The notes below the pieces were generated by a model that saw nothing but the letters and a program-made list of their open reading frames with translations, made no database searches and was not told the DNA's origin. Below, piece after piece: positions 1 to 64,000 of a stretch of 64,000 bases of DNA (its first letter is position 1; each line of letters begins with the position of its first letter). Source of the stretch: Liolophura sinensis (Eukaryota > Mollusca > Polyplacophora > Chitonida > Chitonidae); contig NC_088297.1 in assembly GCF_032854445.1 (NCBI RefSeq), positions 23,015,127 to 23,079,126 on the forward strand, given 5' to 3'. The translations under genes and the position numbers were made by a program.

Positions 1-81
1 CAGCTATACCCATGGATGCAAAATTATTTTGACACCCTAGTGCCGTCAGCCAGACCTATATATCTTCAAATTGTTTTGTAG

Positions 82-420
82 AGCGTCCTCTTCGGGACCG
101 GTAGATCCAGGATCAATCCTTGATTGAGTCACACCTAGTCACACCTAAGACTTTAAAAGAGGAACTTTCTCGCTTGGCGTTCAGCATGAAGGGGATAGTG
201 CAACGACTGGTTGATCCGTATCAGTATAATGGCTCGGGCGGGGCGGCTCACTTGCCTTCGGTAAGTCGTCTTAGTGAAGCAGCACTAAATAAAAGAGCGG
301 TGGAAATCCGTCCTGCAACAAGGAGGCACATTACACGTACATGCACCCTAATGATTCCTTCGTCGTCATATGACTGAAAAATTGTTGAGTACGACGTTAA
401 ACCCCAAGCACTCACTCACT
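82..420 (+). mobile_element. SINE (CACTCACTC-tail group), copy-1 specific
   Basis: The body contains TCGCTTGGCGTTCAGCATGA and ends TACGACGTTAAACCCCAAGC followed by CACTCACTC. It is flanked by the target duplication CAAATTGTTTTGTA (67-80 and 421-435, one extra T). It is absent from the equivalent place in copy 2. Confidence 0.8.
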
Positions 421-439
421 CAAATTGTTTTTGTAATAT

Positions 440-1000
440 ATTGCTCTTTAATATAGTTTTTACCGCGTAAGTCCATCGCAATTGATTAAAGCTTCGAGTT
501 TCTTTCACAGTATCACTGTAAGACATACCTGATCAACATTCTTTTGACACAATAACACGTCAAGCACAAAGCTTCAAGGTTCTTTTAAAACAGAACACAT
601 TGACTGGTTTGATTTCAGAAGATTATTTAGTCACAGTAACACTGCCAAATATATTAGGCAACTCAAAGGATTTCTTCTGGACACGGTGAGACTGTAAGAT
701 AAACATATATAGTGCATTTAAGATTCCTTTGACACACAGATACCGTCAAACATATCAAGTCAAGTTCCCTTGATACATTCATAATGCCAAAAATTATGTT
801 TCAAGGTTCTACTGACATAACAGCGCTAAGAGATAGAGCTCCAGTGTTCTTTTGCAGTAAGAATCTCTTCAACATTCTAAAAGTTGGGCGCAGTAACATC
901 AAAAGACATAAGCTGATCTGCAGCGTTGGGAGTGTTTTTATACAGGAGCCAAAAATACATGGCAGATAAAAGATGCAATAATACTGTCAAAGAGCTTCGC
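440..1000. repeat. Decayed tandem-like repeats, copy 1
   Basis: Recurring motifs such as TTCTTTTGACACAATAACAC, TCCTTTGACACACAGATACC and TTTAGTCACAGTAACACTGC suggest an old repeat of roughly 60 bp. It is matched at 50236-50950 and has no credible gene. Confidence 0.4.
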
Positions 1001-1339
1001 CAGAAACCCCCAAAGTGTAAATAAAGTCAAATGAAATGTTTTTACAAAAGATATCTTCCGCGCAACTAATAAAGTTTTACAGGAAAATACGGGTAACTTC
1101 TCCGACACAACTACAACGTATTGTTTCCTTTATAGTTTCATATTCGGTGTGAAACTCTTTGGTGAAATTAATTTTATAAAGTCTGAAACCCCCATGGCGT
1201 GATGTAAAAAAGGGATTGTCTTTTACGATCGCCAATAGACATTCTGCGCCTTTGTGATAAACAAAATGTTTCTGAAAATTTGGTTGGATAAAACTGGACC
1301 AAAGATGCTAAAACCGCCTTTGTCCTCCAAATACTAATT

Positions 1340-1465
1340 TTTAAATGAGTGTTTTGCGCCATACGCAAGAATATTTTACTTATACTACGGCGTCCAGCAT
1401 TATATTTGTAGGGCACCGGATAGAATCCCTGGGAAACTCACGAATATCCTCAGGTTGCCGAAATA
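1340..1465 (-). mobile_element. Old SINE body fragment, copy 1
   Basis: GTGTTTTGCGCCATACGCAA through CACGAATATCCTCAGGTTGC, a decayed reverse-strand body. It is matched at 51291-51416. Confidence 0.65.
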
Positions 1466-1898
1466 ATCCGTTGTTAATGTATTGGACTGAGGTCACCATA
1501 TACACTGAATTCTATTTACCATTTGCTCCTCTCAGTATACGATGATGTACGTTTTTATGTCATGTTACACTTGTCCTCATTCTTAATGACATTTAATCAT
1601 GCAAATATTCTCCGTCTGCAAGAAACTCAAAGTCACAAAGGTACAAATGTACCACGGAAATAGGTTTATCTAAACAGTCTAACCGTGTTGTTTAAACAGG
1701 GGAACTAACTCTGATGGTGGTTGGCCTCAGCACTTGATAGGCGTGTGTGTGTCTTGCTCGTCATGTAGTGTTCATCAGGACTCTTTTTCCAGTCCAGGAT
1801 GCTGCTGACCAATAGTGATCAGTTATCCACTAAAACCTAAAATCTTACAGGTTTTAGGAAAACTCAAAAATGAAGTATACATAAGATGGAAAGTCGGA

Positions 1899-2350
1899 GA
1901 AAGTTAATTGTAAACATCGTCTTAAACATTTTTCCCATTTTTCTTTACCTACTATACGGTAGGTATTCGGGACCACCTTCTGGTATGCTAGTGTATCGTC
2001 TTTGCATAAAAAAGTCCTAAATAGGGATGTGATTTATGTCCAATAAATATATTTGAGCTTGAATTTTGTGTTTTCTCCTGACAAACGTTTAAAAGGCGTA
2101 TTTTAATCATATTTATAATATATTCCTTACTAATATCCTGATTCAGATTTAACGCGTGCGTTTAGATATAAACAACAATTTTACATTCCAAACAATCTAT
2201 TAGACCAGCATCACATCATAAAATGGAACTTTCCTATGCACTAAAAGGTGGTCCCAAATACCCCCCATACAAACAATATTTTAAAATGTTCCTTTCTCTG
2301 TAATGAAAAATTTAAAAAATATTTAAGACCAAGCTTACAAAGAACTTTTC
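1899..2350. mobile_element. Palindromic MITE-like element, family A, copy 1
   Basis: The left arm AAGTTAATTGTAAACATCGT..CTTAAACATTTTT pairs imperfectly with the right arm AATATTTAAGACCAAGCTTA..AACTTTTCACAC. A second inner pair is GGGACCACCTTCTGGTATGC against GCACTAAAAGGTGGTCCC. Relatives are at 51850-52300 (duplicate) and 38371-38812. Confidence 0.65.
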
Positions 2351-2417
2351 ACACCTTTTCAACCGAAATTTGCATGATTTTTAATAAATTCAACGACAGA
2401 TACATGTAATGGATTTT

Positions 2418-3360
2418 ATGCCATGTCACAACAATGCATATTATCTAATCTGTACAGGTTATGCCATGTCACAAGAATGCATATTACCTTATCTGTACAG
2501 GTTACGCCATGTCACAAGAATGTATGTTATCTGATCTGTATAGGTTACGCCATGTCACAAAAATGTATGTTATCTGATCTGTACATGCTACGCGATTTCA
2601 CAAGAATGTGTGTTATTTGATCTGTATATTTTATGCCATGTCACAAGAATGCATGTTATCTGATCTGTATATTTTATGCCATGTCACAAGAATGCACGTT
2701 ATTTGATCTGTATATTTTATGCAATGTCACAAGAATGCATGTTATCTGATCTGTACATTTTATGCCATGTCACAAGAATGCATGTTATCTGATCTGTGCA
2801 GGTTATGCCATGTCACAGAAAGGCATGCTATCTGATTTGTACAGATTATGCCATGTCATAGATAGGCATGTTATCTGATCTGTAAAGGTTAAGCCATTTC
2901 ACAAGAATGCATGTTATCTGATCTGTACAGGTTATGCCATGTCACAAAAATGCATGTTATCTGTTCTGTACATTTTATGACATGTCACAAGAATGCATGT
3001 TATCTGATCTGCACAGGTTATGACATGTCACAAGAATGCACGTTATTTGATCTGTATAGGTTATACCTTGTCACAAGAATGCATGTTATCTGATCTGTAC
3101 CGGTTACGCCATGTCACAAGAATGCATGTTATCTGATCTGTACAGGTTACGCCATGTCACAAGAATGCATGTTATCTGATCTGTGCAGGTTACGCCATGT
3201 CACAAGAATGCATGTTATCTAATCTGTACAGGTTACGCCATTTCACAAGAATGCATGTTATCGGATCTGTACATTTTATGCCATGTCACAAGAATGCAAG
3301 TTATCTGATCTGTACATTTTTTGCCATCTCACAAAAATGCATGTTATCTCACTGTACAGG
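2418..3360. repeat. 43-bp minisatellite, copy 1 (about 22 units)
   Basis: Unit ATGCCATGTCACAAGAATGC + ATGTTATCTGATCTGTACAGGTT. Because 43 is not a multiple of 3, frames shift unit by unit; the open frames here are read-throughs. Confidence 0.9.
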
Positions 3361-3576
3361 TTATTTTATAACTTCTCCCCACAACTCGTGCTAGTCCTTA
3401 AAGTCTTATAAATTATGGTTTCAAACCGCATCTAAAATTATACATTGCTGCTCGAGGATGTTGAGGATTTCGAATGTGTTAAATATATCTCAAACCGAAA
3501 GCCCAGTAAATAATACATATAATGCAGTACGCAAATAGTAAATCGTGGTACCACTTGGACAAAATAAAATAATATA

Positions 3577-5610
3577 CTTTCTACCTTGTTAGCACAAATT
3601 GGACACACCAAAGCATATGTGCTGCCTACCTGGTTAGCACAAAATGGACACACCAAGTATATGTACTATCTACCTGGTTAGCACAAATTGGACACACCAC
3701 GTATATGCATTTTCTACCTGGTTAGCACAAATTGGACACACCAAAGCATATGCACTGCCTACCTGGTTAGCACAAATTGAACACACTAAGTATATGTACT
3801 ACCTACCTGCTTAGCACAAAGTGGACACACCAAAGCATATGTGCTGCCTACCTCGTTAGCACACACTGAACACACCAAGTATATGTCCTATCCACCTGGT
3901 TAGCATAAACTGGACACACCAAAGTATATGTACTATCTATCTGGTTAGCACAAATTGGACACACCAAAGCATATGTGCTGCCTACCTCTTTAGCACACAC
4001 TGAACACACAAAGTATATGTCCTATCTACCTGGTTAGCATAAACTGGACACACCAAAGTAAATGTACTATCTATCTGGTTAGCACAAATTGGACACACGA
4101 AGTATATGTACTATCTACCTGGTTAGCACAAATTGGACACACCACATATATGCACTTTCTACCTGGTTAGCACAAATTGGACACACCACGTATATGCACT
4201 TTCTACCTGGTTAGCACAAATTAGACACACCAAAGCATATGTGCTGCCTACCTGGTTAGCACAAACTGAACACACCAAGTATATGTCCTATCTACCTGGT
4301 TAGCACAAATTGGACACACTAAGTATATGTATTATCTACCTCGTTAGCACAAACTGAACACACCAAGTATATGTCCTATCTACCTGGTTACCACAAACTG
4401 GACACACCAAAGTATATGTACTATCTACCTCGTTAGCACAAATTGGACACACTAAGTATATGTACTATCTACCTCGTGAGCACAAAGTGGACACACCAAA
4501 AGTATATGCACTATCTACCTGGTTAGCACAAATTGGACACACCAAAGCATATGTGCTGCCTACCTCGTTAGCACAAACTGAACACACCAAGTATATATCC
4601 TATCTACCTGGTTAGCACAAATCGGACACACCAAAGTATATGTACTATCTACCTGGTTAGCACAAGTTGGACACACCAAGTATATGTACTATCTACCTGG
4701 TTAGCACAAATTGGACACACCAAATATATGTACCATCTACCTCGTGAGCACAAAGTGGACACACCAAATTATATGTACTATCTACCTGGTTAGCACAAAC
4801 TGGACACACCAAAGTATATGTCTTATCTACCTGGTTAGCACAAACTGGACACACCAAAGTATGTGTACTATCTACCTGGTTATCACAAATTGGACACAGC
4901 AAGTATATGTGCTGCTTACCTGGTTAGAACAAATTGGACACCAGAAGTACATGTACTATCTACCTGGTTAGCACAAACTGGACATGCCAAGTATATGTAC
5001 TGTCTATCTCGTTAGCACAAATTGGACACACCAAATTATATGCACTATCCACCTCGTTAGCACAAATTGGACACACCAAAGCATATGTGCTGCCTACCTC
5101 GTTAGCACAAACTGAACACACCATGTATATGTACTATCTACCTGGTTAGCACAAATTAGACACACCAAAGTATAAGCACTATCTACCTGGTTAGCACAAA
5201 TTAGACACACCAAAGCATATGTGCTGCCTACCTGGTTAGCACAAATTGGACACACCAAGTATATGTACTATCTACCTGGTTAGCACAAATTGGACACACC
5301 AAACCATATGTGCTGCCTACCTCGTTAGCACAAACTGAACACATCAAGTATATGTTCTATCTACCTGGTTAGCACAAATCGGACACACCAAAGTATATGT
5401 ACTATCTACCTCGTTAGCACAAATCGGACACACCAAGTATATGTACAATCTACCTGGTTAGCACAAACTGGACACACCAAGTATATGCACTATCTACTTG
5501 GTCAGCACAAACTGGACACACCAAGTATATGTATTATCTTCCTGTTTAGTACTAACTGAACACACTAAGTATATGTACTATCTAACTGGTAGGCACAAAT
5601 TGGGCACACC
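3577..5610. repeat. 43-45-bp minisatellite, copy 1 (about 46 units)
   Basis: Unit TAGCACAAATTGGACACACC + AAAGTATATGTACTATCTACCTGGT, with a 2-base length variant (AAAGTATA or AAGTATA types). Confidence 0.9.
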
Positions 5611-5699
5611 ACGCACCATGTAGCATGTTGGTATAGACACACACCTAGTATCTTCTAGAGTGATGACTCAGACTGGAAACACGATATTCTCATTTAAAG

Positions 5700-5948
5700 C
5701 GTAAGCGGAGGCCTCCATGACCCAGGTGGGTAGTGTGCAAGCACGACCCAATGACCCATGCTTTTCACTAGCTCATGCTGGCTTTCTCTCCGACAGTACG
5801 TGGGAAGATCTGTGAGGAACTTGGGGATGGTGGTGGTTTTCCCCAGGGGTTCTGCTCGGATTCCTCTCAGCATAACGCTGGCGGCCGTCGTATAAGTGAA
5901 ATATTCTTGAGGACGGCATAAAACACCAAACAAATAAATAAATAAATA
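5700..5948 (+). mobile_element. tRNA-SINE, copy 1 of duplication
   Basis: GGCCTCCATGACCCAGGTGG head, then the conserved body and a (AATA)n tail. The same insertion is at 55437-55682, so it predates the duplication. Confidence 0.8.
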
Positions 5949-6484
5949 GCTAAAACAAATCGAATGCAAAAACCACAAACGCATATCTTCAAAATGCCGT
6001 GGATTAAAACTTCACAAATCACTATATAACCCACGTAGAATTAAGGATAGTCTGCTCGCTCTCTTATTAAACATGTGACATTTGGAGACATTTTGTTTCT
6101 GAACATTGGCATGACTGGAGTTAATAATTATCTTTTGGGCGTTATTTTGCTCCATTGACCTCCTATAACCTCAGATTTTCAGTTTTCCCAACAATGCCTA
6201 CACTTTCATGTATGCATTTCAAGTTCGGTTATTTCCAGCTGATAGAGACATAAAACTTGACACCACTATAGCCCTTGGTTGATAAGATCCCTAGTTCGTA
6301 TCCAGCAGCAGGGATTAGTCAAACGAAGGCTTTTGTCAAGAGGTTCTATTGTATACCAAAAACCCCTTAATATTCTTTAGTGCCTAAACTAAAACAGCCC
6401 TCAATCACGTAAATAAATATTAATTTAAAAAAGTCACTAAAGTACAGGAAATATGATCCCAGTTGCAGATTCTTACACTCAAAC

Positions 6485-6720
6485 AATTAATCTGTTAATT
6501 TTAACAAAAAGTCTGTTGTCTGAGTGATGCTAGATTGTGTTCTGTTATTATGGCACAATATTCTCTCAAATTCAACACAACATCCTGTTAGTCTAATACA
6601 ATTATTTTGCTGAACTGATAGAATGTGTGTATTCTATTCAACAGAACAATCTACTTCAATAATAGAAAACATTCTAGCATCACTCAGGCATCAGACGTTC
6701 TGTTAAATTAACAGAATAAT
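6485..6720. mobile_element. MITE with about 60-bp inverted ends, family B, copy 1
   Basis: The left arm CTGTTAATTTTAACAAAAAG..CTGAGTGATGCTAGA and right arm TCTAGCATCACTCAGGCATC..CTGTTAAATTAACAG are inverted copies. It lies about 300 bases before the TATA box of the CUB gene. Confidence 0.75.
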
Positions 6721-7017
6721 TTTGGATGGTACATTACCGAATCGTTAGACTCAATAAATCTTACTGTAAATAAACATCGTATCACCAGACAGTTTAAAAG
6801 ACAGCTTTACGCGTCTTTGATAATAGACTGCGGAAGATATCATTGACTTTTTAATGTGCGATTGTTAGCTCTATATGCTGCACAAACAAACCCTGGGATT
6901 AATCCGCAGGTGAGGGGACTTCTTTGTGGCATCTTGTGACAGCTAAATGGTTTCTCATCATTAAGGTGTTTGATCAGGTTACTTCGGCTGTGTGTACAGT
7001 AACATCATCTAGTAGCC

Positions 7018-7024
7018 TATAAAA
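7018..7024 (+). promoter_or_regulatory. TATA box of CUB gene copy 1
   Basis: TATAAAA lies 37 bases before the start codon, implying a very short 5' UTR of about 10-20 bases if transcription starts about 30 bases downstream. It is conserved in copy 2 at 56752-56758. Confidence 0.65.
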
Positions 7025-7060
7025 CACCAGCTTAACACCCTATCCTCTCATCACTCCATC

Positions 7061-7117
7061 ATGAAGACTCTCATCGCTGTTGTGTTAGCTCTGACCGTTC
7101 TGCAGGCGACCGCTGTG
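7061..7117 (+). CDS. CUB gene copy 1, exon 1 (signal peptide)
   Basis: Starts at the ATG 37 bases after the TATA box and encodes 19 residues, a Lys followed by a Leu/Val/Ala-rich core ending in ATAV. The donor is GTAAGA and the phase is 0. No upstream ATG lies between the TATA box and this start. Confidence 0.85.
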
Positions 7118-10100
7118 GTAAGATTCCTTATCGGTTGTTTGCTTTGGTTGTGAAATTGGTATATTTTTTTTTATATATATTCAAGGGGACTATGTGACCA
7201 GTGGTCTAAGACGTTCGTGTGACCAATTACTCAGTCTTTAAGCTCGCCAATGACCCCTTATTCATTCCGCCAATATATATGATACGCATATCTGTACGTC
7301 ACACGTCTTCAGTGAGCAAGGCCGTTTACGCACTCTTGACGCTCTTTAACGACTCATGAGTTCAACCAATATCATCTGCACATCTGTACGTAACACGTGG
7401 GAAAGTTCGTCAGTAACCTGACAAAGGTTCATCGTTTATTCCGGGCACTTAAGTTTCAACCACCCATGTATGCATGAAAATGACCGCCATCGGGCTAAAC
7501 AACAATAAAATAAGTAAAACAAAAAAATAATATAAAACAATAGCTCTTAATGTAACTCTTTACTACAGCGCATGTAAAGATGCACTGATTTCTTCTTGAC
7601 GTGTGTTTTTTGTTTGACGGGTACGTTCTCAAACGTTCATGAACGTCCTCGTGCGTGTAGTGCTTGCACCAGGACGGCCGTTCACCTATTGGATTCCATG
7701 CTGACTGCACTTTTCATGACGATGTGTTTGCATAATTATCTTGTCCGATTTCACTCTTTTGTGAAGCCCAAGCAACTCCAGATTCTTTCCTACAATGAAG
7801 TCCGTTATCAGTCTTCATTGATGTTCTGGATCTGCCGCCTGTCACGCTTGCATCATCACGTAGTCAGGATTCTGTTGCACCGAAAGAAGTCTGGTAACCC
7901 CGTCAGCCTGATTTCCTCCTCCCTTCAGACAGTTCACTATTGTATATGCGAAATGCGTAATTTGACTTACAGAAGTGAGCTTTGCAATTATACTTTAATG
8001 TTTGTCATTTATCACCTGCTTCCAGTTGGAGTCCTGTATGTAGCTGAGCGCTTTAGTTAGCACCTGGTTAGTGTGCTTGTGCGTCACAATGACCCAGAAG
8101 CCTATCATCAGCGCGGTCGTTGTGAGATAAAGTTCAGCTGATGCTAGCTTCCTCTTCGGTCGCGCGTGGGAAGGCGTAAATAGGCCTAAGTAAATAAATA
8201 AATAAATGAATAAATAAAATGCTCTCAATTGGGATTACAGCCTTAACCCCGATAAGGCCTCATTCTGCTCATACTCTTCAAGTGTAAAATAAACCTATCC
8301 TTACTAAACATCGATCAATTAAGCACATAAATAAATTACTGCATGTTAGACAGCAACTAATGAATTATTTCCTATTTCATGTGATGTTCTGCTTTTCCCT
8401 TGTATTCCCTTGTTCCCCGAATACAACGCCAGCCTCTGGACGTGAATGAAGCGGAAGTTGACAGACCTGGTAGGGCTATTTACACTTTTTTTTTAGAATC
8501 TTTCACTTCTTGACCTTTTTTGTTTCACCTTGGATTTGAATTTTCAAGGCAAAACCTTCTTTACAGGGATGTTGCATTTGCTTTGTTTCCAGATAAAAGA
8601 TTCATGTAGGCCTATATATACTATAACTATGGATACAGACTACCTTAACATTTTGAACCGCTATTTGTTGCACTGAAGTTTATGCAAATGAAAATCTAGA
8701 AAATTAAATAGATTCTTTTTTCTGATGTATCATCATACCGGAAAACCTCTTTTAGACGCGTTCGCTGGTTATAAAAATAACTCACGCCTGACTGGGTAAA
8801 AGTGATAACATGGCGGCGCTTTAGATTTTTTGCTTTCTTTGAACCGGTGATATCAGGGTTATACGACATCACAAAAATAAACGGCATACTATATGGATGC
8901 ATATATACATTGGGTCTAGTGATGTCTTTTCTCTTGTTGGGAGCGGAAGACCCAGGATCAACCCTGGGTCGAGTCACACCTAAGACTTTAAAAGAGGAAG
9001 TTGTAACTTCCTCGCTTGGCGTTCAGCATGAAGGGGATAGTGCAACGACTGGTTGACAATTATCAGCATAATGGCTCGGGCGGTGCGGCTTACTTGCCTT
9101 CGGTAAGGCGTCTCAGTGAAGCAGCACTAAATAAAAGAGCGGTGGAAATCCGTCCAGCAACAAGGAGGCACATTACACGCACTCTAAGGATTCCTTCGTC
9201 GTCATATGACTGAAAAATTAAGTACGACGTTCAACCTCAATCACTCACTCACTTAAGAGCTTAGGCCAGAAAATTTTAATCAAATACATATATCATAAGT
9301 CAAGAGCTCCGTCCCACTCATCTGAACAACTCAGTACATAACATCAATATTAGATAGGAAAATTAGGCAGACTAGATGTGAGTTCATTAATGTTTTCAAT
9401 TTTCTTCTGTAACCAGCTCGCTGGGGGAGATACTGCGACCAGTCCTATTACAACAACAGCGGTGTGATAACAAGTCCTAACTACCCTCAGAATTATGATA
9501 ACAACCTAGACTGCGATTACGTCATCAACCCGACGCTGTACGGACGCTATGAGATGCGATTTTACCTCTGTGACTTCGATGTGGAAGCGTCTGTATTTGG
9601 CGGATGCTCAGACTGGGTGGACTTCAACGGGACGCAGCGGATTTGTGGGATTCAATTGGGCGAGATGAAGTGTGAGTGTGGCGACCATATCGTTATCATT
9701 TGCGCGGTGGCAGTGCTATCCTGGTCGTCAGTTGGCAAGGAAGTTTTAGATTCTGATAGCTGACTGCCCGTGAAGGCTTGGTGAAAGTAAACGAAAAGCT
9801 TCGCTCATTCAGGCGTTTAAAAGCCACTTGCCATACACGGGTATGGTGTGCATGGTTGTCTGTATGTCATGATTGTCTATACGTCATGAATGTCTGTACG
9901 TCATGGTTGTCTTTACTTCATGATTGTCTGTACGTCATGGTTATCTGTACGCCATGGTTGTATATGTGTCATGGTTGTCTGTACGTCATGGTTGTCTGTG
10001 CATCGTGGTTGTCTGTACGTCATGAATGTCTGTACGTCATAATTGTCAGTATGTCATGCTTGTCTGTATGTCATGATTGTCTGTATGTCATGGTTGTCTG

Positions 10101-10898
10101 TACTTCATGATTGTCTGTACGTCATGGTTATCTGTACTTCATGATTGTCTGGACGTCATGGTTATCCGTACGTCATGATTGTCTGTACGCCATGGTTGTA
10201 TGTTCGTCATGGTTGTCTGGACGTCATGGTTGTCTTACGTCATGGTTGTCTGTACGTCATGGTTCTCTGTACGCCATAATTGTCAGTATGTCATGGTTGT
10301 CTGTACGTCATGATTGTCTGTACCTCATGGTTGTATGTGCGTCACGATTGTTTGTACATCATGCACAGGTCATGAAGGAACGTTTGTCTCTAGCATTGTT
10401 TGTACATATATAGAAGCTGACAAAGAAGTTTCTGTATGGCGTTAAAAGTCAATCACTATTAAATAAACGTGTAAAATACAATCCAATACAAGCCAGCAAA
10501 TCAAGATTTCCCCATAAGTGATGGACAATACAGCAAAGACATTACCTAGATACATACGAAACGTTTGACAAACTTAGCCACACTATTTTACTTAAATCGT
10601 ACTTAGTTCAATTTTTTTTACGCTAAATTCGTTTAACATCATTTCAGTTTTGGGCACTGGGTTTTTCGAGTTGAAATTTCACACAGATTGGCGTACGACA
10701 CGACGTGGCTTTAGGATTGCATATTGTGCCGGCTGTTATAACTGGAACGCTGTGTCGGCAATGTGCAGGAACAGGCATTCCCGTTTGGCGAATACAGGCT
10801 GGCAAAACGGATACTTCCCGAACGGTTCCTTCGGAAATGGATGGCCGAACATCACTCGCTACAACCAGTCCCAGCATTGGGGATGGCCTAGCCAGTAA
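7061..10898 (+). CDS. Secreted single-CUB-domain protein, copy 1 (intact, 4 exons, 199 aa)
   Basis: The exons are 7061-7117, 8433-8469, 9417-9671 and 10648-10898. Donors are GTAAGA, GTAGGG and GTGAGT, acceptors end in CAG, and phases 0, 1 and 1 join without a stop (600 nt). Residues 1-18 or so are a signal peptide (MKTLIAVVLALTVLQATA). Residues 20-31 form a short acidic linker. Residues 38-142 form a CUB domain: Cys38/Cys64 spacing, the SPNYPQNY motif at 51-58, CDFDVEAS at 83-90, Cys95, ICG at 107-109 and a closing GFRIAY. The tail (143-199) is rich in Asn, Gly and Trp, with NGS, NIT and NQS sequons. CUB domains act in extracellular protein or glycan recognition; no protease or other partner domain is present, so the ligand is unknown. 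A TATA box and a poly(A) signal frame the gene. Exon 2 is short and its acceptor has a modest pyrimidine tract; it is needed to join phase 0 to phase 1. Confidence 0.85.
8055..8218 (+). mobile_element. tRNA-SINE lacking its middle, copy 1
   Basis: The head to CGCGCGTGGGAAGG is present, then it jumps to a TAAATAAATAAATGAATAAA tail; the central body is deleted. It lies in CUB intron 1. Copy 2 is at 57790-57954. Confidence 0.75.
8433..8469 (+). CDS. CUB gene copy 1, exon 2 (acidic linker)
   Basis: A 37-nt exon between CCAG and GTAGGG that encodes PLDVNEAEVDRP plus one base. It is the only piece I found that converts the phase-0 end of exon 1 to the phase-1 start required by the CUB exon. It may be a propeptide or linker, by inference. 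Confidence 0.7.
8938..9256 (+). mobile_element. SINE (CACTCACTC-tail group) in CUB intron 2, copy 1
   Basis: Same family as 82-420: a GGATCAACCCTGGGTCGAGT-like B-box region, then the shared body and the tail TACGACGTTCAACCTCAATC. It is shared with copy 2, so it predates the duplication. Confidence 0.8.
9417..9671 (+). CDS. CUB gene copy 1, exon 3 (N-terminal two thirds of CUB)
   Basis: Begins after TTCTTCTGTAACCAG and encodes residues 32-116, from ARWGRYC to CGIQLGEMK. The donor is GTGAGT. Reading past the donor leaves a hydrophobic tail and a stop, so splicing to exon 4 is required to finish the CUB fold. Confidence 0.85.
9847..10362. repeat. 17-bp minisatellite in CUB intron 3, copy 1 (about 30 units)
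   Basis: Unit TGTCTGTACGTCATGGT. A 17-base period reads as a 51-base (17-residue) open frame but lies between a good donor and acceptor, so it is intronic. Confidence 0.9.
10648..10898 (+). CDS. CUB gene copy 1, exon 4 (end of CUB and C-terminal tail)
   Basis: Begins after ATCATTTCAG and runs to the TAA. It supplies the last CUB strands (FLGTGFFELKF then GFRIAY), a Cys-Ala-Gly-Cys pair, and a tail with repeated NG and W residues. The poly(A) signal follows 57 bases after the stop. Confidence 0.85.
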
Positions 10899-10955
10899 AC
10901 CGAAACTTTGAATACATAGCTTCTCTTAATGATACACATCATTTGACAAATAATT

Positions 10956-10961
10956 AATAAA
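10956..10961 (+). terminator. Poly(A) signal of CUB gene copy 1
   Basis: AATAAA at 57 bases past the stop codon; the equivalent in copy 2 is 61034-61039. Further AATAAA motifs follow near 11,030, so the cleavage site is not certain. Confidence 0.5.
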
Positions 10962-11840
10962 ATACGTAACCGTGGATGAATCTGCATCAAATCAATTAAA
11001 AATACAAAGTCTGAGACCTTTGTTTATTCAAATAAATAAAACTTGTTCTGATGCTATCACATTCATGATTTCAGCTTACTTAATTGTCGACTAATTAAGG
11101 ATTGGTTTTCAGTAGTGATAGGTACATGCTGAATGCGTATAACCGGTTCTGGACTCATCACATATTCACATCAATGTGGTAAATGGATTACCTTTACGTT
11201 ACCTTTATGGCCTTTGCCTTTTAGGAGCGGTCTGACTTTTTGTCATACTGTTCAGGTAGCAAATCTGTCAGCTTTATTTAAAAACCATATACATAGAGAT
11301 TATCACAACAATGTGTGATCGGCGATGATGTACCAGTTGTCTGAGGTCGGCATGTCGTAACAGCCGAACTCGAAGATGGAAAGCTATGATTATTTCTGAC
11401 CAGTAAAATTTTACCTGCAATCTTTGCTTTCCATAATGACAAAGCTGACAAATAAAGTAACATACTGATCTCATATTAGGAACGTTGTCATTTTTGTTTG
11501 CATGAATGGGTTGTAAAGGATGCCGTATATGATAAGGTGCTCCAAAACGAAGAGTATGTGGTTGTAAGGAAAATGAAGAAATATGTACCAAACCATCAGA
11601 CAAACAACTTTCGTTTTCGTGGGATATTTCTTATTTCTTAACACCCCTGTATTTTATGCATACTTTCTGTCAGTGTTGGGAAATATTCGAAGATGACGTC
11701 ATCGATGAACACACTGGGAACGCGTGACGAGCTTAGCGCCTGAAGTCCGGAATTTGTCCAGAGTTGATTAGACAGTTACCAACGATTAAGGTTACAGCAG
11801 CAGGTTACTTAATTTCACGACTGACCACTGGAGAATGTGA
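10962..11840. other. CUB gene downstream flank, no firm gene
   Basis: Low-complexity AT-rich sequence conserved in copy 2 (61040-61880). A possible short minus-strand terminal exon is reported as a finding (11309-11386). Copy 2 lacks about 45 bases at the place corresponding to 11395-11452. Confidence 0.4.
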
Positions 11841-12053
11841 TTCATTTATTTACTTATTTGATTGGTGTTTTACGCCGTACTCAAGAATATTTCACTTATA
11901 TGACGGCGGCCAGCATTATTGTGGGAGGAAACAGGGAACAACCTGGGAGAAACCCACGACTATTCGCAGGTTGCTGGCAGACTTTCCCACGTACGGCCGG
12001 AGAGAAAAAAAGCATGAGCTGGACTTGAATTCACAGCGACCACACTGGTGGGA
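11840..12053 (-). mobile_element. tRNA-SINE 3' part, copy 1
   Basis: Reverse-strand body (CAAGAATATTTCACTTATAT) up to the B-box region (TTGAATTCACAGCGACCACA). Its open frames are artefacts. Copy 2 is at 61881-62094. Confidence 0.8.
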
Positions 12054-12454
12054 ACCGGAGAATGTGGTCTTAAACCATTTTCACGCCACGTGTTCAAATC
12101 CCCAAGGTTTCTATCCATGGCAGAGGGTGTTTTCCAACGTTTTCAAGGACAAATTATTTTCAGTGCAAACTTTCACAAAAAGATTTATAGACACTATCTG
12201 GATAATTGGTTTGGTATTAGCATGAAGGAAAGACAGGTCTACATTCAATGGCATCCAAAACATTAAAAGAAAGTCTTTAAAAGGACTTTCATGCATCATC
12301 TTGAAAAATTTTCAAAATAATTCAGGGAGTTTATCACCTGTTGGCTCAGAAGTTTCCATACATCAGGAGGTTTGTCAGATCAATGATGCGGTGGCATTAA
12401 CCTGGCTCTTTCTGTTCTTTCTACCTGTAAATAATGGACCCAGGAACAACGTGT

Positions 12455-12595
12455 TGGCGGAATATCTGCGGATGATCGTGGGTTTTCCCCAGGCTCAGCA
12501 CGGTTTCCATCCACCAAAATGCTGACCGCCGTCGTACAAGTGAAATGTTGTACAGCGTAAAACACCTATCAAAGAAATAAATGAATAAAGCACAT
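12455..12595 (+). mobile_element. SINE 3' fragment, copy 1
   Basis: TCTGCGGATGATCGTGGGTT through to AAAGAAATAAATGAATAAAG. It is matched at 62496-62636 in copy 2. Confidence 0.75.
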
Positions 12596-13399
12596 ATATT
12601 TTAAATATCTAACTACGCCATACCCAACAACGCTGATTGAAAAGTCAACAACATGTGCAATGGCACCCATGGAAAACAAACTTGTATTTTAACACATGTG
12701 TACCTATTCTGTTTATGGGATCCACGCCTGAAAGCTCGATGCTAGTCAACTTTTACGCCTAGCTTGATTAGAGAGCTGAGGTCCTATTCTTTTCATCCCC
12801 ATTGATCCGAAGTGGACCAGGCCGCGTTCGGGCAATAAAACAAACGGTCAACTAATAAAGTGATGTATTGCGTATTGGCCTACAAATACGTGTACAAAGA
12901 CGGCGTGCGGTGATTCTGACTGGTTTCCTCCATCCATAAATCTGAGAACGTTCGCAAGTAAACAAATTATAATATGGTGAATCAAATAAATAAGTTAATA
13001 CTGTATTTGATTGCTTTAAATTCTAATCTTAATAAAAGATGAGGCGTCACCTTGTTATTACATAAAAAGTACTAACCTTTATTTTGCCGATGTAATTTCG
13101 CCGAATGTGAGGTAAAAGAAAGTTATGATACCAATGTGAATCGAGGCAATCGTCTTGAGAATTTTATCCAGTTGAACCCTAACAGACTGCGCTATAAGAT
13201 CATTACCCATTCGCCCAAAGGAGCGACGGCTAATATGACATTGACTTGACTTCGGGATCATTTACAAGAATTTAGTTTGGCATTGTGTAGCCGGAGGTCC
13301 GCGAAGTCTGTGTCATCAAATGGATTGCAGTTGTACTGCACTGTATCTTTCTTGCTAAAATTGTGTGTATGTTAAATATGATAACAAGGCAGCATTTTG

Positions 13400-13660
13400 A
13401 GTAATTCTAGATCAGTGACGTCTTATAAGTTGCAATTAATATCACAGCATTTCCCCCCTAATTCTGCTTTAGTCGTCGTGCTTTGGGCCGTGTAAATTAC
13501 TACAATTTAAATGTTTCCATGAACAGTTAGAATAAAACCCTAAATGGTTGAACACTCTATTCTGTATTTTTTTTTCATGAGGAGAATAAAAACGTAACTG
13601 AAGTAAACTGATAAGAGGCCGTATTTCACGGATTACGCGTGACCATTTGTCATCTGCCAC
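13400..13660. repeat. Dispersed repeat E
   Basis: TAGATCAGTGACGTCTTATA and the following bases resemble 25475-25770, where a SINE (25523-25665) has split the copy. It is also present in duplication copy 2 near 63450. Confidence 0.5.
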
Positions 13661-13959
13661 CCTGCAACGGCCATGCTGATACCTTTTATTACAGCGTTCT
13701 GGTTAGAGATCACCATACAACCTGTACGTGTTGTGATTTCTCAGAAAAATCCAAGGTTCCAGCCCGGCGCTCGGGCAGGGAAAATGTTCATTTCCACCAT
13801 GATAGGTTTGGCAAATCAACGTTATATATGTGGGAACGCACGTCAGTAACTTGACCGTGGACTTACCCCGGGCACTTCGGTTACTCCACCAATTAAAAAC
13901 TATTGCCGCCGTGTAAGTGAAAAAAACCCTAAGTATTGCGTTGAGAAACAATCAAGCAA

Positions 13960-15120
13960 ATAATTCAAGAAATTTTCCATCTATGGCGACAGTCAGGTTT
14001 TTGGGAGAAAGAAGCTAAAGAATTAAAAGTCTGCTAAACTTCGAGCAGAAGTGAAAACAGTTTGAGATGGATTCGAGCGGGAGACGTCCAGCAGTCAGAG
14101 ATAACCAGAGCTTTTAGAGTAATAAAGCACTACTATTGCGGGACATTACCATGGATTGCACAATTTGGGCGCAAATACTGTCAAAGACAAGAAATGTGAC
14201 CAGTACGCGTACATTGCATAAGTAGGCGGACACGTATCTGTAATAAGGTAAAATCCGTCTAAGAAATTTTAATGATGAATTTCAATGCTCAATTCTGTTC
14301 TTGAACAAGCACGTTTGGAAATGAACTCTGACCTGCGCCAACTCACACGAAGCCCTCTTGAAGTAACGAGCATGTAACTACCATGGCGACGTGCTTTTAA
14401 CGTCGGCTGCGTGCAAATGGACACAGTTCGACTTCAACAACAACGGCGGGATAACAAGTCACGCCCGGCTCACTGTTAGTAAATAAATGATCGTTCAGAA
14501 TTGTACATACAGCACGAATAAAACAAATAAATGTGACTCAATTTTGATTTTCCTAATTTCTTTTTATTCGTCAAATTTTAAGAAAAATAAATCAAGTAGA
14601 ATCATTTTTAAGAGACTTATATAAAAAAGAAACAGTTAAAGGATTAATCAATACGTGGATATTTGCAGAAAGCATAAGCAAGGAACAACAAAAACTCCCC
14701 GGAGTTTTATGTGGATTCACGGCTTGCAACGAAAAAAGTACAATAAACATTAAAACATGTGAATTAGTAGAAAAAAATCATGATATAAGGTCAGAAGAAA
14801 CGTTTTGATATGACAACTATCCATTTCGTTAAGGGGCCTCCGAGGTGGTTAGCACGCCAGCGCAATGCACCTCCCCTTGGTCACACATAGTGGAGAAGAC
14901 AAAGGAACAATGGAATGTATCTCAGACGCAAACAGCGACTTGCAAAGTGAGAGGAGATCAAATGTGGACAAGTGCGTGTTTCGACTGCAAACTGACAACA
15001 TCTGTTTCTGTGTGAAATCTAGTCCCTTAGACGTTGGTGGACTCAACAGATTTTATATGTATCATTTTTGCGACACATAAACGATATATGTCGTGGTAAC
15101 GTGGGCCTTTTGGGCAGATT
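13960..15120. other. Intergenic spacer between the duplication and the L1-like gene
   Basis: Unique-looking sequence with a SINE head (14834) and a CUB-exon-like fragment (14420-14475, see findings). Its small open frames have no recognisable features. Confidence 0.4.
14834..14870 (+). mobile_element. SINE tRNA-head fragment
   Basis: GGGGCCTCCGAGGTGGTTAG then CACGCCAGCGCAATG; the body is missing. Confidence 0.55.
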
Positions 15121-15122
15121 TA

Positions 15123-15159
15123 TTACTCTTGGTAGTCGTTGATGTCATCGTTTTCATCC
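15123..15159 (-). CDS. L1-like gene, last exon (acidic C-terminus)
   Basis: Acceptor TTGAATTGCAG. It encodes SDENDDINDYQE and TAA. The stop overlaps an AATAAA (15124-15119), a possible poly(A) signal implying a very short 3' UTR. No FIGQY motif follows. Confidence 0.7.
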
Positions 15160-18100
15160 CTGCAATTCAAGAGCAAAGTTAACCATAAGAGTGATTTTCT
15201 ATAGACCTTGAATTAGTATGCGACTAGGTCGTGGATTTCTCCCGGGCTCTTCCTGGTTTCCTCCCACCATAATGTTGGCCACCGTCGTATCAGTGAGATT
15301 TTCATAAATACGGCGTATAACACAATTTAAACAAACAAACAAAGTAAAGGACTAAAATGGCATAAAACAGAAAACAAGTAAATAAATTATAAGCTCATTC
15401 TAAATGGTCCCTTGAATGGCATCCTTGACCTCCTAAGTTGCAGCTTACCTGTTCGTTACCACCAGGACACATATCTATCATGTTCCTACTTATTTTTCTC
15501 AGGATATAACAGTATTTCAGTATCAAAGAACTGAGTACATATTTTAAGGGGTTCATAATTTTATTGGTAAAAGTGGGTCTTTGGGAGTTTGACTTACAGC
15601 CTATGCCCGCTTTCCACCTACCATAATGTTGGCCGCCGTCGTGTAAGTGAAATATTCCTGAGTACAAGGTGAAACACCAATCAAATAAAGAAATACCGGC
15701 TGACGGCGCTTACATGTGATTTGGATATTTCGAATCCACTATTCGTCATTCAGTGGGCTGTTTCAAAGCACATAATGTACATTACCGTACCAAAGAAAAC
15801 GCTAGAAGTTTTAAGGATCGAAAGAAAAGTCAATCAGACACCAAAGCGACATCACAAAACAGAAGTTAGATCTCATTAATATGTTGTAAATGTCTAGCGC
15901 GCGCACTTTGCTTTCTACATTCAAAAGCACGTGTAAGAGCATGCGCACAAGACACAGCAGACTCACGAGCGGTTTAGTTCCTGCATCTTGTTTTCCTCGG
16001 CTAACTCTTTCACAGGATCGTGTCCGGCCTGGCGCTCCCGTTTGTCCACTGAAAAGCACAACAGAGATATAACGATTAAATTTGTGTATTTATTTGATTA
16101 GTATTTTACGCCGTACCCAAGAATATTTCACTTATACGACGGCGGTAAGCATTATTGTGGGAGGAAACCGGACAAAGCCCGAGGGAAACCCACGACCATC
16201 CGCAGGCTGCTGCCAGACCACGCGGGAAATCATTTACAACACAGAAACAGATTAGCCTGTTTTGTGATTAAATCTGTGTAATGCATTACAGCGGCACATA
16301 TCGTTGAACTTCGAAATGATCAAAGTCGCCTGATAGTGTATAGTGTAATTTTTCTTTAGTGTGAATAACATAGGTCTCAGATTGGTGTTTGGTGTTATGT
16401 ATAGAAACACCGCTAAATTCTGACGTCATAAATACTAAATCGCCCCTTTCGAATCACCGATCACCGTCTTTACATACGTATCACCAATCCATTTGAGCAT
16501 AGTGCCAGATTATGGACGACATGTGAAATTGAGGCTATAGGCTAGCTGTAGAGGAGGCGTTCTGATCTCATGAGTTAACGCATTCGAATCCGGTTGTCTG
16601 TGATATGCCGGCAACTAAAAACAAATGCCGATGGTATTGACAGAGCTCTTAACCCAGTTTTAGACATCCTGGGACTCGATCGCTGTGGTTTTAATGTAAT
16701 ACGCATGGAAATGTGTTAAAAAACCAACTGAATGCATCAATAGGTGGAGAAGAAACCAAACGCAACAGAACGTTCTGTTCGCTTCCTTCTCATCGATAAA
16801 TTATCCATGCATACAAACTTACCATTCTATCCAACAAAAATTAAACCAAAATACGAAAACTAATTTCGTTATATTTATTTCCTTTAATTTTTTTCTGTTT
16901 TGACGGTTGTTTGAAAATCTGATGAAAAGACTTGCGCATCACATTCGTCAACGACAAGTGGTCCTCAACGAACATTTGACGGCACAAACGGTCACTCGAG
17001 CATTCCCAGCCGCTTATTATCACCAAGGCCTCACTAATAAAGAGATTTGGCCAATTTACAAAGTCTCAGTCCAAGGCACGGGTTGAACTCCAACCTAGCC
17101 TGCTTAAAGTTGGAGTCGAGCACTAGTGAGCCACGTCATATCATCGAACCTGAAAAATGTAAAAACTGCCGTCTGCATGTCTATTGGAAGAAGAGGGCGT
17201 TAGCACATCAGCGCGGTGCAATGACCCTGGAGGTTGTTTTTCAAAGGGGTCGTAACGTTATGCCGGTCGTAAATACCAAGGCGGCATATGCCGTCAGTAT
17301 CTCGCGTCATAGTGATTAGGCCGGCGTCACGTTATGGCGGTTGTAAATACCAAGACGGCATATGCCGTCAGTATCTGACGTCATGGTGATGAGGCCGGCG
17401 TAACGTTATGGCGATTGTAAATACCAAGGCGGCATATGACGTCAGTATGCGACGTCATGGTGATTAGGCCGGCGTTACGTTATGGCAGTTGTAAATACCA
17501 AGGCGGCAAATGACGTCAGTATGCAACGTCATGGTGATTAGGCCGGCGTTACGTTATGGCAGTTGTAAAAACTGCCGTCTGCATGTCTATTGGAAGAAGA
17601 CGGCGTTAGCACATCAGCGCGGTGCAATGACCCTGGAGGTTGTTTTTCAAAGGGGTCGTAACGTTATGCCGGTCGTAAATACCAAGGCGGCATATGCCGT
17701 CAGTATCTCGCGTCATAGTGATTAGGCCGGCGTAACGTTATGGCGGTTGTAAATACCAAGACGGCATATGCCGTCAGTATCTGACGTCATGGTGATGAGG
17801 CCGGCGTAACGTTATGGCGGTTGTAAATACCAAGGCGGCATATGACGTCAGTATGCAACGTCATGGTGATTAGGCCGGCGTTACGTTATGGCAGTTGTAA
17901 ATACCAAGGCGGCATATGACGACGTCATGGTGATTAGGCCGGCATTACGTTATGGCGGTAGCAAATACCAAGGCGGCATATGCCGTCAGTATGCGACGTC
18001 ATTGTGATTAGGGCGCCCTAACATGTCGAACCCTTTGAGAAACAGCCCCCAGAAGCCTCTCGCCAATGCGGTAGCTGTTAGTCCTATAGTTCAGCTCATG

Positions 18101-21100
18101 CTGGCTTCATCTCCGGCCGTCCGTGGGAAGGTTTGCAGATGGTCGTGAGTTTACCCGTGGCTCTAACCAGTTTCCTCTCACCATAATGTTGGCCGTCGTC
18201 GTGTAAGTGAAATATTCTTGGTACCTGATGCTGCCTCGCTTGGCGCTCAACACTGAGAGATTAGAGCAAGAAAACAGGACTGGTTGACCTGGTATCAGTG
18301 TATAATGTGACTGGATGGGGTGTCATTTATGGTGTCTAGTGGCGGTAGCAATTTGGCGGCAGGAACTCGCCCGGCCACGAGGAGACGCTGTATATGTACA
18401 CACACCTAATGACTCTTCGTCGTCATAGAACTCAAAAATTGTTAAATACGACGTTAAATCCCAAGCGTTCATTCACTCATTCATTCATTCTAGATTATGA
18501 TTATGTCATCTGTACCCGATTTGTGACCCCTTTCAGGAGAGGCAGTAGATAGAAGGCTACAGTCCTCTGCATTAGGAGAGTATACATAGGCTTACTATTA
18601 AAATGACTTTTACCTTATTACTGGTCACATTAAAAAAACCTCTTTCCAGAAACACCACATAATATGCGTTATTTTTCAAAACAGTCTGGTCAAATGGTAA
18701 ACAAATAAAGTCCAAAACTGATCAGTAAACCAATCAGAGTCGTCCTCTTTTTCTGTGAAATAAGTTGCACGCGTGAATAGGAAGCGCGATGGTTTAGGGG
18801 CATGTTACGCTCTGTTTTAGACCAAAGGGAACGATCTGGCCCCGGGATCACAAAATGATCTTAGAATTAAGTCAAACTTTCATGCATTAAGTTGGTAAAT
18901 TCCTTTGCGTCATTTTAGTTCAATTTTGTTGTACAATAACTTATCCTAAATTTATCCTCTCAAGCAATATCTTGCCCTTGGCACGTAAACAAAAACAATT
19001 TTACAGTGATTTGAAATTTTGACTTAAGTCTAATATTGCTTCGTGATCCCGGAGCCTGAGCGGCAACTCAGAATGTTTTCTACTGTAAAGCGTGGCTAAA
19101 ACGTGGCTCTTTGTTCTTAACCAGAAAATGTCAACACATATTCGCGCGTGTCCCTACTGACATGGTTTCATTTTCGTTGATCCCAACATAAGACTGGTCA
19201 CCGTCATGTACGTGAAATATTCTTGAGTACGCCGTAAATCACCAATCAAACAAATAAATAAACAAATTATTCTCTTTGATTTATTCTTGATTACGTTTCA
19301 CTTACCTAGATACACGCCTCCCTTGTTCCTGATCTGCATGTATATAATCCCCAGAGTGAGGACGATGACTAAAAGTATGGCACCCACAAGTCCTAACCAC
19401 CAGAGAGGCATTCCGGCAGAGGCGGTCTCCCCGTGCACAGCTGTATGACAGATCACGTGATGTATGTTTGTAGCAAATCATTTTCAATCTCAACCTATTC
19501 GTAAATGACTACCTTATCACACATATTTATGTGGAATATTTTTCCGTTGGATTCTGATGGTGAATAATGATGTTATGTCAGAAAGTTGCCTAATTTATAG
19601 GGACAGAAAACATAAAAATGAAGTAAGCATAAGTGGAATGCATGGCTTTTAAAAACTATCGGATGAAGCCTTTAACTTGACGACCACGGTTCTCTCGCGC
19701 GAATCCGTCTTGGTATTCCGCGCATGTGCTCTATCATGGTGAACATCACTGCCTAGCTCTGTAGGTCAGTGGTTACGTATACTATCACAGCCTTGTCTTG
19801 TTCCATAAGATTACCTTAAACACCTCTGTACTTCCCTTGCTGTCCTCAGTACACTACTGCCGTCCGCCAAATAACGTGTCTGTCCATGCTTATAGTGGTT
19901 TCAGCTATCAATTCCATGTAGGTTTGCCCAGGTGCAATCACTAAAATTCCACAGAAGCATAAAACTGCTGGACATTGGATACATTCCAACTACAACGGCC
20001 ATGTTTCAATGCCTACTCTTCACAGTGAGGGGAATCACGAGGGTATCACTACCACTACTAGACAAGTTTGACCTTTTCACACATATGAGGTATCAGTCTC
20101 ACCTGTAATGACCGCGCGTTGACTCATAATCAACATTTATCACTAAAAAGATTTCTGCACAAAATATTCTTATTAGTGGTGGCGTCATGTTCAGCTAGAC
20201 CAGAAATTTGTTTATCTCATCTGTATGCGCTGTGAGGAGTATGTATGCATGGCGGTTGGAATTGCTACTGATCCACTTTCTACTAGTTTTATTCTTCTGT
20301 GGACTTTCTGGTGATGGCACAATGGTACTCTCACCTTGAATTAAGAGCTCATGCGATTAAGAGTGCGAACAGATATATTATTTGACAGACAGCATTAGTG
20401 TATTGAGGTCAGCACGGGAAGTACAGAGGTGTTCAAACTAAGCTTATGGAACACGACAGGACTGTAATAGTATCAGTAATACGCTATGAAACAGGGAATG
20501 ACGATGCCTCGACTTTTGTTGTGCATGGCGAAGTAACGAAGGCAGTGATGTCATAGTTAGCTCACTGCCTCGCTGCCTCGACTTTTGTTGTGCATGGCGA
20601 AGTAACGGAGGCAGTGATGTCATAGTTAGCTCACTGCCTCGCTGCCTCGACTTTTGTTGTGCATGCCGAAGTAACGGAGGCAGTGATGTCATAGTTAGCT
20701 CGCTGCCTCGCTGCCTTGACTTTTGTTGTGCATGCCGAAGTAACGGAGGCAGTGATGTCATAGTTACCTCGCTGCCTCGACTTTTGTTGTGCATGGCGAA
20801 GTAACGGAGGCAGTGATGTCATAGTTAGCTCGCTGCCTCGACTTTTGTTGTGCATGGCGAAGTAACGGAGGCAGTGATGTCATAGTTAGCTCACTGCCTC
20901 GCTGCCTCGACTTTTGTTGTGCATGCCGAAGTAACGGAGGCAGTGATGTCATAGTTAGCTCGCTGCCTCGCTGCCTTGACTTTTGTTGTGCATGCCGAAG
21001 TAACGGAGGCAGTGATGTCATAGTTACCTCGCTGCCTCGACTTTTGTTGTGCATGGCGAAGTAACGGAGGCAGTGATGTCATAGTTAGCTCGCTGCCTCG

Positions 21101-24100
21101 ACTTTTGTTGTGCATGCCGAAGTAACGGAGGCAGTGATGTCATAGTTAGCTCACTGCCTCGCTGCCTCGACTTTTCATGTGCATGGCGAAGTAACGGAGG
21201 CAGTGATGTCATAGTTAGCTCACTGCCTCGCTGCCTCGACTTTTGTTGTGCATGGCGAAGTAACGGAGGCAGTGATGTCATAGTTAGCTCGCTGCTTCGC
21301 TTCGCTATCTAGACATATGGTACTGAGCTTGCGAAATGTCCTGTGCCGGGTTCTACAATAGGGTAGTTTTTAATAATGAAATCTACCAATATGACCTATA
21401 ACGACAACTTACTATATCCAGCTTTCTTTGACGTCACAGTGAATTTAAGTCGCTTGGTTGCCTGGGGAACGCCTACAGTCACTTCGCAGACGTACTCTCC
21501 CATGATGTTCGAAAACTCACTGTCTTTGAGGTAGCTCGTGTCGATAGTCAGGTGACTAAATCCGTCCTGTGGATAAACCTGGATCCCGGCGTCAAGGTTG
21601 GATGTCTTTAGCTCGAAGTTTGCGTGGTGCCAAATGTATTTCAGGTCATCTTTGTAATCTGGGTCAACAGTGGCACTGACGTTGAGATGACCTTTCCCCC
21701 CAGGGACTATGTCCACGTGACTGTCTGATGCGTTGATTTGAATGGGCTCTGCAGACAATAGTAGTAAGGAGAACAGTGTTTCGAATAAATAAAGGAATGC
21801 TTGGGGTTTAACGTCGTACCTAACAATTTGTCAGTCATATGACGACGAGGAGTTAGGTGCGTCTGTGTATATACGTGTCTTCATATGGCAGGGCGAGTCC
21901 ATGCCGCCAAAGTGCTGTTGCCACCGAAGTATCATGCCGAAGACGCAAGACAAGACACCCCACCCAGTGACATTATGCTGACACGGGACAATCAGTCCTG
22001 TTTCCTTCCTCTAACCGCTCTGTGATGAGCGCTTAACGAGGCACAAACAAGTACCGACCCAGGTTTGATTCTGGGTCCCCGATTTCGAGGCTGACGATCT
22101 AACCATTAGGCTACCAGTGTTTCGAACAATTGCTCAAACCAGATGTCTGGTTAACCGAAGCCACTTGATGGGTGTAAAAAAATTGTTACTTTACTTGGCA
22201 GATGGGTGTTTGATTACTTATTATTCGCAAGTCACGTATTGATCCTACAAGATATGTAAAAAAGACGGTCACGTCTGAAAACATGACGTCAGTACCGTCG
22301 CTCTCTCGGTAGATTTACACAAGATGGCTGCCTTTGACTTCAATTACGTTACAACAGATAGTTTGGAGAACATTTTGATGACAGATGAGAGAGACAAAAA
22401 CAAGACTAATATAGAGAGAGACCAAAACACTAAAATAGAACCGATTTTAGGTGATAAGTTAAGCCTCGTGAATACAACCAACCGATATGTGACAAGCTGT
22501 GCGGCCATCTACAGTCAACTGGTACAAGACGTCCTGTCTAGTCCTCTTCTTTCAACTTTACAAGGCAATTTCTGCAAGCATCTTTCTTTCAGCTTTTAAA
22601 ACACAACCTCTTCAAGCATCTTCTTTCAGCTTGTAAAAGACAACTTCTCCAAACATCTTCTTTCAACTTTTACAAGACAACTTCTCCAAGCATCGTCTTT
22701 CAACTTTTACAAGACAACTTCTCCAAGCATCGTCTTCCAGCTTTTAAAAGACGATCTCTCCAAACATCGTATTTCAAATTTTACAAGACAACTTCTTCAA
22801 ACATCGTCTTTCAACTTTTTACAAGACAACTTCTCCAAACATCTTCTTTCAACTTTACAAGACAACTTCTCCAAGAATCGTTTTCAATTTTTACAAGACA
22901 ACTTCCCCAAGCATCGTCTTTCAGCTTTTAAATGACGATCTCCCCAAACATCGTTTTTCAAATTTTACAAGACAACTTCTCCAAACATCGTCTTTCAGCT
23001 TTTAAAAGACGATCTCTCCAAACATCAGTTTTCAAATTTTACAAGACAACTTCTCCAAACATCGTCTTTCAGCTTTTTAAAAGACGATCTCTCCAAATAT
23101 CTTCTTTCAACTTTTACAAGACAACTTCTCCAAACATCGTTTTTCAAATTCTACAAGACAACTTCTTCAAACATCGTCTTTCAGCTTTTTACAAGACAAC
23201 TTCTCCAAATATCTTCTTTCAACTTTTACAAGACAACTTCTCCAAACATCGTCTTTCAGCTTTTAAAAGACGATCTCTCCAAACATCTTCTTTCAACTTT
23301 TTACAAGACTTCTCCAAACATCGTTTTTCAAATTCTACAAGACAGCTTCTTCAAACATCGTCTTTCAACTTTTTACAAGACAACTTCTCCAAATATTTTC
23401 TTTCAACTTTTACAAGACAACTTCTCCAAACATCTTCTTTCAACTTTTTACAAGACAACTTCTCCAAACATCGTTTATCAAATTCCACAAGACAACTTCT
23501 CCAAACATCGTCTTTCAACTTTTTACAAGGCAACTTCTCCAAATATTTTCTTTCAGCTTTTACAAGACAACTTCTCCAAACATCGTTTTTCAAATTTTAC
23601 AAGACAACTTCTTCAAACATCTTCTTTCAACTTTTTACAAGACAACTTCTCCAAGCATCGTTTTCAATTTTTACAAGACAACTTCCCCAAGCATCGTCTT
23701 TCAGCTTTAAAAGGCGATCTCTCCAAACATCGTTTTTCACATTTTACAAGACAACTTTTCTAAATATCGTGTTTCAGCTTTAAGAGACGATCTCTCCAAA
23801 TATCCTCTTTTAAACTTTTTACAAGACAACTTCTCCAAATATCTTCTTTCAACTTTTACAAGACAACTTCTCCAAGCATCGTCTTTCAACTTTATAAAAA
23901 ACTTCTCCAAACATCTTTAAACCTATCAGGACAATTAGTACAGAGACAGTTACCCGTAGATGTTCAGCCAACTTGTTCAAGAGAACTTTTTCGTAGGCTT
24001 ACAGAACAACTTCTTCCAAACATTCCAGACAACTAAATCAAGAAACAAGGAAACCGGACAAAGGCCGATGAATATCAATGGCCGTCCGCAGGTTGCTGCA

Positions 24101-27100
24101 AGACCTTCCCACATACGTCCGGAGAGGAGGCCAGCAAGAGGAAGACTATGTAAAACTGTGCTGGCTGTGTCTTAGTAGATATTTACTGGGTTATACAGAT
24201 GACGTTTGTTACTTGACTCTCACTCACCAATCACCGTTAAGGTGGCGTCGCTGACATGCGTCCTATTGTCTTTAGTCACGTGACACTGTATACTGAAGGT
24301 GTCTCTTGGTTTCTGGACGTTATTCACAACTAGTGTGTCCTGGACTCGTTGATTCTTTTGTCCTCTGTAAAAAGAAAGTACAGTAGAAAGCAATGTAATA
24401 TATAGAAGATATTGCACAGTGATGGTGAAAATCCTAATATTTTTCGTCTGAGAGGTGAAAATAATAACCCACGAGACACGAAGCGTCGATTGGGTTATCA
24501 CTTCCACCTTTCACAAGAAAATATTTTTGATGTTCAACATCCACTGTGCAACATTCTATTTATTATTTATATTTTGACAATATATAAGCCTTCACAGACT
24601 TGTGTATATAACGTGACGTCGCACATGGCGTCTTGTTTGACATCGTGTCTTATTGCGTGACGTAAGAAAAGCTAAAATCGACTGAACTTGTGTTATGGCG
24701 TCATTAAGGTAAGCACGAATTGGAACGTCATAAAACACAATGTTTCTTTGTGACCTCAGGGCGTCTGGGTGTGTAATAACAAAAGTGATATCTAACTATA
24801 GCTAGTGAGATATCACTTTTATCACTGAAGGACATTCTGACATTTCACCTATATATAAATAATAAATGATGCTAACTCACGTAACTCACCATGCATATTC
24901 TGAATATGGGTTATTTTTCCTGTCAAAAATAATGTTTTTATTCAAATAAGCACAACTGAAAAACGTTTCCACCAAAGGAAGAGCAGCTCACTTTTTGTAC
25001 AAACCTACTGCTATATGTATGCTGCAGCATTAAATTAACATTGGGCATCTGGATGCTGCTTCACTTAGCACTCCATCAATGCCAACTTAAGTAGGCGAAT
25101 CACAAGCTCGTGCTACTTCAGTTTTACTTAATACTGGTGCATGCATTCACGTCATAACAACGACGATTATCAGATTCCGTGTCGAGTTTAACATCAACCT
25201 CGAACACGTGAGGATCTCACACGTGATAACGTCATCACGTATTCTCTTGGGAAATGGTCAAATTCTTGCTCAAACATGATATCAAATAGTGAACACCAGC
25301 ATATGGCATGAACTCGACACGATGTCTGGTTAACCTCCCATCGAATCGCATCGGAGTATTGGCCCTTGTATTGTCCAACCCATTCAGCACCACCTCATCA
25401 GCTGGTTTTACACAAAATTAAATTGGCCTACACAGATAAATTTAAGCGATTGTACAAAGGTCTTACATGTACAATCTAGACCAGTGACGTCTTATTAATT
25501 GCAACTGACATCAATTGACTTCAATGCATTTTATTTATTTATTTGATTGGTGTTTTGCGCCTTACTCAAGAATATTTTACTTATGCGACGGCGGTCAGGA
25601 TTATAGTGAGTGGAAACCGGGCAGAGCCCGGGGGAAACCCACGACCCTCCGCAGGTTGCTCAAAGCATTTTAAATTTGATACCGTTTAGGCATTTACATG
25701 AATAGTAAGAGTAAAATTCTGATGAAAACTGACAAGACACGAAATTTCACCAGTATCATGCCAATCATCATACTGTCATCTCTTCTCAGATTTTCGGTTT
25801 CCTCCCACTATAATGCTGGCCGTAGTCGTATATCTAAAGTATTCTAGAGTACTGTGTAAAACACCAGTCAAATAAATAAATAAATAAATTCTCTGATTTT
25901 ACTCTCTATCCTGCAAATCTTTTATTATATTACATAGCAATAAATTTACGATCCTCACCTCCGACGGGTTTGTCATTAATGAACCATGCGATGTCGGCAT
26001 CAGCCTCGTTCACAACACACTGGAACTCCTGAGTGCTCCCCTCCGGCAGTACCATCATCATTGGATCGATATGTGAAATCAGCTCCTCTACAGAGATAAT
26101 GCTACATCCGTTATATCATATTACATATACAGTGCATGCGCCGCTCTATCTACGCTCACTTTACATCACCGCCATCACAAGACAAGCTTGACCTTTGGAG
26201 CATGTGAGGCATACAAAGGCTTGTTTACGATAAGCATCATCGCGACACTATTTAATCAGCATTGAGCAAAAAAACAAGTTGTTTCACGTGTTGATTAGAA
26301 TCATGATGTCCATACTGAGAATAGAGTAGAGTGTTGTGGGAAACATTCATTGTTATGGTTACAGCCTTACTTGTTCCTACAAGATTCAACCATACAATGA
26401 GTTTCTTATAGAAATGTCCACAATTCGGTAGTCCTGTATGGTCGAGCTTTCTGACCACGAGGCTGAGATCGTGTATTTGAATCCAGTTCTTATTTACTGG
26501 ATTGCAGCCTTACGTCAGTAGAATTGTCTGGTACTGAGCTAAGGGTGGTGCTTGTGGTAGTTCTCTGCCTGGTGTTCTGCGCCCACGTGAACCCGACCAG
26601 CGACATGCAGTTGAAATATATAAATATAAGTATTTTCTGGGGCCTCCGTGGCCTAGTTGTTGGCGTGCTAGTGCAACACAATGGCAAGTACTGCGACGGC
26701 TGTGAGTTCAAGTCCATCTCATGGTTTCTCAGCAACCTACAGATGGTCGTGGGTTTCCCCAACCATAATGCTGTTTGCCGTCGTCGTATATGTGAAATTG
26801 TCTTGAGTACAGAGTGAAACACCAATCAAATAAATAAGTAAATAGTTTGTTTGGGTGTCGATCTGAGCTCTGTTTCATTATTCCCAGCTTGTTCAGACCC
26901 ATACTCTTCCATTCAATAACCTGGAATTCGGTCTTTTCGAGTAGTATTTCAAACAAAAGTTGTATGTCAAACAAAAACATATTTCCTTCAGTCAATCCTA
27001 CAGTGGTTCTGACTTCATAACCAGGAACAGTATAGACTGTAAATTCACAATTGTATACAAACCTACGAGACGGTCGCACTCGCAATCGTCCGGAAAAAGA

Positions 27101-30100
27101 TTCTTTAGGGGGCTTACTGATTTTTGCTATTATAATTAAGAGAACGAAATATAAGCAACTGTTGTGAAAAAAGATGATCTTAGTTCTCTGAAGAGCAGTC
27201 GAATCAAGTGATTTGAAAATGGCGGTTTGTGAAGTTCGGCTGTGCCTGAGTGAAGTTTTGGTTGTACTGCTACAGCATATCACGTGGCGGAACCTTTTTT
27301 GTCGCGTACATTGAGGACTGCGCAGGCAAAATGGTCATTCTCCAGGTTTGTCTGAGTAACGATCCAGAGCGGTCGATTTGGAGGTAAGCTGGGAACATGG
27401 CAAACCGATTTCAGAGCTAGTTTGGATGGAGCATCTGGACAGAGCGTTTTCGTGAGTCAGGACTATCAATAGGGGGAGTTTCGAGTTGGAACTCTTTTGT
27501 CGTCAAAGGTAAAAACAGTCCCACTGTGTCATGTGGCTTGTAAAAAATATTAGGCATTATTTGTTGACATTAATTTTCCGTTCACCTGTCTCGCCCCTTT
27601 CTCGAGGCACAAATGACACGTCTTTCCTTTAGTAACTTCACATACGGTCAGATTCTCATTTTTCTCCACCATTGTTCTACTCTAAATTACTTTTTATGAC
27701 ACTTTTTTCAGACGCCCATGTTATGGTGAATATTATCAGAAATTACGCTAAGCCTTCAGAACACAAAACCCTTATATGGACATAGGAGAGGCACACTACA
27801 CTTACCAGTGACGGTCACCTGAATCGTCTGCTTGACCTCACCCCCGGAATTCTTCGCCTTACAGGCGTATATTCCCTCGTCACTTTTTTTGACCTTCCGC
27901 ACTGACAATGAGTACAGCGACCTGTCCACCTTATGTCTGTTACTGAGGCTGCCACCAGGGGGAATCCACGTCACTTCCGGTTGAGGGCTATGAACGTAGT
28001 AAAGATTTTTTCACGGGTACTGGCCGGATTGTTATCACGAATAGATTTGTTTGATGGATTTTAGTGATTTGTTGACGCTTAATACTATAATGCCCAGTTA
28101 AGCCCACTTAAGCATGCATCACAGAGGCTTTATTACCATTCTACAGTTAAAAGTTTACTGTGCTATGTCTTTTCACTAGTTTACCCCCAAATATTTTCAC
28201 GCTGAGCATTGCAGTTAACTTGAAAAAAGTCGTCAAAATCAGTGCCAGCATACATTGAATTGACAGGAAGTGATGTCCCTTTACCTCTGCATGAGATTTC
28301 TGTGCATTCGAGACCACGCGCCTTTCTACGTAAACAAGACTCGTGTATATATGGGCGCCATCAGCGTGGTGATTTCCCTCGAAAATTTGGGGATAATGAT
28401 TGATGGGCTAGTAACAGATATTTAATAAATGTTTTCAGATTCATTGAGTCTAAATCTGTACCGGGGCCTCCGTGGCTCAGTTGATACGGGGGCAGTAGAT
28501 ACATTTGTATTTTAGAATGGTTTCTATGAGGCAACAATAAACACGGAACTGAGGGCGTCATACTACTAGTTGGCTGTCTCCTGCCCAAACTCCGGTATTC
28601 ACACTGACTGCAGAAACCGGTCAGAAAAGAAAAGTAATACCGTGTCTTAACTGCGGAATGTATTGTACTTACAGGCCATCCGCAATGCACTGAAGCTCTA
28701 GCCAGTCCCCGGCATTAAGTGTAGCGCTTTCAGTGTAATACACAAGACTTGGCGAACGCGGCTGTGGCTTTTCGCCTGGAAACACAAATGGCATTTCATT
28801 TTTCTGTCATGAATATCACCAAGGTATAGCTACATATTGAGCAATCAACATTTTACGGTTTTCTATTGGTTAGAGCGTGTCAGTTTATTTGTCACACGGA
28901 TAGTAAAGGTGTTTTGAAACCTTGATAAGCCATATCCACAAAAAAAGGGATATGTTATTCATGATTTTGGTAGCGTATAACAAAGACCTTAACAGTTATT
29001 ATTCTTCTCTGGATGTAATCCGTCAATGTCACTAATCAAATCAGAAAATTTATTAAATCCTGTCGTGTGAAAAAAAACTACGTTGATGTCAAGAAATTTG
29101 CAGGTGTAAACAACCAGCCCTTGAATACTTGAAAGTCATAGGAAACACTAAAATGAAGTATGTATAGATGAACGACCATTAACAACAGCCCAGGAAACTA
29201 GCTGGATTTATGTGTTCTTTTTTTAGAATTTGTTTAACCTAGTAAAGTGCATTTGAATATTCTATTCTGACGTCACGTAAGGATTTTTACTACATAACAC
29301 ACATTACACTGCTACATCTCATCATTCAAAATGCATATACATATAGATCTGTGAATACATTCGCCGATTTGACCTTGGAACGGATTATATCAGGTAAAAC
29401 TTATAAATGTATAAACGTAACTGACATCTTTTGGGTCACAACAGATCTTTCAACACAATTTTACACTCTTAGCAAGATTATAAAAAAAATAAATCCAACT
29501 ATTTTCCTGGACTGTTTTTAATGTTCTTTTATCTGATATATACTTCGTTTTAAAGTGGCCATTGCGTTGAAAGCGACAATCTTGTTGACTGATTGATTGA
29601 TTGATTTATAGATGAAGTAAGGGGATACCTGATATCACTGTCAGCTTAGTAGGGCTGCCGTAAACTCGGGATCGACTTTCAGCGTTAAATACGGAGCAGT
29701 TGTACATGGCGTTGTCCTTCGCCGAGTCATTCACAGTGAGCGGTAAAAAGTGAAGATTACCTGTCAACAGGAGATGTCAAGTCAGGTGATTGCTTACCTT
29801 TAATTGCATTTTCGCAATTGGTTACTTTATATATTGGAATTTGTATGCATTTACGCAGAGAAATTTTTGCATCGATTTCATTATTGCCTTTTTTTAACAT
29901 AACGTGTAGATTATTTCAAACTATTGAATAGATGAACATAAATTCATGTAAATGTGTTGCGCTATTTTGAACATTCGGTACGGCAGGTGTTTAAACGTTT
30001 ATAACCCATGACTTGATGGCACCAAAATTGGCGTCAGAAAACAAAAACGCATTTTGAGACTTAATTTCTTTACTAAGAAATGCATCTGTGTGTGGTGTCT

Positions 30101-33100
30101 AGATCCAAAGTGTACAAAGAGTGACCAGTAGTGGTAAGGCAAATACCATGGAAAACTTGTATACTGCTTCCAAGCAGTCTGTACACACGATTTTTATTGT
30201 CTGCTTCAGAATAAATTTGTTCCATACCCTCTTCACGGCAAACCATTCGAATCTATGGATTCTATGCTCTGTCGATACCAGGTATTCTGATACGAGAGAA
30301 AATTAACGAAATCCGTGCAAGTCTATGAGCTCTTCGTTCCAGCAGAAACAAGTCATCTGTATAGCTTGTTTCTTTCAGAAACAGGCTTTTTTGGTTGGAA
30401 ACAAAAACAAAAATTGCATGTTCCCAAGGTTGGCATTTTCTAAAAGAATATAAGTTAGTTATTAGAGGGGAAATATGGAAAATTCAGTTTGAACTGCATA
30501 AAATGTGACTAAATGTCTGTACCCCGTCTCTATATCCGTCATTGTGGGACAGTTACAAATGAGCGATCAAGTTTGAATGTCGCGCTGTTTTGTCCACTTA
30601 GCACCATTTTGCTGTTGATTTTGCCATTTCTCTGAACTCAAACATTGTGTGTAATTTCAGTGTGGTAAGATACAGGCGAAGTTTTGAAAAGCAATCTGTT
30701 TATCAGTCTATGTTAAATTGCTTTTGTTTCTCTTGCTAAAAAGCAGTTGAGCATTCTGTGTAAAATAACCTGATATTTGTAATTATATTCCATTTCATCT
30801 CAGTTTTGGTAGCGTTATGGACAGAAATTCTTCTGGTAGAACTCATTGGGCAAGCTATTCTTTTTTTTTTTTTTTGATTGGTGTTTTACGCCGTACTCAA
30901 GAATATTTCACTTGCACGACGGCGGCCAGCATTATGGTGGGTGGAAACCGGGCAGAGCCCCGGGGAAACCCACGACCATCCGCAGGTTGCTGTCAGACCT
31001 TCCCACGTACGGCCGGAGAGGAAGGCAGCATGAGCTGGTCTTGAACTCACAGCGACCGCATTGGTGAGAGGCTTCTGGGTCATTACGCTGCGCTAGCGCG
31101 CTAACCGACTGAGCCACGGAGGCCCCGGCAAGCTATTCAGATGACTTGTTCGTGTATAAGAACATGTGTGACGCGTGTTTCGCATTTATTTATTTAATGC
31201 TTGTTAAACAGGCGTTTTGGAGTTTACGTACACGCTTAAGTACACTACCAGAACTTAGCGTCCGTTTAGGTCTAAACGGTGTGATGTGAGAGGTAAGCAC
31301 GACTGGCGTTTAGTCACTAAGCACTGCTTTCTCCACACTTATTTAGGTTTTAAGCCATCATTTTTAATGTCAACTGGTTTTTGAAAGCCTCATTGGTGTT
31401 TGAAAGTCATGTCGGGTGTGGAGGGTGGGTGGGTGGATGTGGAGGGGGGATAGGTTGGTGTGGAGTGGGGGGGGGGGGGAGTGACTGCCATGTAGAATCT
31501 ATACGATCTTTTTTTCTGTGCAGCCCACGGGATTTGGTGATGTATTGTGTAAGAAGTTAGCAGTTTTGATGGATACTTTTCTTACAAAACGACAAAAGGC
31601 AGTTTCCAGAGAAGAAAAAAAGTGGTAACAAATAAAATACGCTTTCAGTTTGGAAGCTTAATTATGTGTATCTTGTAGCAAAACGTCGGTTTCTATAGAT
31701 CGATGTCGAGCTGTTGTTGTGGGTAAATTATACTCAGGGAGTTGCTTTCGCTATCCCATTACCTCGCTATGGTGAGGCCACGCTGCCTTGAGGTAGCAAA
31801 GTGATGTAACAAGAATATGCTACTCGCTGTCCTTTTACCTCGCTCCGGTGAGGCCTCGCTGCCCCGAGGTAACGAAGCGATATGAAAAGCATACGCTATC
31901 TCGCCGTGCCATTACCCAGCTACAATGAGGCCTCGCTGCCTCGAGGTAGGAACCGATGTAACAAGGAAATGCTATCTCGCTGCCCCATTATCTCGTCACA
32001 GTGAGGCTTTGCTGCCTCGAGGTAGTCAGGCAATGGAACAAAGATATGCTATCTCGCTGTTCCATTACCTCGCTCCGGTGAGGCCTCGCTATCTCGAGGT
32101 AGCCAAGCGATGTAATAAGGAAATGCTATCTCGCTGTCCATTACCTCGCTGTGGTGTGGCCTCGCTGCCTCGCCGCATCACAGCCACATATATGAACAGT
32201 TGCAATCAAAGCGCATCTGAGATACATATTTTATTGTCGACAAGTTATATAATATCATAGTACACGATTTGAGTACTGATTTCACTCATTCGCCAAGACA
32301 ATACCTTGCATCTTTCCAAATTTAAAACTGTTCACTGTTTTTCTTTGAATGATTCCGCCTTATCTTCATACTTTATATACTTTCTTAGTTATTTGGTAGT
32401 TCATGTTAAACTTTTTCCCAAGAATTTGTCTTGCGATTATTCACCTGGAACGTCCAGCTTGGTTGACGGCTGGTATACGAATATCTGTTTCGACGCATAG
32501 ATTAACTACCTCGACATTAGTTGATTTCACAAATCTTGTCATACCCTTATTGTGTAGTTCTACAACCAGAACTCACCTAACTGGTCCACGGTAATTCGCC
32601 GGCTATGCGGAATTTCACTCTTACCAAGGTACCAGTTAAAGTCCTTGAGGGCAGGACGTGGCTTGCTGTCAGGTCGACTACGGCAGGGAAGGGAATGATT
32701 CTTACCGGCGTGCCCCGTCACATTCTCCGGCATTTCCGTCGGAAATCTGAACAAGTCTGATGAAAGAAGCCTATTGTTTTAAGTCAGAACTTATTGAAGT
32801 GGTCAAAGTAACAATCTCACTATGTAACTTTAGTGACGGCGTCTTCTGTCAGACTTCCCTCGATCTCACATTTCGTGAGGTCACGGTGTTACATGTACAT
32901 GTGCATAAAAATACACGAATAATTTTATAGACATGTCAGGAATAGGCATTAGACATGACATGAGTTGGTAATAAACGTGTGAGGAATTGACAATAAACAT
33001 GTCAGGAATTGGCATTAGACATGTCAGGAATCGGCAACAGATATGACAGGAAAGGGCATTCGACATGTCAAAAATTGTCAATAAACATGTCAGGAATTGG

Positions 33101-36100
33101 TATTAGACATTATAGGAATTGGCAACAAACGTGTCAGGAATTGGCAACAGACGTGTCAGGAATTGGCAACAGACGTGTCAGGAATTGGCAACACATCAGG
33201 GCTTGGCATTGGACATGACAGGAATTGGTAACACACGTCAGGAATTGACATTAGACATGTCGGGAATTGGCCATAGACGTGACAAGAATTTTTAAATAGA
33301 CGTGTCAGGAATTGGCAATAGGCATGACAGGAATTGGCATTAGACATGACAGGAGTTGGCATTAGACATTTCGGGAATTAGCATTAGACATGTCAGGAAT
33401 TGGCAATAGACATCTGCGAAATTGGCAATGGACATGTCAGGAATTGACATAGACATGTGAGGAATTGGCATTAGATGACAAAAATTGGCAATAGACATGT
33501 CAGAAATAGACATAGACATGCCAGGAATTGGCAGGAGACATGTCAGAAATTGGCCTTAGACATGACAGGAATTGGCGTTAGACATTGCCAAGAATTTACA
33601 ATATACATGTCAGGAGTAGGCAACAGACATGTCAGAAACTGGCAATAGCCATGTCAGGAATTGGGTTTAGGCATATCAGGAATTGGCATTAGGCATGTCA
33701 GGAACGACATTAGACATGTGAGGAATACTAAATACTAAAGCAAAATCGACCCTATAGCCTATCAGAACACATTGGGTGAGATTTCATTGGTTAACTTATA
33801 TATTTCATCAGTGGCTTAGGTCATACATGTGTACAATTGACATATTCCTTCAAGTCTTGTGGGATAAGGAATTAAGTAGCTCACATCATCGTACAGAGCA
33901 CAGCCCAGATCTAATATGTGAAGTGTAATGACAGCGACGTCATTTTTAGGTAGTTCATATTATTGTATGGAACACAGCCTAGTCTAAAAATGTGACATGT
34001 GATGACGTCAGCAACGGAATAGAGTGACATCTTTCATTAACGCAATATATTAGCTACATCGTTGTGAGAAAAAGTCAGGAGTCCCATGCGGATATTATAA
34101 GATTTAATAAATATACATCTGACTCCAATAAATGAGACAAATCTAGGCGTTTCACCAAATGTGTGGTAAAGCTCTATACTGGACAATGTGAATCTTACCT
34201 GACTTAGTCAGAGTTTTCGCGGAAGATCGGGAAACTCCGTAAGTGTTAGTAGCCACACAATAGTACGTTCCTTCATCCGCCACCGTGACCCTTGTGATGT
34301 TGATATGCCCCTGTTTTAACGCGATCCTTTCAGTAATGTCCAGAACTTCGCCATCTTTTACCCAGGTGATACTGTAAATAAAGAATCTTTATTACGGAGA
34401 AAAGGGCATTGGGGAGATAGGACAGCTAGAAAGAAGTGCTTTATTTATGTCTGCATTACGTGGTTATACATATTAAGAAGAAATAAAACTTTTTAATTTT
34501 CTGCACGGTTGTATTCCAGCCGCACTTTCGAACTTTCCCTAAAAGTGCCCGACAGACCTTAAGTTTGTAAACTTGTTTGGAAAGCCCCAGATAAATTCTA
34601 TGTATTTTGGAATTCATTCGAAAGGAATTTTGAAATCCTGGCCCTAGTTAAATACAACAAACAAAATTTAGCTGGAAAACATCGACTTAATTTAAGATCT
34701 CTCGACATTTCTGCGACTTTCAAAGACTGATATCATGTGTTTTACATTTTGTTGCCTAGAAAATGTGTGCCATTGTCGAGACACAACGTAAATACCGTAT
34801 GCTTTAACAGGAAAAAGCAGTTCACACCACAAAACCTAATCTCACGTTACGTCTTAGTGGCTGTCGAGTAAAGGCCGGTGTAAACTGAGTGTTTTGTTGT
34901 GACTCGACCCGACACAATTAAAAATCGCATTGAGTTGCTGACAAATGTTCTGGTGTATACCTCTCCACGACGAAAATCGAGTCCAGTTGGCTGCAGTCGT
35001 GTTTAGTCGTGAGTGATCTGACCGTGCTAGATTTATATAAAAAAAAAAACATCAGACCCAGTCGAGAGTCTTTTATAGCGTATCCACTCCTACTATCGTC
35101 AGTGACTGTTTTCAACCTTTAGCCAATCAGAACTGGGCGCATAGTCACGCGACCACATTTTGGTATCCAAAATGGCGGTGCCCAAGGAGGCAAATCTTGA
35201 ACCCAATTCCACGAATTGCGCTGGTGTAACCTGAAGGTGACATAATCACAATGACTTAAAGACTTAACTTTGTAATGTTCACACCTAACATATTGAACGA
35301 AGCACAGTCGAAACCACCGAGTTCCAGGTAAGTGGATGTAACGATTCAGATCGGCATAAATAAAGGACTGAGGAAGAGAATCTAAGATGACATGACCAGC
35401 CACCGTCGGAACTAACAATTTACTCGCATTGGCGTCGGAAGTAGCACGTCCGGTACGGTCATGGCCTTACCACTTTCCATCACACAAAAGAAAAAACCAT
35501 GCGCACATTAGACCGTTAATCACGTAAAACTACAATGGATCTATGTAAAGAATAAAAACCACGTAAAACAATTTCAGGGCATCTCCAGCCGTCTAGCATC
35601 CCATATTTTCGGGATCTAAGCGGCCCTGTACAATTGCCTTTCGCACTAGGACAGTTGACAGGAGCCGTACCACCACACTGACCTAACCATGTACACGGTG
35701 TTTTTTTCAGCCCATTTTAAACCTGACCTCTGACGTATTCTTGAAATGTTCACCCTGAACTAGGCGCACAGTCATGCGGCCACTTTTTGGTATCCAAAAT
35801 GGCGTCGCCCAAGGAGTAGACGACAAGCTCATCGAGCTTTGGAGTGATGAGCCTTGTGAAAAAGCCCCTGCTGTTCACGCAACAGTAGACAAGACTTTAC
35901 CCATCAACTCCTGAAAGCTACAACTTCCTCTTTTAAAGCCTTTGTTGTGACTGGATCTTCCGGTCCCGAAGCGGACGATCTACCAACTGTGTCATTGTTG
36001 CGAGTACATGTGGGTGATCTTACATTTCCTTCACAGTCTTACCTTGGAAGTGGATATCCCGTCACAACACATTCAGCTGCGATATAATCGTTAAAAAAGT

Positions 36101-39100
36101 CCTGGCTAGTCAGCGACGACACAGACGGTGGGCGTGGTTCTGGAGAGAAGATAAATGCATTTACTGGAGGGGGACGAGTCACGTGGTACACACTTGCAGA
36201 TCGAGATGTAAAGGGGAAGATGTAAACTTGGGATGCTAGGAATATCACACAACAGAGTTTAACATAGTCCATTCAACAATCTGATTTTTACAATGAACAA
36301 TAAACAATGAACCAAGTAGACGACAAACAATTACATAGGCAGCAACCTCAGCCTTACAACTCTCTATCATTTCCCTTCGAAGCCGAGTTTGGATTGACGT
36401 CGATATTTTGTTATATCCCTACAGATTGGGTTTTATTCGTAGGTGGCGTCTCCTACTCCAATACCTAATACCTCCTCTCCGGCCGCACGTGCGAAGGTCT
36501 GCAGGTAAACTGCGGATGGTCGAGGGTTTCCCCAGGGCTCTGCCCGACTCCCCCCACCATAATGCTGACCGCCGTTGAAATATTCTTCAGCACGGCGTAA
36601 AAAAATTCCGATCAAATAAATCAATCAAACAGTCTCGAAAGACAACAGGCCCGTAGACGCGAGGTCCCTTGTTCGAATCCAGCTAGCTCTGCTCCCAGAG
36701 GTAGGTCATTTTCTAGTTCTGAAATCGCTTTCATTCTTCCCAGATCAGCTTTTAGAATTATACCTCTGTGTATTGTTATACATTCAGTAACCTGGAACTT
36801 AGCCCTGTCGCCTGCGCTGTACGTGTGAAAACACGCCACAAAACTGGTTTCTTTTGATATTGAAGCAAGTCTGAATTCTAATCACCTCATTGTCCGTGAA
36901 CAGTAAAGACTGTGCCCTCACCATAAACACACGTATTTGAAAGTGTCCACTGAGACAGCATCCGAACTCGACTCCTTTGCAAAGCTTTCGAATATAAATG
37001 TTACAAGAACACATTGATTTTTCTCACTATTCATGTAGTAAATTAGTGAACCTAAACCTAATGTATGCCCCCTAGCTTTCCACCAGTACAAAGCCATATC
37101 ACCACATGAACCTTGCACTTTTTTCTACAACATATCCAAAACTAAACCTAGCATGACCACCGTTGGAAGTAAAGTCATAGCATTTTGTTACCTTGGTAAC
37201 CTCCAGGGGAGTAAGAAGTAACATAGGCAAAACGGTTTTTAGTCGTATCCTAAAAGAGACAAAATTTTCATATATTTTAACTAGGTGCAAACTAACAGGG
37301 CAGAAATGTATAGTGCATCAATAACCTAAAATGTCCGTGAGGCAGTATCACCCAATCAGTGCTCCTTCACTCTTTCACAATTCCACGAAAGATTCCCGGT
37401 GTACCTAAAGGTGACATAATGTCACAATGACTTGAAGTAAACCGTGTTTTTTTTTTTTGTTTTTTTTTTTTGTTTGTTTGTTTGTTGTTGTTTTTTTTTT
37501 GTGTGACGTTCATACTTCACATGTTGAGCACAACACAGCCGGAGCCAACGAGTTCCAGGTAAGTGAATGCAACGATTCAGATCGGCATGAATAAGGAACT
37601 GAGGAAGAGAATTAAGGATGACATGATCAGCCATCCTCGGAACTAACCATTTACCTGCGGTGCAGTCAGAAGCAGCACAGACGGTACGACCATGGCCGTA
37701 CTACCTTTCATCACTCAAAAAAAACGTAAAGAAGAAAAATTAAGATAAGAAATCAAAAGTAAAGTCGAACAAATTTACTGGCGACCAACAACATGAAGGC
37801 TCATGTGCACACCTGTGCACACTAGACCTTTAATCACAAAGAGCTGCAATGGATTTATGTGAAGAACAGAAACCCCGTTAACAATTTCATCTCCAGCCGT
37901 CTAGGACTCCAAAGCTGTCGGGGTCTAAGCGCCCCTGCACAACCGCCTTTCGCACTAGGACAGTTTACCGGTGGCCCTACCACTAAATTGACCCGACTTG
38001 ACTATACACGCTGTTTTTTCGACCCATTTCAAACCTGACCTCTGACGTACACTTGAAATATGCGCCCAGAAGGGCGTAAAACACTAATTCTAACAGCTGA
38101 TTCTGTAACCTAAAAAAGCATTGGACAGACTAGATTTGAGATCGGTTTAAACGTCCGTATCTGTCTTCTACACTCACGATCTAAATGTACACAAAATAAT
38201 TTGTTAAATTGCCGACTGAGTCACTTTCACCCACATCATTCTTTACTCAAATAATTCGAAGTGGTTTGATTTAATTTTGCTCACCATTCAGTTTTATTTT
38301 GAATACAAAATTAAAAACATATATCAAAGGAGAAAAAATGTTAAAAACATGCAAATTTCACATGAAAACGTGTGAAAAGTTAATCGTAAATATGGTCTTA
38401 AATATTTTTGTCATTTGAAAATAATTTTTGTGTGGTTGATATTTGCTACCACCATTTGGCGTCTATGGGTTTGTTATGATGTGATGCATGTATGTGTAAT
38501 AAATTTATCTGAATGAAAATCTGCTGTTTATATCTAAACATATCCGTTAAATCTGAATTAAGACAATAATTAGATATATATTACAAATATAAATATGAGT
38601 AAACAGCTGAATTAAAACTTGTCAGAAGGAAACCCAAATGTATTTATTGGACATGAGCCATATCCTTTTTTATGACTTTCTTGTGCAAAGAAGATATATA
38701 CCAAGGAATGACCCTAAATACCCACGATACAAAATTATTTTCAAATGTCCATTTCTCCTAAAAGAAAAAAAGTATTCAGTCTTGATCATGTTTACAAATA
38801 ACTTTTCACATTCTTTCGTTTGATTTATTTCTTTATTCATTTGATTCGTGTTTTGCGTCGTGGTTAGGAATATTTCACTTGTACGACGGCGGACGGCATT
38901 GTGATGGGAGGAAACCGGACAGAGCCCGGGAGAAAACCCATGACTATCCGCAAGTTGTTGGGAGACCTTCCCACGCACGACTGAAACTCACATCGACCGC
39001 ATTGGTGAGAGGTTCATGGTTTACTGCGCCCTGCTGGCTTCCTAACCAACTCGGCCTCGGAGGGCCCTTTTCATTTCTTTATTTGACTTTTATGTTTTCC

Positions 39101-40191
39101 CCAGAGCTAAAGAAAGATTGGATTATTTGAGATTAACCTAAAGGCAAATACACTGTACACTAAGTTCGCAGCTTGTATCTTTCCTATTTTGACGACTTAA
39201 TAACTGTAGCCGACGCAGTTTTCTGAGAAACGCAATGAACGAATGACTAATGAAATGGGTGACGAAGAGATAGTGACTAGGTAATCAGATCACCTATAAT
39301 GTCATTATGCATGTACTCCGCGTCATTTCACTTCCGGTTCAGGTTGCCCCAGTTTCTCCGTGACCATATATGGAATTATTTCACAGATACTGAACTTAGA
39401 GTTTTCTAAATTGTACTCCACGCTGTGGTTTACTAGTGTAGTTCCCATTTGTAGTCAGAGAGCAGAGGGTAAGACAAAAGTGCATTTGACACTGTGGTTT
39501 ACTAGTGTAGTTCCCATTTGTAGTCAGAGAGCAGAGGGTAAGACAAAAGTGCATTTGACACTGTGGTTTACTAGTGTAGTTCCCATTTGTAGTCAGACAG
39601 CAGAGGGTAAGACAAAAGTGCATTTGACACTGTGGTTTACTAGTGTAGTCCCCATGTGTTGTCACAAAGTACTTGGTAACACAGAAGTGTATTTGACGCT
39701 GTACTTTACCAGTATAGGCTATGTTTATAGTCACAAAGTACAGGGTAAATTAGAAGTGTACTTGACGCTGTGGCGTTCTTGTGTAATTCCTATTTGCACT
39801 GATAAAGTACGCAGCTACATGTATATAAGCATAATATATATGCGTATGTATTCTTTACTGTATGTATTTCCTGATGATAGCACAAACATAATGACCGAAT
39901 TATAGAAAAATATTATGACATTAATATTCGGAGTTACTTCCTTTCTGTTTTATAAAACCACAAGTTAAGACTGTATGATTTTGGTCTGACAGCTCCGTGG
40001 TCCTGGCACCAGGGCGACCTATGTTGTATTTATTTGAGTGCTAAGGGCTACTTAACACTAAGCATGCTTCATAAAACTAACCCCATGACTTATACAACAC
40101 GGTATAAACCATAAGTGTACTTACTTAACGCTGTACTTATGCTGAAGACTGACAGCGCACAAAACACAACACAGACGGGGTTCCATGCCAT
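15123..40191 (-). CDS. L1CAM/neuroglian-like Ig-domain membrane protein lacking FnIII repeats (13 exons, 595 aa)
   Basis: Coding exons in transcript order: 40191-40125, 36139-36043, 34371-34199, 32756-32577, 29760-29629, 28775-28673, 27987-27806, 26087-25959, 24362-24228, 21748-21413, 19440-19306, 16048-15967, 15159-15123. All introns are GT-AG and all 12 phase joins agree, giving 1788 nt. The protein has a signal peptide (1-22), Ig1 (23-112), Ig2 (113-216), Ig3 (217-311), Ig4 (312-399), an Ig6-like domain (400-511), a transmembrane helix (about 524-546) and a 49-residue tail. L1-family marks are the Ig2 segment RRITVDQLGNLHF, WFIN in Ig4, DPxxxDDLxxxW in the fifth domain and RNKGG after the membrane. 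Family members usually have six Ig and about five FnIII domains, about 1200 aa, and an ankyrin-binding FIGQY tail; FnIII and FIGQY are not seen here. The likely role is cell-surface adhesion or recognition. Exons hidden in the repeat-filled introns cannot be excluded. Confidence 0.8.
15228..15345 (+). mobile_element. SINE 3' fragment
   Basis: GGTTTCCTCCCACCATAATG, then GGCCACCGTCGTATCAGTGA and an AACAAACAAA tail. It lies immediately upstream (plus side) of the last exon of the L1-like gene, in its final intron. Confidence 0.7.
15600..15692 (+). mobile_element. SINE 3' fragment
   Basis: CCATAATGTTGGCCGCCGTC through GTGAAATATTCCTGAGTACA and ACACCAATCAAATAAAG. Confidence 0.75.
15967..16048 (-). 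CDS. L1-like gene, exon 12 (cytoplasmic tail, charged)
   Basis: Acceptor GTGCTTTTCAG, donor GTGAGT. It encodes VDKRERQAGHDPVKELAEEN followed by KMQELNR, a charged and probably helical segment. Confidence 0.75.
16083..16220 (-). mobile_element. SINE 3' fragment
   Basis: Reverse-strand body: TTTACGCCGTACCCAAGAAT, CGACGGCGG and CCACGACCATCCGCAGGC. It begins 35 bases from L1-like exon 12. Confidence 0.8.
17158..18230 (+). mobile_element. SINE interrupted by a MITE that has grown into a 74-bp minisatellite
   Basis: The SINE head (TTAGCACATCAGCGCGGTGC) stops at AATGACCCTGG and resumes at CAGAAGCCTCTCGCCAATGC (18049). The insert begins GGTTGTTTTTCAAAGGGGTC and ends with its imperfect inverse GACC/CGAACCCTTTGAGAAACAGC. 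Between them lie about ten 74-bp units (AACGTTATGGCGGTTGTAAA...). A 408-bp block including the SINE head and MITE end (17158-17565) is repeated at 17566-17970. Confidence 0.75.
18230..18490 (+). mobile_element. SINE (CACTCACTC-tail group), 5' truncated
   Basis: Diverged body (CTCGCTTGGCGCTCAACACT) and the tail ACGACGTTAAATCCCAAGCG followed by ATTCACTCATTC repeats. It abuts the end of the SINE at 18045-18225. Confidence 0.7.
18838..19055. mobile_element. MITE family C (GGCCCCGGGATCAC ends)
   Basis: GGCCCCGGGATCACAAAATG at the left; TTGACTTAAGTC..CGTGATCCCGGAGCC at the right, inverted. A relative is at 46508-46720. Confidence 0.7.
19180..19266 (+). mobile_element. SINE 3' fragment
   Basis: CGTGAAATATTCTTGAGTAC, GCCGTAAATCACCAATCAAA and an (AATA)n tail, 40 bases from the transmembrane exon donor. 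Confidence 0.75.
19306..19440 (-). CDS. L1-like gene, exon 11 (transmembrane helix)
   Basis: Acceptor GTCATACAG, donor GTAAGT. It encodes a short juxtamembrane linker, the hydrophobic run LWWLGLVGAILLVIVLTLGI (524-543) and then YMQIRNKGGVYL. The RNKGG just inside the membrane is an L1-family hallmark. Confidence 0.85.
20505..21300. repeat. 60-69-bp minisatellite with 260-bp higher-order unit
   Basis: Unit CTGCCTCGACTTTTGTTGTG..GCAGTGATGTCATAGTTAGC. Units of about 60 and 69 bases alternate, and the pattern from 20631 recurs at 20891 (260 bases). It lies in the intron between exons 10 and 11 of the L1-like gene; its minus-strand open frames are not exons. Confidence 0.9.
21413..21748 (-). CDS. 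L1-like gene, exon 10 (whole Ig6-like domain, one exon)
   Basis: Acceptor TTGTCTGCAG, donor GTAAGT. It encodes residues 400-511. DPDYKDDLKYIW matches the Ig6 pattern DPxxDLxxxW and GEYVCEV gives the F-strand Cys487. The B-strand position that should pair with it (HLNVSATV) has no Cys. Unlike Ig1-4, which are each split over two exons, this domain lies in a single exon. Confidence 0.85.
21786..22114 (-). mobile_element. Full-length tRNA-derived SINE with target duplication
   Basis: On the minus strand it starts GGTAGCCTAATGGTTAGATC (A box) with a GGTTTGATTC-like B box and ends ACGTTAAACCCCAAGCATTC. It is flanked by CAGTGTTTCGAA at 21774-21785 and 22115-22126. It lies in an intron of the L1-like gene. 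Confidence 0.8.
22555..23915. repeat. 38-bp minisatellite (about 36 units)
   Basis: Unit TTTCAACTTTTTACAAGACA + ACTTCTCCAAACATCGTC with 1-2-base variants. A 283-codon frame at 22932-23783 is a by-product. Confidence 0.9.
24048..24142 (-). mobile_element. SINE internal fragment
   Basis: GGAAACCGGACAAAGGCCGA through GTCCGCAGGTTGCTGCAAGA and CGTCCGGAGAGGAGGCCAGC. Confidence 0.7.
24228..24362 (-). CDS. L1-like gene, exon 9 (Ig4, second half)
   Basis: Acceptor TTTTTACAGAG, donor GTGAGT. The earlier CAG two bases upstream would give a frame with a stop, so the second AG is chosen. It encodes LVVNNVQ, SIQCHV (Cys381) and DATLTVI. Confidence 0.8.
24781..24820. other. Perfect 13-bp hairpin
   Basis: AAAAGTGATATCT (24781-24793) and its exact inverse (24808-24820) with a 14-base loop. 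A looser inverted pair of about 55 bases lies nearby at 24412-24552. Both probably belong to decayed MITEs in intron 8 of the L1-like gene. Confidence 0.6.
25523..25665 (-). mobile_element. SINE 3' part
   Basis: TTTATTTATTTGATTGGTGT through CCACGACCCTCCGCAGGTTG. It is inserted within a dispersed repeat also seen at 13400-13660. Confidence 0.8.
25795..25895 (+). mobile_element. SINE 3' fragment
   Basis: GGTTTCCTCCCACTATAATG, then GTGTAAAACACCAGTCAAAT and an (AATA)n tail. Confidence 0.75.
25959..26087 (-). CDS. L1-like gene, exon 8 (Ig4, first half)
   Basis: Acceptor TTATCTCTGTAG, donor GTGAGG. It encodes EFQCVVNEADADIAWFINDK with Cys335 and Trp346; the WFIN motif is characteristic of Ig4 in the L1 family. 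Confidence 0.85.
26640..26845 (+). mobile_element. tRNA-SINE, nearly full length, diverged
   Basis: GGGGCCTCCGTGGCCTAGTT head, GAGTTCAAGTCC B box and ACACCAATCAAATAAATAAG tail. It lies in what would be an intron of the L1-like gene, in antisense. Confidence 0.8.
27000..27800. other. Intron between exons 7 and 8 of the L1-like gene, no other feature
   Basis: A minus-strand frame of 184 codons (26729-27283) starts in unique sequence and runs into the antisense of a SINE; it shows no domain or splice support. Confidence 0.4.
27806..27987 (-). CDS. L1-like gene, exon 7 (Ig3, second half)
   Basis: Acceptor ACGTTCATAG, donor GTAAGT. It encodes PEVTWIPPGG (Trp258), SDEGIYACKAKNSGG (Cys293) and the closing IQVTVT. 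This is the cleanest Ig signature in the gene. Confidence 0.9.
28465..28494 (+). mobile_element. SINE tRNA-head fragment
   Basis: GGGGCCTCCGTGGCTCAGTT only; no body follows. A similar head-only piece is at 14834-14870. Confidence 0.6.
28673..28775 (-). CDS. L1-like gene, exon 6 (Ig3, first half)
   Basis: Acceptor TTTGTGTTTCCAG, donor GTAAGT. It encodes LELQCIADG (Cys246), the B strand of Ig3. Confidence 0.85.
29629..29760 (-). CDS. L1-like gene, exon 5 (Ig2, second half)
   Basis: Acceptor CTGTTGACAG, donor GTATCC. It encodes GNLHFLPL and MYNCSVFN (Cys194). The domain closes with TKLTVIS. The donor is weaker than the others. Confidence 0.8.
30861..31126 (-). mobile_element. Full-length young tRNA-SINE (GTGAAATATTCTTGAGTACG body)
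   Basis: On the minus strand it starts GGGGCCTCCGTGGCTCAGTC with an intact A box, a B box GTTCAAGACC, the conserved body, and ends ACACCAATC and poly-A. It has a perfect 12-bp target duplication GGCAAGCTATTC (30849-30860, 31127-31138). It is the best-preserved copy here and lies in the intron between exons 4 and 5 of the L1-like gene. Confidence 0.9.
31735..32190. repeat. About 78-bp minisatellite (about 6 units)
   Basis: Unit TGCTATCTCGCTGTCCCATT..GAGGCCTCGCTGCCTCGAGG..AAGCGATGTAACAAGGAA. It lies in the intron between exons 4 and 5 of the L1-like gene. Confidence 0.8.
32577..32756 (-). CDS. L1-like gene, exon 4 (Ig2, first half)
   Basis: Acceptor TTCTTTCATCAG, donor GTGAGT. It encodes Cys137 (SLPC) and Trp154 (FNWYLG), ending in RRITVDQL, which matches the C'-D region of L1-family Ig2. 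It includes an NVT sequon. Confidence 0.85.
32935..33728. repeat. 22-bp minisatellite (about 35 units)
   Basis: Unit GACATGTCAGGAATTGGCAT+TA, with many point variants. It lies in the intron between exons 3 and 4. Confidence 0.9.
34199..34371 (-). CDS. L1-like gene, exon 3 (Ig1, second half)
   Basis: Acceptor TTTATTTACAG, donor GTAAGA. It encodes ITWVKDG (Trp58) and DEGTYYC (Cys93), the typical C and F strands of an I-set Ig domain. One NIT sequon lies at 79-81. Confidence 0.85.
35206..35756. repeat. Dispersed repeat D, copy 1
   Basis: Shares TTCCAGGTAAGTG, GATTCAGATCGGCAT, TCTCCAGCCGTCTAG and CCTTTCGCACTAGGACAGTT in order with 37380-38066. Together they flank exon 2 of the L1-like gene. A further short match (TTTTGGTATCCAAAATGGCG) occurs at 35157 and 35787. 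Confidence 0.7.
36043..36139 (-). CDS. L1-like gene, exon 2 (Ig1, first half)
   Basis: Acceptor TTCTCTCCAG, donor GTAAGA. It encodes KPRPPSVSS through ECVVTGYPLP, giving the B-strand Cys46 of Ig1. The exon sits between two direct copies of a dispersed repeat (35206-35756 and 37380-38066). An open frame runs upstream through the acceptor but is intronic. Confidence 0.8.
36470..36628 (+). mobile_element. SINE 3' part
   Basis: CTCCTCTCCGGCCGCACGTG through ATAATGCTGACCGCCGTTGA to ATCAAATAAATCAATCAAAC. Confidence 0.8.
37380..38066. repeat. Dispersed repeat D, copy 2
   Basis: Partner of 35206-35756 in the same orientation. It also carries a T-rich run at 37447-37500. Confidence 0.7.
38371..38812. 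mobile_element. Palindromic MITE-like element, family A, independent insertion
   Basis: Ends TGTGAAAAGTTAATCGTAAA and TTTACAAATAACTTTTCACA are mutually inverted, with TTTGAAAATAATTTTTGTGT facing AAAATTATTTTCAAATGTCC inside. This shows the family is dispersed, not only duplicated. It lies in intron 1 of the L1-like gene. Confidence 0.65.
38822..39066 (-). mobile_element. tRNA-SINE, nearly full length, diverged
   Basis: Reads (minus) from GGGCCCTCCGAGGCCGAGTT to the ATAAA tail. It directly abuts the MITE at 38371-38812. Confidence 0.75.
39415..39800. repeat. 69-bp tandem repeat, about 5.5 units
   Basis: Unit CACTGTGGTTTACTAGTGTA..AGAGCAGAGGGTAAGACAAA. The first three units are nearly identical and the later ones diverge steadily. 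69 is a multiple of 3, so a 181-codon frame stays open at 39360-39905. Confidence 0.85.
40125..40191 (-). CDS. L1-like gene, exon 1 (signal peptide)
   Basis: Starts ATG GCA TGG and encodes 22 residues with a hydrophobic core (VCVVFCALSVFSI). The donor is a perfect GTAAGT and the phase is 1. Just upstream, TTTGCTGCAG followed by GAAG (40208) looks like an acceptor, so a 5' UTR intron is likely. Confidence 0.75.
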
Positions 40192-40209
40192 TGTTAGTTT
40201 TTTTCTTCC

Positions 40210-42070
40210 TGCAGCAAATAAAGCAAAGAACAGCCTTTTAGAAAAACCATTTTGAAAAACAAATTTAAAAATATAAATAGGTTTAAATATTAATTTGTTA
40301 CACTGACAGTGTAAAAGTTTTGTCTAAAAAATGAAGTTATTGGTAAAGCACAGGTTTTTCAAAAGTCTAAATGAACCACACATTACACGTAATATGCTAA
40401 ACTGACAACATTAACTACATATAGGTAAACAACAACAACATGTTGACATTCCGGGTGCTGTTGACACGCCTAATCCTAACCCCAGTCGTAAAGGGGAAAA
40501 ACCTTGAGAACAGAGTAAAATGACAAGTAAATATAAAGAAGTACAGAACAACCTTTTCAAGAACGAATATCAGGAAAAGAAGCCCTTTTCATTCTCAAAT
40601 TAAATTTACGTTCCATCCATTGTATGCGGCAATTTGCCTTCCACAAACCAACATCCTTTGAAGATAGTTTTTTGCGGCACAGAAATTTTAGACAACTTTT
40701 TCAAGGGAATCAAAAAGCACGAAAATATGTCCATATCATAAGGAGGGAATAATTATAAGTACTGTACGACAGTTACGAGTTTTTTTAGCAACAACAATGT
40801 AAGACAATTTTGTTCCATAAATAAGAAAGCACGAAAATACGTCCACATCATAAAGAGGGAAGATGTTTCAATTTTTCTATAATTTTAGGTAAAACTATGG
40901 ATGATTGCTCTGGGAGAGAAGCAGCTAGGCAAGACTCGAGTCAATAAATGATGGCCATGAAACCATTTTATGGAAAATTATCGTCCATTTGAAAATCACG
41001 TTGGTCTTCTTATCAGGTAAGAGAATGCCTTGCTTGTTTATTGGAGCTTGTAGAACAAACTCTCGCAATGATCTTGATTTATTTTTCCCACATCATGATG
41101 CGATGCGTTTCACTTGTCCTACATAAATATTCTTCAGCAAGTTTTCCAGCGGAGAAAAACATTTGGCACATTTGCCTATTACAGAAATTTGGAAACATCT
41201 TCATAGTATCAGTAGTTTTCTTTGTGGACAAATAGCAGGCATAATCATCATTAAATGTCTTTAACGTAACACGGGGATTTTTGGCTTCGTGATTTATAAA
41301 AACTATGCAGGAAGACTAAACAAACACTATGCATATGTATTGTTTCTGAAAGTTAACTTTTATTAAATGTCACCACCACCACCCCCCCCCCCCCCATACC
41401 TTGTCCATTCAAGGTGAGGGCGACAAATATTTCAAGATATCGTAATCACAGGACGTCACGTGTACAACAATCGTTAAGTTTGCAGCGGTCTTAAGTTCAA
41501 AGAATACCTCAAGAGGTGAGTAAGTCAATATCCAATATAATATCAATAGCACGTAGTCGGTTGTAAAGACGTATCAAGCATGACAATAAAGATGTTATGA
41601 AATATGCTCCTAAATACAGTAGGTTATTAAGTTTGCTGTTAAAAACTGCGTCAAACATGCTGGTAAAGGTGTACTCAAATACATTATCAAGTATATTGGT
41701 AAAGGCGTCATATAGTGCATGTATGCTGGTAAAAAATTTCAAAGGTTTTACTTACGATACGTAAAAGAAATGTCCGTCAGAACGCATAGACGAAAAACTG
41801 TATTTATTCTGCAAAAGTCACGACCTTGTCGAAGGCAAACAGAACTTCCGCAAAATACGGATGCTGGAATGAGGCTGGACCTATGACTGTTGATGCAAAT
41901 GTGCTCCATTTGCATATTCGAACATGTGTCAGTACGATAACTGCACATAAAGCAGGAAGGAATGGTAATTACAAGCCTGCTTATATAGCATGCTGGTAAT
42001 AATTATACCCTCTGAATGATGTGACATGGTAACAAAACTCGACAGCTTCATATACAATACCATGGACACT
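40210..42070. other. Upstream of L1-like exon 1, nothing firm
   Basis: AT-rich, with a C run (41380-41395) and loosely repeated GCTGGTAAAGGTGTACTCAA-like motifs at 41620-41740. No gene or clear promoter is recognised. Confidence 0.4.
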
Positions 42071-42074
42071 GCGC

Positions 42075-42275
42075 ATTGATACGTCACTCGCTCATTGATA
42101 CGTTGCTCACTGATACATCACTCACTGACTCATTGAAAGGTCACTCACTTACTGATGCGTCACTCAATGATATATCAATCACTAACTCACCCACTGATAC
42201 GTCATTCACTCAATCACTCAGTGAAACGTCACTCACTCAATGATTTCCCACTCACTGACTCACTGATACGTGGAT
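42075..42275. repeat. Degenerate CACTCACTGATACGTCA repeats
   Basis: Irregular recurrence of TGATACGTCACTCACTCA-like motifs over 200 bases; no gene. Confidence 0.6.
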
Positions 42276-42684
42276 CAGGGACTAAAAGTCGTTCATGCTT
42301 CATTACGATCAGCCCTAAATTTCCGTCATGGGTGCTTGTAAAATGACGCAGGCGCAGATATATCTCCAATTGTAAATCCACTCAGTAAAATAGAGAAGTT
42401 TTATTGCATTCAAAGTACAATATTAAAACAGGTGAATCCCTGGCGTTAAATGCCATCAATCATTCTCTCATTTTAGCCCTTGACCATGCAATTAGGTCGT
42501 GTGTCCGAATCCAGAAGCCCGCACTGTATCGGCTGGAGCTTTAACTTGGGAGGTTTTTCGGATAACACGCGCCAGCACGCACGAAGTGTGGGTTCAACCA
42601 TACCGGCCTTCATGGTCTTACCTGGACATGATGCACAGCAAATTTGTAGATTACTTGGATCTCACACTTGTATAATATATGGGC

Positions 42685-43412
42685 ATACATGTATGTATGT
42701 ATGTATGCATGGATGTATGTATGGATATATGTATGGATGTATGTATGGATGGATGTATGTATGGATGTATGTATGTATGGATATATGTATGGATGTATGT
42801 ATGCATGGATATATGTATGGATGTATGTATGCATGGATATATGTATGGATGTATGTATGTATGGATATATGTATGTATGTATGCATGGATATATGTATGG
42901 ATGTATATATGTATAGATGTATGTATGTATGGATGTGTGTATGCATGGATATATGTATGGATGCATGTATGTATGGATGTATGTATGGATGTATGTATGT
43001 ATGGATGTATGTATGGATGTATGTATGTATGGATGTATGTATGCATGGATATATGTATGGATGTATGTATGCATGGATATATGTATGTATGTATGTATGT
43101 ATGCATGGATATATGTATGGATGTATGTATGCATGGATATATGTATGGATGTATGTATGTATGTATACATGGATATATGTATGGATATATGTATGCATGG
43201 ATATATGTATGTATGTATGGATATATATATGTACGTATGTATGGATGGATATATGTATGTATGTATGGATATATGTATGTATGTATGTATGCATGGATAT
43301 ATGTATGGATGTATGTATGTATGGATACATGTATGTATGTATGTATGTATTTATGGATATATGTATGGATGTATGTATGTATGGATATATGTATGTATGT
43401 ATGTATGCATGG

Positions 43413-43450
<38 letters not shown>

Positions 43451-43895
43451 GTATGTATGTATGTATGTATGTATGTATGTATGTATGTATGTATGTATGT
43501 ATGTATGTATGTATGTATGTATGTATGTATGTATGTATGTATGTATGTATGTATGTATGTATGTATGTATGTATGCATGGATATATGTATGGATGTATGT
43601 ATGTATGTATTCATGGATATATGTATGGATGTATGTATGTATGTATGCATGGATCTATGTATGGATGTATGTATGTATGGATATATGTATGGATGTATGT
43701 ATGTATGGATATATGTATGGATGTATGTATGTATGGATATATGTATGGATGTATGTATGTATGGATGTATGTATGGATGTATGTATGTATGGATGTATGT
43801 ATGGATGTGTGGATGTGTGGATGTGTATGTACGTATGGATGGATAGACGGATGGATGGATGTATGTATGTGTGGATGTGTTTATGTATGTATGTA
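42685..43895. repeat. TATG/TGGATA microsatellite block, 1.2 kb
   Basis: Pure (GTAT)n in 43450-43575; elsewhere GTAT runs alternate with GGATATATGTATGGATGTAT units. All six frames read as repetitive MYVC or YIHT peptides, which are not genes. Confidence 0.95.
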
Positions 43896-43912
43896 TAAAG
43901 GATTTCTAATGA

Positions 43913-44017
43913 GTGACCCGAAGATGTCAAATTTATTTATCGAGAGTAGTAGTTTTCAGTTTTCATTTTCAATGAAAACTACTACTCGAGTGTGTTAAAT
44001 TTGATATCGAGGGTCAC
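43913..44017. mobile_element. Near-perfect palindrome, MITE-like (105 bp)
   Basis: GTGACCC at the left faces GGGTCAC at the right; ATGTCAAATTT faces AAATTTGATAT. A perfect 15-bp stem GAGTAGTAGTTTTCA (43944-43958) pairs with 43973-43987 across a 14-base loop. It directly follows the TATG satellite. Confidence 0.65.
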
Positions 44018-44560
44018 GAATTTCATATCCCATTTATCCCATAAATGCCTTATTGTGAATTTATAGCGGAAAAATCATTACGATTTAATCTTTTCGGAAA
44101 CTGCGCCTACATCTCAACGCGTGTTGATATCAGATATATAGGTCAAGTGAAGCGTCATCAGTACGTGACAACTACGTGGTGGTGTATAATATACTACAGA
44201 CAAAATACATTTACATAACGACTTTTATTTATACCACGTACATGTCAAAAGTTTGTTTTATACAATATATCGATCAATACGTTAATATTCAAAACAAGCA
44301 AATTACATTTTACTACAGAAAGAAGTGCTGTCTAAAGACAGAGAAATTTAACGTGCGCTGAGTACACGCCGTGCAACGTTCAAAAAACAACTGACAGTTT
44401 AACATCACGACGGTTGAATAGGCGAAACAGTGTATAGATTACTGATATCTAACGGAAATTAAGTATGATGTTGGAGATATTATTGGTTTCATGTGGATTA
44501 TGTCAAAATTAGCGAAGCACAAAGTTTAAGGCCTTTAGAATAATGTTGAGAAAAATAATT

Positions 44561-44718
44561 TATTTATTTTTTTGATTGGTGTTTTACGCCGTACTCAAGA
44601 AAATTTCACTTATACGACGGCGGCCAGCATTATGTTGGGAGGAAACCGGGCACAGCCCGGGGGAAACCCACGACCATCCGCAGGTTGCTGCCAGACCTTC
44701 CTACTTACGGCCAGAGAT
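44561..44718 (-). mobile_element. SINE 3' part
   Basis: Reverse strand: GATTGGTGTTTTACGCCGTA through CAGGTTGCTGCCAGACCTTC, stopping in the ACGGCCAGAGATGAA region. Confidence 0.8.
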
Positions 44719-45417
44719 GAACTCACTCATCAAAGTTGGATTTTGAGAAATATCAACTCTGATAACATGGCTGTTAATTTCACAGTGAAAGTCATTTGAG
44801 TTATTCGGCAGTTGAACTGATCAGGTAAATATTAACATAATTTCTATTAGCACCTCGACCTTAGATTACTTTGCTGGCTTCTGGTTCCAGCACTAATAAA
44901 AGTCCATTTCAATACTGTCTTACACGGAAAGTTAGGTTAGCTTTCAAGATCTGTACATAGTACCTGTCTATTTGGGTAATAGAAAGAAAAGTAATCTCAA
45001 AAATTTAATATCAAGCAATATGTAGGTTATTTACTTATTTATCAATAATTGTTTAACCGCATACCCAAGAATGTAGGCCTATGCATATTAAACACCTTTC
45101 GTATAAGCAGTCCTAGACGTTGGACAAAAGACGATGAGCAGATATCGTGTACACTGTATATCGGAAATTCTTTACGTAGGTCTACACACCCAGCTATATT
45201 CCTGTCCTTTCAGTCACGAAGCTAAAGGGACCTCAACAGATCCGGTTTAACTGTTACTAAAGACGTTTTCGGTTGTAATGTAATTTGTCTCTTAAACAGA
45301 AAATACGTGGGCAGACGGCCGTGAGTCATCCAACTGTGTTCACAAACATTTCAAAGCAAATTCAACACAATCAAACTAGGTCAGTTCTCTTATCAGCAAA
45401 CGCTTCTCTCTGTCGCG

Positions 45418-45673
45418 GGGCCTCCGTGGCTCAGTTGCTTAGCGCGCAAGCGCAGCGTAATGATCCAGGAGTCTCTCACCAATGCGGTCGCTGTGAGTTC
45501 AAGTCCAGCTCATGTTGGCTTTCTCTCCGGCCGTATGTGGGAAGGTCTTCAGCTACCTGCGGATGGTCGTGGGTTTCCCTCGGGTTCTGCCCGGTTTCTA
45601 CCCACCATATTGCTGGCCGCCGTCGTATAAGTGAAATATTCTTGAGAATGGCATAAAACACCAATCCAAAAAA
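45418..45673 (+). mobile_element. Full-length tRNA-SINE (GTGAAATATTCTTGAGTACG body)
   Basis: Starts GGGGCCTCCGTGGCTCAGTT, has the B box GAGTTCAAGTCC, and ends in a 13-base A run. CTCTGTCG on both sides is the likely target duplication. Confidence 0.85.
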
Positions 45674-45842
45674 AAAAAAATCACTCTGTCGTGATGTCGC
45701 CTGCCCTTGCCTGGGTTAGAACGGCTTTGTACGTTACAACACAACGTGGTGTTCTCACTTCTCCCCATAAGTTCATCTTACCAAGGAGATCGTGTACAGA
45801 CAACAGATTGAACAGTGACAATCAAAGTTAAACAGCACTTAC

Positions 45843-45960
45843 CTGTAGGTTTGAACGGAATTCCGAGTTCGTAAATACAAAGCCTAGTTTAGGCGGCCAC
45901 TCAAACCACTTTCCGCTCTTCTGTGCAGGTAATATCATGCGGGCACCTTACATCGTGACG
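45843..45960 (-). promoter_or_regulatory. Possible 5' UTR exon or promoter of the L1-like gene
   Basis: On the minus strand the sequence ends in AACCTACAG before GTAAGT (from 45842), a perfect donor, with no open frame. A TACGTCA (CRE-like) motif lies at its 5' side near 45,955. It could splice to the acceptor at 40,209. This is position and motif only; there is no transcript evidence. Confidence 0.25.
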
Positions 45961-46507
45961 TAGTACGCATGGTTGTCACCGCCGAGGCTTTTCTTTTTCC
46001 AGCGCGTTGCGCCATTATTTGTATAGCTACGGTAAAGAAGTACATGCTTGCACATGTAGCACATGTTACCCTCTTAAAATACCGTACATTATTTAACTAA
46101 CCGCCGGCATTGTACAAATTTTTCATGGTACATAAACTGTGTACAGCGGTGACTTGCAAGACTTTGTATTTATTTTTAAAGCAGGGCCTATGAGCAATAG
46201 AAATTCTCTCAAACATAAAAAAAAATCAGATTTTTTGGTGCATTTTAAAATCAGATTTTTTCTTTTGTGTGCTTTTATATTTTATTTAAATGTATTTCTT
46301 TATTGCAGAAATAGTAAAGTTTTTTTTATGTAGTGCGTAAAAATTAGGTAGGCCTAATGCTTCATTCTAGAGTGGTTTTGTCTTTTTATTTGATTTGTGT
46401 ATGACGCCGTATTCTGTTTATAGCTGCATAGATTATAGGCTATAACAAAAATCGTGTAAAAACGCACGTCAGCTACCTGAAAAACTTCCGGGACATAAAC
46501 GGCCCCT

Positions 46508-46720
46508 GGCCCCGGGATCACAAAACGACCTTTGTCAAAATTTCCATCATTAAACTTGATATCTTCCTGTCCTTTGTTTAAGCTGAAATTTGTTTACAAT
46601 GACTTGCCCGGAATTTATACTGTCAAGGAATATTTTTGACCTTGTTACGTAAGAAGTAACAATTTTCAAGTAATTTCAAATTTTGACTTAAGTCTCAGAT
46701 ATCTTGGTGATCCCAGGGCC
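46508..46720. mobile_element. MITE family C (GGCCCCGGGATCAC ends)
   Basis: GGCCCCGGGATCACAAAACG at the left and GGTGATCCCAGGGCC at the right. The internal AATTTTGACTTAAGTCT is shared with 18838-19055. Confidence 0.7.
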
Positions 46721-47189
46721 TGAGCCACCTCAAGGACCTAAGTCTAGATTTCAGCGGCTTCCTACAATTTTAGCCACCACAAATTATCCAAAGCCGCGTC
46801 CCAGGTTACATGTACATCTCAGAACACAGAACTTCCACTATTATCTTCCCCTAGATTCCCATTTGCAGCTATACAGCCAAGGTCCGCTTATATATATGTA
46901 GCATCTCCAACTTACACCATATTCCGCCTAATTACCATCCAAAAGTGGCATAAAAAAACGCACATCTGGCTAGCGGAAAGGCCAGAATTCCCGGGGCCTA
47001 TGAGGCCCCTAGACACGGCTATTTTGTTTTGATGGCTGTTAAGTTTTCTTCCTGAAGACCCCAAAAGGCTTGTGTATCTTGCCATTATTTTAGTATACAG
47101 TATAGTATACTTCGTCTCTGCAGCCGCACCCCCCCCCCCACCCCAACCACCTGAGCCATCCACCCAACCACGTCAAACAACATCCAGAT

Positions 47190-47292
47190 AAATCTTATTT
47201 ATTGGCGTTAACGGTGTTTCACGCAACAATGGAGAATATATCTGGTATATAATGATGAAAGGAAACCGGACAGAGCCCAAGGGAAACCACCT
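47190..47292 (-). mobile_element. Decayed SINE fragment
   Basis: TTATTTATTGGCGTTAACGG and AAAGGAAACCGGACAGAGCC are recognisable; the rest has drifted. Confidence 0.5.
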
Positions 47293-47659
47293 GAAATAAT
47301 TTATTGTTTAACACCTTGCTGGTCATCATAATTCTCAGCAATACTTCTAATCTCGCTGTACAGAGTCTTAAGCACTCGTCCATTGCTTACATCAGCAAAC
47401 CCTGATCACGTGTTACATGGTTATACCATTTTTCGATATTTACTTATGAACGATATAAAATCCGGGTTTATTACCTGCCAATATAAAAAAAATTGGGGCG
47501 TATAAAGTGGTGTAGGCCTATAAATCGGCCGTGATCAGTTTGGGATAATACCGCATAACTAATTTATTCCATAATATTGGATGAGGTGTTAGGCCAAATA
47601 CTTCCCAGATTAGACGACGGCAAAGCACTGCCGGGGTTTACGACCTGTTGCAATAATAA

Positions 47660-49030
47660 AGACGACTTCGTGTAATGTGGAGAGTGAAATCAGACCTATT
47701 TACAGCAGTGACACTTAATTATAGGATGAGGAGTAAAATCAAATCTATTTATACCAGTGACACCTACATGCAGGATGGAAAGTAAAATAAGATCTACTTA
47801 CAGCAGTGACTCCTACATACAGGGTGGAGAGTACAATAACATCTACTTACAGCAGTGACACCTACATACAGGATGGAGAGTAAAATAAGATATACTTACA
47901 GCAGTGACACCTACATACAGGCAGTGACACCTACATGCAGGATGGAAAGTAAAATAAGATCTACTTACAGCAGTGACTAATACATACAGGATGGAGAGTA
48001 CAATAAGATCTACTTACACCAGTGACACCTGCATACAGGGTGGAGAGTACAATAAGATCTACTTACACCAGTGACACCTACATACAGGATAGACAGTAAA
48101 ATAAGATCTACTTACAGCAGCGACACCTGCATTCAGGGTGGATAATGAAATCAAGCCTACTTACACCAGTGACACCTACATACAGGGTGGAGAGTGAAAT
48201 CAGATCTACTTATACCAGTGACACCTACATACAGTGTTGAGAGTGAAATCAGATCTACTTATACCAGTGACACCTACATACAGGGTTGAGAGTAAAATCA
48301 GATCTACTTATACCAGTGACACCTACATACAGGGTTGAGAGTAAAATCAGATCTACTTATACCATTGACACCTACATACAGGGTGGAGAGTGAAATCAAA
48401 TCTACTTATACCAGTGACACCTACATACAGGGTGGAGAGAAAAATCAGACCTACTTACACCAATGACACCTACATAGAGGGTGGAGAGTAAAATAAGATC
48501 TACTTACAGCAGTGACACCTACATACAGGGTGGAGAGTAAAATCAGATCTACTTAAACCAGTGACACCTACATACAGGGTGGAGAGTAAAATTAGATCTA
48601 CTTATACCAGTGACACCTACATACAGGGTGGAGAGTAAAATCAGATCTACTTACAGCAGTGACACCTACATGCAGGGTGGAGAGTAAAATCAGATCTACT
48701 TATACCAGTGACACCTACATACAGTGTTGAGAGTGAAATCAGATCTATTTACAGCAGTGACACCTACATACAGGGTTGAGAGTAAAATCAGATCCACTTA
48801 CAGCAGTGACACCTACATACAGGGTGGAGAGTAAAATCAGATCTACTGATACCAGTGACACCTACATACAGTGTTGAGAGTGAAATCAGATCTACTTACA
48901 CCAGTGACATCTACATTCAGGGTGGAGAGTAAAATCAGATCTACTTATACCAGTGACACCTACATACAGGGTGGAGTGTAAAATCAGACCTACTTTCCCC
49001 AAGTGGCACCTGCATACAGGCTACAGAGTA
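47660..49030. repeat. 49-bp minisatellite (about 28 units)
   Basis: Unit TGGAGAGTAAAATCAGATCT + ACTTATACCAGTGACACCTACATACAGGG. Variation is mild, and older units lie at the left edge. Confidence 0.9.
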
Positions 49031-50235
49031 AAATCAGATCTGCTTGTAAACAATAAAAACAATGCAAAGTAAGCAGACCCCAGGACACGTAGTCCACCAG
49101 CATAGTCCTGCGGATATGTACACATGCTCACTACAAAAGGCCACAGTATGCAGAATAATTTATTTTTAATTGAATCATACAAATGTGTTTTGGGATATTT
49201 GTAAACTGAGATGGAGATCGGTGTGAACAGCCGAATCTCCGTATTTTGTCCGTGTACAAGCTTACGGTATAAGATTCTTCGTGAAAACGCACAAGTTATA
49301 TTATTACAAAAACTAGTGCAAATATAGGGATTCGTATTAAACCGAAATATTTCTCACAGCTTGCATAAATTCACATAAGTTAAAGAAATGCTCATGTTTG
49401 AACTAAGCTAAAAGCATTCCTCAAAACATGGAGCTAAATGAGCCAAAGGCTTATTTTTGCATATTCCTAAAGTTAAAAACATTGCAGGACATTGAAACTG
49501 TCACACCTGAAGGCTAAATACACTTTGATTATTTTTTGAGAAAGAATTTCTTACCTATAAGCTATATTTCTCATTTTTTATTTTTAAATCGTCTCAAATG
49601 CCTATCTATTTGGGGTTAAATCCAGTTTGTTTTCACCGCCAGTACTCTTATCACGTGACCAAAGAGTTTACTGATGATTGGCTCAGAGGAGATTATGAAT
49701 AAGCACAAGGACGCACAGGAGTAATTGGTGTCCAAGAGAATGAGGACCTATTAAACGTCCGGCAGCAGGACGTTGACGTCATTTCCCAGCCCATCATGAT
49801 GACGTCACATTAAAGACAGTATGACATTACGACAGAAATTGATACACTGCAATGTTGTAGACACTACAATCTATTCTTGATGTAACGATGACTCGAGGTC
49901 CTGTTTCACACTAGCGCCACCTCACGGGATTAAAAATTATGCCGCCTCCCCATTAGTGTTTAAAATGGTTTATAGAAACGTATGAGGGTTCTTGTAATTC
50001 ATATATATCTGCACGAGGATGAGAATGACGTTTAAAATGAGAACAATGCAATCTGGGCACTTTGGGATAATATACAGAAACCATTTTCTTCTTTTCCAAA
50101 CACATTGACGTTACTGATCGCTTGTTATCGAGAACTTCTGGACCATGTTCGGGATTTACTTATCTATATGATTGTTGTTTAACCCCATATAACACAAAAT
50201 TCTTTGAGCAATATTCTATCAGACATTAAGCCTCA
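49030..50235. other. Spacer before duplication copy 2
   Basis: AT-rich; no gene, array or complete element seen. A SINE-like remnant (GATTGTTGTTTAACCCCATA) lies near 50170, just before the duplication edge. Confidence 0.4.
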
Positions 50236-51290
50236 AAATTCTTTTGGCACACTAGTGCCGTCAGCCAGACCTATATATCTTCAAATTGTTTTGTCGCCAC
50301 GATAAGGCTGAAATATTGCCGATGTGGCGTTAAGCCATAATCATTCATTCATTCAAATTGTTTTGAAACAGTATAACTGTAATACATTGCTCTTTTATGT
50401 AGTTTTTACCGCGTAAGTCCATCGCAATTGATTAAAGCTTCCAGCTTCTTTCACAGTATCACTGTAAGACATAGCTTACATATCAACATTCTTTTGACAC
50501 AATAACACGTCAAGCACAAAGCTTCAAGGTTCTTTTAACACAATAACACATTGACTGGTTTGATTTCAGAAGATTATTTAGTCACAGTAACACTGCCAAA
50601 TATATTAGGCAACTCAAAGGATTTCTTCTGGACACGGTGAGACTGTAAGATAAACATATATAGTGCATTTAAGATTCCTTTGACACACAGATACCGTCAA
50701 ACATATCAAGTCAAGTTCCCTTGATACATTCATAATACCAAACATTATGTTTCAAGGTTCTACTGACATAACAGCGCTAAGAGATAGAGCTCCCGTGTTC
50801 TTTTGCAGTAAGAATCTCTTCAACATTCTAAAAGTTGGGCGCAGTAACATCAAAAGACATAAGCTGATCTGCAGCGTTGGGAGTGTTTTGATACAGGAGC
50901 CAAAAATACATGGCAGATAAAAGATGCAATAATACTGTCAAAGAGCTTCGCCAGAAACCCCCAAAGTGTAAATTAAGTCAAATGAAATGTTTTTACAAAA
51001 CATATCTTCCGCGCAACTAATAAAGTTTTACAGGAAAATACAGGTAACTTCTCCGACACAACTACAACGTATTGTTTCCTTTATAGTTTCATATTCGGTG
51101 TGAAACTCTTTGGTGAAATTAATTTTATAAAGTCTGAAACCCCCATGGCGTGATGTAAAAAAGGGATTGTCTTTTACGATCGCCAATAGACATTCTGCGA
51201 CTTTATGATAAACAAAATGTTTCTGAAAATTCGGTTGGACAAAACTGGACCAAAGATGCTAAAACCGCCTTTGTCCTCCAAATACTAATT

Positions 51291-51416
51291 TTTAAATGAG
51301 TGTTTTGCGCCATACGCAAGAATATTTTACTTATACTACGGCGTCCAGCATTATATTGGTAGGACACCGGATAGAATCCCTGGGAAACTCACGAATATCC
51401 TCAGGTTGCCGAAATA
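51291..51416 (-). mobile_element. Old SINE body fragment, copy 2
   Basis: Equivalent of 1340-1465. Confidence 0.65.
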
Positions 51417-51849
51417 ATCGGTTGTTCATGTATTGGACTGAGGTCACCATATACACTGAATTCTATTTACCATTTGCTCCTCTCAGTATACGATGATGTA
51501 CGTTTTTATGTCATGTTACACTTGTCCTCATTCTTAATGACATTTAATCATGCAAATATTCTCCGTCTGCAAGAAACTCAAAGTCACAAAGGTACAAATG
51601 TACCACGGAAATAGGTTTATCTAAACAGTCTACCGTGTTGTTTAAACAGGGGAACTAACTCTGATGGTGGTTGGCCTCAGCACTTGATAGGCGTGTGTGT
51701 GTCTTGCTCGTCATGTAGTGTTCATCAGGACTCTTTTTCCAGTCCAGGATGCTGCTGACCAATAGTGATCAGTTATCCACTAAAACCTAAAATCTTACAG
51801 GTTTTAGGAAAACTCAAAAATGAAGTATACATAAGATGGAAAGTCGGAG

Positions 51850-52300
51850 AAAGTTAATTGTAAACATCGTCTTAAACATTTTTCCCATTTTTCTTTACCT
51901 ACTATACGGTAGGTATTCGGGACCACCTTCTGGTATGCTAGTGTATCGTCTTTGCATAAAAAGTCCTAAATAGGGATGTGATTTATGTCCAATAAATATA
52001 TTTGAGCTTGAATTTTGTGTTTTCTCCTGACAAACGTTTAAAAGGCGTATTTTAATCATATTTATAATATATTCCTTACTAATATCCTGATTCAGATTTA
52101 ACGCGTGCGTTTAGATATAAACAACAATTTTACATTCCAAACAGTCTATTAGACCAGCATCACATCATAAAATGGAACTTTCCTATGCACCAAAAGGTGG
52201 TCCCAAATACCCCCCATACAAACAATATTTTAAAATGTTCCTTTCTCTGTAATGAAAAATTTCAAAAATATTTAAGACCAAGCTTACAAAGAACTTTTCA
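51850..52300. mobile_element. Palindromic MITE-like element, family A, copy 2
   Basis: Duplicate of 1899-2350. Confidence 0.65.
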
Positions 52301-52366
52301 CACCTTTTCAACCGAAATTTGCATGATTTTTAATAAATTCAACGACAGATACATGTAATGGATTTT

Positions 52367-54343
52367 ATGCCATGTCACAACAATGCATATTATCTAATCT
52401 GTACAGGTTACGCCATGTCACAAGAATGCATGTTATCTTATCTGTACAGGTTACGCAATGTCACAAAAATGTATGTTATCTGATCTGTACATGCTACGCG
52501 ATTTCACAAGAATGTGTGTTATTTGATCTGTATATTTTATGCCATGTCACAAGAATGCATGTTATCTGATCTGTATATTTTATGCCATGTCACAAGAATG
52601 CATGTTATCTGATCTGTACATTTTACGCCATGTCACAAGAATGCATGTTATCTGATCTGTGCATTTTATGCCATATCACAAGAATGCATGTTATCTTATC
52701 TGTACAGGTTATGCCATGTCACAAAAATGCATGTTATCTGTTCTGTACATTTTATGACATGTCACAAGAATGCATGTTATCTGATCTGCACAGGTTATGC
52801 CATGTCACAAGAATGCATGTTATCTGATCTGTACAGATTATGCCATGTCACAAGAATGCATGTTATCTGATCTGTACATTTTATGACATGTCACAAGAAT
52901 GCACGTTATTTGATCTGTATAGGTTATGCCTTGTCACAAGAATGCATGTTATTCAATCTGTGCATTTTTTGCCATGTCACAAGAATGCATGTTATCTAAT
53001 CTGTGCATTTTATGCCATATCACAAGAATACATGTTATTTGTTCTGTGCATTTTTTGCCATGTCACAAGAATGCATGTTATCTGATCTGTGCATTTTATG
53101 CCATATCACAAGAATGCATGTTATCTGATCTGTACAGGTTATGCCATGTCACAAAAATGCATGTTATCTGTTCTGTGCATTTTATGCCATGTCACAAGAA
53201 TGCATGTTATCTGATCTGTACATTTTACGCCATGTCACAAGAATGCATGTTATCTGATGTGAGCATTTTATGCCATATCACAAGAATGCATGTTATCTGA
53301 TCTGTACATTTTTTGCCATGTCACAAGAATGCATGTTATCTGATGTGAGCATTTTACGCCATGTCACAAGAATGCATGTTATCTGTTCTGTGCATTTTAT
53401 GCCATATCACAAGAATGCATGTTATCTAATCTGTGCATTTTATGCCATGTCACAAGAATGCAAGTTATCCAATCTGTGCATTTTTTGCCATGTCACAAGA
53501 ATGCATGTTATCTGATCTGTACATTTTATGACATGTCACAAGAATGCACGTTATTTAATCTCTATAGGTTATGCCTTGTCACAAGAATGCATGTTATCTG
53601 TTCTGTGCATTTTATGCCATATCACAAGAATGCATGTTATCTGATCTGTACCGGTTACGCCATGTCACAAGAATGCATGTTATCTGATCTGTGCATTTTA
53701 TGCCATATCACAAGAATGCATGTTATCTGATCTGTACAGGTTATGCCATGTCACAAAAATGCATGTTATCTGTTCTGTACATTTTATGACATGTCACAAG
53801 AATGCATGTTATCTGATCTGCACAGGTTAGGCCATGTCACAAGAATGCATGTTATCTGATCTGTACAGATTATGCCATGTCACAAGAATGCATGTTATCT
53901 GATCTGTGCATTTTATGCCATATCACAAGAATGCAAATTATCTGATCTGTACATTTTATGACACATCACAAGAATGCATGTTATTTGATCTGCACAGATT
54001 ATGCCATGTCACAAGAATGCATGTTATCTGATCTGCACAGGTTATGCCATGTCACAAGAATGCATGTTATCGGATCTGTACAGGTTATGCCATGTCACAA
54101 GAATGCATGTTATCTGATCTGTACAGATTATGCCATGTCACAAGAATGCATGTTATCTGATCTGTACATTTTACGCCGTGTCACAAGAATGCATGTTATC
54201 TGATCTGTGCATTTTATGCCATGTCATAAGAATGCATGTTATCTAATCTGTGCATTTTATGCCATGTCACAAGAATGCAACTTATCCGATCTGTGCATTT
54301 TTTGCCATGTCACAAAAATGCATGTTATCTCACTGTACAGGTT
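52367..54343. repeat. 43-bp minisatellite, copy 2 (about 46 units)
   Basis: Same unit as 2418-3360 but about twice as long, with a common variant ending GTGCATTTT. Confidence 0.9.
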
Positions 54344-54560
54344 ATTTTATAACTTCTCTCCACACTTCGTGCTAGTCTTCAAAGTCTTATCAATTATGGT
54401 TTCAAACCGCATCTAAAATTATACATTGCTGCTCGAGGATGTTGAGGATTTAGAATGTGTTAAATATATCTCAAACCGAAAGCCCAGTAAATAATACATA
54501 TAATGCAGTACGCAAATAGTAAATCGTGGTACCACTTGGACAATATAAACTAATATACTT

Positions 54561-55345
54561 TCTACCTTGTTAGCACAAATTGGACACACTAAAGTATATG
54601 TACTATCTACTTGGTTAGCACACATTGGACACACCAAAGCATATGTGCTGCCTACCTGGTTAGCACAAAATGGACACACCAAGTATATGTACTATCTACC
54701 TGGTTAGCACAAATTGGACACACCACGTATATGCACTTTCTACCTGGTTAGCACAAATTGGACACACCAAAGCATATGTGCTGCCTACCTGGTTAGCACA
54801 AATTGAACACACTAAGTATATGTACTACCTACCTGGTTAGCACAAAGTGGACACACCAAAGCATATGTGCTGCCTACCTCATTAGCACACACTGAACACG
54901 CCAAGTATATGTCCTATCTACCTGGTTAGCATAAACTGGACACACCAAAGTATATGTACTATCTATCTGGTTAGCACACATTGTTCACACGAAGTATATG
55001 TACTATCGACCTGGTTAGCACAAATTGAACACACCACGTATATGCACTTTCTACCTGGTTAGCACAAATTGAACACACCACGTATATGCACTTTCTACCT
55101 GGTTAGCACAAATTGGACACACCAAGTATATGTCCTATCTACCTGGTTAGCACAAACTGGACACACCAAAGTATATGTACTATCTACCTCGTTAGCACAA
55201 GTTGGACACACCAAGTATATGTACTATCTACCTGGTTAGCACAAATTGGACACACCAAGTATATGTACTATCTTCCTGTTTAGTACTAACTGAACACACT
55301 AAGTATATGTACTATCTAACTGTTAGGCCCAAATTGGGCACACCA
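54561..55345. repeat. 43-45-bp minisatellite, copy 2 (about 18 units)
   Basis: Same unit as 3577-5610 but well under half the length. Confidence 0.9.
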
Positions 55346-55436
55346 CGCACCATGTAGCATGTTGATATAGACACACACCTAGTATCTTCTAGAGTGATGA
55401 CTCAGACTGGAAACACGAAGTGTCATTTAAAGCGTA

Positions 55437-55682
55437 AGCGGAGTCCTCCGTGACCCAGGTGAGTAGTGTGCAAGCACGACCCAATGACCCATGCCTTTCA
55501 CTAGCTCATGCTGGCTTTCTCTCCGACAGTACGTGGGAAGATCTGCGAGGAACTTGGGGATTGTTTGTGGTTTTCCCCAGGGGTTCTGCTCGGATTCCTC
55601 TCAACGTAACGCTGGCGGCCGTTGTATAAATGAAATATTCTTGAGGACGGCATAAAACACCAAACACACAAATAAATAAAGA
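55437..55682 (+). mobile_element. tRNA-SINE, copy 2 of duplication
   Basis: Equivalent of 5700-5948, with small differences including AACGTAACGCTGG in place of AGCATAACGCTGG. Confidence 0.8.
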
Positions 55683-56218
55683 GCTAAAACAAATCGAATG
55701 CAAAAACCACAAACGCATATCTTCGAAATGCCGTGGATTAAAACTTCACAAATCACTATATAACCCACGTAGAATTATAGATAGTCTGCTCGCTCTCTTA
55801 TTAAACATGTGACATTTGGAGACATTTTGTTTCTGAACATTGGCATGACTGGAGTTAATAATTATCTTTTGGGCGTTATTTTGCTCCATTGACCTCCTAT
55901 AACCTCAGATTTTCAGTTTTCCCAACAATGCCTACACTTCCATGTATGCATTTCAAGTTCGGTTATTTCCAGCTGATAGAGACATAAAACTTGGCACCAC
56001 TATAGCCCTTGGTTGATAAGATCCCTAGTTCGTATCCAGCAGCAGGGATTAGTCAAACGAAGGCTTTTGTCAAGAGGTTCTATTGTATACCAAAAACCCC
56101 TTAATATTCTTTAGTGCCTAAACTAAAACAGCCCTCAATCACGCAAATAAATATTAATTTAAAAAAGTCAATAAGATACAGGAAATATGATCCCAGTTGC
56201 AGATTCTTACACTCAAAC

Positions 56219-56455
56219 AATTAATCTGTTAATTTTAATAAAACGTCTGTTGTCTGAGTGATGCTAGATTGTGTTCTGTTATTATGGCACAATATTCTCT
56301 CAAATTCAACACAACATCCTGTTAGTCTAATAGAATTATTTTGCTGAACTAATAGAATGTGTGTATTCTATTCAACAGAACAATCTACTCCAATAATAGA
56401 AAAAATTCTAGCATCACTCAGGCATCAGACGTTCTGTTAAATTAACAGAATAATT
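56219..56455. mobile_element. MITE with about 60-bp inverted ends, family B, copy 2
   Basis: Duplicate of 6485-6720 upstream of the CUB pseudogene. Confidence 0.75.
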
Positions 56456-57789
56456 TTGGATGGTACATTAACGAATCGTTAGACTCAATAAATCTTACTG
56501 TAAATAAACATCGTATCACCAGACAGTTTAAAAGACAGCTTTACGCGTCTTTGATAATAGACTGCGGAAGATATCATTGACTTTTTAATGTGCGATTGTT
56601 AGCTCTATATGCTGCACAAACAAACCCTGAGATTAATTCGCAGGTGAGGGGACTTCTTTGTGGCATCTTGTGACAGCTAAATGGTTTCTCATCATTAAGG
56701 TGTTTGATCAGGTTACTTCGGCTGTGTGTACAGTAACATCATCTAGTAGCCTATAAAACACCAGCTTAACACCCTATCCTCTCATCACTTCATCATGAAG
56801 ACTCTCATCGCTGTGGTGTTAGCTCTGACAGTTCTGCAGGCGACCGCTGTGGTAAGATTCCTTATCGGTTGTTTGCTTTGGTTGTGAAATTGGTATATTT
56901 TTTTTTATATATATTCAAGGGGACTATGTGACCAGTGGTCTAAGACGTTCGTGTGACCAATTACTCAGTCTTTACGCTCGCCGATGACCCATTATTCATT
57001 CCGCCAATATATATGATACGCATATCTGTACGTCACACGTCTTCAGTGAGCAAGGCCGTTTACGCACTCTTGACGCTCTTTAACGACTCATGAGTTCAAC
57101 CAATATCATCTGCACATCTGTACGTAACACGTGGGAAAGTTCGTCAGTAACCTGACAAAGGTTGGTCGTTTATTCAGGGCACTTAAGTTTCAACCACCCA
57201 TGTATGCATGAAAATGACCGCCATCGGGCTAAACAACAATAAAATAAGTAAAACAAAAAAATAATATAAAACAATAGCTCTTAATGTAACTCTTAACTAC
57301 AGCGCATGTAAAGATGCACTGATTTCTTCTTGACGTGTGTTTTTTGTTTGACGGGTACGTTCTCAAACGTTCATGAACGTCCTCGTGCGTGTAGTGCTTG
57401 CACCAGGACGGCCGTTCACCTATTGGATTCCATGCTGACTGCACTTTTCATGACGATGTGTTTGCATAATTATCTTGTCCGATTTCACTCTTTTGTGAAG
57501 CCCAAGCAACTCCAGATTCTTTCCTACAATGAAGTCCGTTATCAGTCTTCATTGATGTTCTGGATCTGCCGCCTGTCACACTTGCATCATCACGTAGTCA
57601 GGATTCTGTTGCACCGAAAGAAGTCTGGTAACCCCGTCAGCCTGATTTCCTCCTCCCTTCAGACAGTTCACTATTGTATATGCGAAATGCGTAATTTGAC
57701 TTACAGAAATGAGCTTAGCAATTATACTTTACTGTTTGTATTTTATCACCTGCTTCCAGTTGGAGTCCTGTATGTAGCTGAGCGTTTTA

Positions 57790-57954
57790 GTTAGCACCTG
57801 GTTAGTGTGCTTGTGCGTCACAATGACCCAGAAGCCTATCACCAGCGCGGTCGTTGTGAGATCAAGTTCAGCTTATACTGGCTTCCTCTTCGGTCGCGCG
57901 TGGGAAGGCGTAAATAGGCCTAAGTAAATAAATAAATAAATGAATAAATAAAAT
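57790..57954 (+). mobile_element. tRNA-SINE lacking its middle, copy 2
   Basis: Same internally deleted element as 8055-8218. Confidence 0.75.
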
Positions 57955-58658
57955 GCTCTCAATTGGGATTACAGCCTTAAACCCGATAAGGCCACATTCT
58001 GTTCATACGCTTCAAGTGTAAAATAAACCTATCCTTACTAAACATCGATCAATTAAACACATAAATAAATTACTGCATGTTAGACAGCAACTAATGAATT
58101 ATTTCCTATTTCATGTGATGTTCTGCTTTTCCCTTGTTCCGAATACAACGCCAGCCTCTGGACGTGAATTAAGCGGAAGTTGACAGACCTGGTAGGGCTA
58201 TTTACACTTGTTTTTAGAATCTTTCACTTCTTGACTTTTTTTGGTTCACCTTGGATTTGAATTTTCAAGGCAAAACCTTCTTTACAGGGATGTTGCATTT
58301 GCTTTGTTTCCAGATAAAAGATTCATGTAGGCCTATATATACTATAACTATGGATACAGACTACCTTAACATTTTGAACCGCTATTTGTTGCACTGAAGT
58401 TTATGCAAATGAAAATCTAGAAAATTAAATAGATTCTTTTTTCTGGTGTATCATCATACCGGAAAACCTCTTTTAGACGCGTTCGCTGGTTATAAAAAAA
58501 ACTCACGCCTGACTGGGTAAAAGTGATAACATGGCGGCGCTTTAGATTTTTTGCTTTCTTTGAACCGGTGATATCAGGGTTATACGACATCACAAAAATA
58601 AACGGCATACTATATGGATGCATATATACATTGGGTCTAGTGATGTCTTTTCTCTTGT

Positions 58659-58977
58659 TGGGAGCGGAAGACCCAGGATCAACCCTGGGTCGAGTCACAC
58701 CTAAGACTTTAAAAGAGGAAGTTGTAACTTCCTCGCTTGGCGTTCAGCATGAAGGGGATAGTGCAACGACTGGTTGACAATTATCAGTATAATGGGTCGG
58801 GCGGTGTGGCTTACTTGCCTTCGGTAAGGCGTCTCAGTGAAGCAGCACTAAATAAAAGAGCGGTGGAAATCCGTCCAGCAACAAGGAGGCACATTACACG
58901 CACTCTAAGGATTCCTTCGTCGTCATATGACTGAAAAATTAAGTACGACGTTCAACCTCAATTACTCACTCACTTAA
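58659..58977 (+). mobile_element. SINE (CACTCACTC-tail group) in CUB intron 2, copy 2
   Basis: Orthologue of the element at 8938-9256, with a few substitutions. Confidence 0.8.
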
Positions 58978-59570
58978 GAGCTTAGGCCAGAAAATTTAAA
59001 TCAAATACATATATCATAAGTCAAGAGCTCCTTCCCACTCATCTGAACAACTCAGTACATAACATCAGTATTAGATAGGAAAATTAGGCAGACTAGATGT
59101 GAGTTCATTAATGTTTTCAATTTTCTTCTGTAACCAGCTCGCTGGGGGAGATACTGCGACCAGTCCTATTACAACAACAGCGGTGTGATAACAAGTCCTA
59201 ACTACCCTCAGAATTATGATAACAACCTAGACTGCGATTACGTCATCAACCCGACGCTGTACGGACGCTATGAGATGCGATTTTACCTCTGTGACTTCGC
59301 TGTGGAAGCGTCTGTATTTGGCGGATGCTCAGACTGGGTGGACTTCAACGGGACGCAGCGGATTTGTGGGATTCAATTGGGCGAGATGAAGTGTGAGTGT
59401 GGCGACCATATCGTTATCATTTGCGCGGTGGCAGTGCTATCCTGGTCGTCAGTTGGCAAGGAAGTTTTAGATTCTGATAGCTGACTGCCCGTGAAGGCTT
59501 GGTGAAAGTAAACGAAAAGCTTCGCTCATTCAGGCGTTTAAAAGCCACTTGCCATACACGGGTATGGTGT

Positions 59571-60440
59571 GCATGGTTGTCTGTATGTCATGATTGTCTA
59601 TACGTCATGAATGTCTGTACGTCATGGTTGTCTTTACTTCATGATTTTCTGTACGTCATGGTTATCTGTACACCATGGTTGTATATGTGTCATGGTTGTC
59701 TGTACGTCATGGTTGTCTGTGCATCATGGTTGTCTGTACGTCATGAATGTCTGTACGTCATAATTGTCAGTATGTCATGCTTGTCTGTATGTTATGATTC
59801 TCTGTATGTCATGGTTGTCTGTACTTCATGATTGTCTGTACGTCATGGTTATCTGTACTTCATGATTGTCTGCACGTCATGGTTATCCGTACGTCATGAT
59901 TGTCTGTACGCAATGGTTGTATGTGCGTCATGGTTGTCTGGACGTCATGGTTGTCTTACGTCATGGTTGTCTGTACGTCATGGTTCTCTGTACGCCATAA
60001 TTGTCAGTATGTCATGGTTGTCTGTATGTCATGATTGTCAGTATGTCATGGTTGTCTGTACGTCATGATTATCTGCATGTCATGGTTATCTGTACGTCAT
60101 GATTGTCTGTATGTCATGGTTGTATGTATGTCATGATTGTCTGTATGTCATGGTTGTCTGTACGTCATGATTATCTGCATGTCATGGTTATCTGTACGTC
60201 ATGATTGTCTGTACGTCATGATTGTCTGTACGTCATGATTGTCTGTACGTCATGGTTGTATGTGCGTCATGGTTGTCTGTACGTCATGATTATCTGCATG
60301 TCATGGTTATCTGTACGTCATGATTGTCTGTATGTCATGGTTGTATGTATGCCATGATTATCTGCATGTCATGGTTATCTGTACGTCATGATTGTCTGTA
60401 CGTCATGATTGTATGTGCGTCACGATTGTTTGTACATCAT
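59571..60440. repeat. 17-bp minisatellite in CUB intron 3, copy 2 (about 51 units)
   Basis: Same unit as 9847-10362, expanded by about 350 bases, with local higher-order blocks (GATTATCTGCATGTCATGGT). Confidence 0.9.
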
Positions 60441-61880
60441 GCACAGGTCATGAAGGAACGTTTGTCTCTAGCATTGTTTGTACATATATAGAAGCTGACA
60501 AAGAAGTTTCTGTATGGCGTTAAAAGTCAATCACTATTAAATAAACGTGTAAAATACAATCCAATACAAGCCAGCAAATCAGGATTTCCCCATAAGCGAT
60601 GGACAATACAGCAAAGACATTACCTAGATACATACGAAACGTTTGACAAACTTAGCCACACTATTTTACTTAAATCGTACTTAGTTCAATTTTTTTTTAC
60701 GCTAAATTCGTTTAACATCATTTCAGTTATGGGCACTGGGTTTTTCGAGTTGAAATTTCACACAGACTGGCGTACGACAGGACGTGGCTTTAGGATTGCA
60801 TATTGTGCCGGCTGTTATAACTGGAACGCTGTGTCGGCAATGTGCAGGAACAGGCATTCCGTTTGGCGAATACAGGCTGGCAAAACGGATACTTCCCGAA
60901 CGGTTCCTTCGGAAATGGATGGCCGAACATCACTCGCTACAACCAGTCCCAGCATTGGGGATGGCCTAGCCAGTAAACCGAAACTTTGAATACATAGCTT
61001 CTCTTAATGATACACATCATTTGACAAATAATTAATAAAATACGTAACCGTGGATGAATCTGCATCAAATCAATTAAAAATACAAAGTCTGAGACCTTTG
61101 TTTATTCAAATAAATAAAACTTGTTCTGATGCTATCACATTCATGATTTCAGCTTACTTAATTGTCGACTAATTAAGGATTGGTTTTCAGTAGTGATAGG
61201 TACATGCTGAATGCGTATAACCGGTTCTGGACTCATCACATATTCACATCAATGTGGTAAATGGATTACCTTTACGTTACCTTTATGGCCTTTGCCTTTT
61301 AGGAGCGGTCTGACTTTTTGTCATACTGTTCAGGTAGCAAATCTGTCAGCTTTATTTAAAAATCATATACATAGAGATTATCACAACAATGTGTGATCGG
61401 CGATGATGTACCAGTTGTCTGAGGTCGTCATGTCGTAACAGCCGAACTCGAAGATGGAAAGCTATGATTATTTCAAATAATCTAATTTACAAATAAAGTA
61501 ACACACTGATCTCATATTAGGAACGTTGTCATTTTTGTTTGCATGAATGGGTTGTAAAGGATGCCGTATATGATAAGGTGCTCCAAAACGAAGAGTATGT
61601 GGTTGTAAGGAAAATGAAGAAATATGTACCAAACCATAAGACAAACAACTTTCGTTTTCGTGGGATATTTCTTATTTCTTAACACCCCTGTATTTTATGC
61701 ATACTTTCTGTCAGTGTTGGGAAATATTCGAAGATGACGTCATCGATGAACACACTGGGAACGCGTGACGAGCTTAGCGCCTGAAGTCCGGAATTTGTCC
61801 AGAGTTGATTAGACAGTTACCAACGATTAAGGTTACAGCAGCAGGTTACTTAATTTCACGACTGACCACTGGAGAATGTG

Positions 61881-62094
61881 ATTCATTTATTTACTTATTT
61901 GATTGGTGTTTTACGCCGTACTCAAGAATATTTCACTTATATGACGGCGGCCAGCATTAATGTGGGAAGAAACAGGGAACAACCTGGGAGAAACCCACGA
62001 CTATTCGCAGGTTGCTGGCACACTTTCCCACGTACGGCCGGAGAGAAAAAAAGCATGAGCTGGACTTGAATTCACAGCGACCACACTGGTGGGA
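61881..62094 (-). mobile_element. tRNA-SINE 3' part, copy 2
   Basis: Equivalent of 11840-12053. Confidence 0.8.
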
Positions 62095-62495
62095 ACCGGA
62101 GAATGTGGTCTTAAACCATTTTCACGCCACGTGTTCAAATCCCCAAGGTTTCTATCCATGGCAGAGGGTGTTTTCCAACGTTTTCAAGGACAAATTATTT
62201 TCAGTGCAAACTTTCACAAAAAGATTTATAGACATTATCTGGATAATTGGTTTGGTATTAGCATGAAGGAAAGACAGGTCTACATTCAAAGGCATCCAAA
62301 ACATTAAAAAAAAGTCTTTAAAAGGACTTTCATGCATCATCTTGAAAAATTTTCAAAATAATTCAGGGAGTTTATCACCTGTTGGCTCAGAAGTTTCCAT
62401 ACATCAGGAGGTTTGTCAGATCAATGATGCGGTGGCATTAACCTGGCTCTTTCTGTTCTTTCTACCTGTAAATAATGGACCCAGGAACAACGTGT

Positions 62496-62636
62496 TGGCG
62501 GAATATCTGCGGATGATCGTGGGTTTTCCCAGGCTCAGCACGGTTTCCATCCACCAAAATGCTGACCGCCGTTGTACAAGTGAAATGTTGTACAGCGTAA
62601 AACACCTATCAAAGAAATAAATGAATAAAGCACATA
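62496..62636 (+). mobile_element. SINE 3' fragment, copy 2
   Basis: Equivalent of 12455-12595, with one C lost in the CCCC run. Confidence 0.75.
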
Positions 62637-64000
62637 TATTTTAAATATCTAACTACGCCATACCCAGCAACGCTGATTGAAAAGTCAACAACATGTGCAA
62701 TGGCACCCATGGAAAACAAACTTGTATTTTAACACATGTGTACATATTCTGTTTATGGGATCCACGCCTGAAAGCTCGATGCTAGTCAACTTTTACGCCT
62801 AGCTTGATTAGAGAGCTGAGGGCCTATTCTTTTCATCCCCATTGATCCGAAGTGGACCAGGCCGCGTTGACTGCATTCGGGCAATAAAACAAACGGTCAA
62901 CTAATGTATTGCGTATTGGCCTACAAAATACGTGTACAAAGACGGCGTGCGGTGATTCTGACTGGTTTCCTTCATCCATAAATCTGAGAACGTTCGCAAG
63001 TAAACAAATTATAATATGGTGAATCAAATAAATAAGTAAATACTGTATTTGATTGCTTTAAATTCTAATCTTAATAAAAGATGAGGCGTCACCTTGTCAT
63101 TACATAAAAAGTACTAACCTTTATTTTGCCGATGTAATTTCGCCGAATGTGAGGTAAAAGAAAGTTATGATACCAATGTGAATCGAGGCAATCGTCTTGA
63201 GAATTTTATCCAGTTGAACCCTAACAGACTCCGCTATAAGATCATTACCCATTCGCCCAAAGGAGCGACGGCTAATATGACATTGATTTGACTTCGGGAT
63301 CATTTACAAGAATTTAGTTTGGCATTGTGTAGCCGGAGGTCCGCGAAGTCTGTGTCATCAAATGGATTGCAGTTGTACTGCACTGTATCTTTCTTGCTAA
63401 AAATGTGTGTATGTTAAATATGATAACAAGGCAGCATTTTGAGTAATTCTAGATCAATGACGTCTTATAAGTTGCAATTAATATCACGGCATTTTCCCCC
63501 TAATTCTGCTTTAGTCGTCGTGCTTTGGGCCGTGTAAATTACTACAATTTAAATGTTTCCATGAACAGTTAGAATAAAACCCTAAATGGTTGAACACTCT
63601 ATTCTGTATTTTTTTTTCATGAGGAGAATAAAAACGTAACTGAAGTAAACTGAAAAGAGGCCATATTTCACGGATTACGCGTGACCATTTGTCATCTGCC
63701 ACCCTGTAACGGCCATGCTGATACCTTTTATTACAGCGTTCTGGTTAGAGATCACCATACAACCTGTACGTGTTGTGATTTCTCAGAAAAATCCAAGGTT
63801 CCAGCCCGGCGCTCGGGCAGGGAAAATGTTCATTTCCACCATGATAGGTTTGGCATATCAACGTTATATATGAGGGAACGCACGTCAGGAACTTGACCGT
63901 GCACTTACCCCGGGCACTTCGGTTACTCCAACGATTAAAAACTATTGCCGCCGTGTAGGTGAATAAACCTTTAAGTATTGCGTTGAGAAACAATCAAGCA

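Follow-up and report, generated by a model that had tools for sequence, protein, structure and literature searches.

Can a membrane receptor carry the Ig domains of the L1/neuroglian family and yet do without the FnIII block and the ankyrin motif, and from which ancestor would such a protein have come? This question is raised by a gene in the 64,000-nucleotide stretch of Liolophura sinensis DNA analyzed here (hereafter the window; C3:23015127–23079126 of a 609-Mb assembly in 632 contigs). The best overall explanation, to which we assign a probability of roughly two in three, is that the gene belongs to an L1-derived subfamily that would have originated through loss of Ig5 and FnIII exons and tandem duplication, with loss of the ankyrin motif in the branch represented in the window.

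Structure of the window gene

The window gene (W, copy A1) was rebuilt from the sequence as 13 exons on the minus strand, running from 40191 to 15123 and encoding 595 aa, with GT-AG borders in all introns, exon entry phases of 0,1,2,1,1,1,2,1,1,1,1,1,2, and a C-terminus reading DENDDINDYQE. This reproduces exactly the exon chain, protein length and tail proposed in a first-pass annotation. The introns between domains are all in phase 1. Exon 1 (40125..40191, minus strand, as for all exons below) holds the start codon and signal peptide MAWNPVCVVFCALSVFSISTAL, and its 67 nt are the same in copy B and 97% identical in copy C. Ig1 is divided between exon 2 (36043..36139, first half; same in copies B and C) and exon 3 (34199..34371, second half; from the gene model, Pfam and profile comparison). 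Based on the gene model and profile comparison, the first and second halves of Ig2 lie on exon 4 (32577..32756) and exon 5 (29629..29760, containing GNLHF), those of Ig3 on exon 6 (28673..28775) and exon 7 (27806..27987), and the first half of Ig4 on exon 8 (25959..26087, containing WFIN). Exon 9 (24228..24362) supplies the second half of Ig4, and an entire Ig6-like domain, without the first Ig cysteine, is encoded by exon 10 alone (21413..21748). Exon 11 (19306..19440; 93–97% identity in A2, B and C) encodes a stalk, a transmembrane helix (by eye) and RNKGGVYL. It is followed by exon 12 (15967..16048) with the juxtamembrane tail VDKRERQAGHDPVKELAEENKMQELNR, the equivalent of which in the paralogue P1 is VDEKERRAGHDPEKELADSGFQDLSRA, and by exon 13 (15123..15159; same in B and C), which encodes DENDDINDYQE and the stop and sits where the FIG(Q/N)Y exon would otherwise be. 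As judged by eye, a hydrophobic helix precedes a basic tail, and there is no contactin-type GPI anchor layout. Long tandem-repeat tracts were also present in the open-frame list at 20444–21308 (intron 10), 22542–24036 (intron 9) and 42477–43998 (upstream of W).

Copies of the gene and state of the window copy

There are at least four W-type copies, one of them partial; as the genome searches score best candidates only, copy counts are lower bounds. Copies B (C3:26960193–26984881) and C (C3:27009196–27038796) have all 13 exons, and A2 (C3:23083785–23096479) has 8 of 13 and is without exons 1–3, 12 and 13. The exon order is common to A2, B, C and the window gene, and the model of W is not a product of chance, given that B and C keep 13/13 exons with splice sites at matching places and read as 596 aa. 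The left flank of the gene (368..13958) is repeated at 50302–64000 as a direct duplication, with 94–96% identity in the three longest blocks and 88% in the fourth, and is part of a ~50-kb tandem unit holding the Ig gene. Each duplicated end also carries a CUB domain exon on the plus strand (33.0 and 31.2 bits) and a minisatellite of 43-bp period (2284–3446 and 52236–54345, of differing lengths).

The claim that the exons chain in perfect phase does not hold for exon 9, which is 135 nt long in A1 versus 136 nt in each of A2, B and C. With the first acceptor (cag|AGGAC), exon 9 is in frame in A2, B and C (B and C read KPVGEDKRI...RDTLVVNNV). In A1, where this acceptor would start the exon at 24364, its use leads to a stop inside Ig4, and the 595-aa frame is kept open by an AG located 2 nt downstream. 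Because A1 is open only via this downstream AG, about eight residues after KPVG are doubtful, and the one-base deficit, together with the stop reached from the first acceptor, leaves three readings of A1: damage, misassembly, or use of the second AG in splicing. The window copy may thus be non-functional or misassembled.

That A1 is a pseudogene, in which the missing base shifts the frame in Ig4 and the second AG restores the phase by accident, has in our judgment somewhat less than an even chance. Beyond exon 9 itself, its sister copy A2 is plainly broken, with two extra bases and stops in exon 4 in addition to the lost exons. Against this, the remaining 12 exons and splice sites of A1 are intact, its exons 12 and 13 equal those of B, the downstream AG may be used in splicing, and the missing base sits in a brief run of G, a kind of sequence prone to assembly errors. 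An assembly error could also be part of a more doubtful reading, in which the pairs A1–A2 and B–C, ~4 Mb apart, are two retained haplotypes of one locus, such that the true number of W-type copies would be two. The spacing of B and C (~49.4 kb, by the Ig3 exon) resembles that of A1 and A2 (~48.6 kb), long blocks of A1 and B are mostly 96–99% identical (some 88–92%), and B and C lie close to the contig end (27.0 of 27.49 Mb). However, the absence of five exons from A2, versus the complete set in B and C, indicates that the pairs are not simply one locus twice. The sequence of exon 13 is invariant in the three copies possessing it (3/3), and A1 is hence not alone in having lost the ankyrin motif.

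Substitution counts among the W-type copies showed neither clear constraint nor clear positive selection. Without exon 9, nonsynonymous/synonymous counts were 17/7 for A1–B, 31/9 for A1–C and 32/6 for B–C (Fisher P = 0.43), and those against the broken A2 were 10/7, 11/10 and 15/8 over six exons. Positive selection among W copies was therefore rejected as not significant.

Identity of the five Ig domains

Pfam identified five I-set stretches in the W protein. To place these, the domains of the window type together with those of the paralogues P1 and P2 (W+P; three sequences per profile at most, with a C7 locus added for the Ig6-like domain) were compared with 12 profiles, six from the L1 family (neurofascin, L1CAM, neuroglian and the canonical gene N2, plus hemolin for Ig1–4) and six from contactins, the latter a small set in which contactin-2 was the sole representative of Ig4 to Ig6. 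All five domains matched their own L1 positions best, and in order (Ig1 2e-23, Ig2 1.8e-12, Ig3 5.5e-22, Ig4 1.6e-18 and Ig6 1.7e-9). Runner-up profiles included contactin Ig1 for Ig1 (2.2e-18) and L1 Ig3 for the Ig6-like domain (1.5e-6). For P1, P2, N2 and the C7 locus, the domain pieces were picked out among open frames by eye, and the Ig4 row follows copy C after KPVG. Of the L1CAM and neuroglian sequences used, the FnIII stretch of neuroglian was confirmed as equal to 1CFB over 205 residues. Leave-out controls with neuroglian, hemolin and L1CAM returned 16/16 domains to their own positions. The single W sequence was less informative than the family profiles: Ig2–4 were placed at L1 positions, Ig1 was ambiguous (L1 Ig3 43.9, Ig5 41.7 and Ig1 35.5 bits), and the Ig6-like domain was not recognized as Ig6. 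As family profiles, the domains named in the first-pass annotation (Ig1–4 and an Ig6-like domain) are hence those of L1-family Ig1, Ig2, Ig3, Ig4 and Ig6.

When four Ig6-like domains were combined into a profile and searched against the PDB, the Ig6 of contactin-1 (residues 488–585) came first (4.9e-5), followed by LRIG1 (0.0012), the Ig6 of contactin-2 (residues 492–581; 0.0016) and neuregulin-1 (0.0022). The first cysteine is absent from all four of these domains, which may be a shared derived mark and is not mentioned in the first-pass annotation. The whole W protein matched 92 PDB sequences at 1e-8 or better, headed by neurofascin (7.3e-35, best stretch residues 25–400) and contactins, with Robo2, DSCAM, DCC and titin ranking between these and hemolin (1bih, 4.7e-20). 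Searches of the PDB with single domains were too weak for placement and were set aside (e.g., the Ig6-like domain retrieved cupins first, and Ig2 antibody light chains). A structure of the Ig6-like domain predicted without an alignment was beta-rich with two helices (mean pLDDT 69.4) and was given no weight as evidence.

Searches for Ig5, FnIII and the ankyrin motif

No fn3 domain was detected by Pfam in the W protein, and neither fn3 nor Ig matches were found in three minus frames of the intron between the Ig6-like and membrane exons (21412–19441), where only Spo12 and T2SSppdC appeared, both below cut-off. The idea of FnIII exons hidden in this intron was rejected, none being recognizable there, and the reported direct splice from the Ig6-like exon to the membrane exon is supported. 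Similarly, no Ig or fn3 match at E up to 0.1 was obtained between exons 9 and 10 (24227–21749), where Ig5 would be expected. Downstream of the membrane exon (19305–14001, three minus frames), no family was matched up to E 5 and no L1 tail domain was seen, although this search also misses W's own tail exon 12, and a strongly diverged tail exon would accordingly escape it.

When the window's minus strand was scanned for F[IVL]G.[YF], no FIGQY exon was found among plausible tail exons, in agreement with the earlier statement that the gene has no ankyrin motif. Occurrences of FVGQY at 12886 and 62927, in the duplicated ends, lie in short frames that look non-coding, and no plausible tail exon surrounds FLGIY at 38708; these were rejected. 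The remaining tail is weakly suggestive, in sequence, of the L1 juxtamembrane type. Alone, it matched Bravo_FIGEY over positions 2–39 with 18.0 bits (E = 0.0069), and within the whole protein with 13.2 bits, both below the cut-off of 23.8. Its alignment scores were reached by 5/2000 shuffles against a neuroglian tail and by 54/2000 against an L1CAM tail.

Paralogues and canonical L1 genes

Two neighboring genes share the ectodomain layout of W. P1 (C3:22952060–22969670, minus strand) encodes a signal peptide, Ig1–4 and an Ig6-like domain, which is followed within less than 1 kb by a membrane helix, and has the tail exon VDEKERRAGHDPEKELADSGFQDLSRA. The P1 exons were picked out by eye among open frames, and their joining, including the acceptor of the membrane exon, is provisional. 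The P1 tail matches Bravo_FIGEY at 51.8 bits (cut-off 23.8) and includes a FIGNY exon ending FNEDGSFIGNYGGRKG, and no fn3 was found in three minus frames of 22955001–22965000. P2 (C3:22918432–22934090) has the same parts, with SFFVKY in the tail and 40.9 bits to Bravo_FIGEY; its lack of FnIII was judged by eye and from distance. The two genes are under constraint relative to one another, with an omega of 0.25 over 510 codons once stretches that align only with gaps are left out, including the first exon of Ig3 and the beginning of its second exon. By sequence, the W-type copies, P1 and P2 are a clustered subfamily with the same layout. Since P1 and P2 retain the L1 tail, the earlier description of this architecture as one without cytoskeletal anchoring is not supported as it stands: the shared layout does not in itself entail a loss of anchoring.

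At a further related locus on C7 (45600500–45602500, around 45.601 Mb), the second half of Ig4, an Ig6-like domain scoring 24.1 bits as I-set (cut-off 23.7) and a membrane helix all fall within 2 kb, and no fn3 was found in this stretch. Canonical L1 genes are ~200 kb away. L1-type loci of this canonical kind, with FnIII matches, are located at C7:45112848–45119647 (minus strand), 45365706–45384442 (plus strand) and 45393678–45398715 (plus strand), where one gene each was assumed from pieces for the first two, and FIGQY is encoded at C7:45384284. The canonical gene N2 on C7 has Ig1–6 (partly by eye) and then fn3 (39.2 bits). Introns of N2 and W fall at matching places within Ig1–4, and Ig6 is a single exon in both (by eye). 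Across these genes, the ankyrin motif is graded, from FIGQY (C7) and FIGNY (P1) to FFVKY (P2) and none found (W).

C3:22822360–22868986 contains four head-to-tail units matching nine P1 exons in the order Ig1-Ig2-Ig3-Ig4-Ig6-like. Identity to the P1 exons is 81–95%, except for the last Ig6-like exon (56%, with stops). At the one junction that was read, an Ig6-like exon is joined in frame to the next Ig1 exon across a 326-nt intron, and no membrane or tail exon for the units was among the matches listed. This array is possibly one gene for ~20 Ig domains.

Ancestry of the subfamily

W is an L1 derivative and not a canonical L1, and we hold its L1 origin and reduced architecture with high confidence. 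The derivation proposed in the first-pass annotation is upheld by the profiles, all five of which are best at L1 positions, and by the full Bravo_FIGEY match of the P1 tail. Trees were less decisive. With 12 sequences, W+P split from the rest with support of 99.7/100, and placements on the L1 and contactin sides were both compatible with the data (p-AU 0.66 and 0.63), as they had been in an earlier 9-sequence tree without P1, P2 and N2 (0.53 and 0.47). A sister position to N2 (0.29) or to neuroglian plus hemolin (0.25) was not rejected either, and one next to hemolin alone was (0.003). Thus, within a sample restricted to L1, contactin and hemolin sequences, W stays in the L1/contactin group, a placement outside of which the first-pass annotation had named as refuting, but the phylogeny does not separate L1 from contactin ancestry, and L1 ancestry consequently rests on profiles and tails.

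A contactin ancestor with a later-acquired membrane anchor, which is compatible with the trees and with contactin-1 Ig6 as the top PDB match of the Ig6-like profile, is nonetheless improbable in our view, as all five profiles fit L1 better (albeit against a small contactin set) and the tails of P1 and P2 match Bravo_FIGEY well above cut-off. Less probable still, to the point of being almost negligible, is that W is simply a normal L1 gene, its FnIII exons having been overlooked or dropped during assembly. The genome does contain FnIII-bearing canonical L1 genes, but in W, P1, P2 and the C7 locus alike the Ig6-like exon lies close before the membrane exon, with no recognizable FnIII in between, and A2, B and C repeat the same exon order; these repeats of the layout contradict a missed or lost FnIII block.

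Proposed origin and role

The preferred reading, an L1-derived subfamily reduced by exon loss, would have begun with an L1/neuroglian gene that lost its Ig5 and FnIII exons, after which the single Ig6 exon was spliced directly to the membrane exon. As the introns at domain borders are in phase 1, removing these exons leaves the reading frame intact. The founder would then have duplicated in tandem, and the window branch would further have lost the exon with the ankyrin motif, while P1 and P2 retained the L1 tail. In the resulting protein, the Ig1–4 module may be the binding part, for a partner or for itself, held near the membrane on a short stalk rather than on a long FnIII rod, and the tail of the window branch would presumably not be tied to ankyrin. 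Such a layout would be less suited to stable axon adhesion than to recognition, adhesion modulation or action as a decoy. We regard a recognition role as a tentative proposal, and immune recognition in particular as a guess by analogy with hemolin and the molluscan defence molecule.

A broader and more speculative scenario is that L1 was reduced to a recognition head a second time, independently of moths, in another lineage. This would have produced clustered short membrane receptors, stepwise decay of the ankyrin motif (FIGQY, FIGNY, FFVKY, and replacement of the exon) and a four-unit array of five Ig domains each (C3:22.82–22.87 Mb) that is readable as a ~20-Ig protein. The outcome could be an L1-derived recognition system, perhaps in immunity or self-recognition, and a possible source of secreted molecules like the molluscan defence molecule. 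The cluster paralogues capture several stages in the disappearance of the ankyrin motif, and the system would allow the conversion of axon adhesion to recognition to be tested, as well as an origin of the molluscan defence molecule by the same route.

Comparison with known systems

W resembles members of the L1/neuroglian family (L1CAM, neurofascin and Drosophila neuroglian) in having Ig1–4 and Ig6 at matching positions and a membrane helix followed by an RN(K/R)GG tail, and P1 and P2 also keep the Bravo_FIGEY region. It is unlike canonical L1 proteins, with their FnIII block of four to five domains, in that no Ig5, FnIII or FIGQY was found and Ig6 is without its first cysteine. LAD-2 of Caenorhabditis elegans, an L1-type protein said to be without an ankyrin motif, is similar to W in that absence. 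Both hemolin, an immune protein of moths, and the molluscan defence molecule are secreted. It is a difference from W that the filarial LAD-2 orthologue, Bma-LAD-2, has six predicted Ig domains according to PMC9239158. The molluscan defence molecule of Lymnaea stagnalis (AAC47132), which PMC11999971 and PMC7297532 present as immune-related with five C2-like Ig domains, shares its number of Ig domains with W, a likeness on the level of description that makes it a putative precedent.

Hemolin is like W in its L1-related Ig1–4 without FnIII, and unlike W in having no Ig6, membrane helix or tail. PMC9163686 gives it four Ig domains, with the Ig1–4 module shaped as a bent horseshoe, so that L1-type Ig domains without FnIII were known already and the architecture cannot be called new in that respect. 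Among the open-licence titles and abstract openings listed by literature searches, none described a membrane-bound L1 derivative without FnIII. Set beside hemolin, the chiton genes would represent a second, apparently independent loss of the FnIII rod from L1, in which the membrane anchor was kept and, in the neighbors of the window gene, the L1 tail as well.
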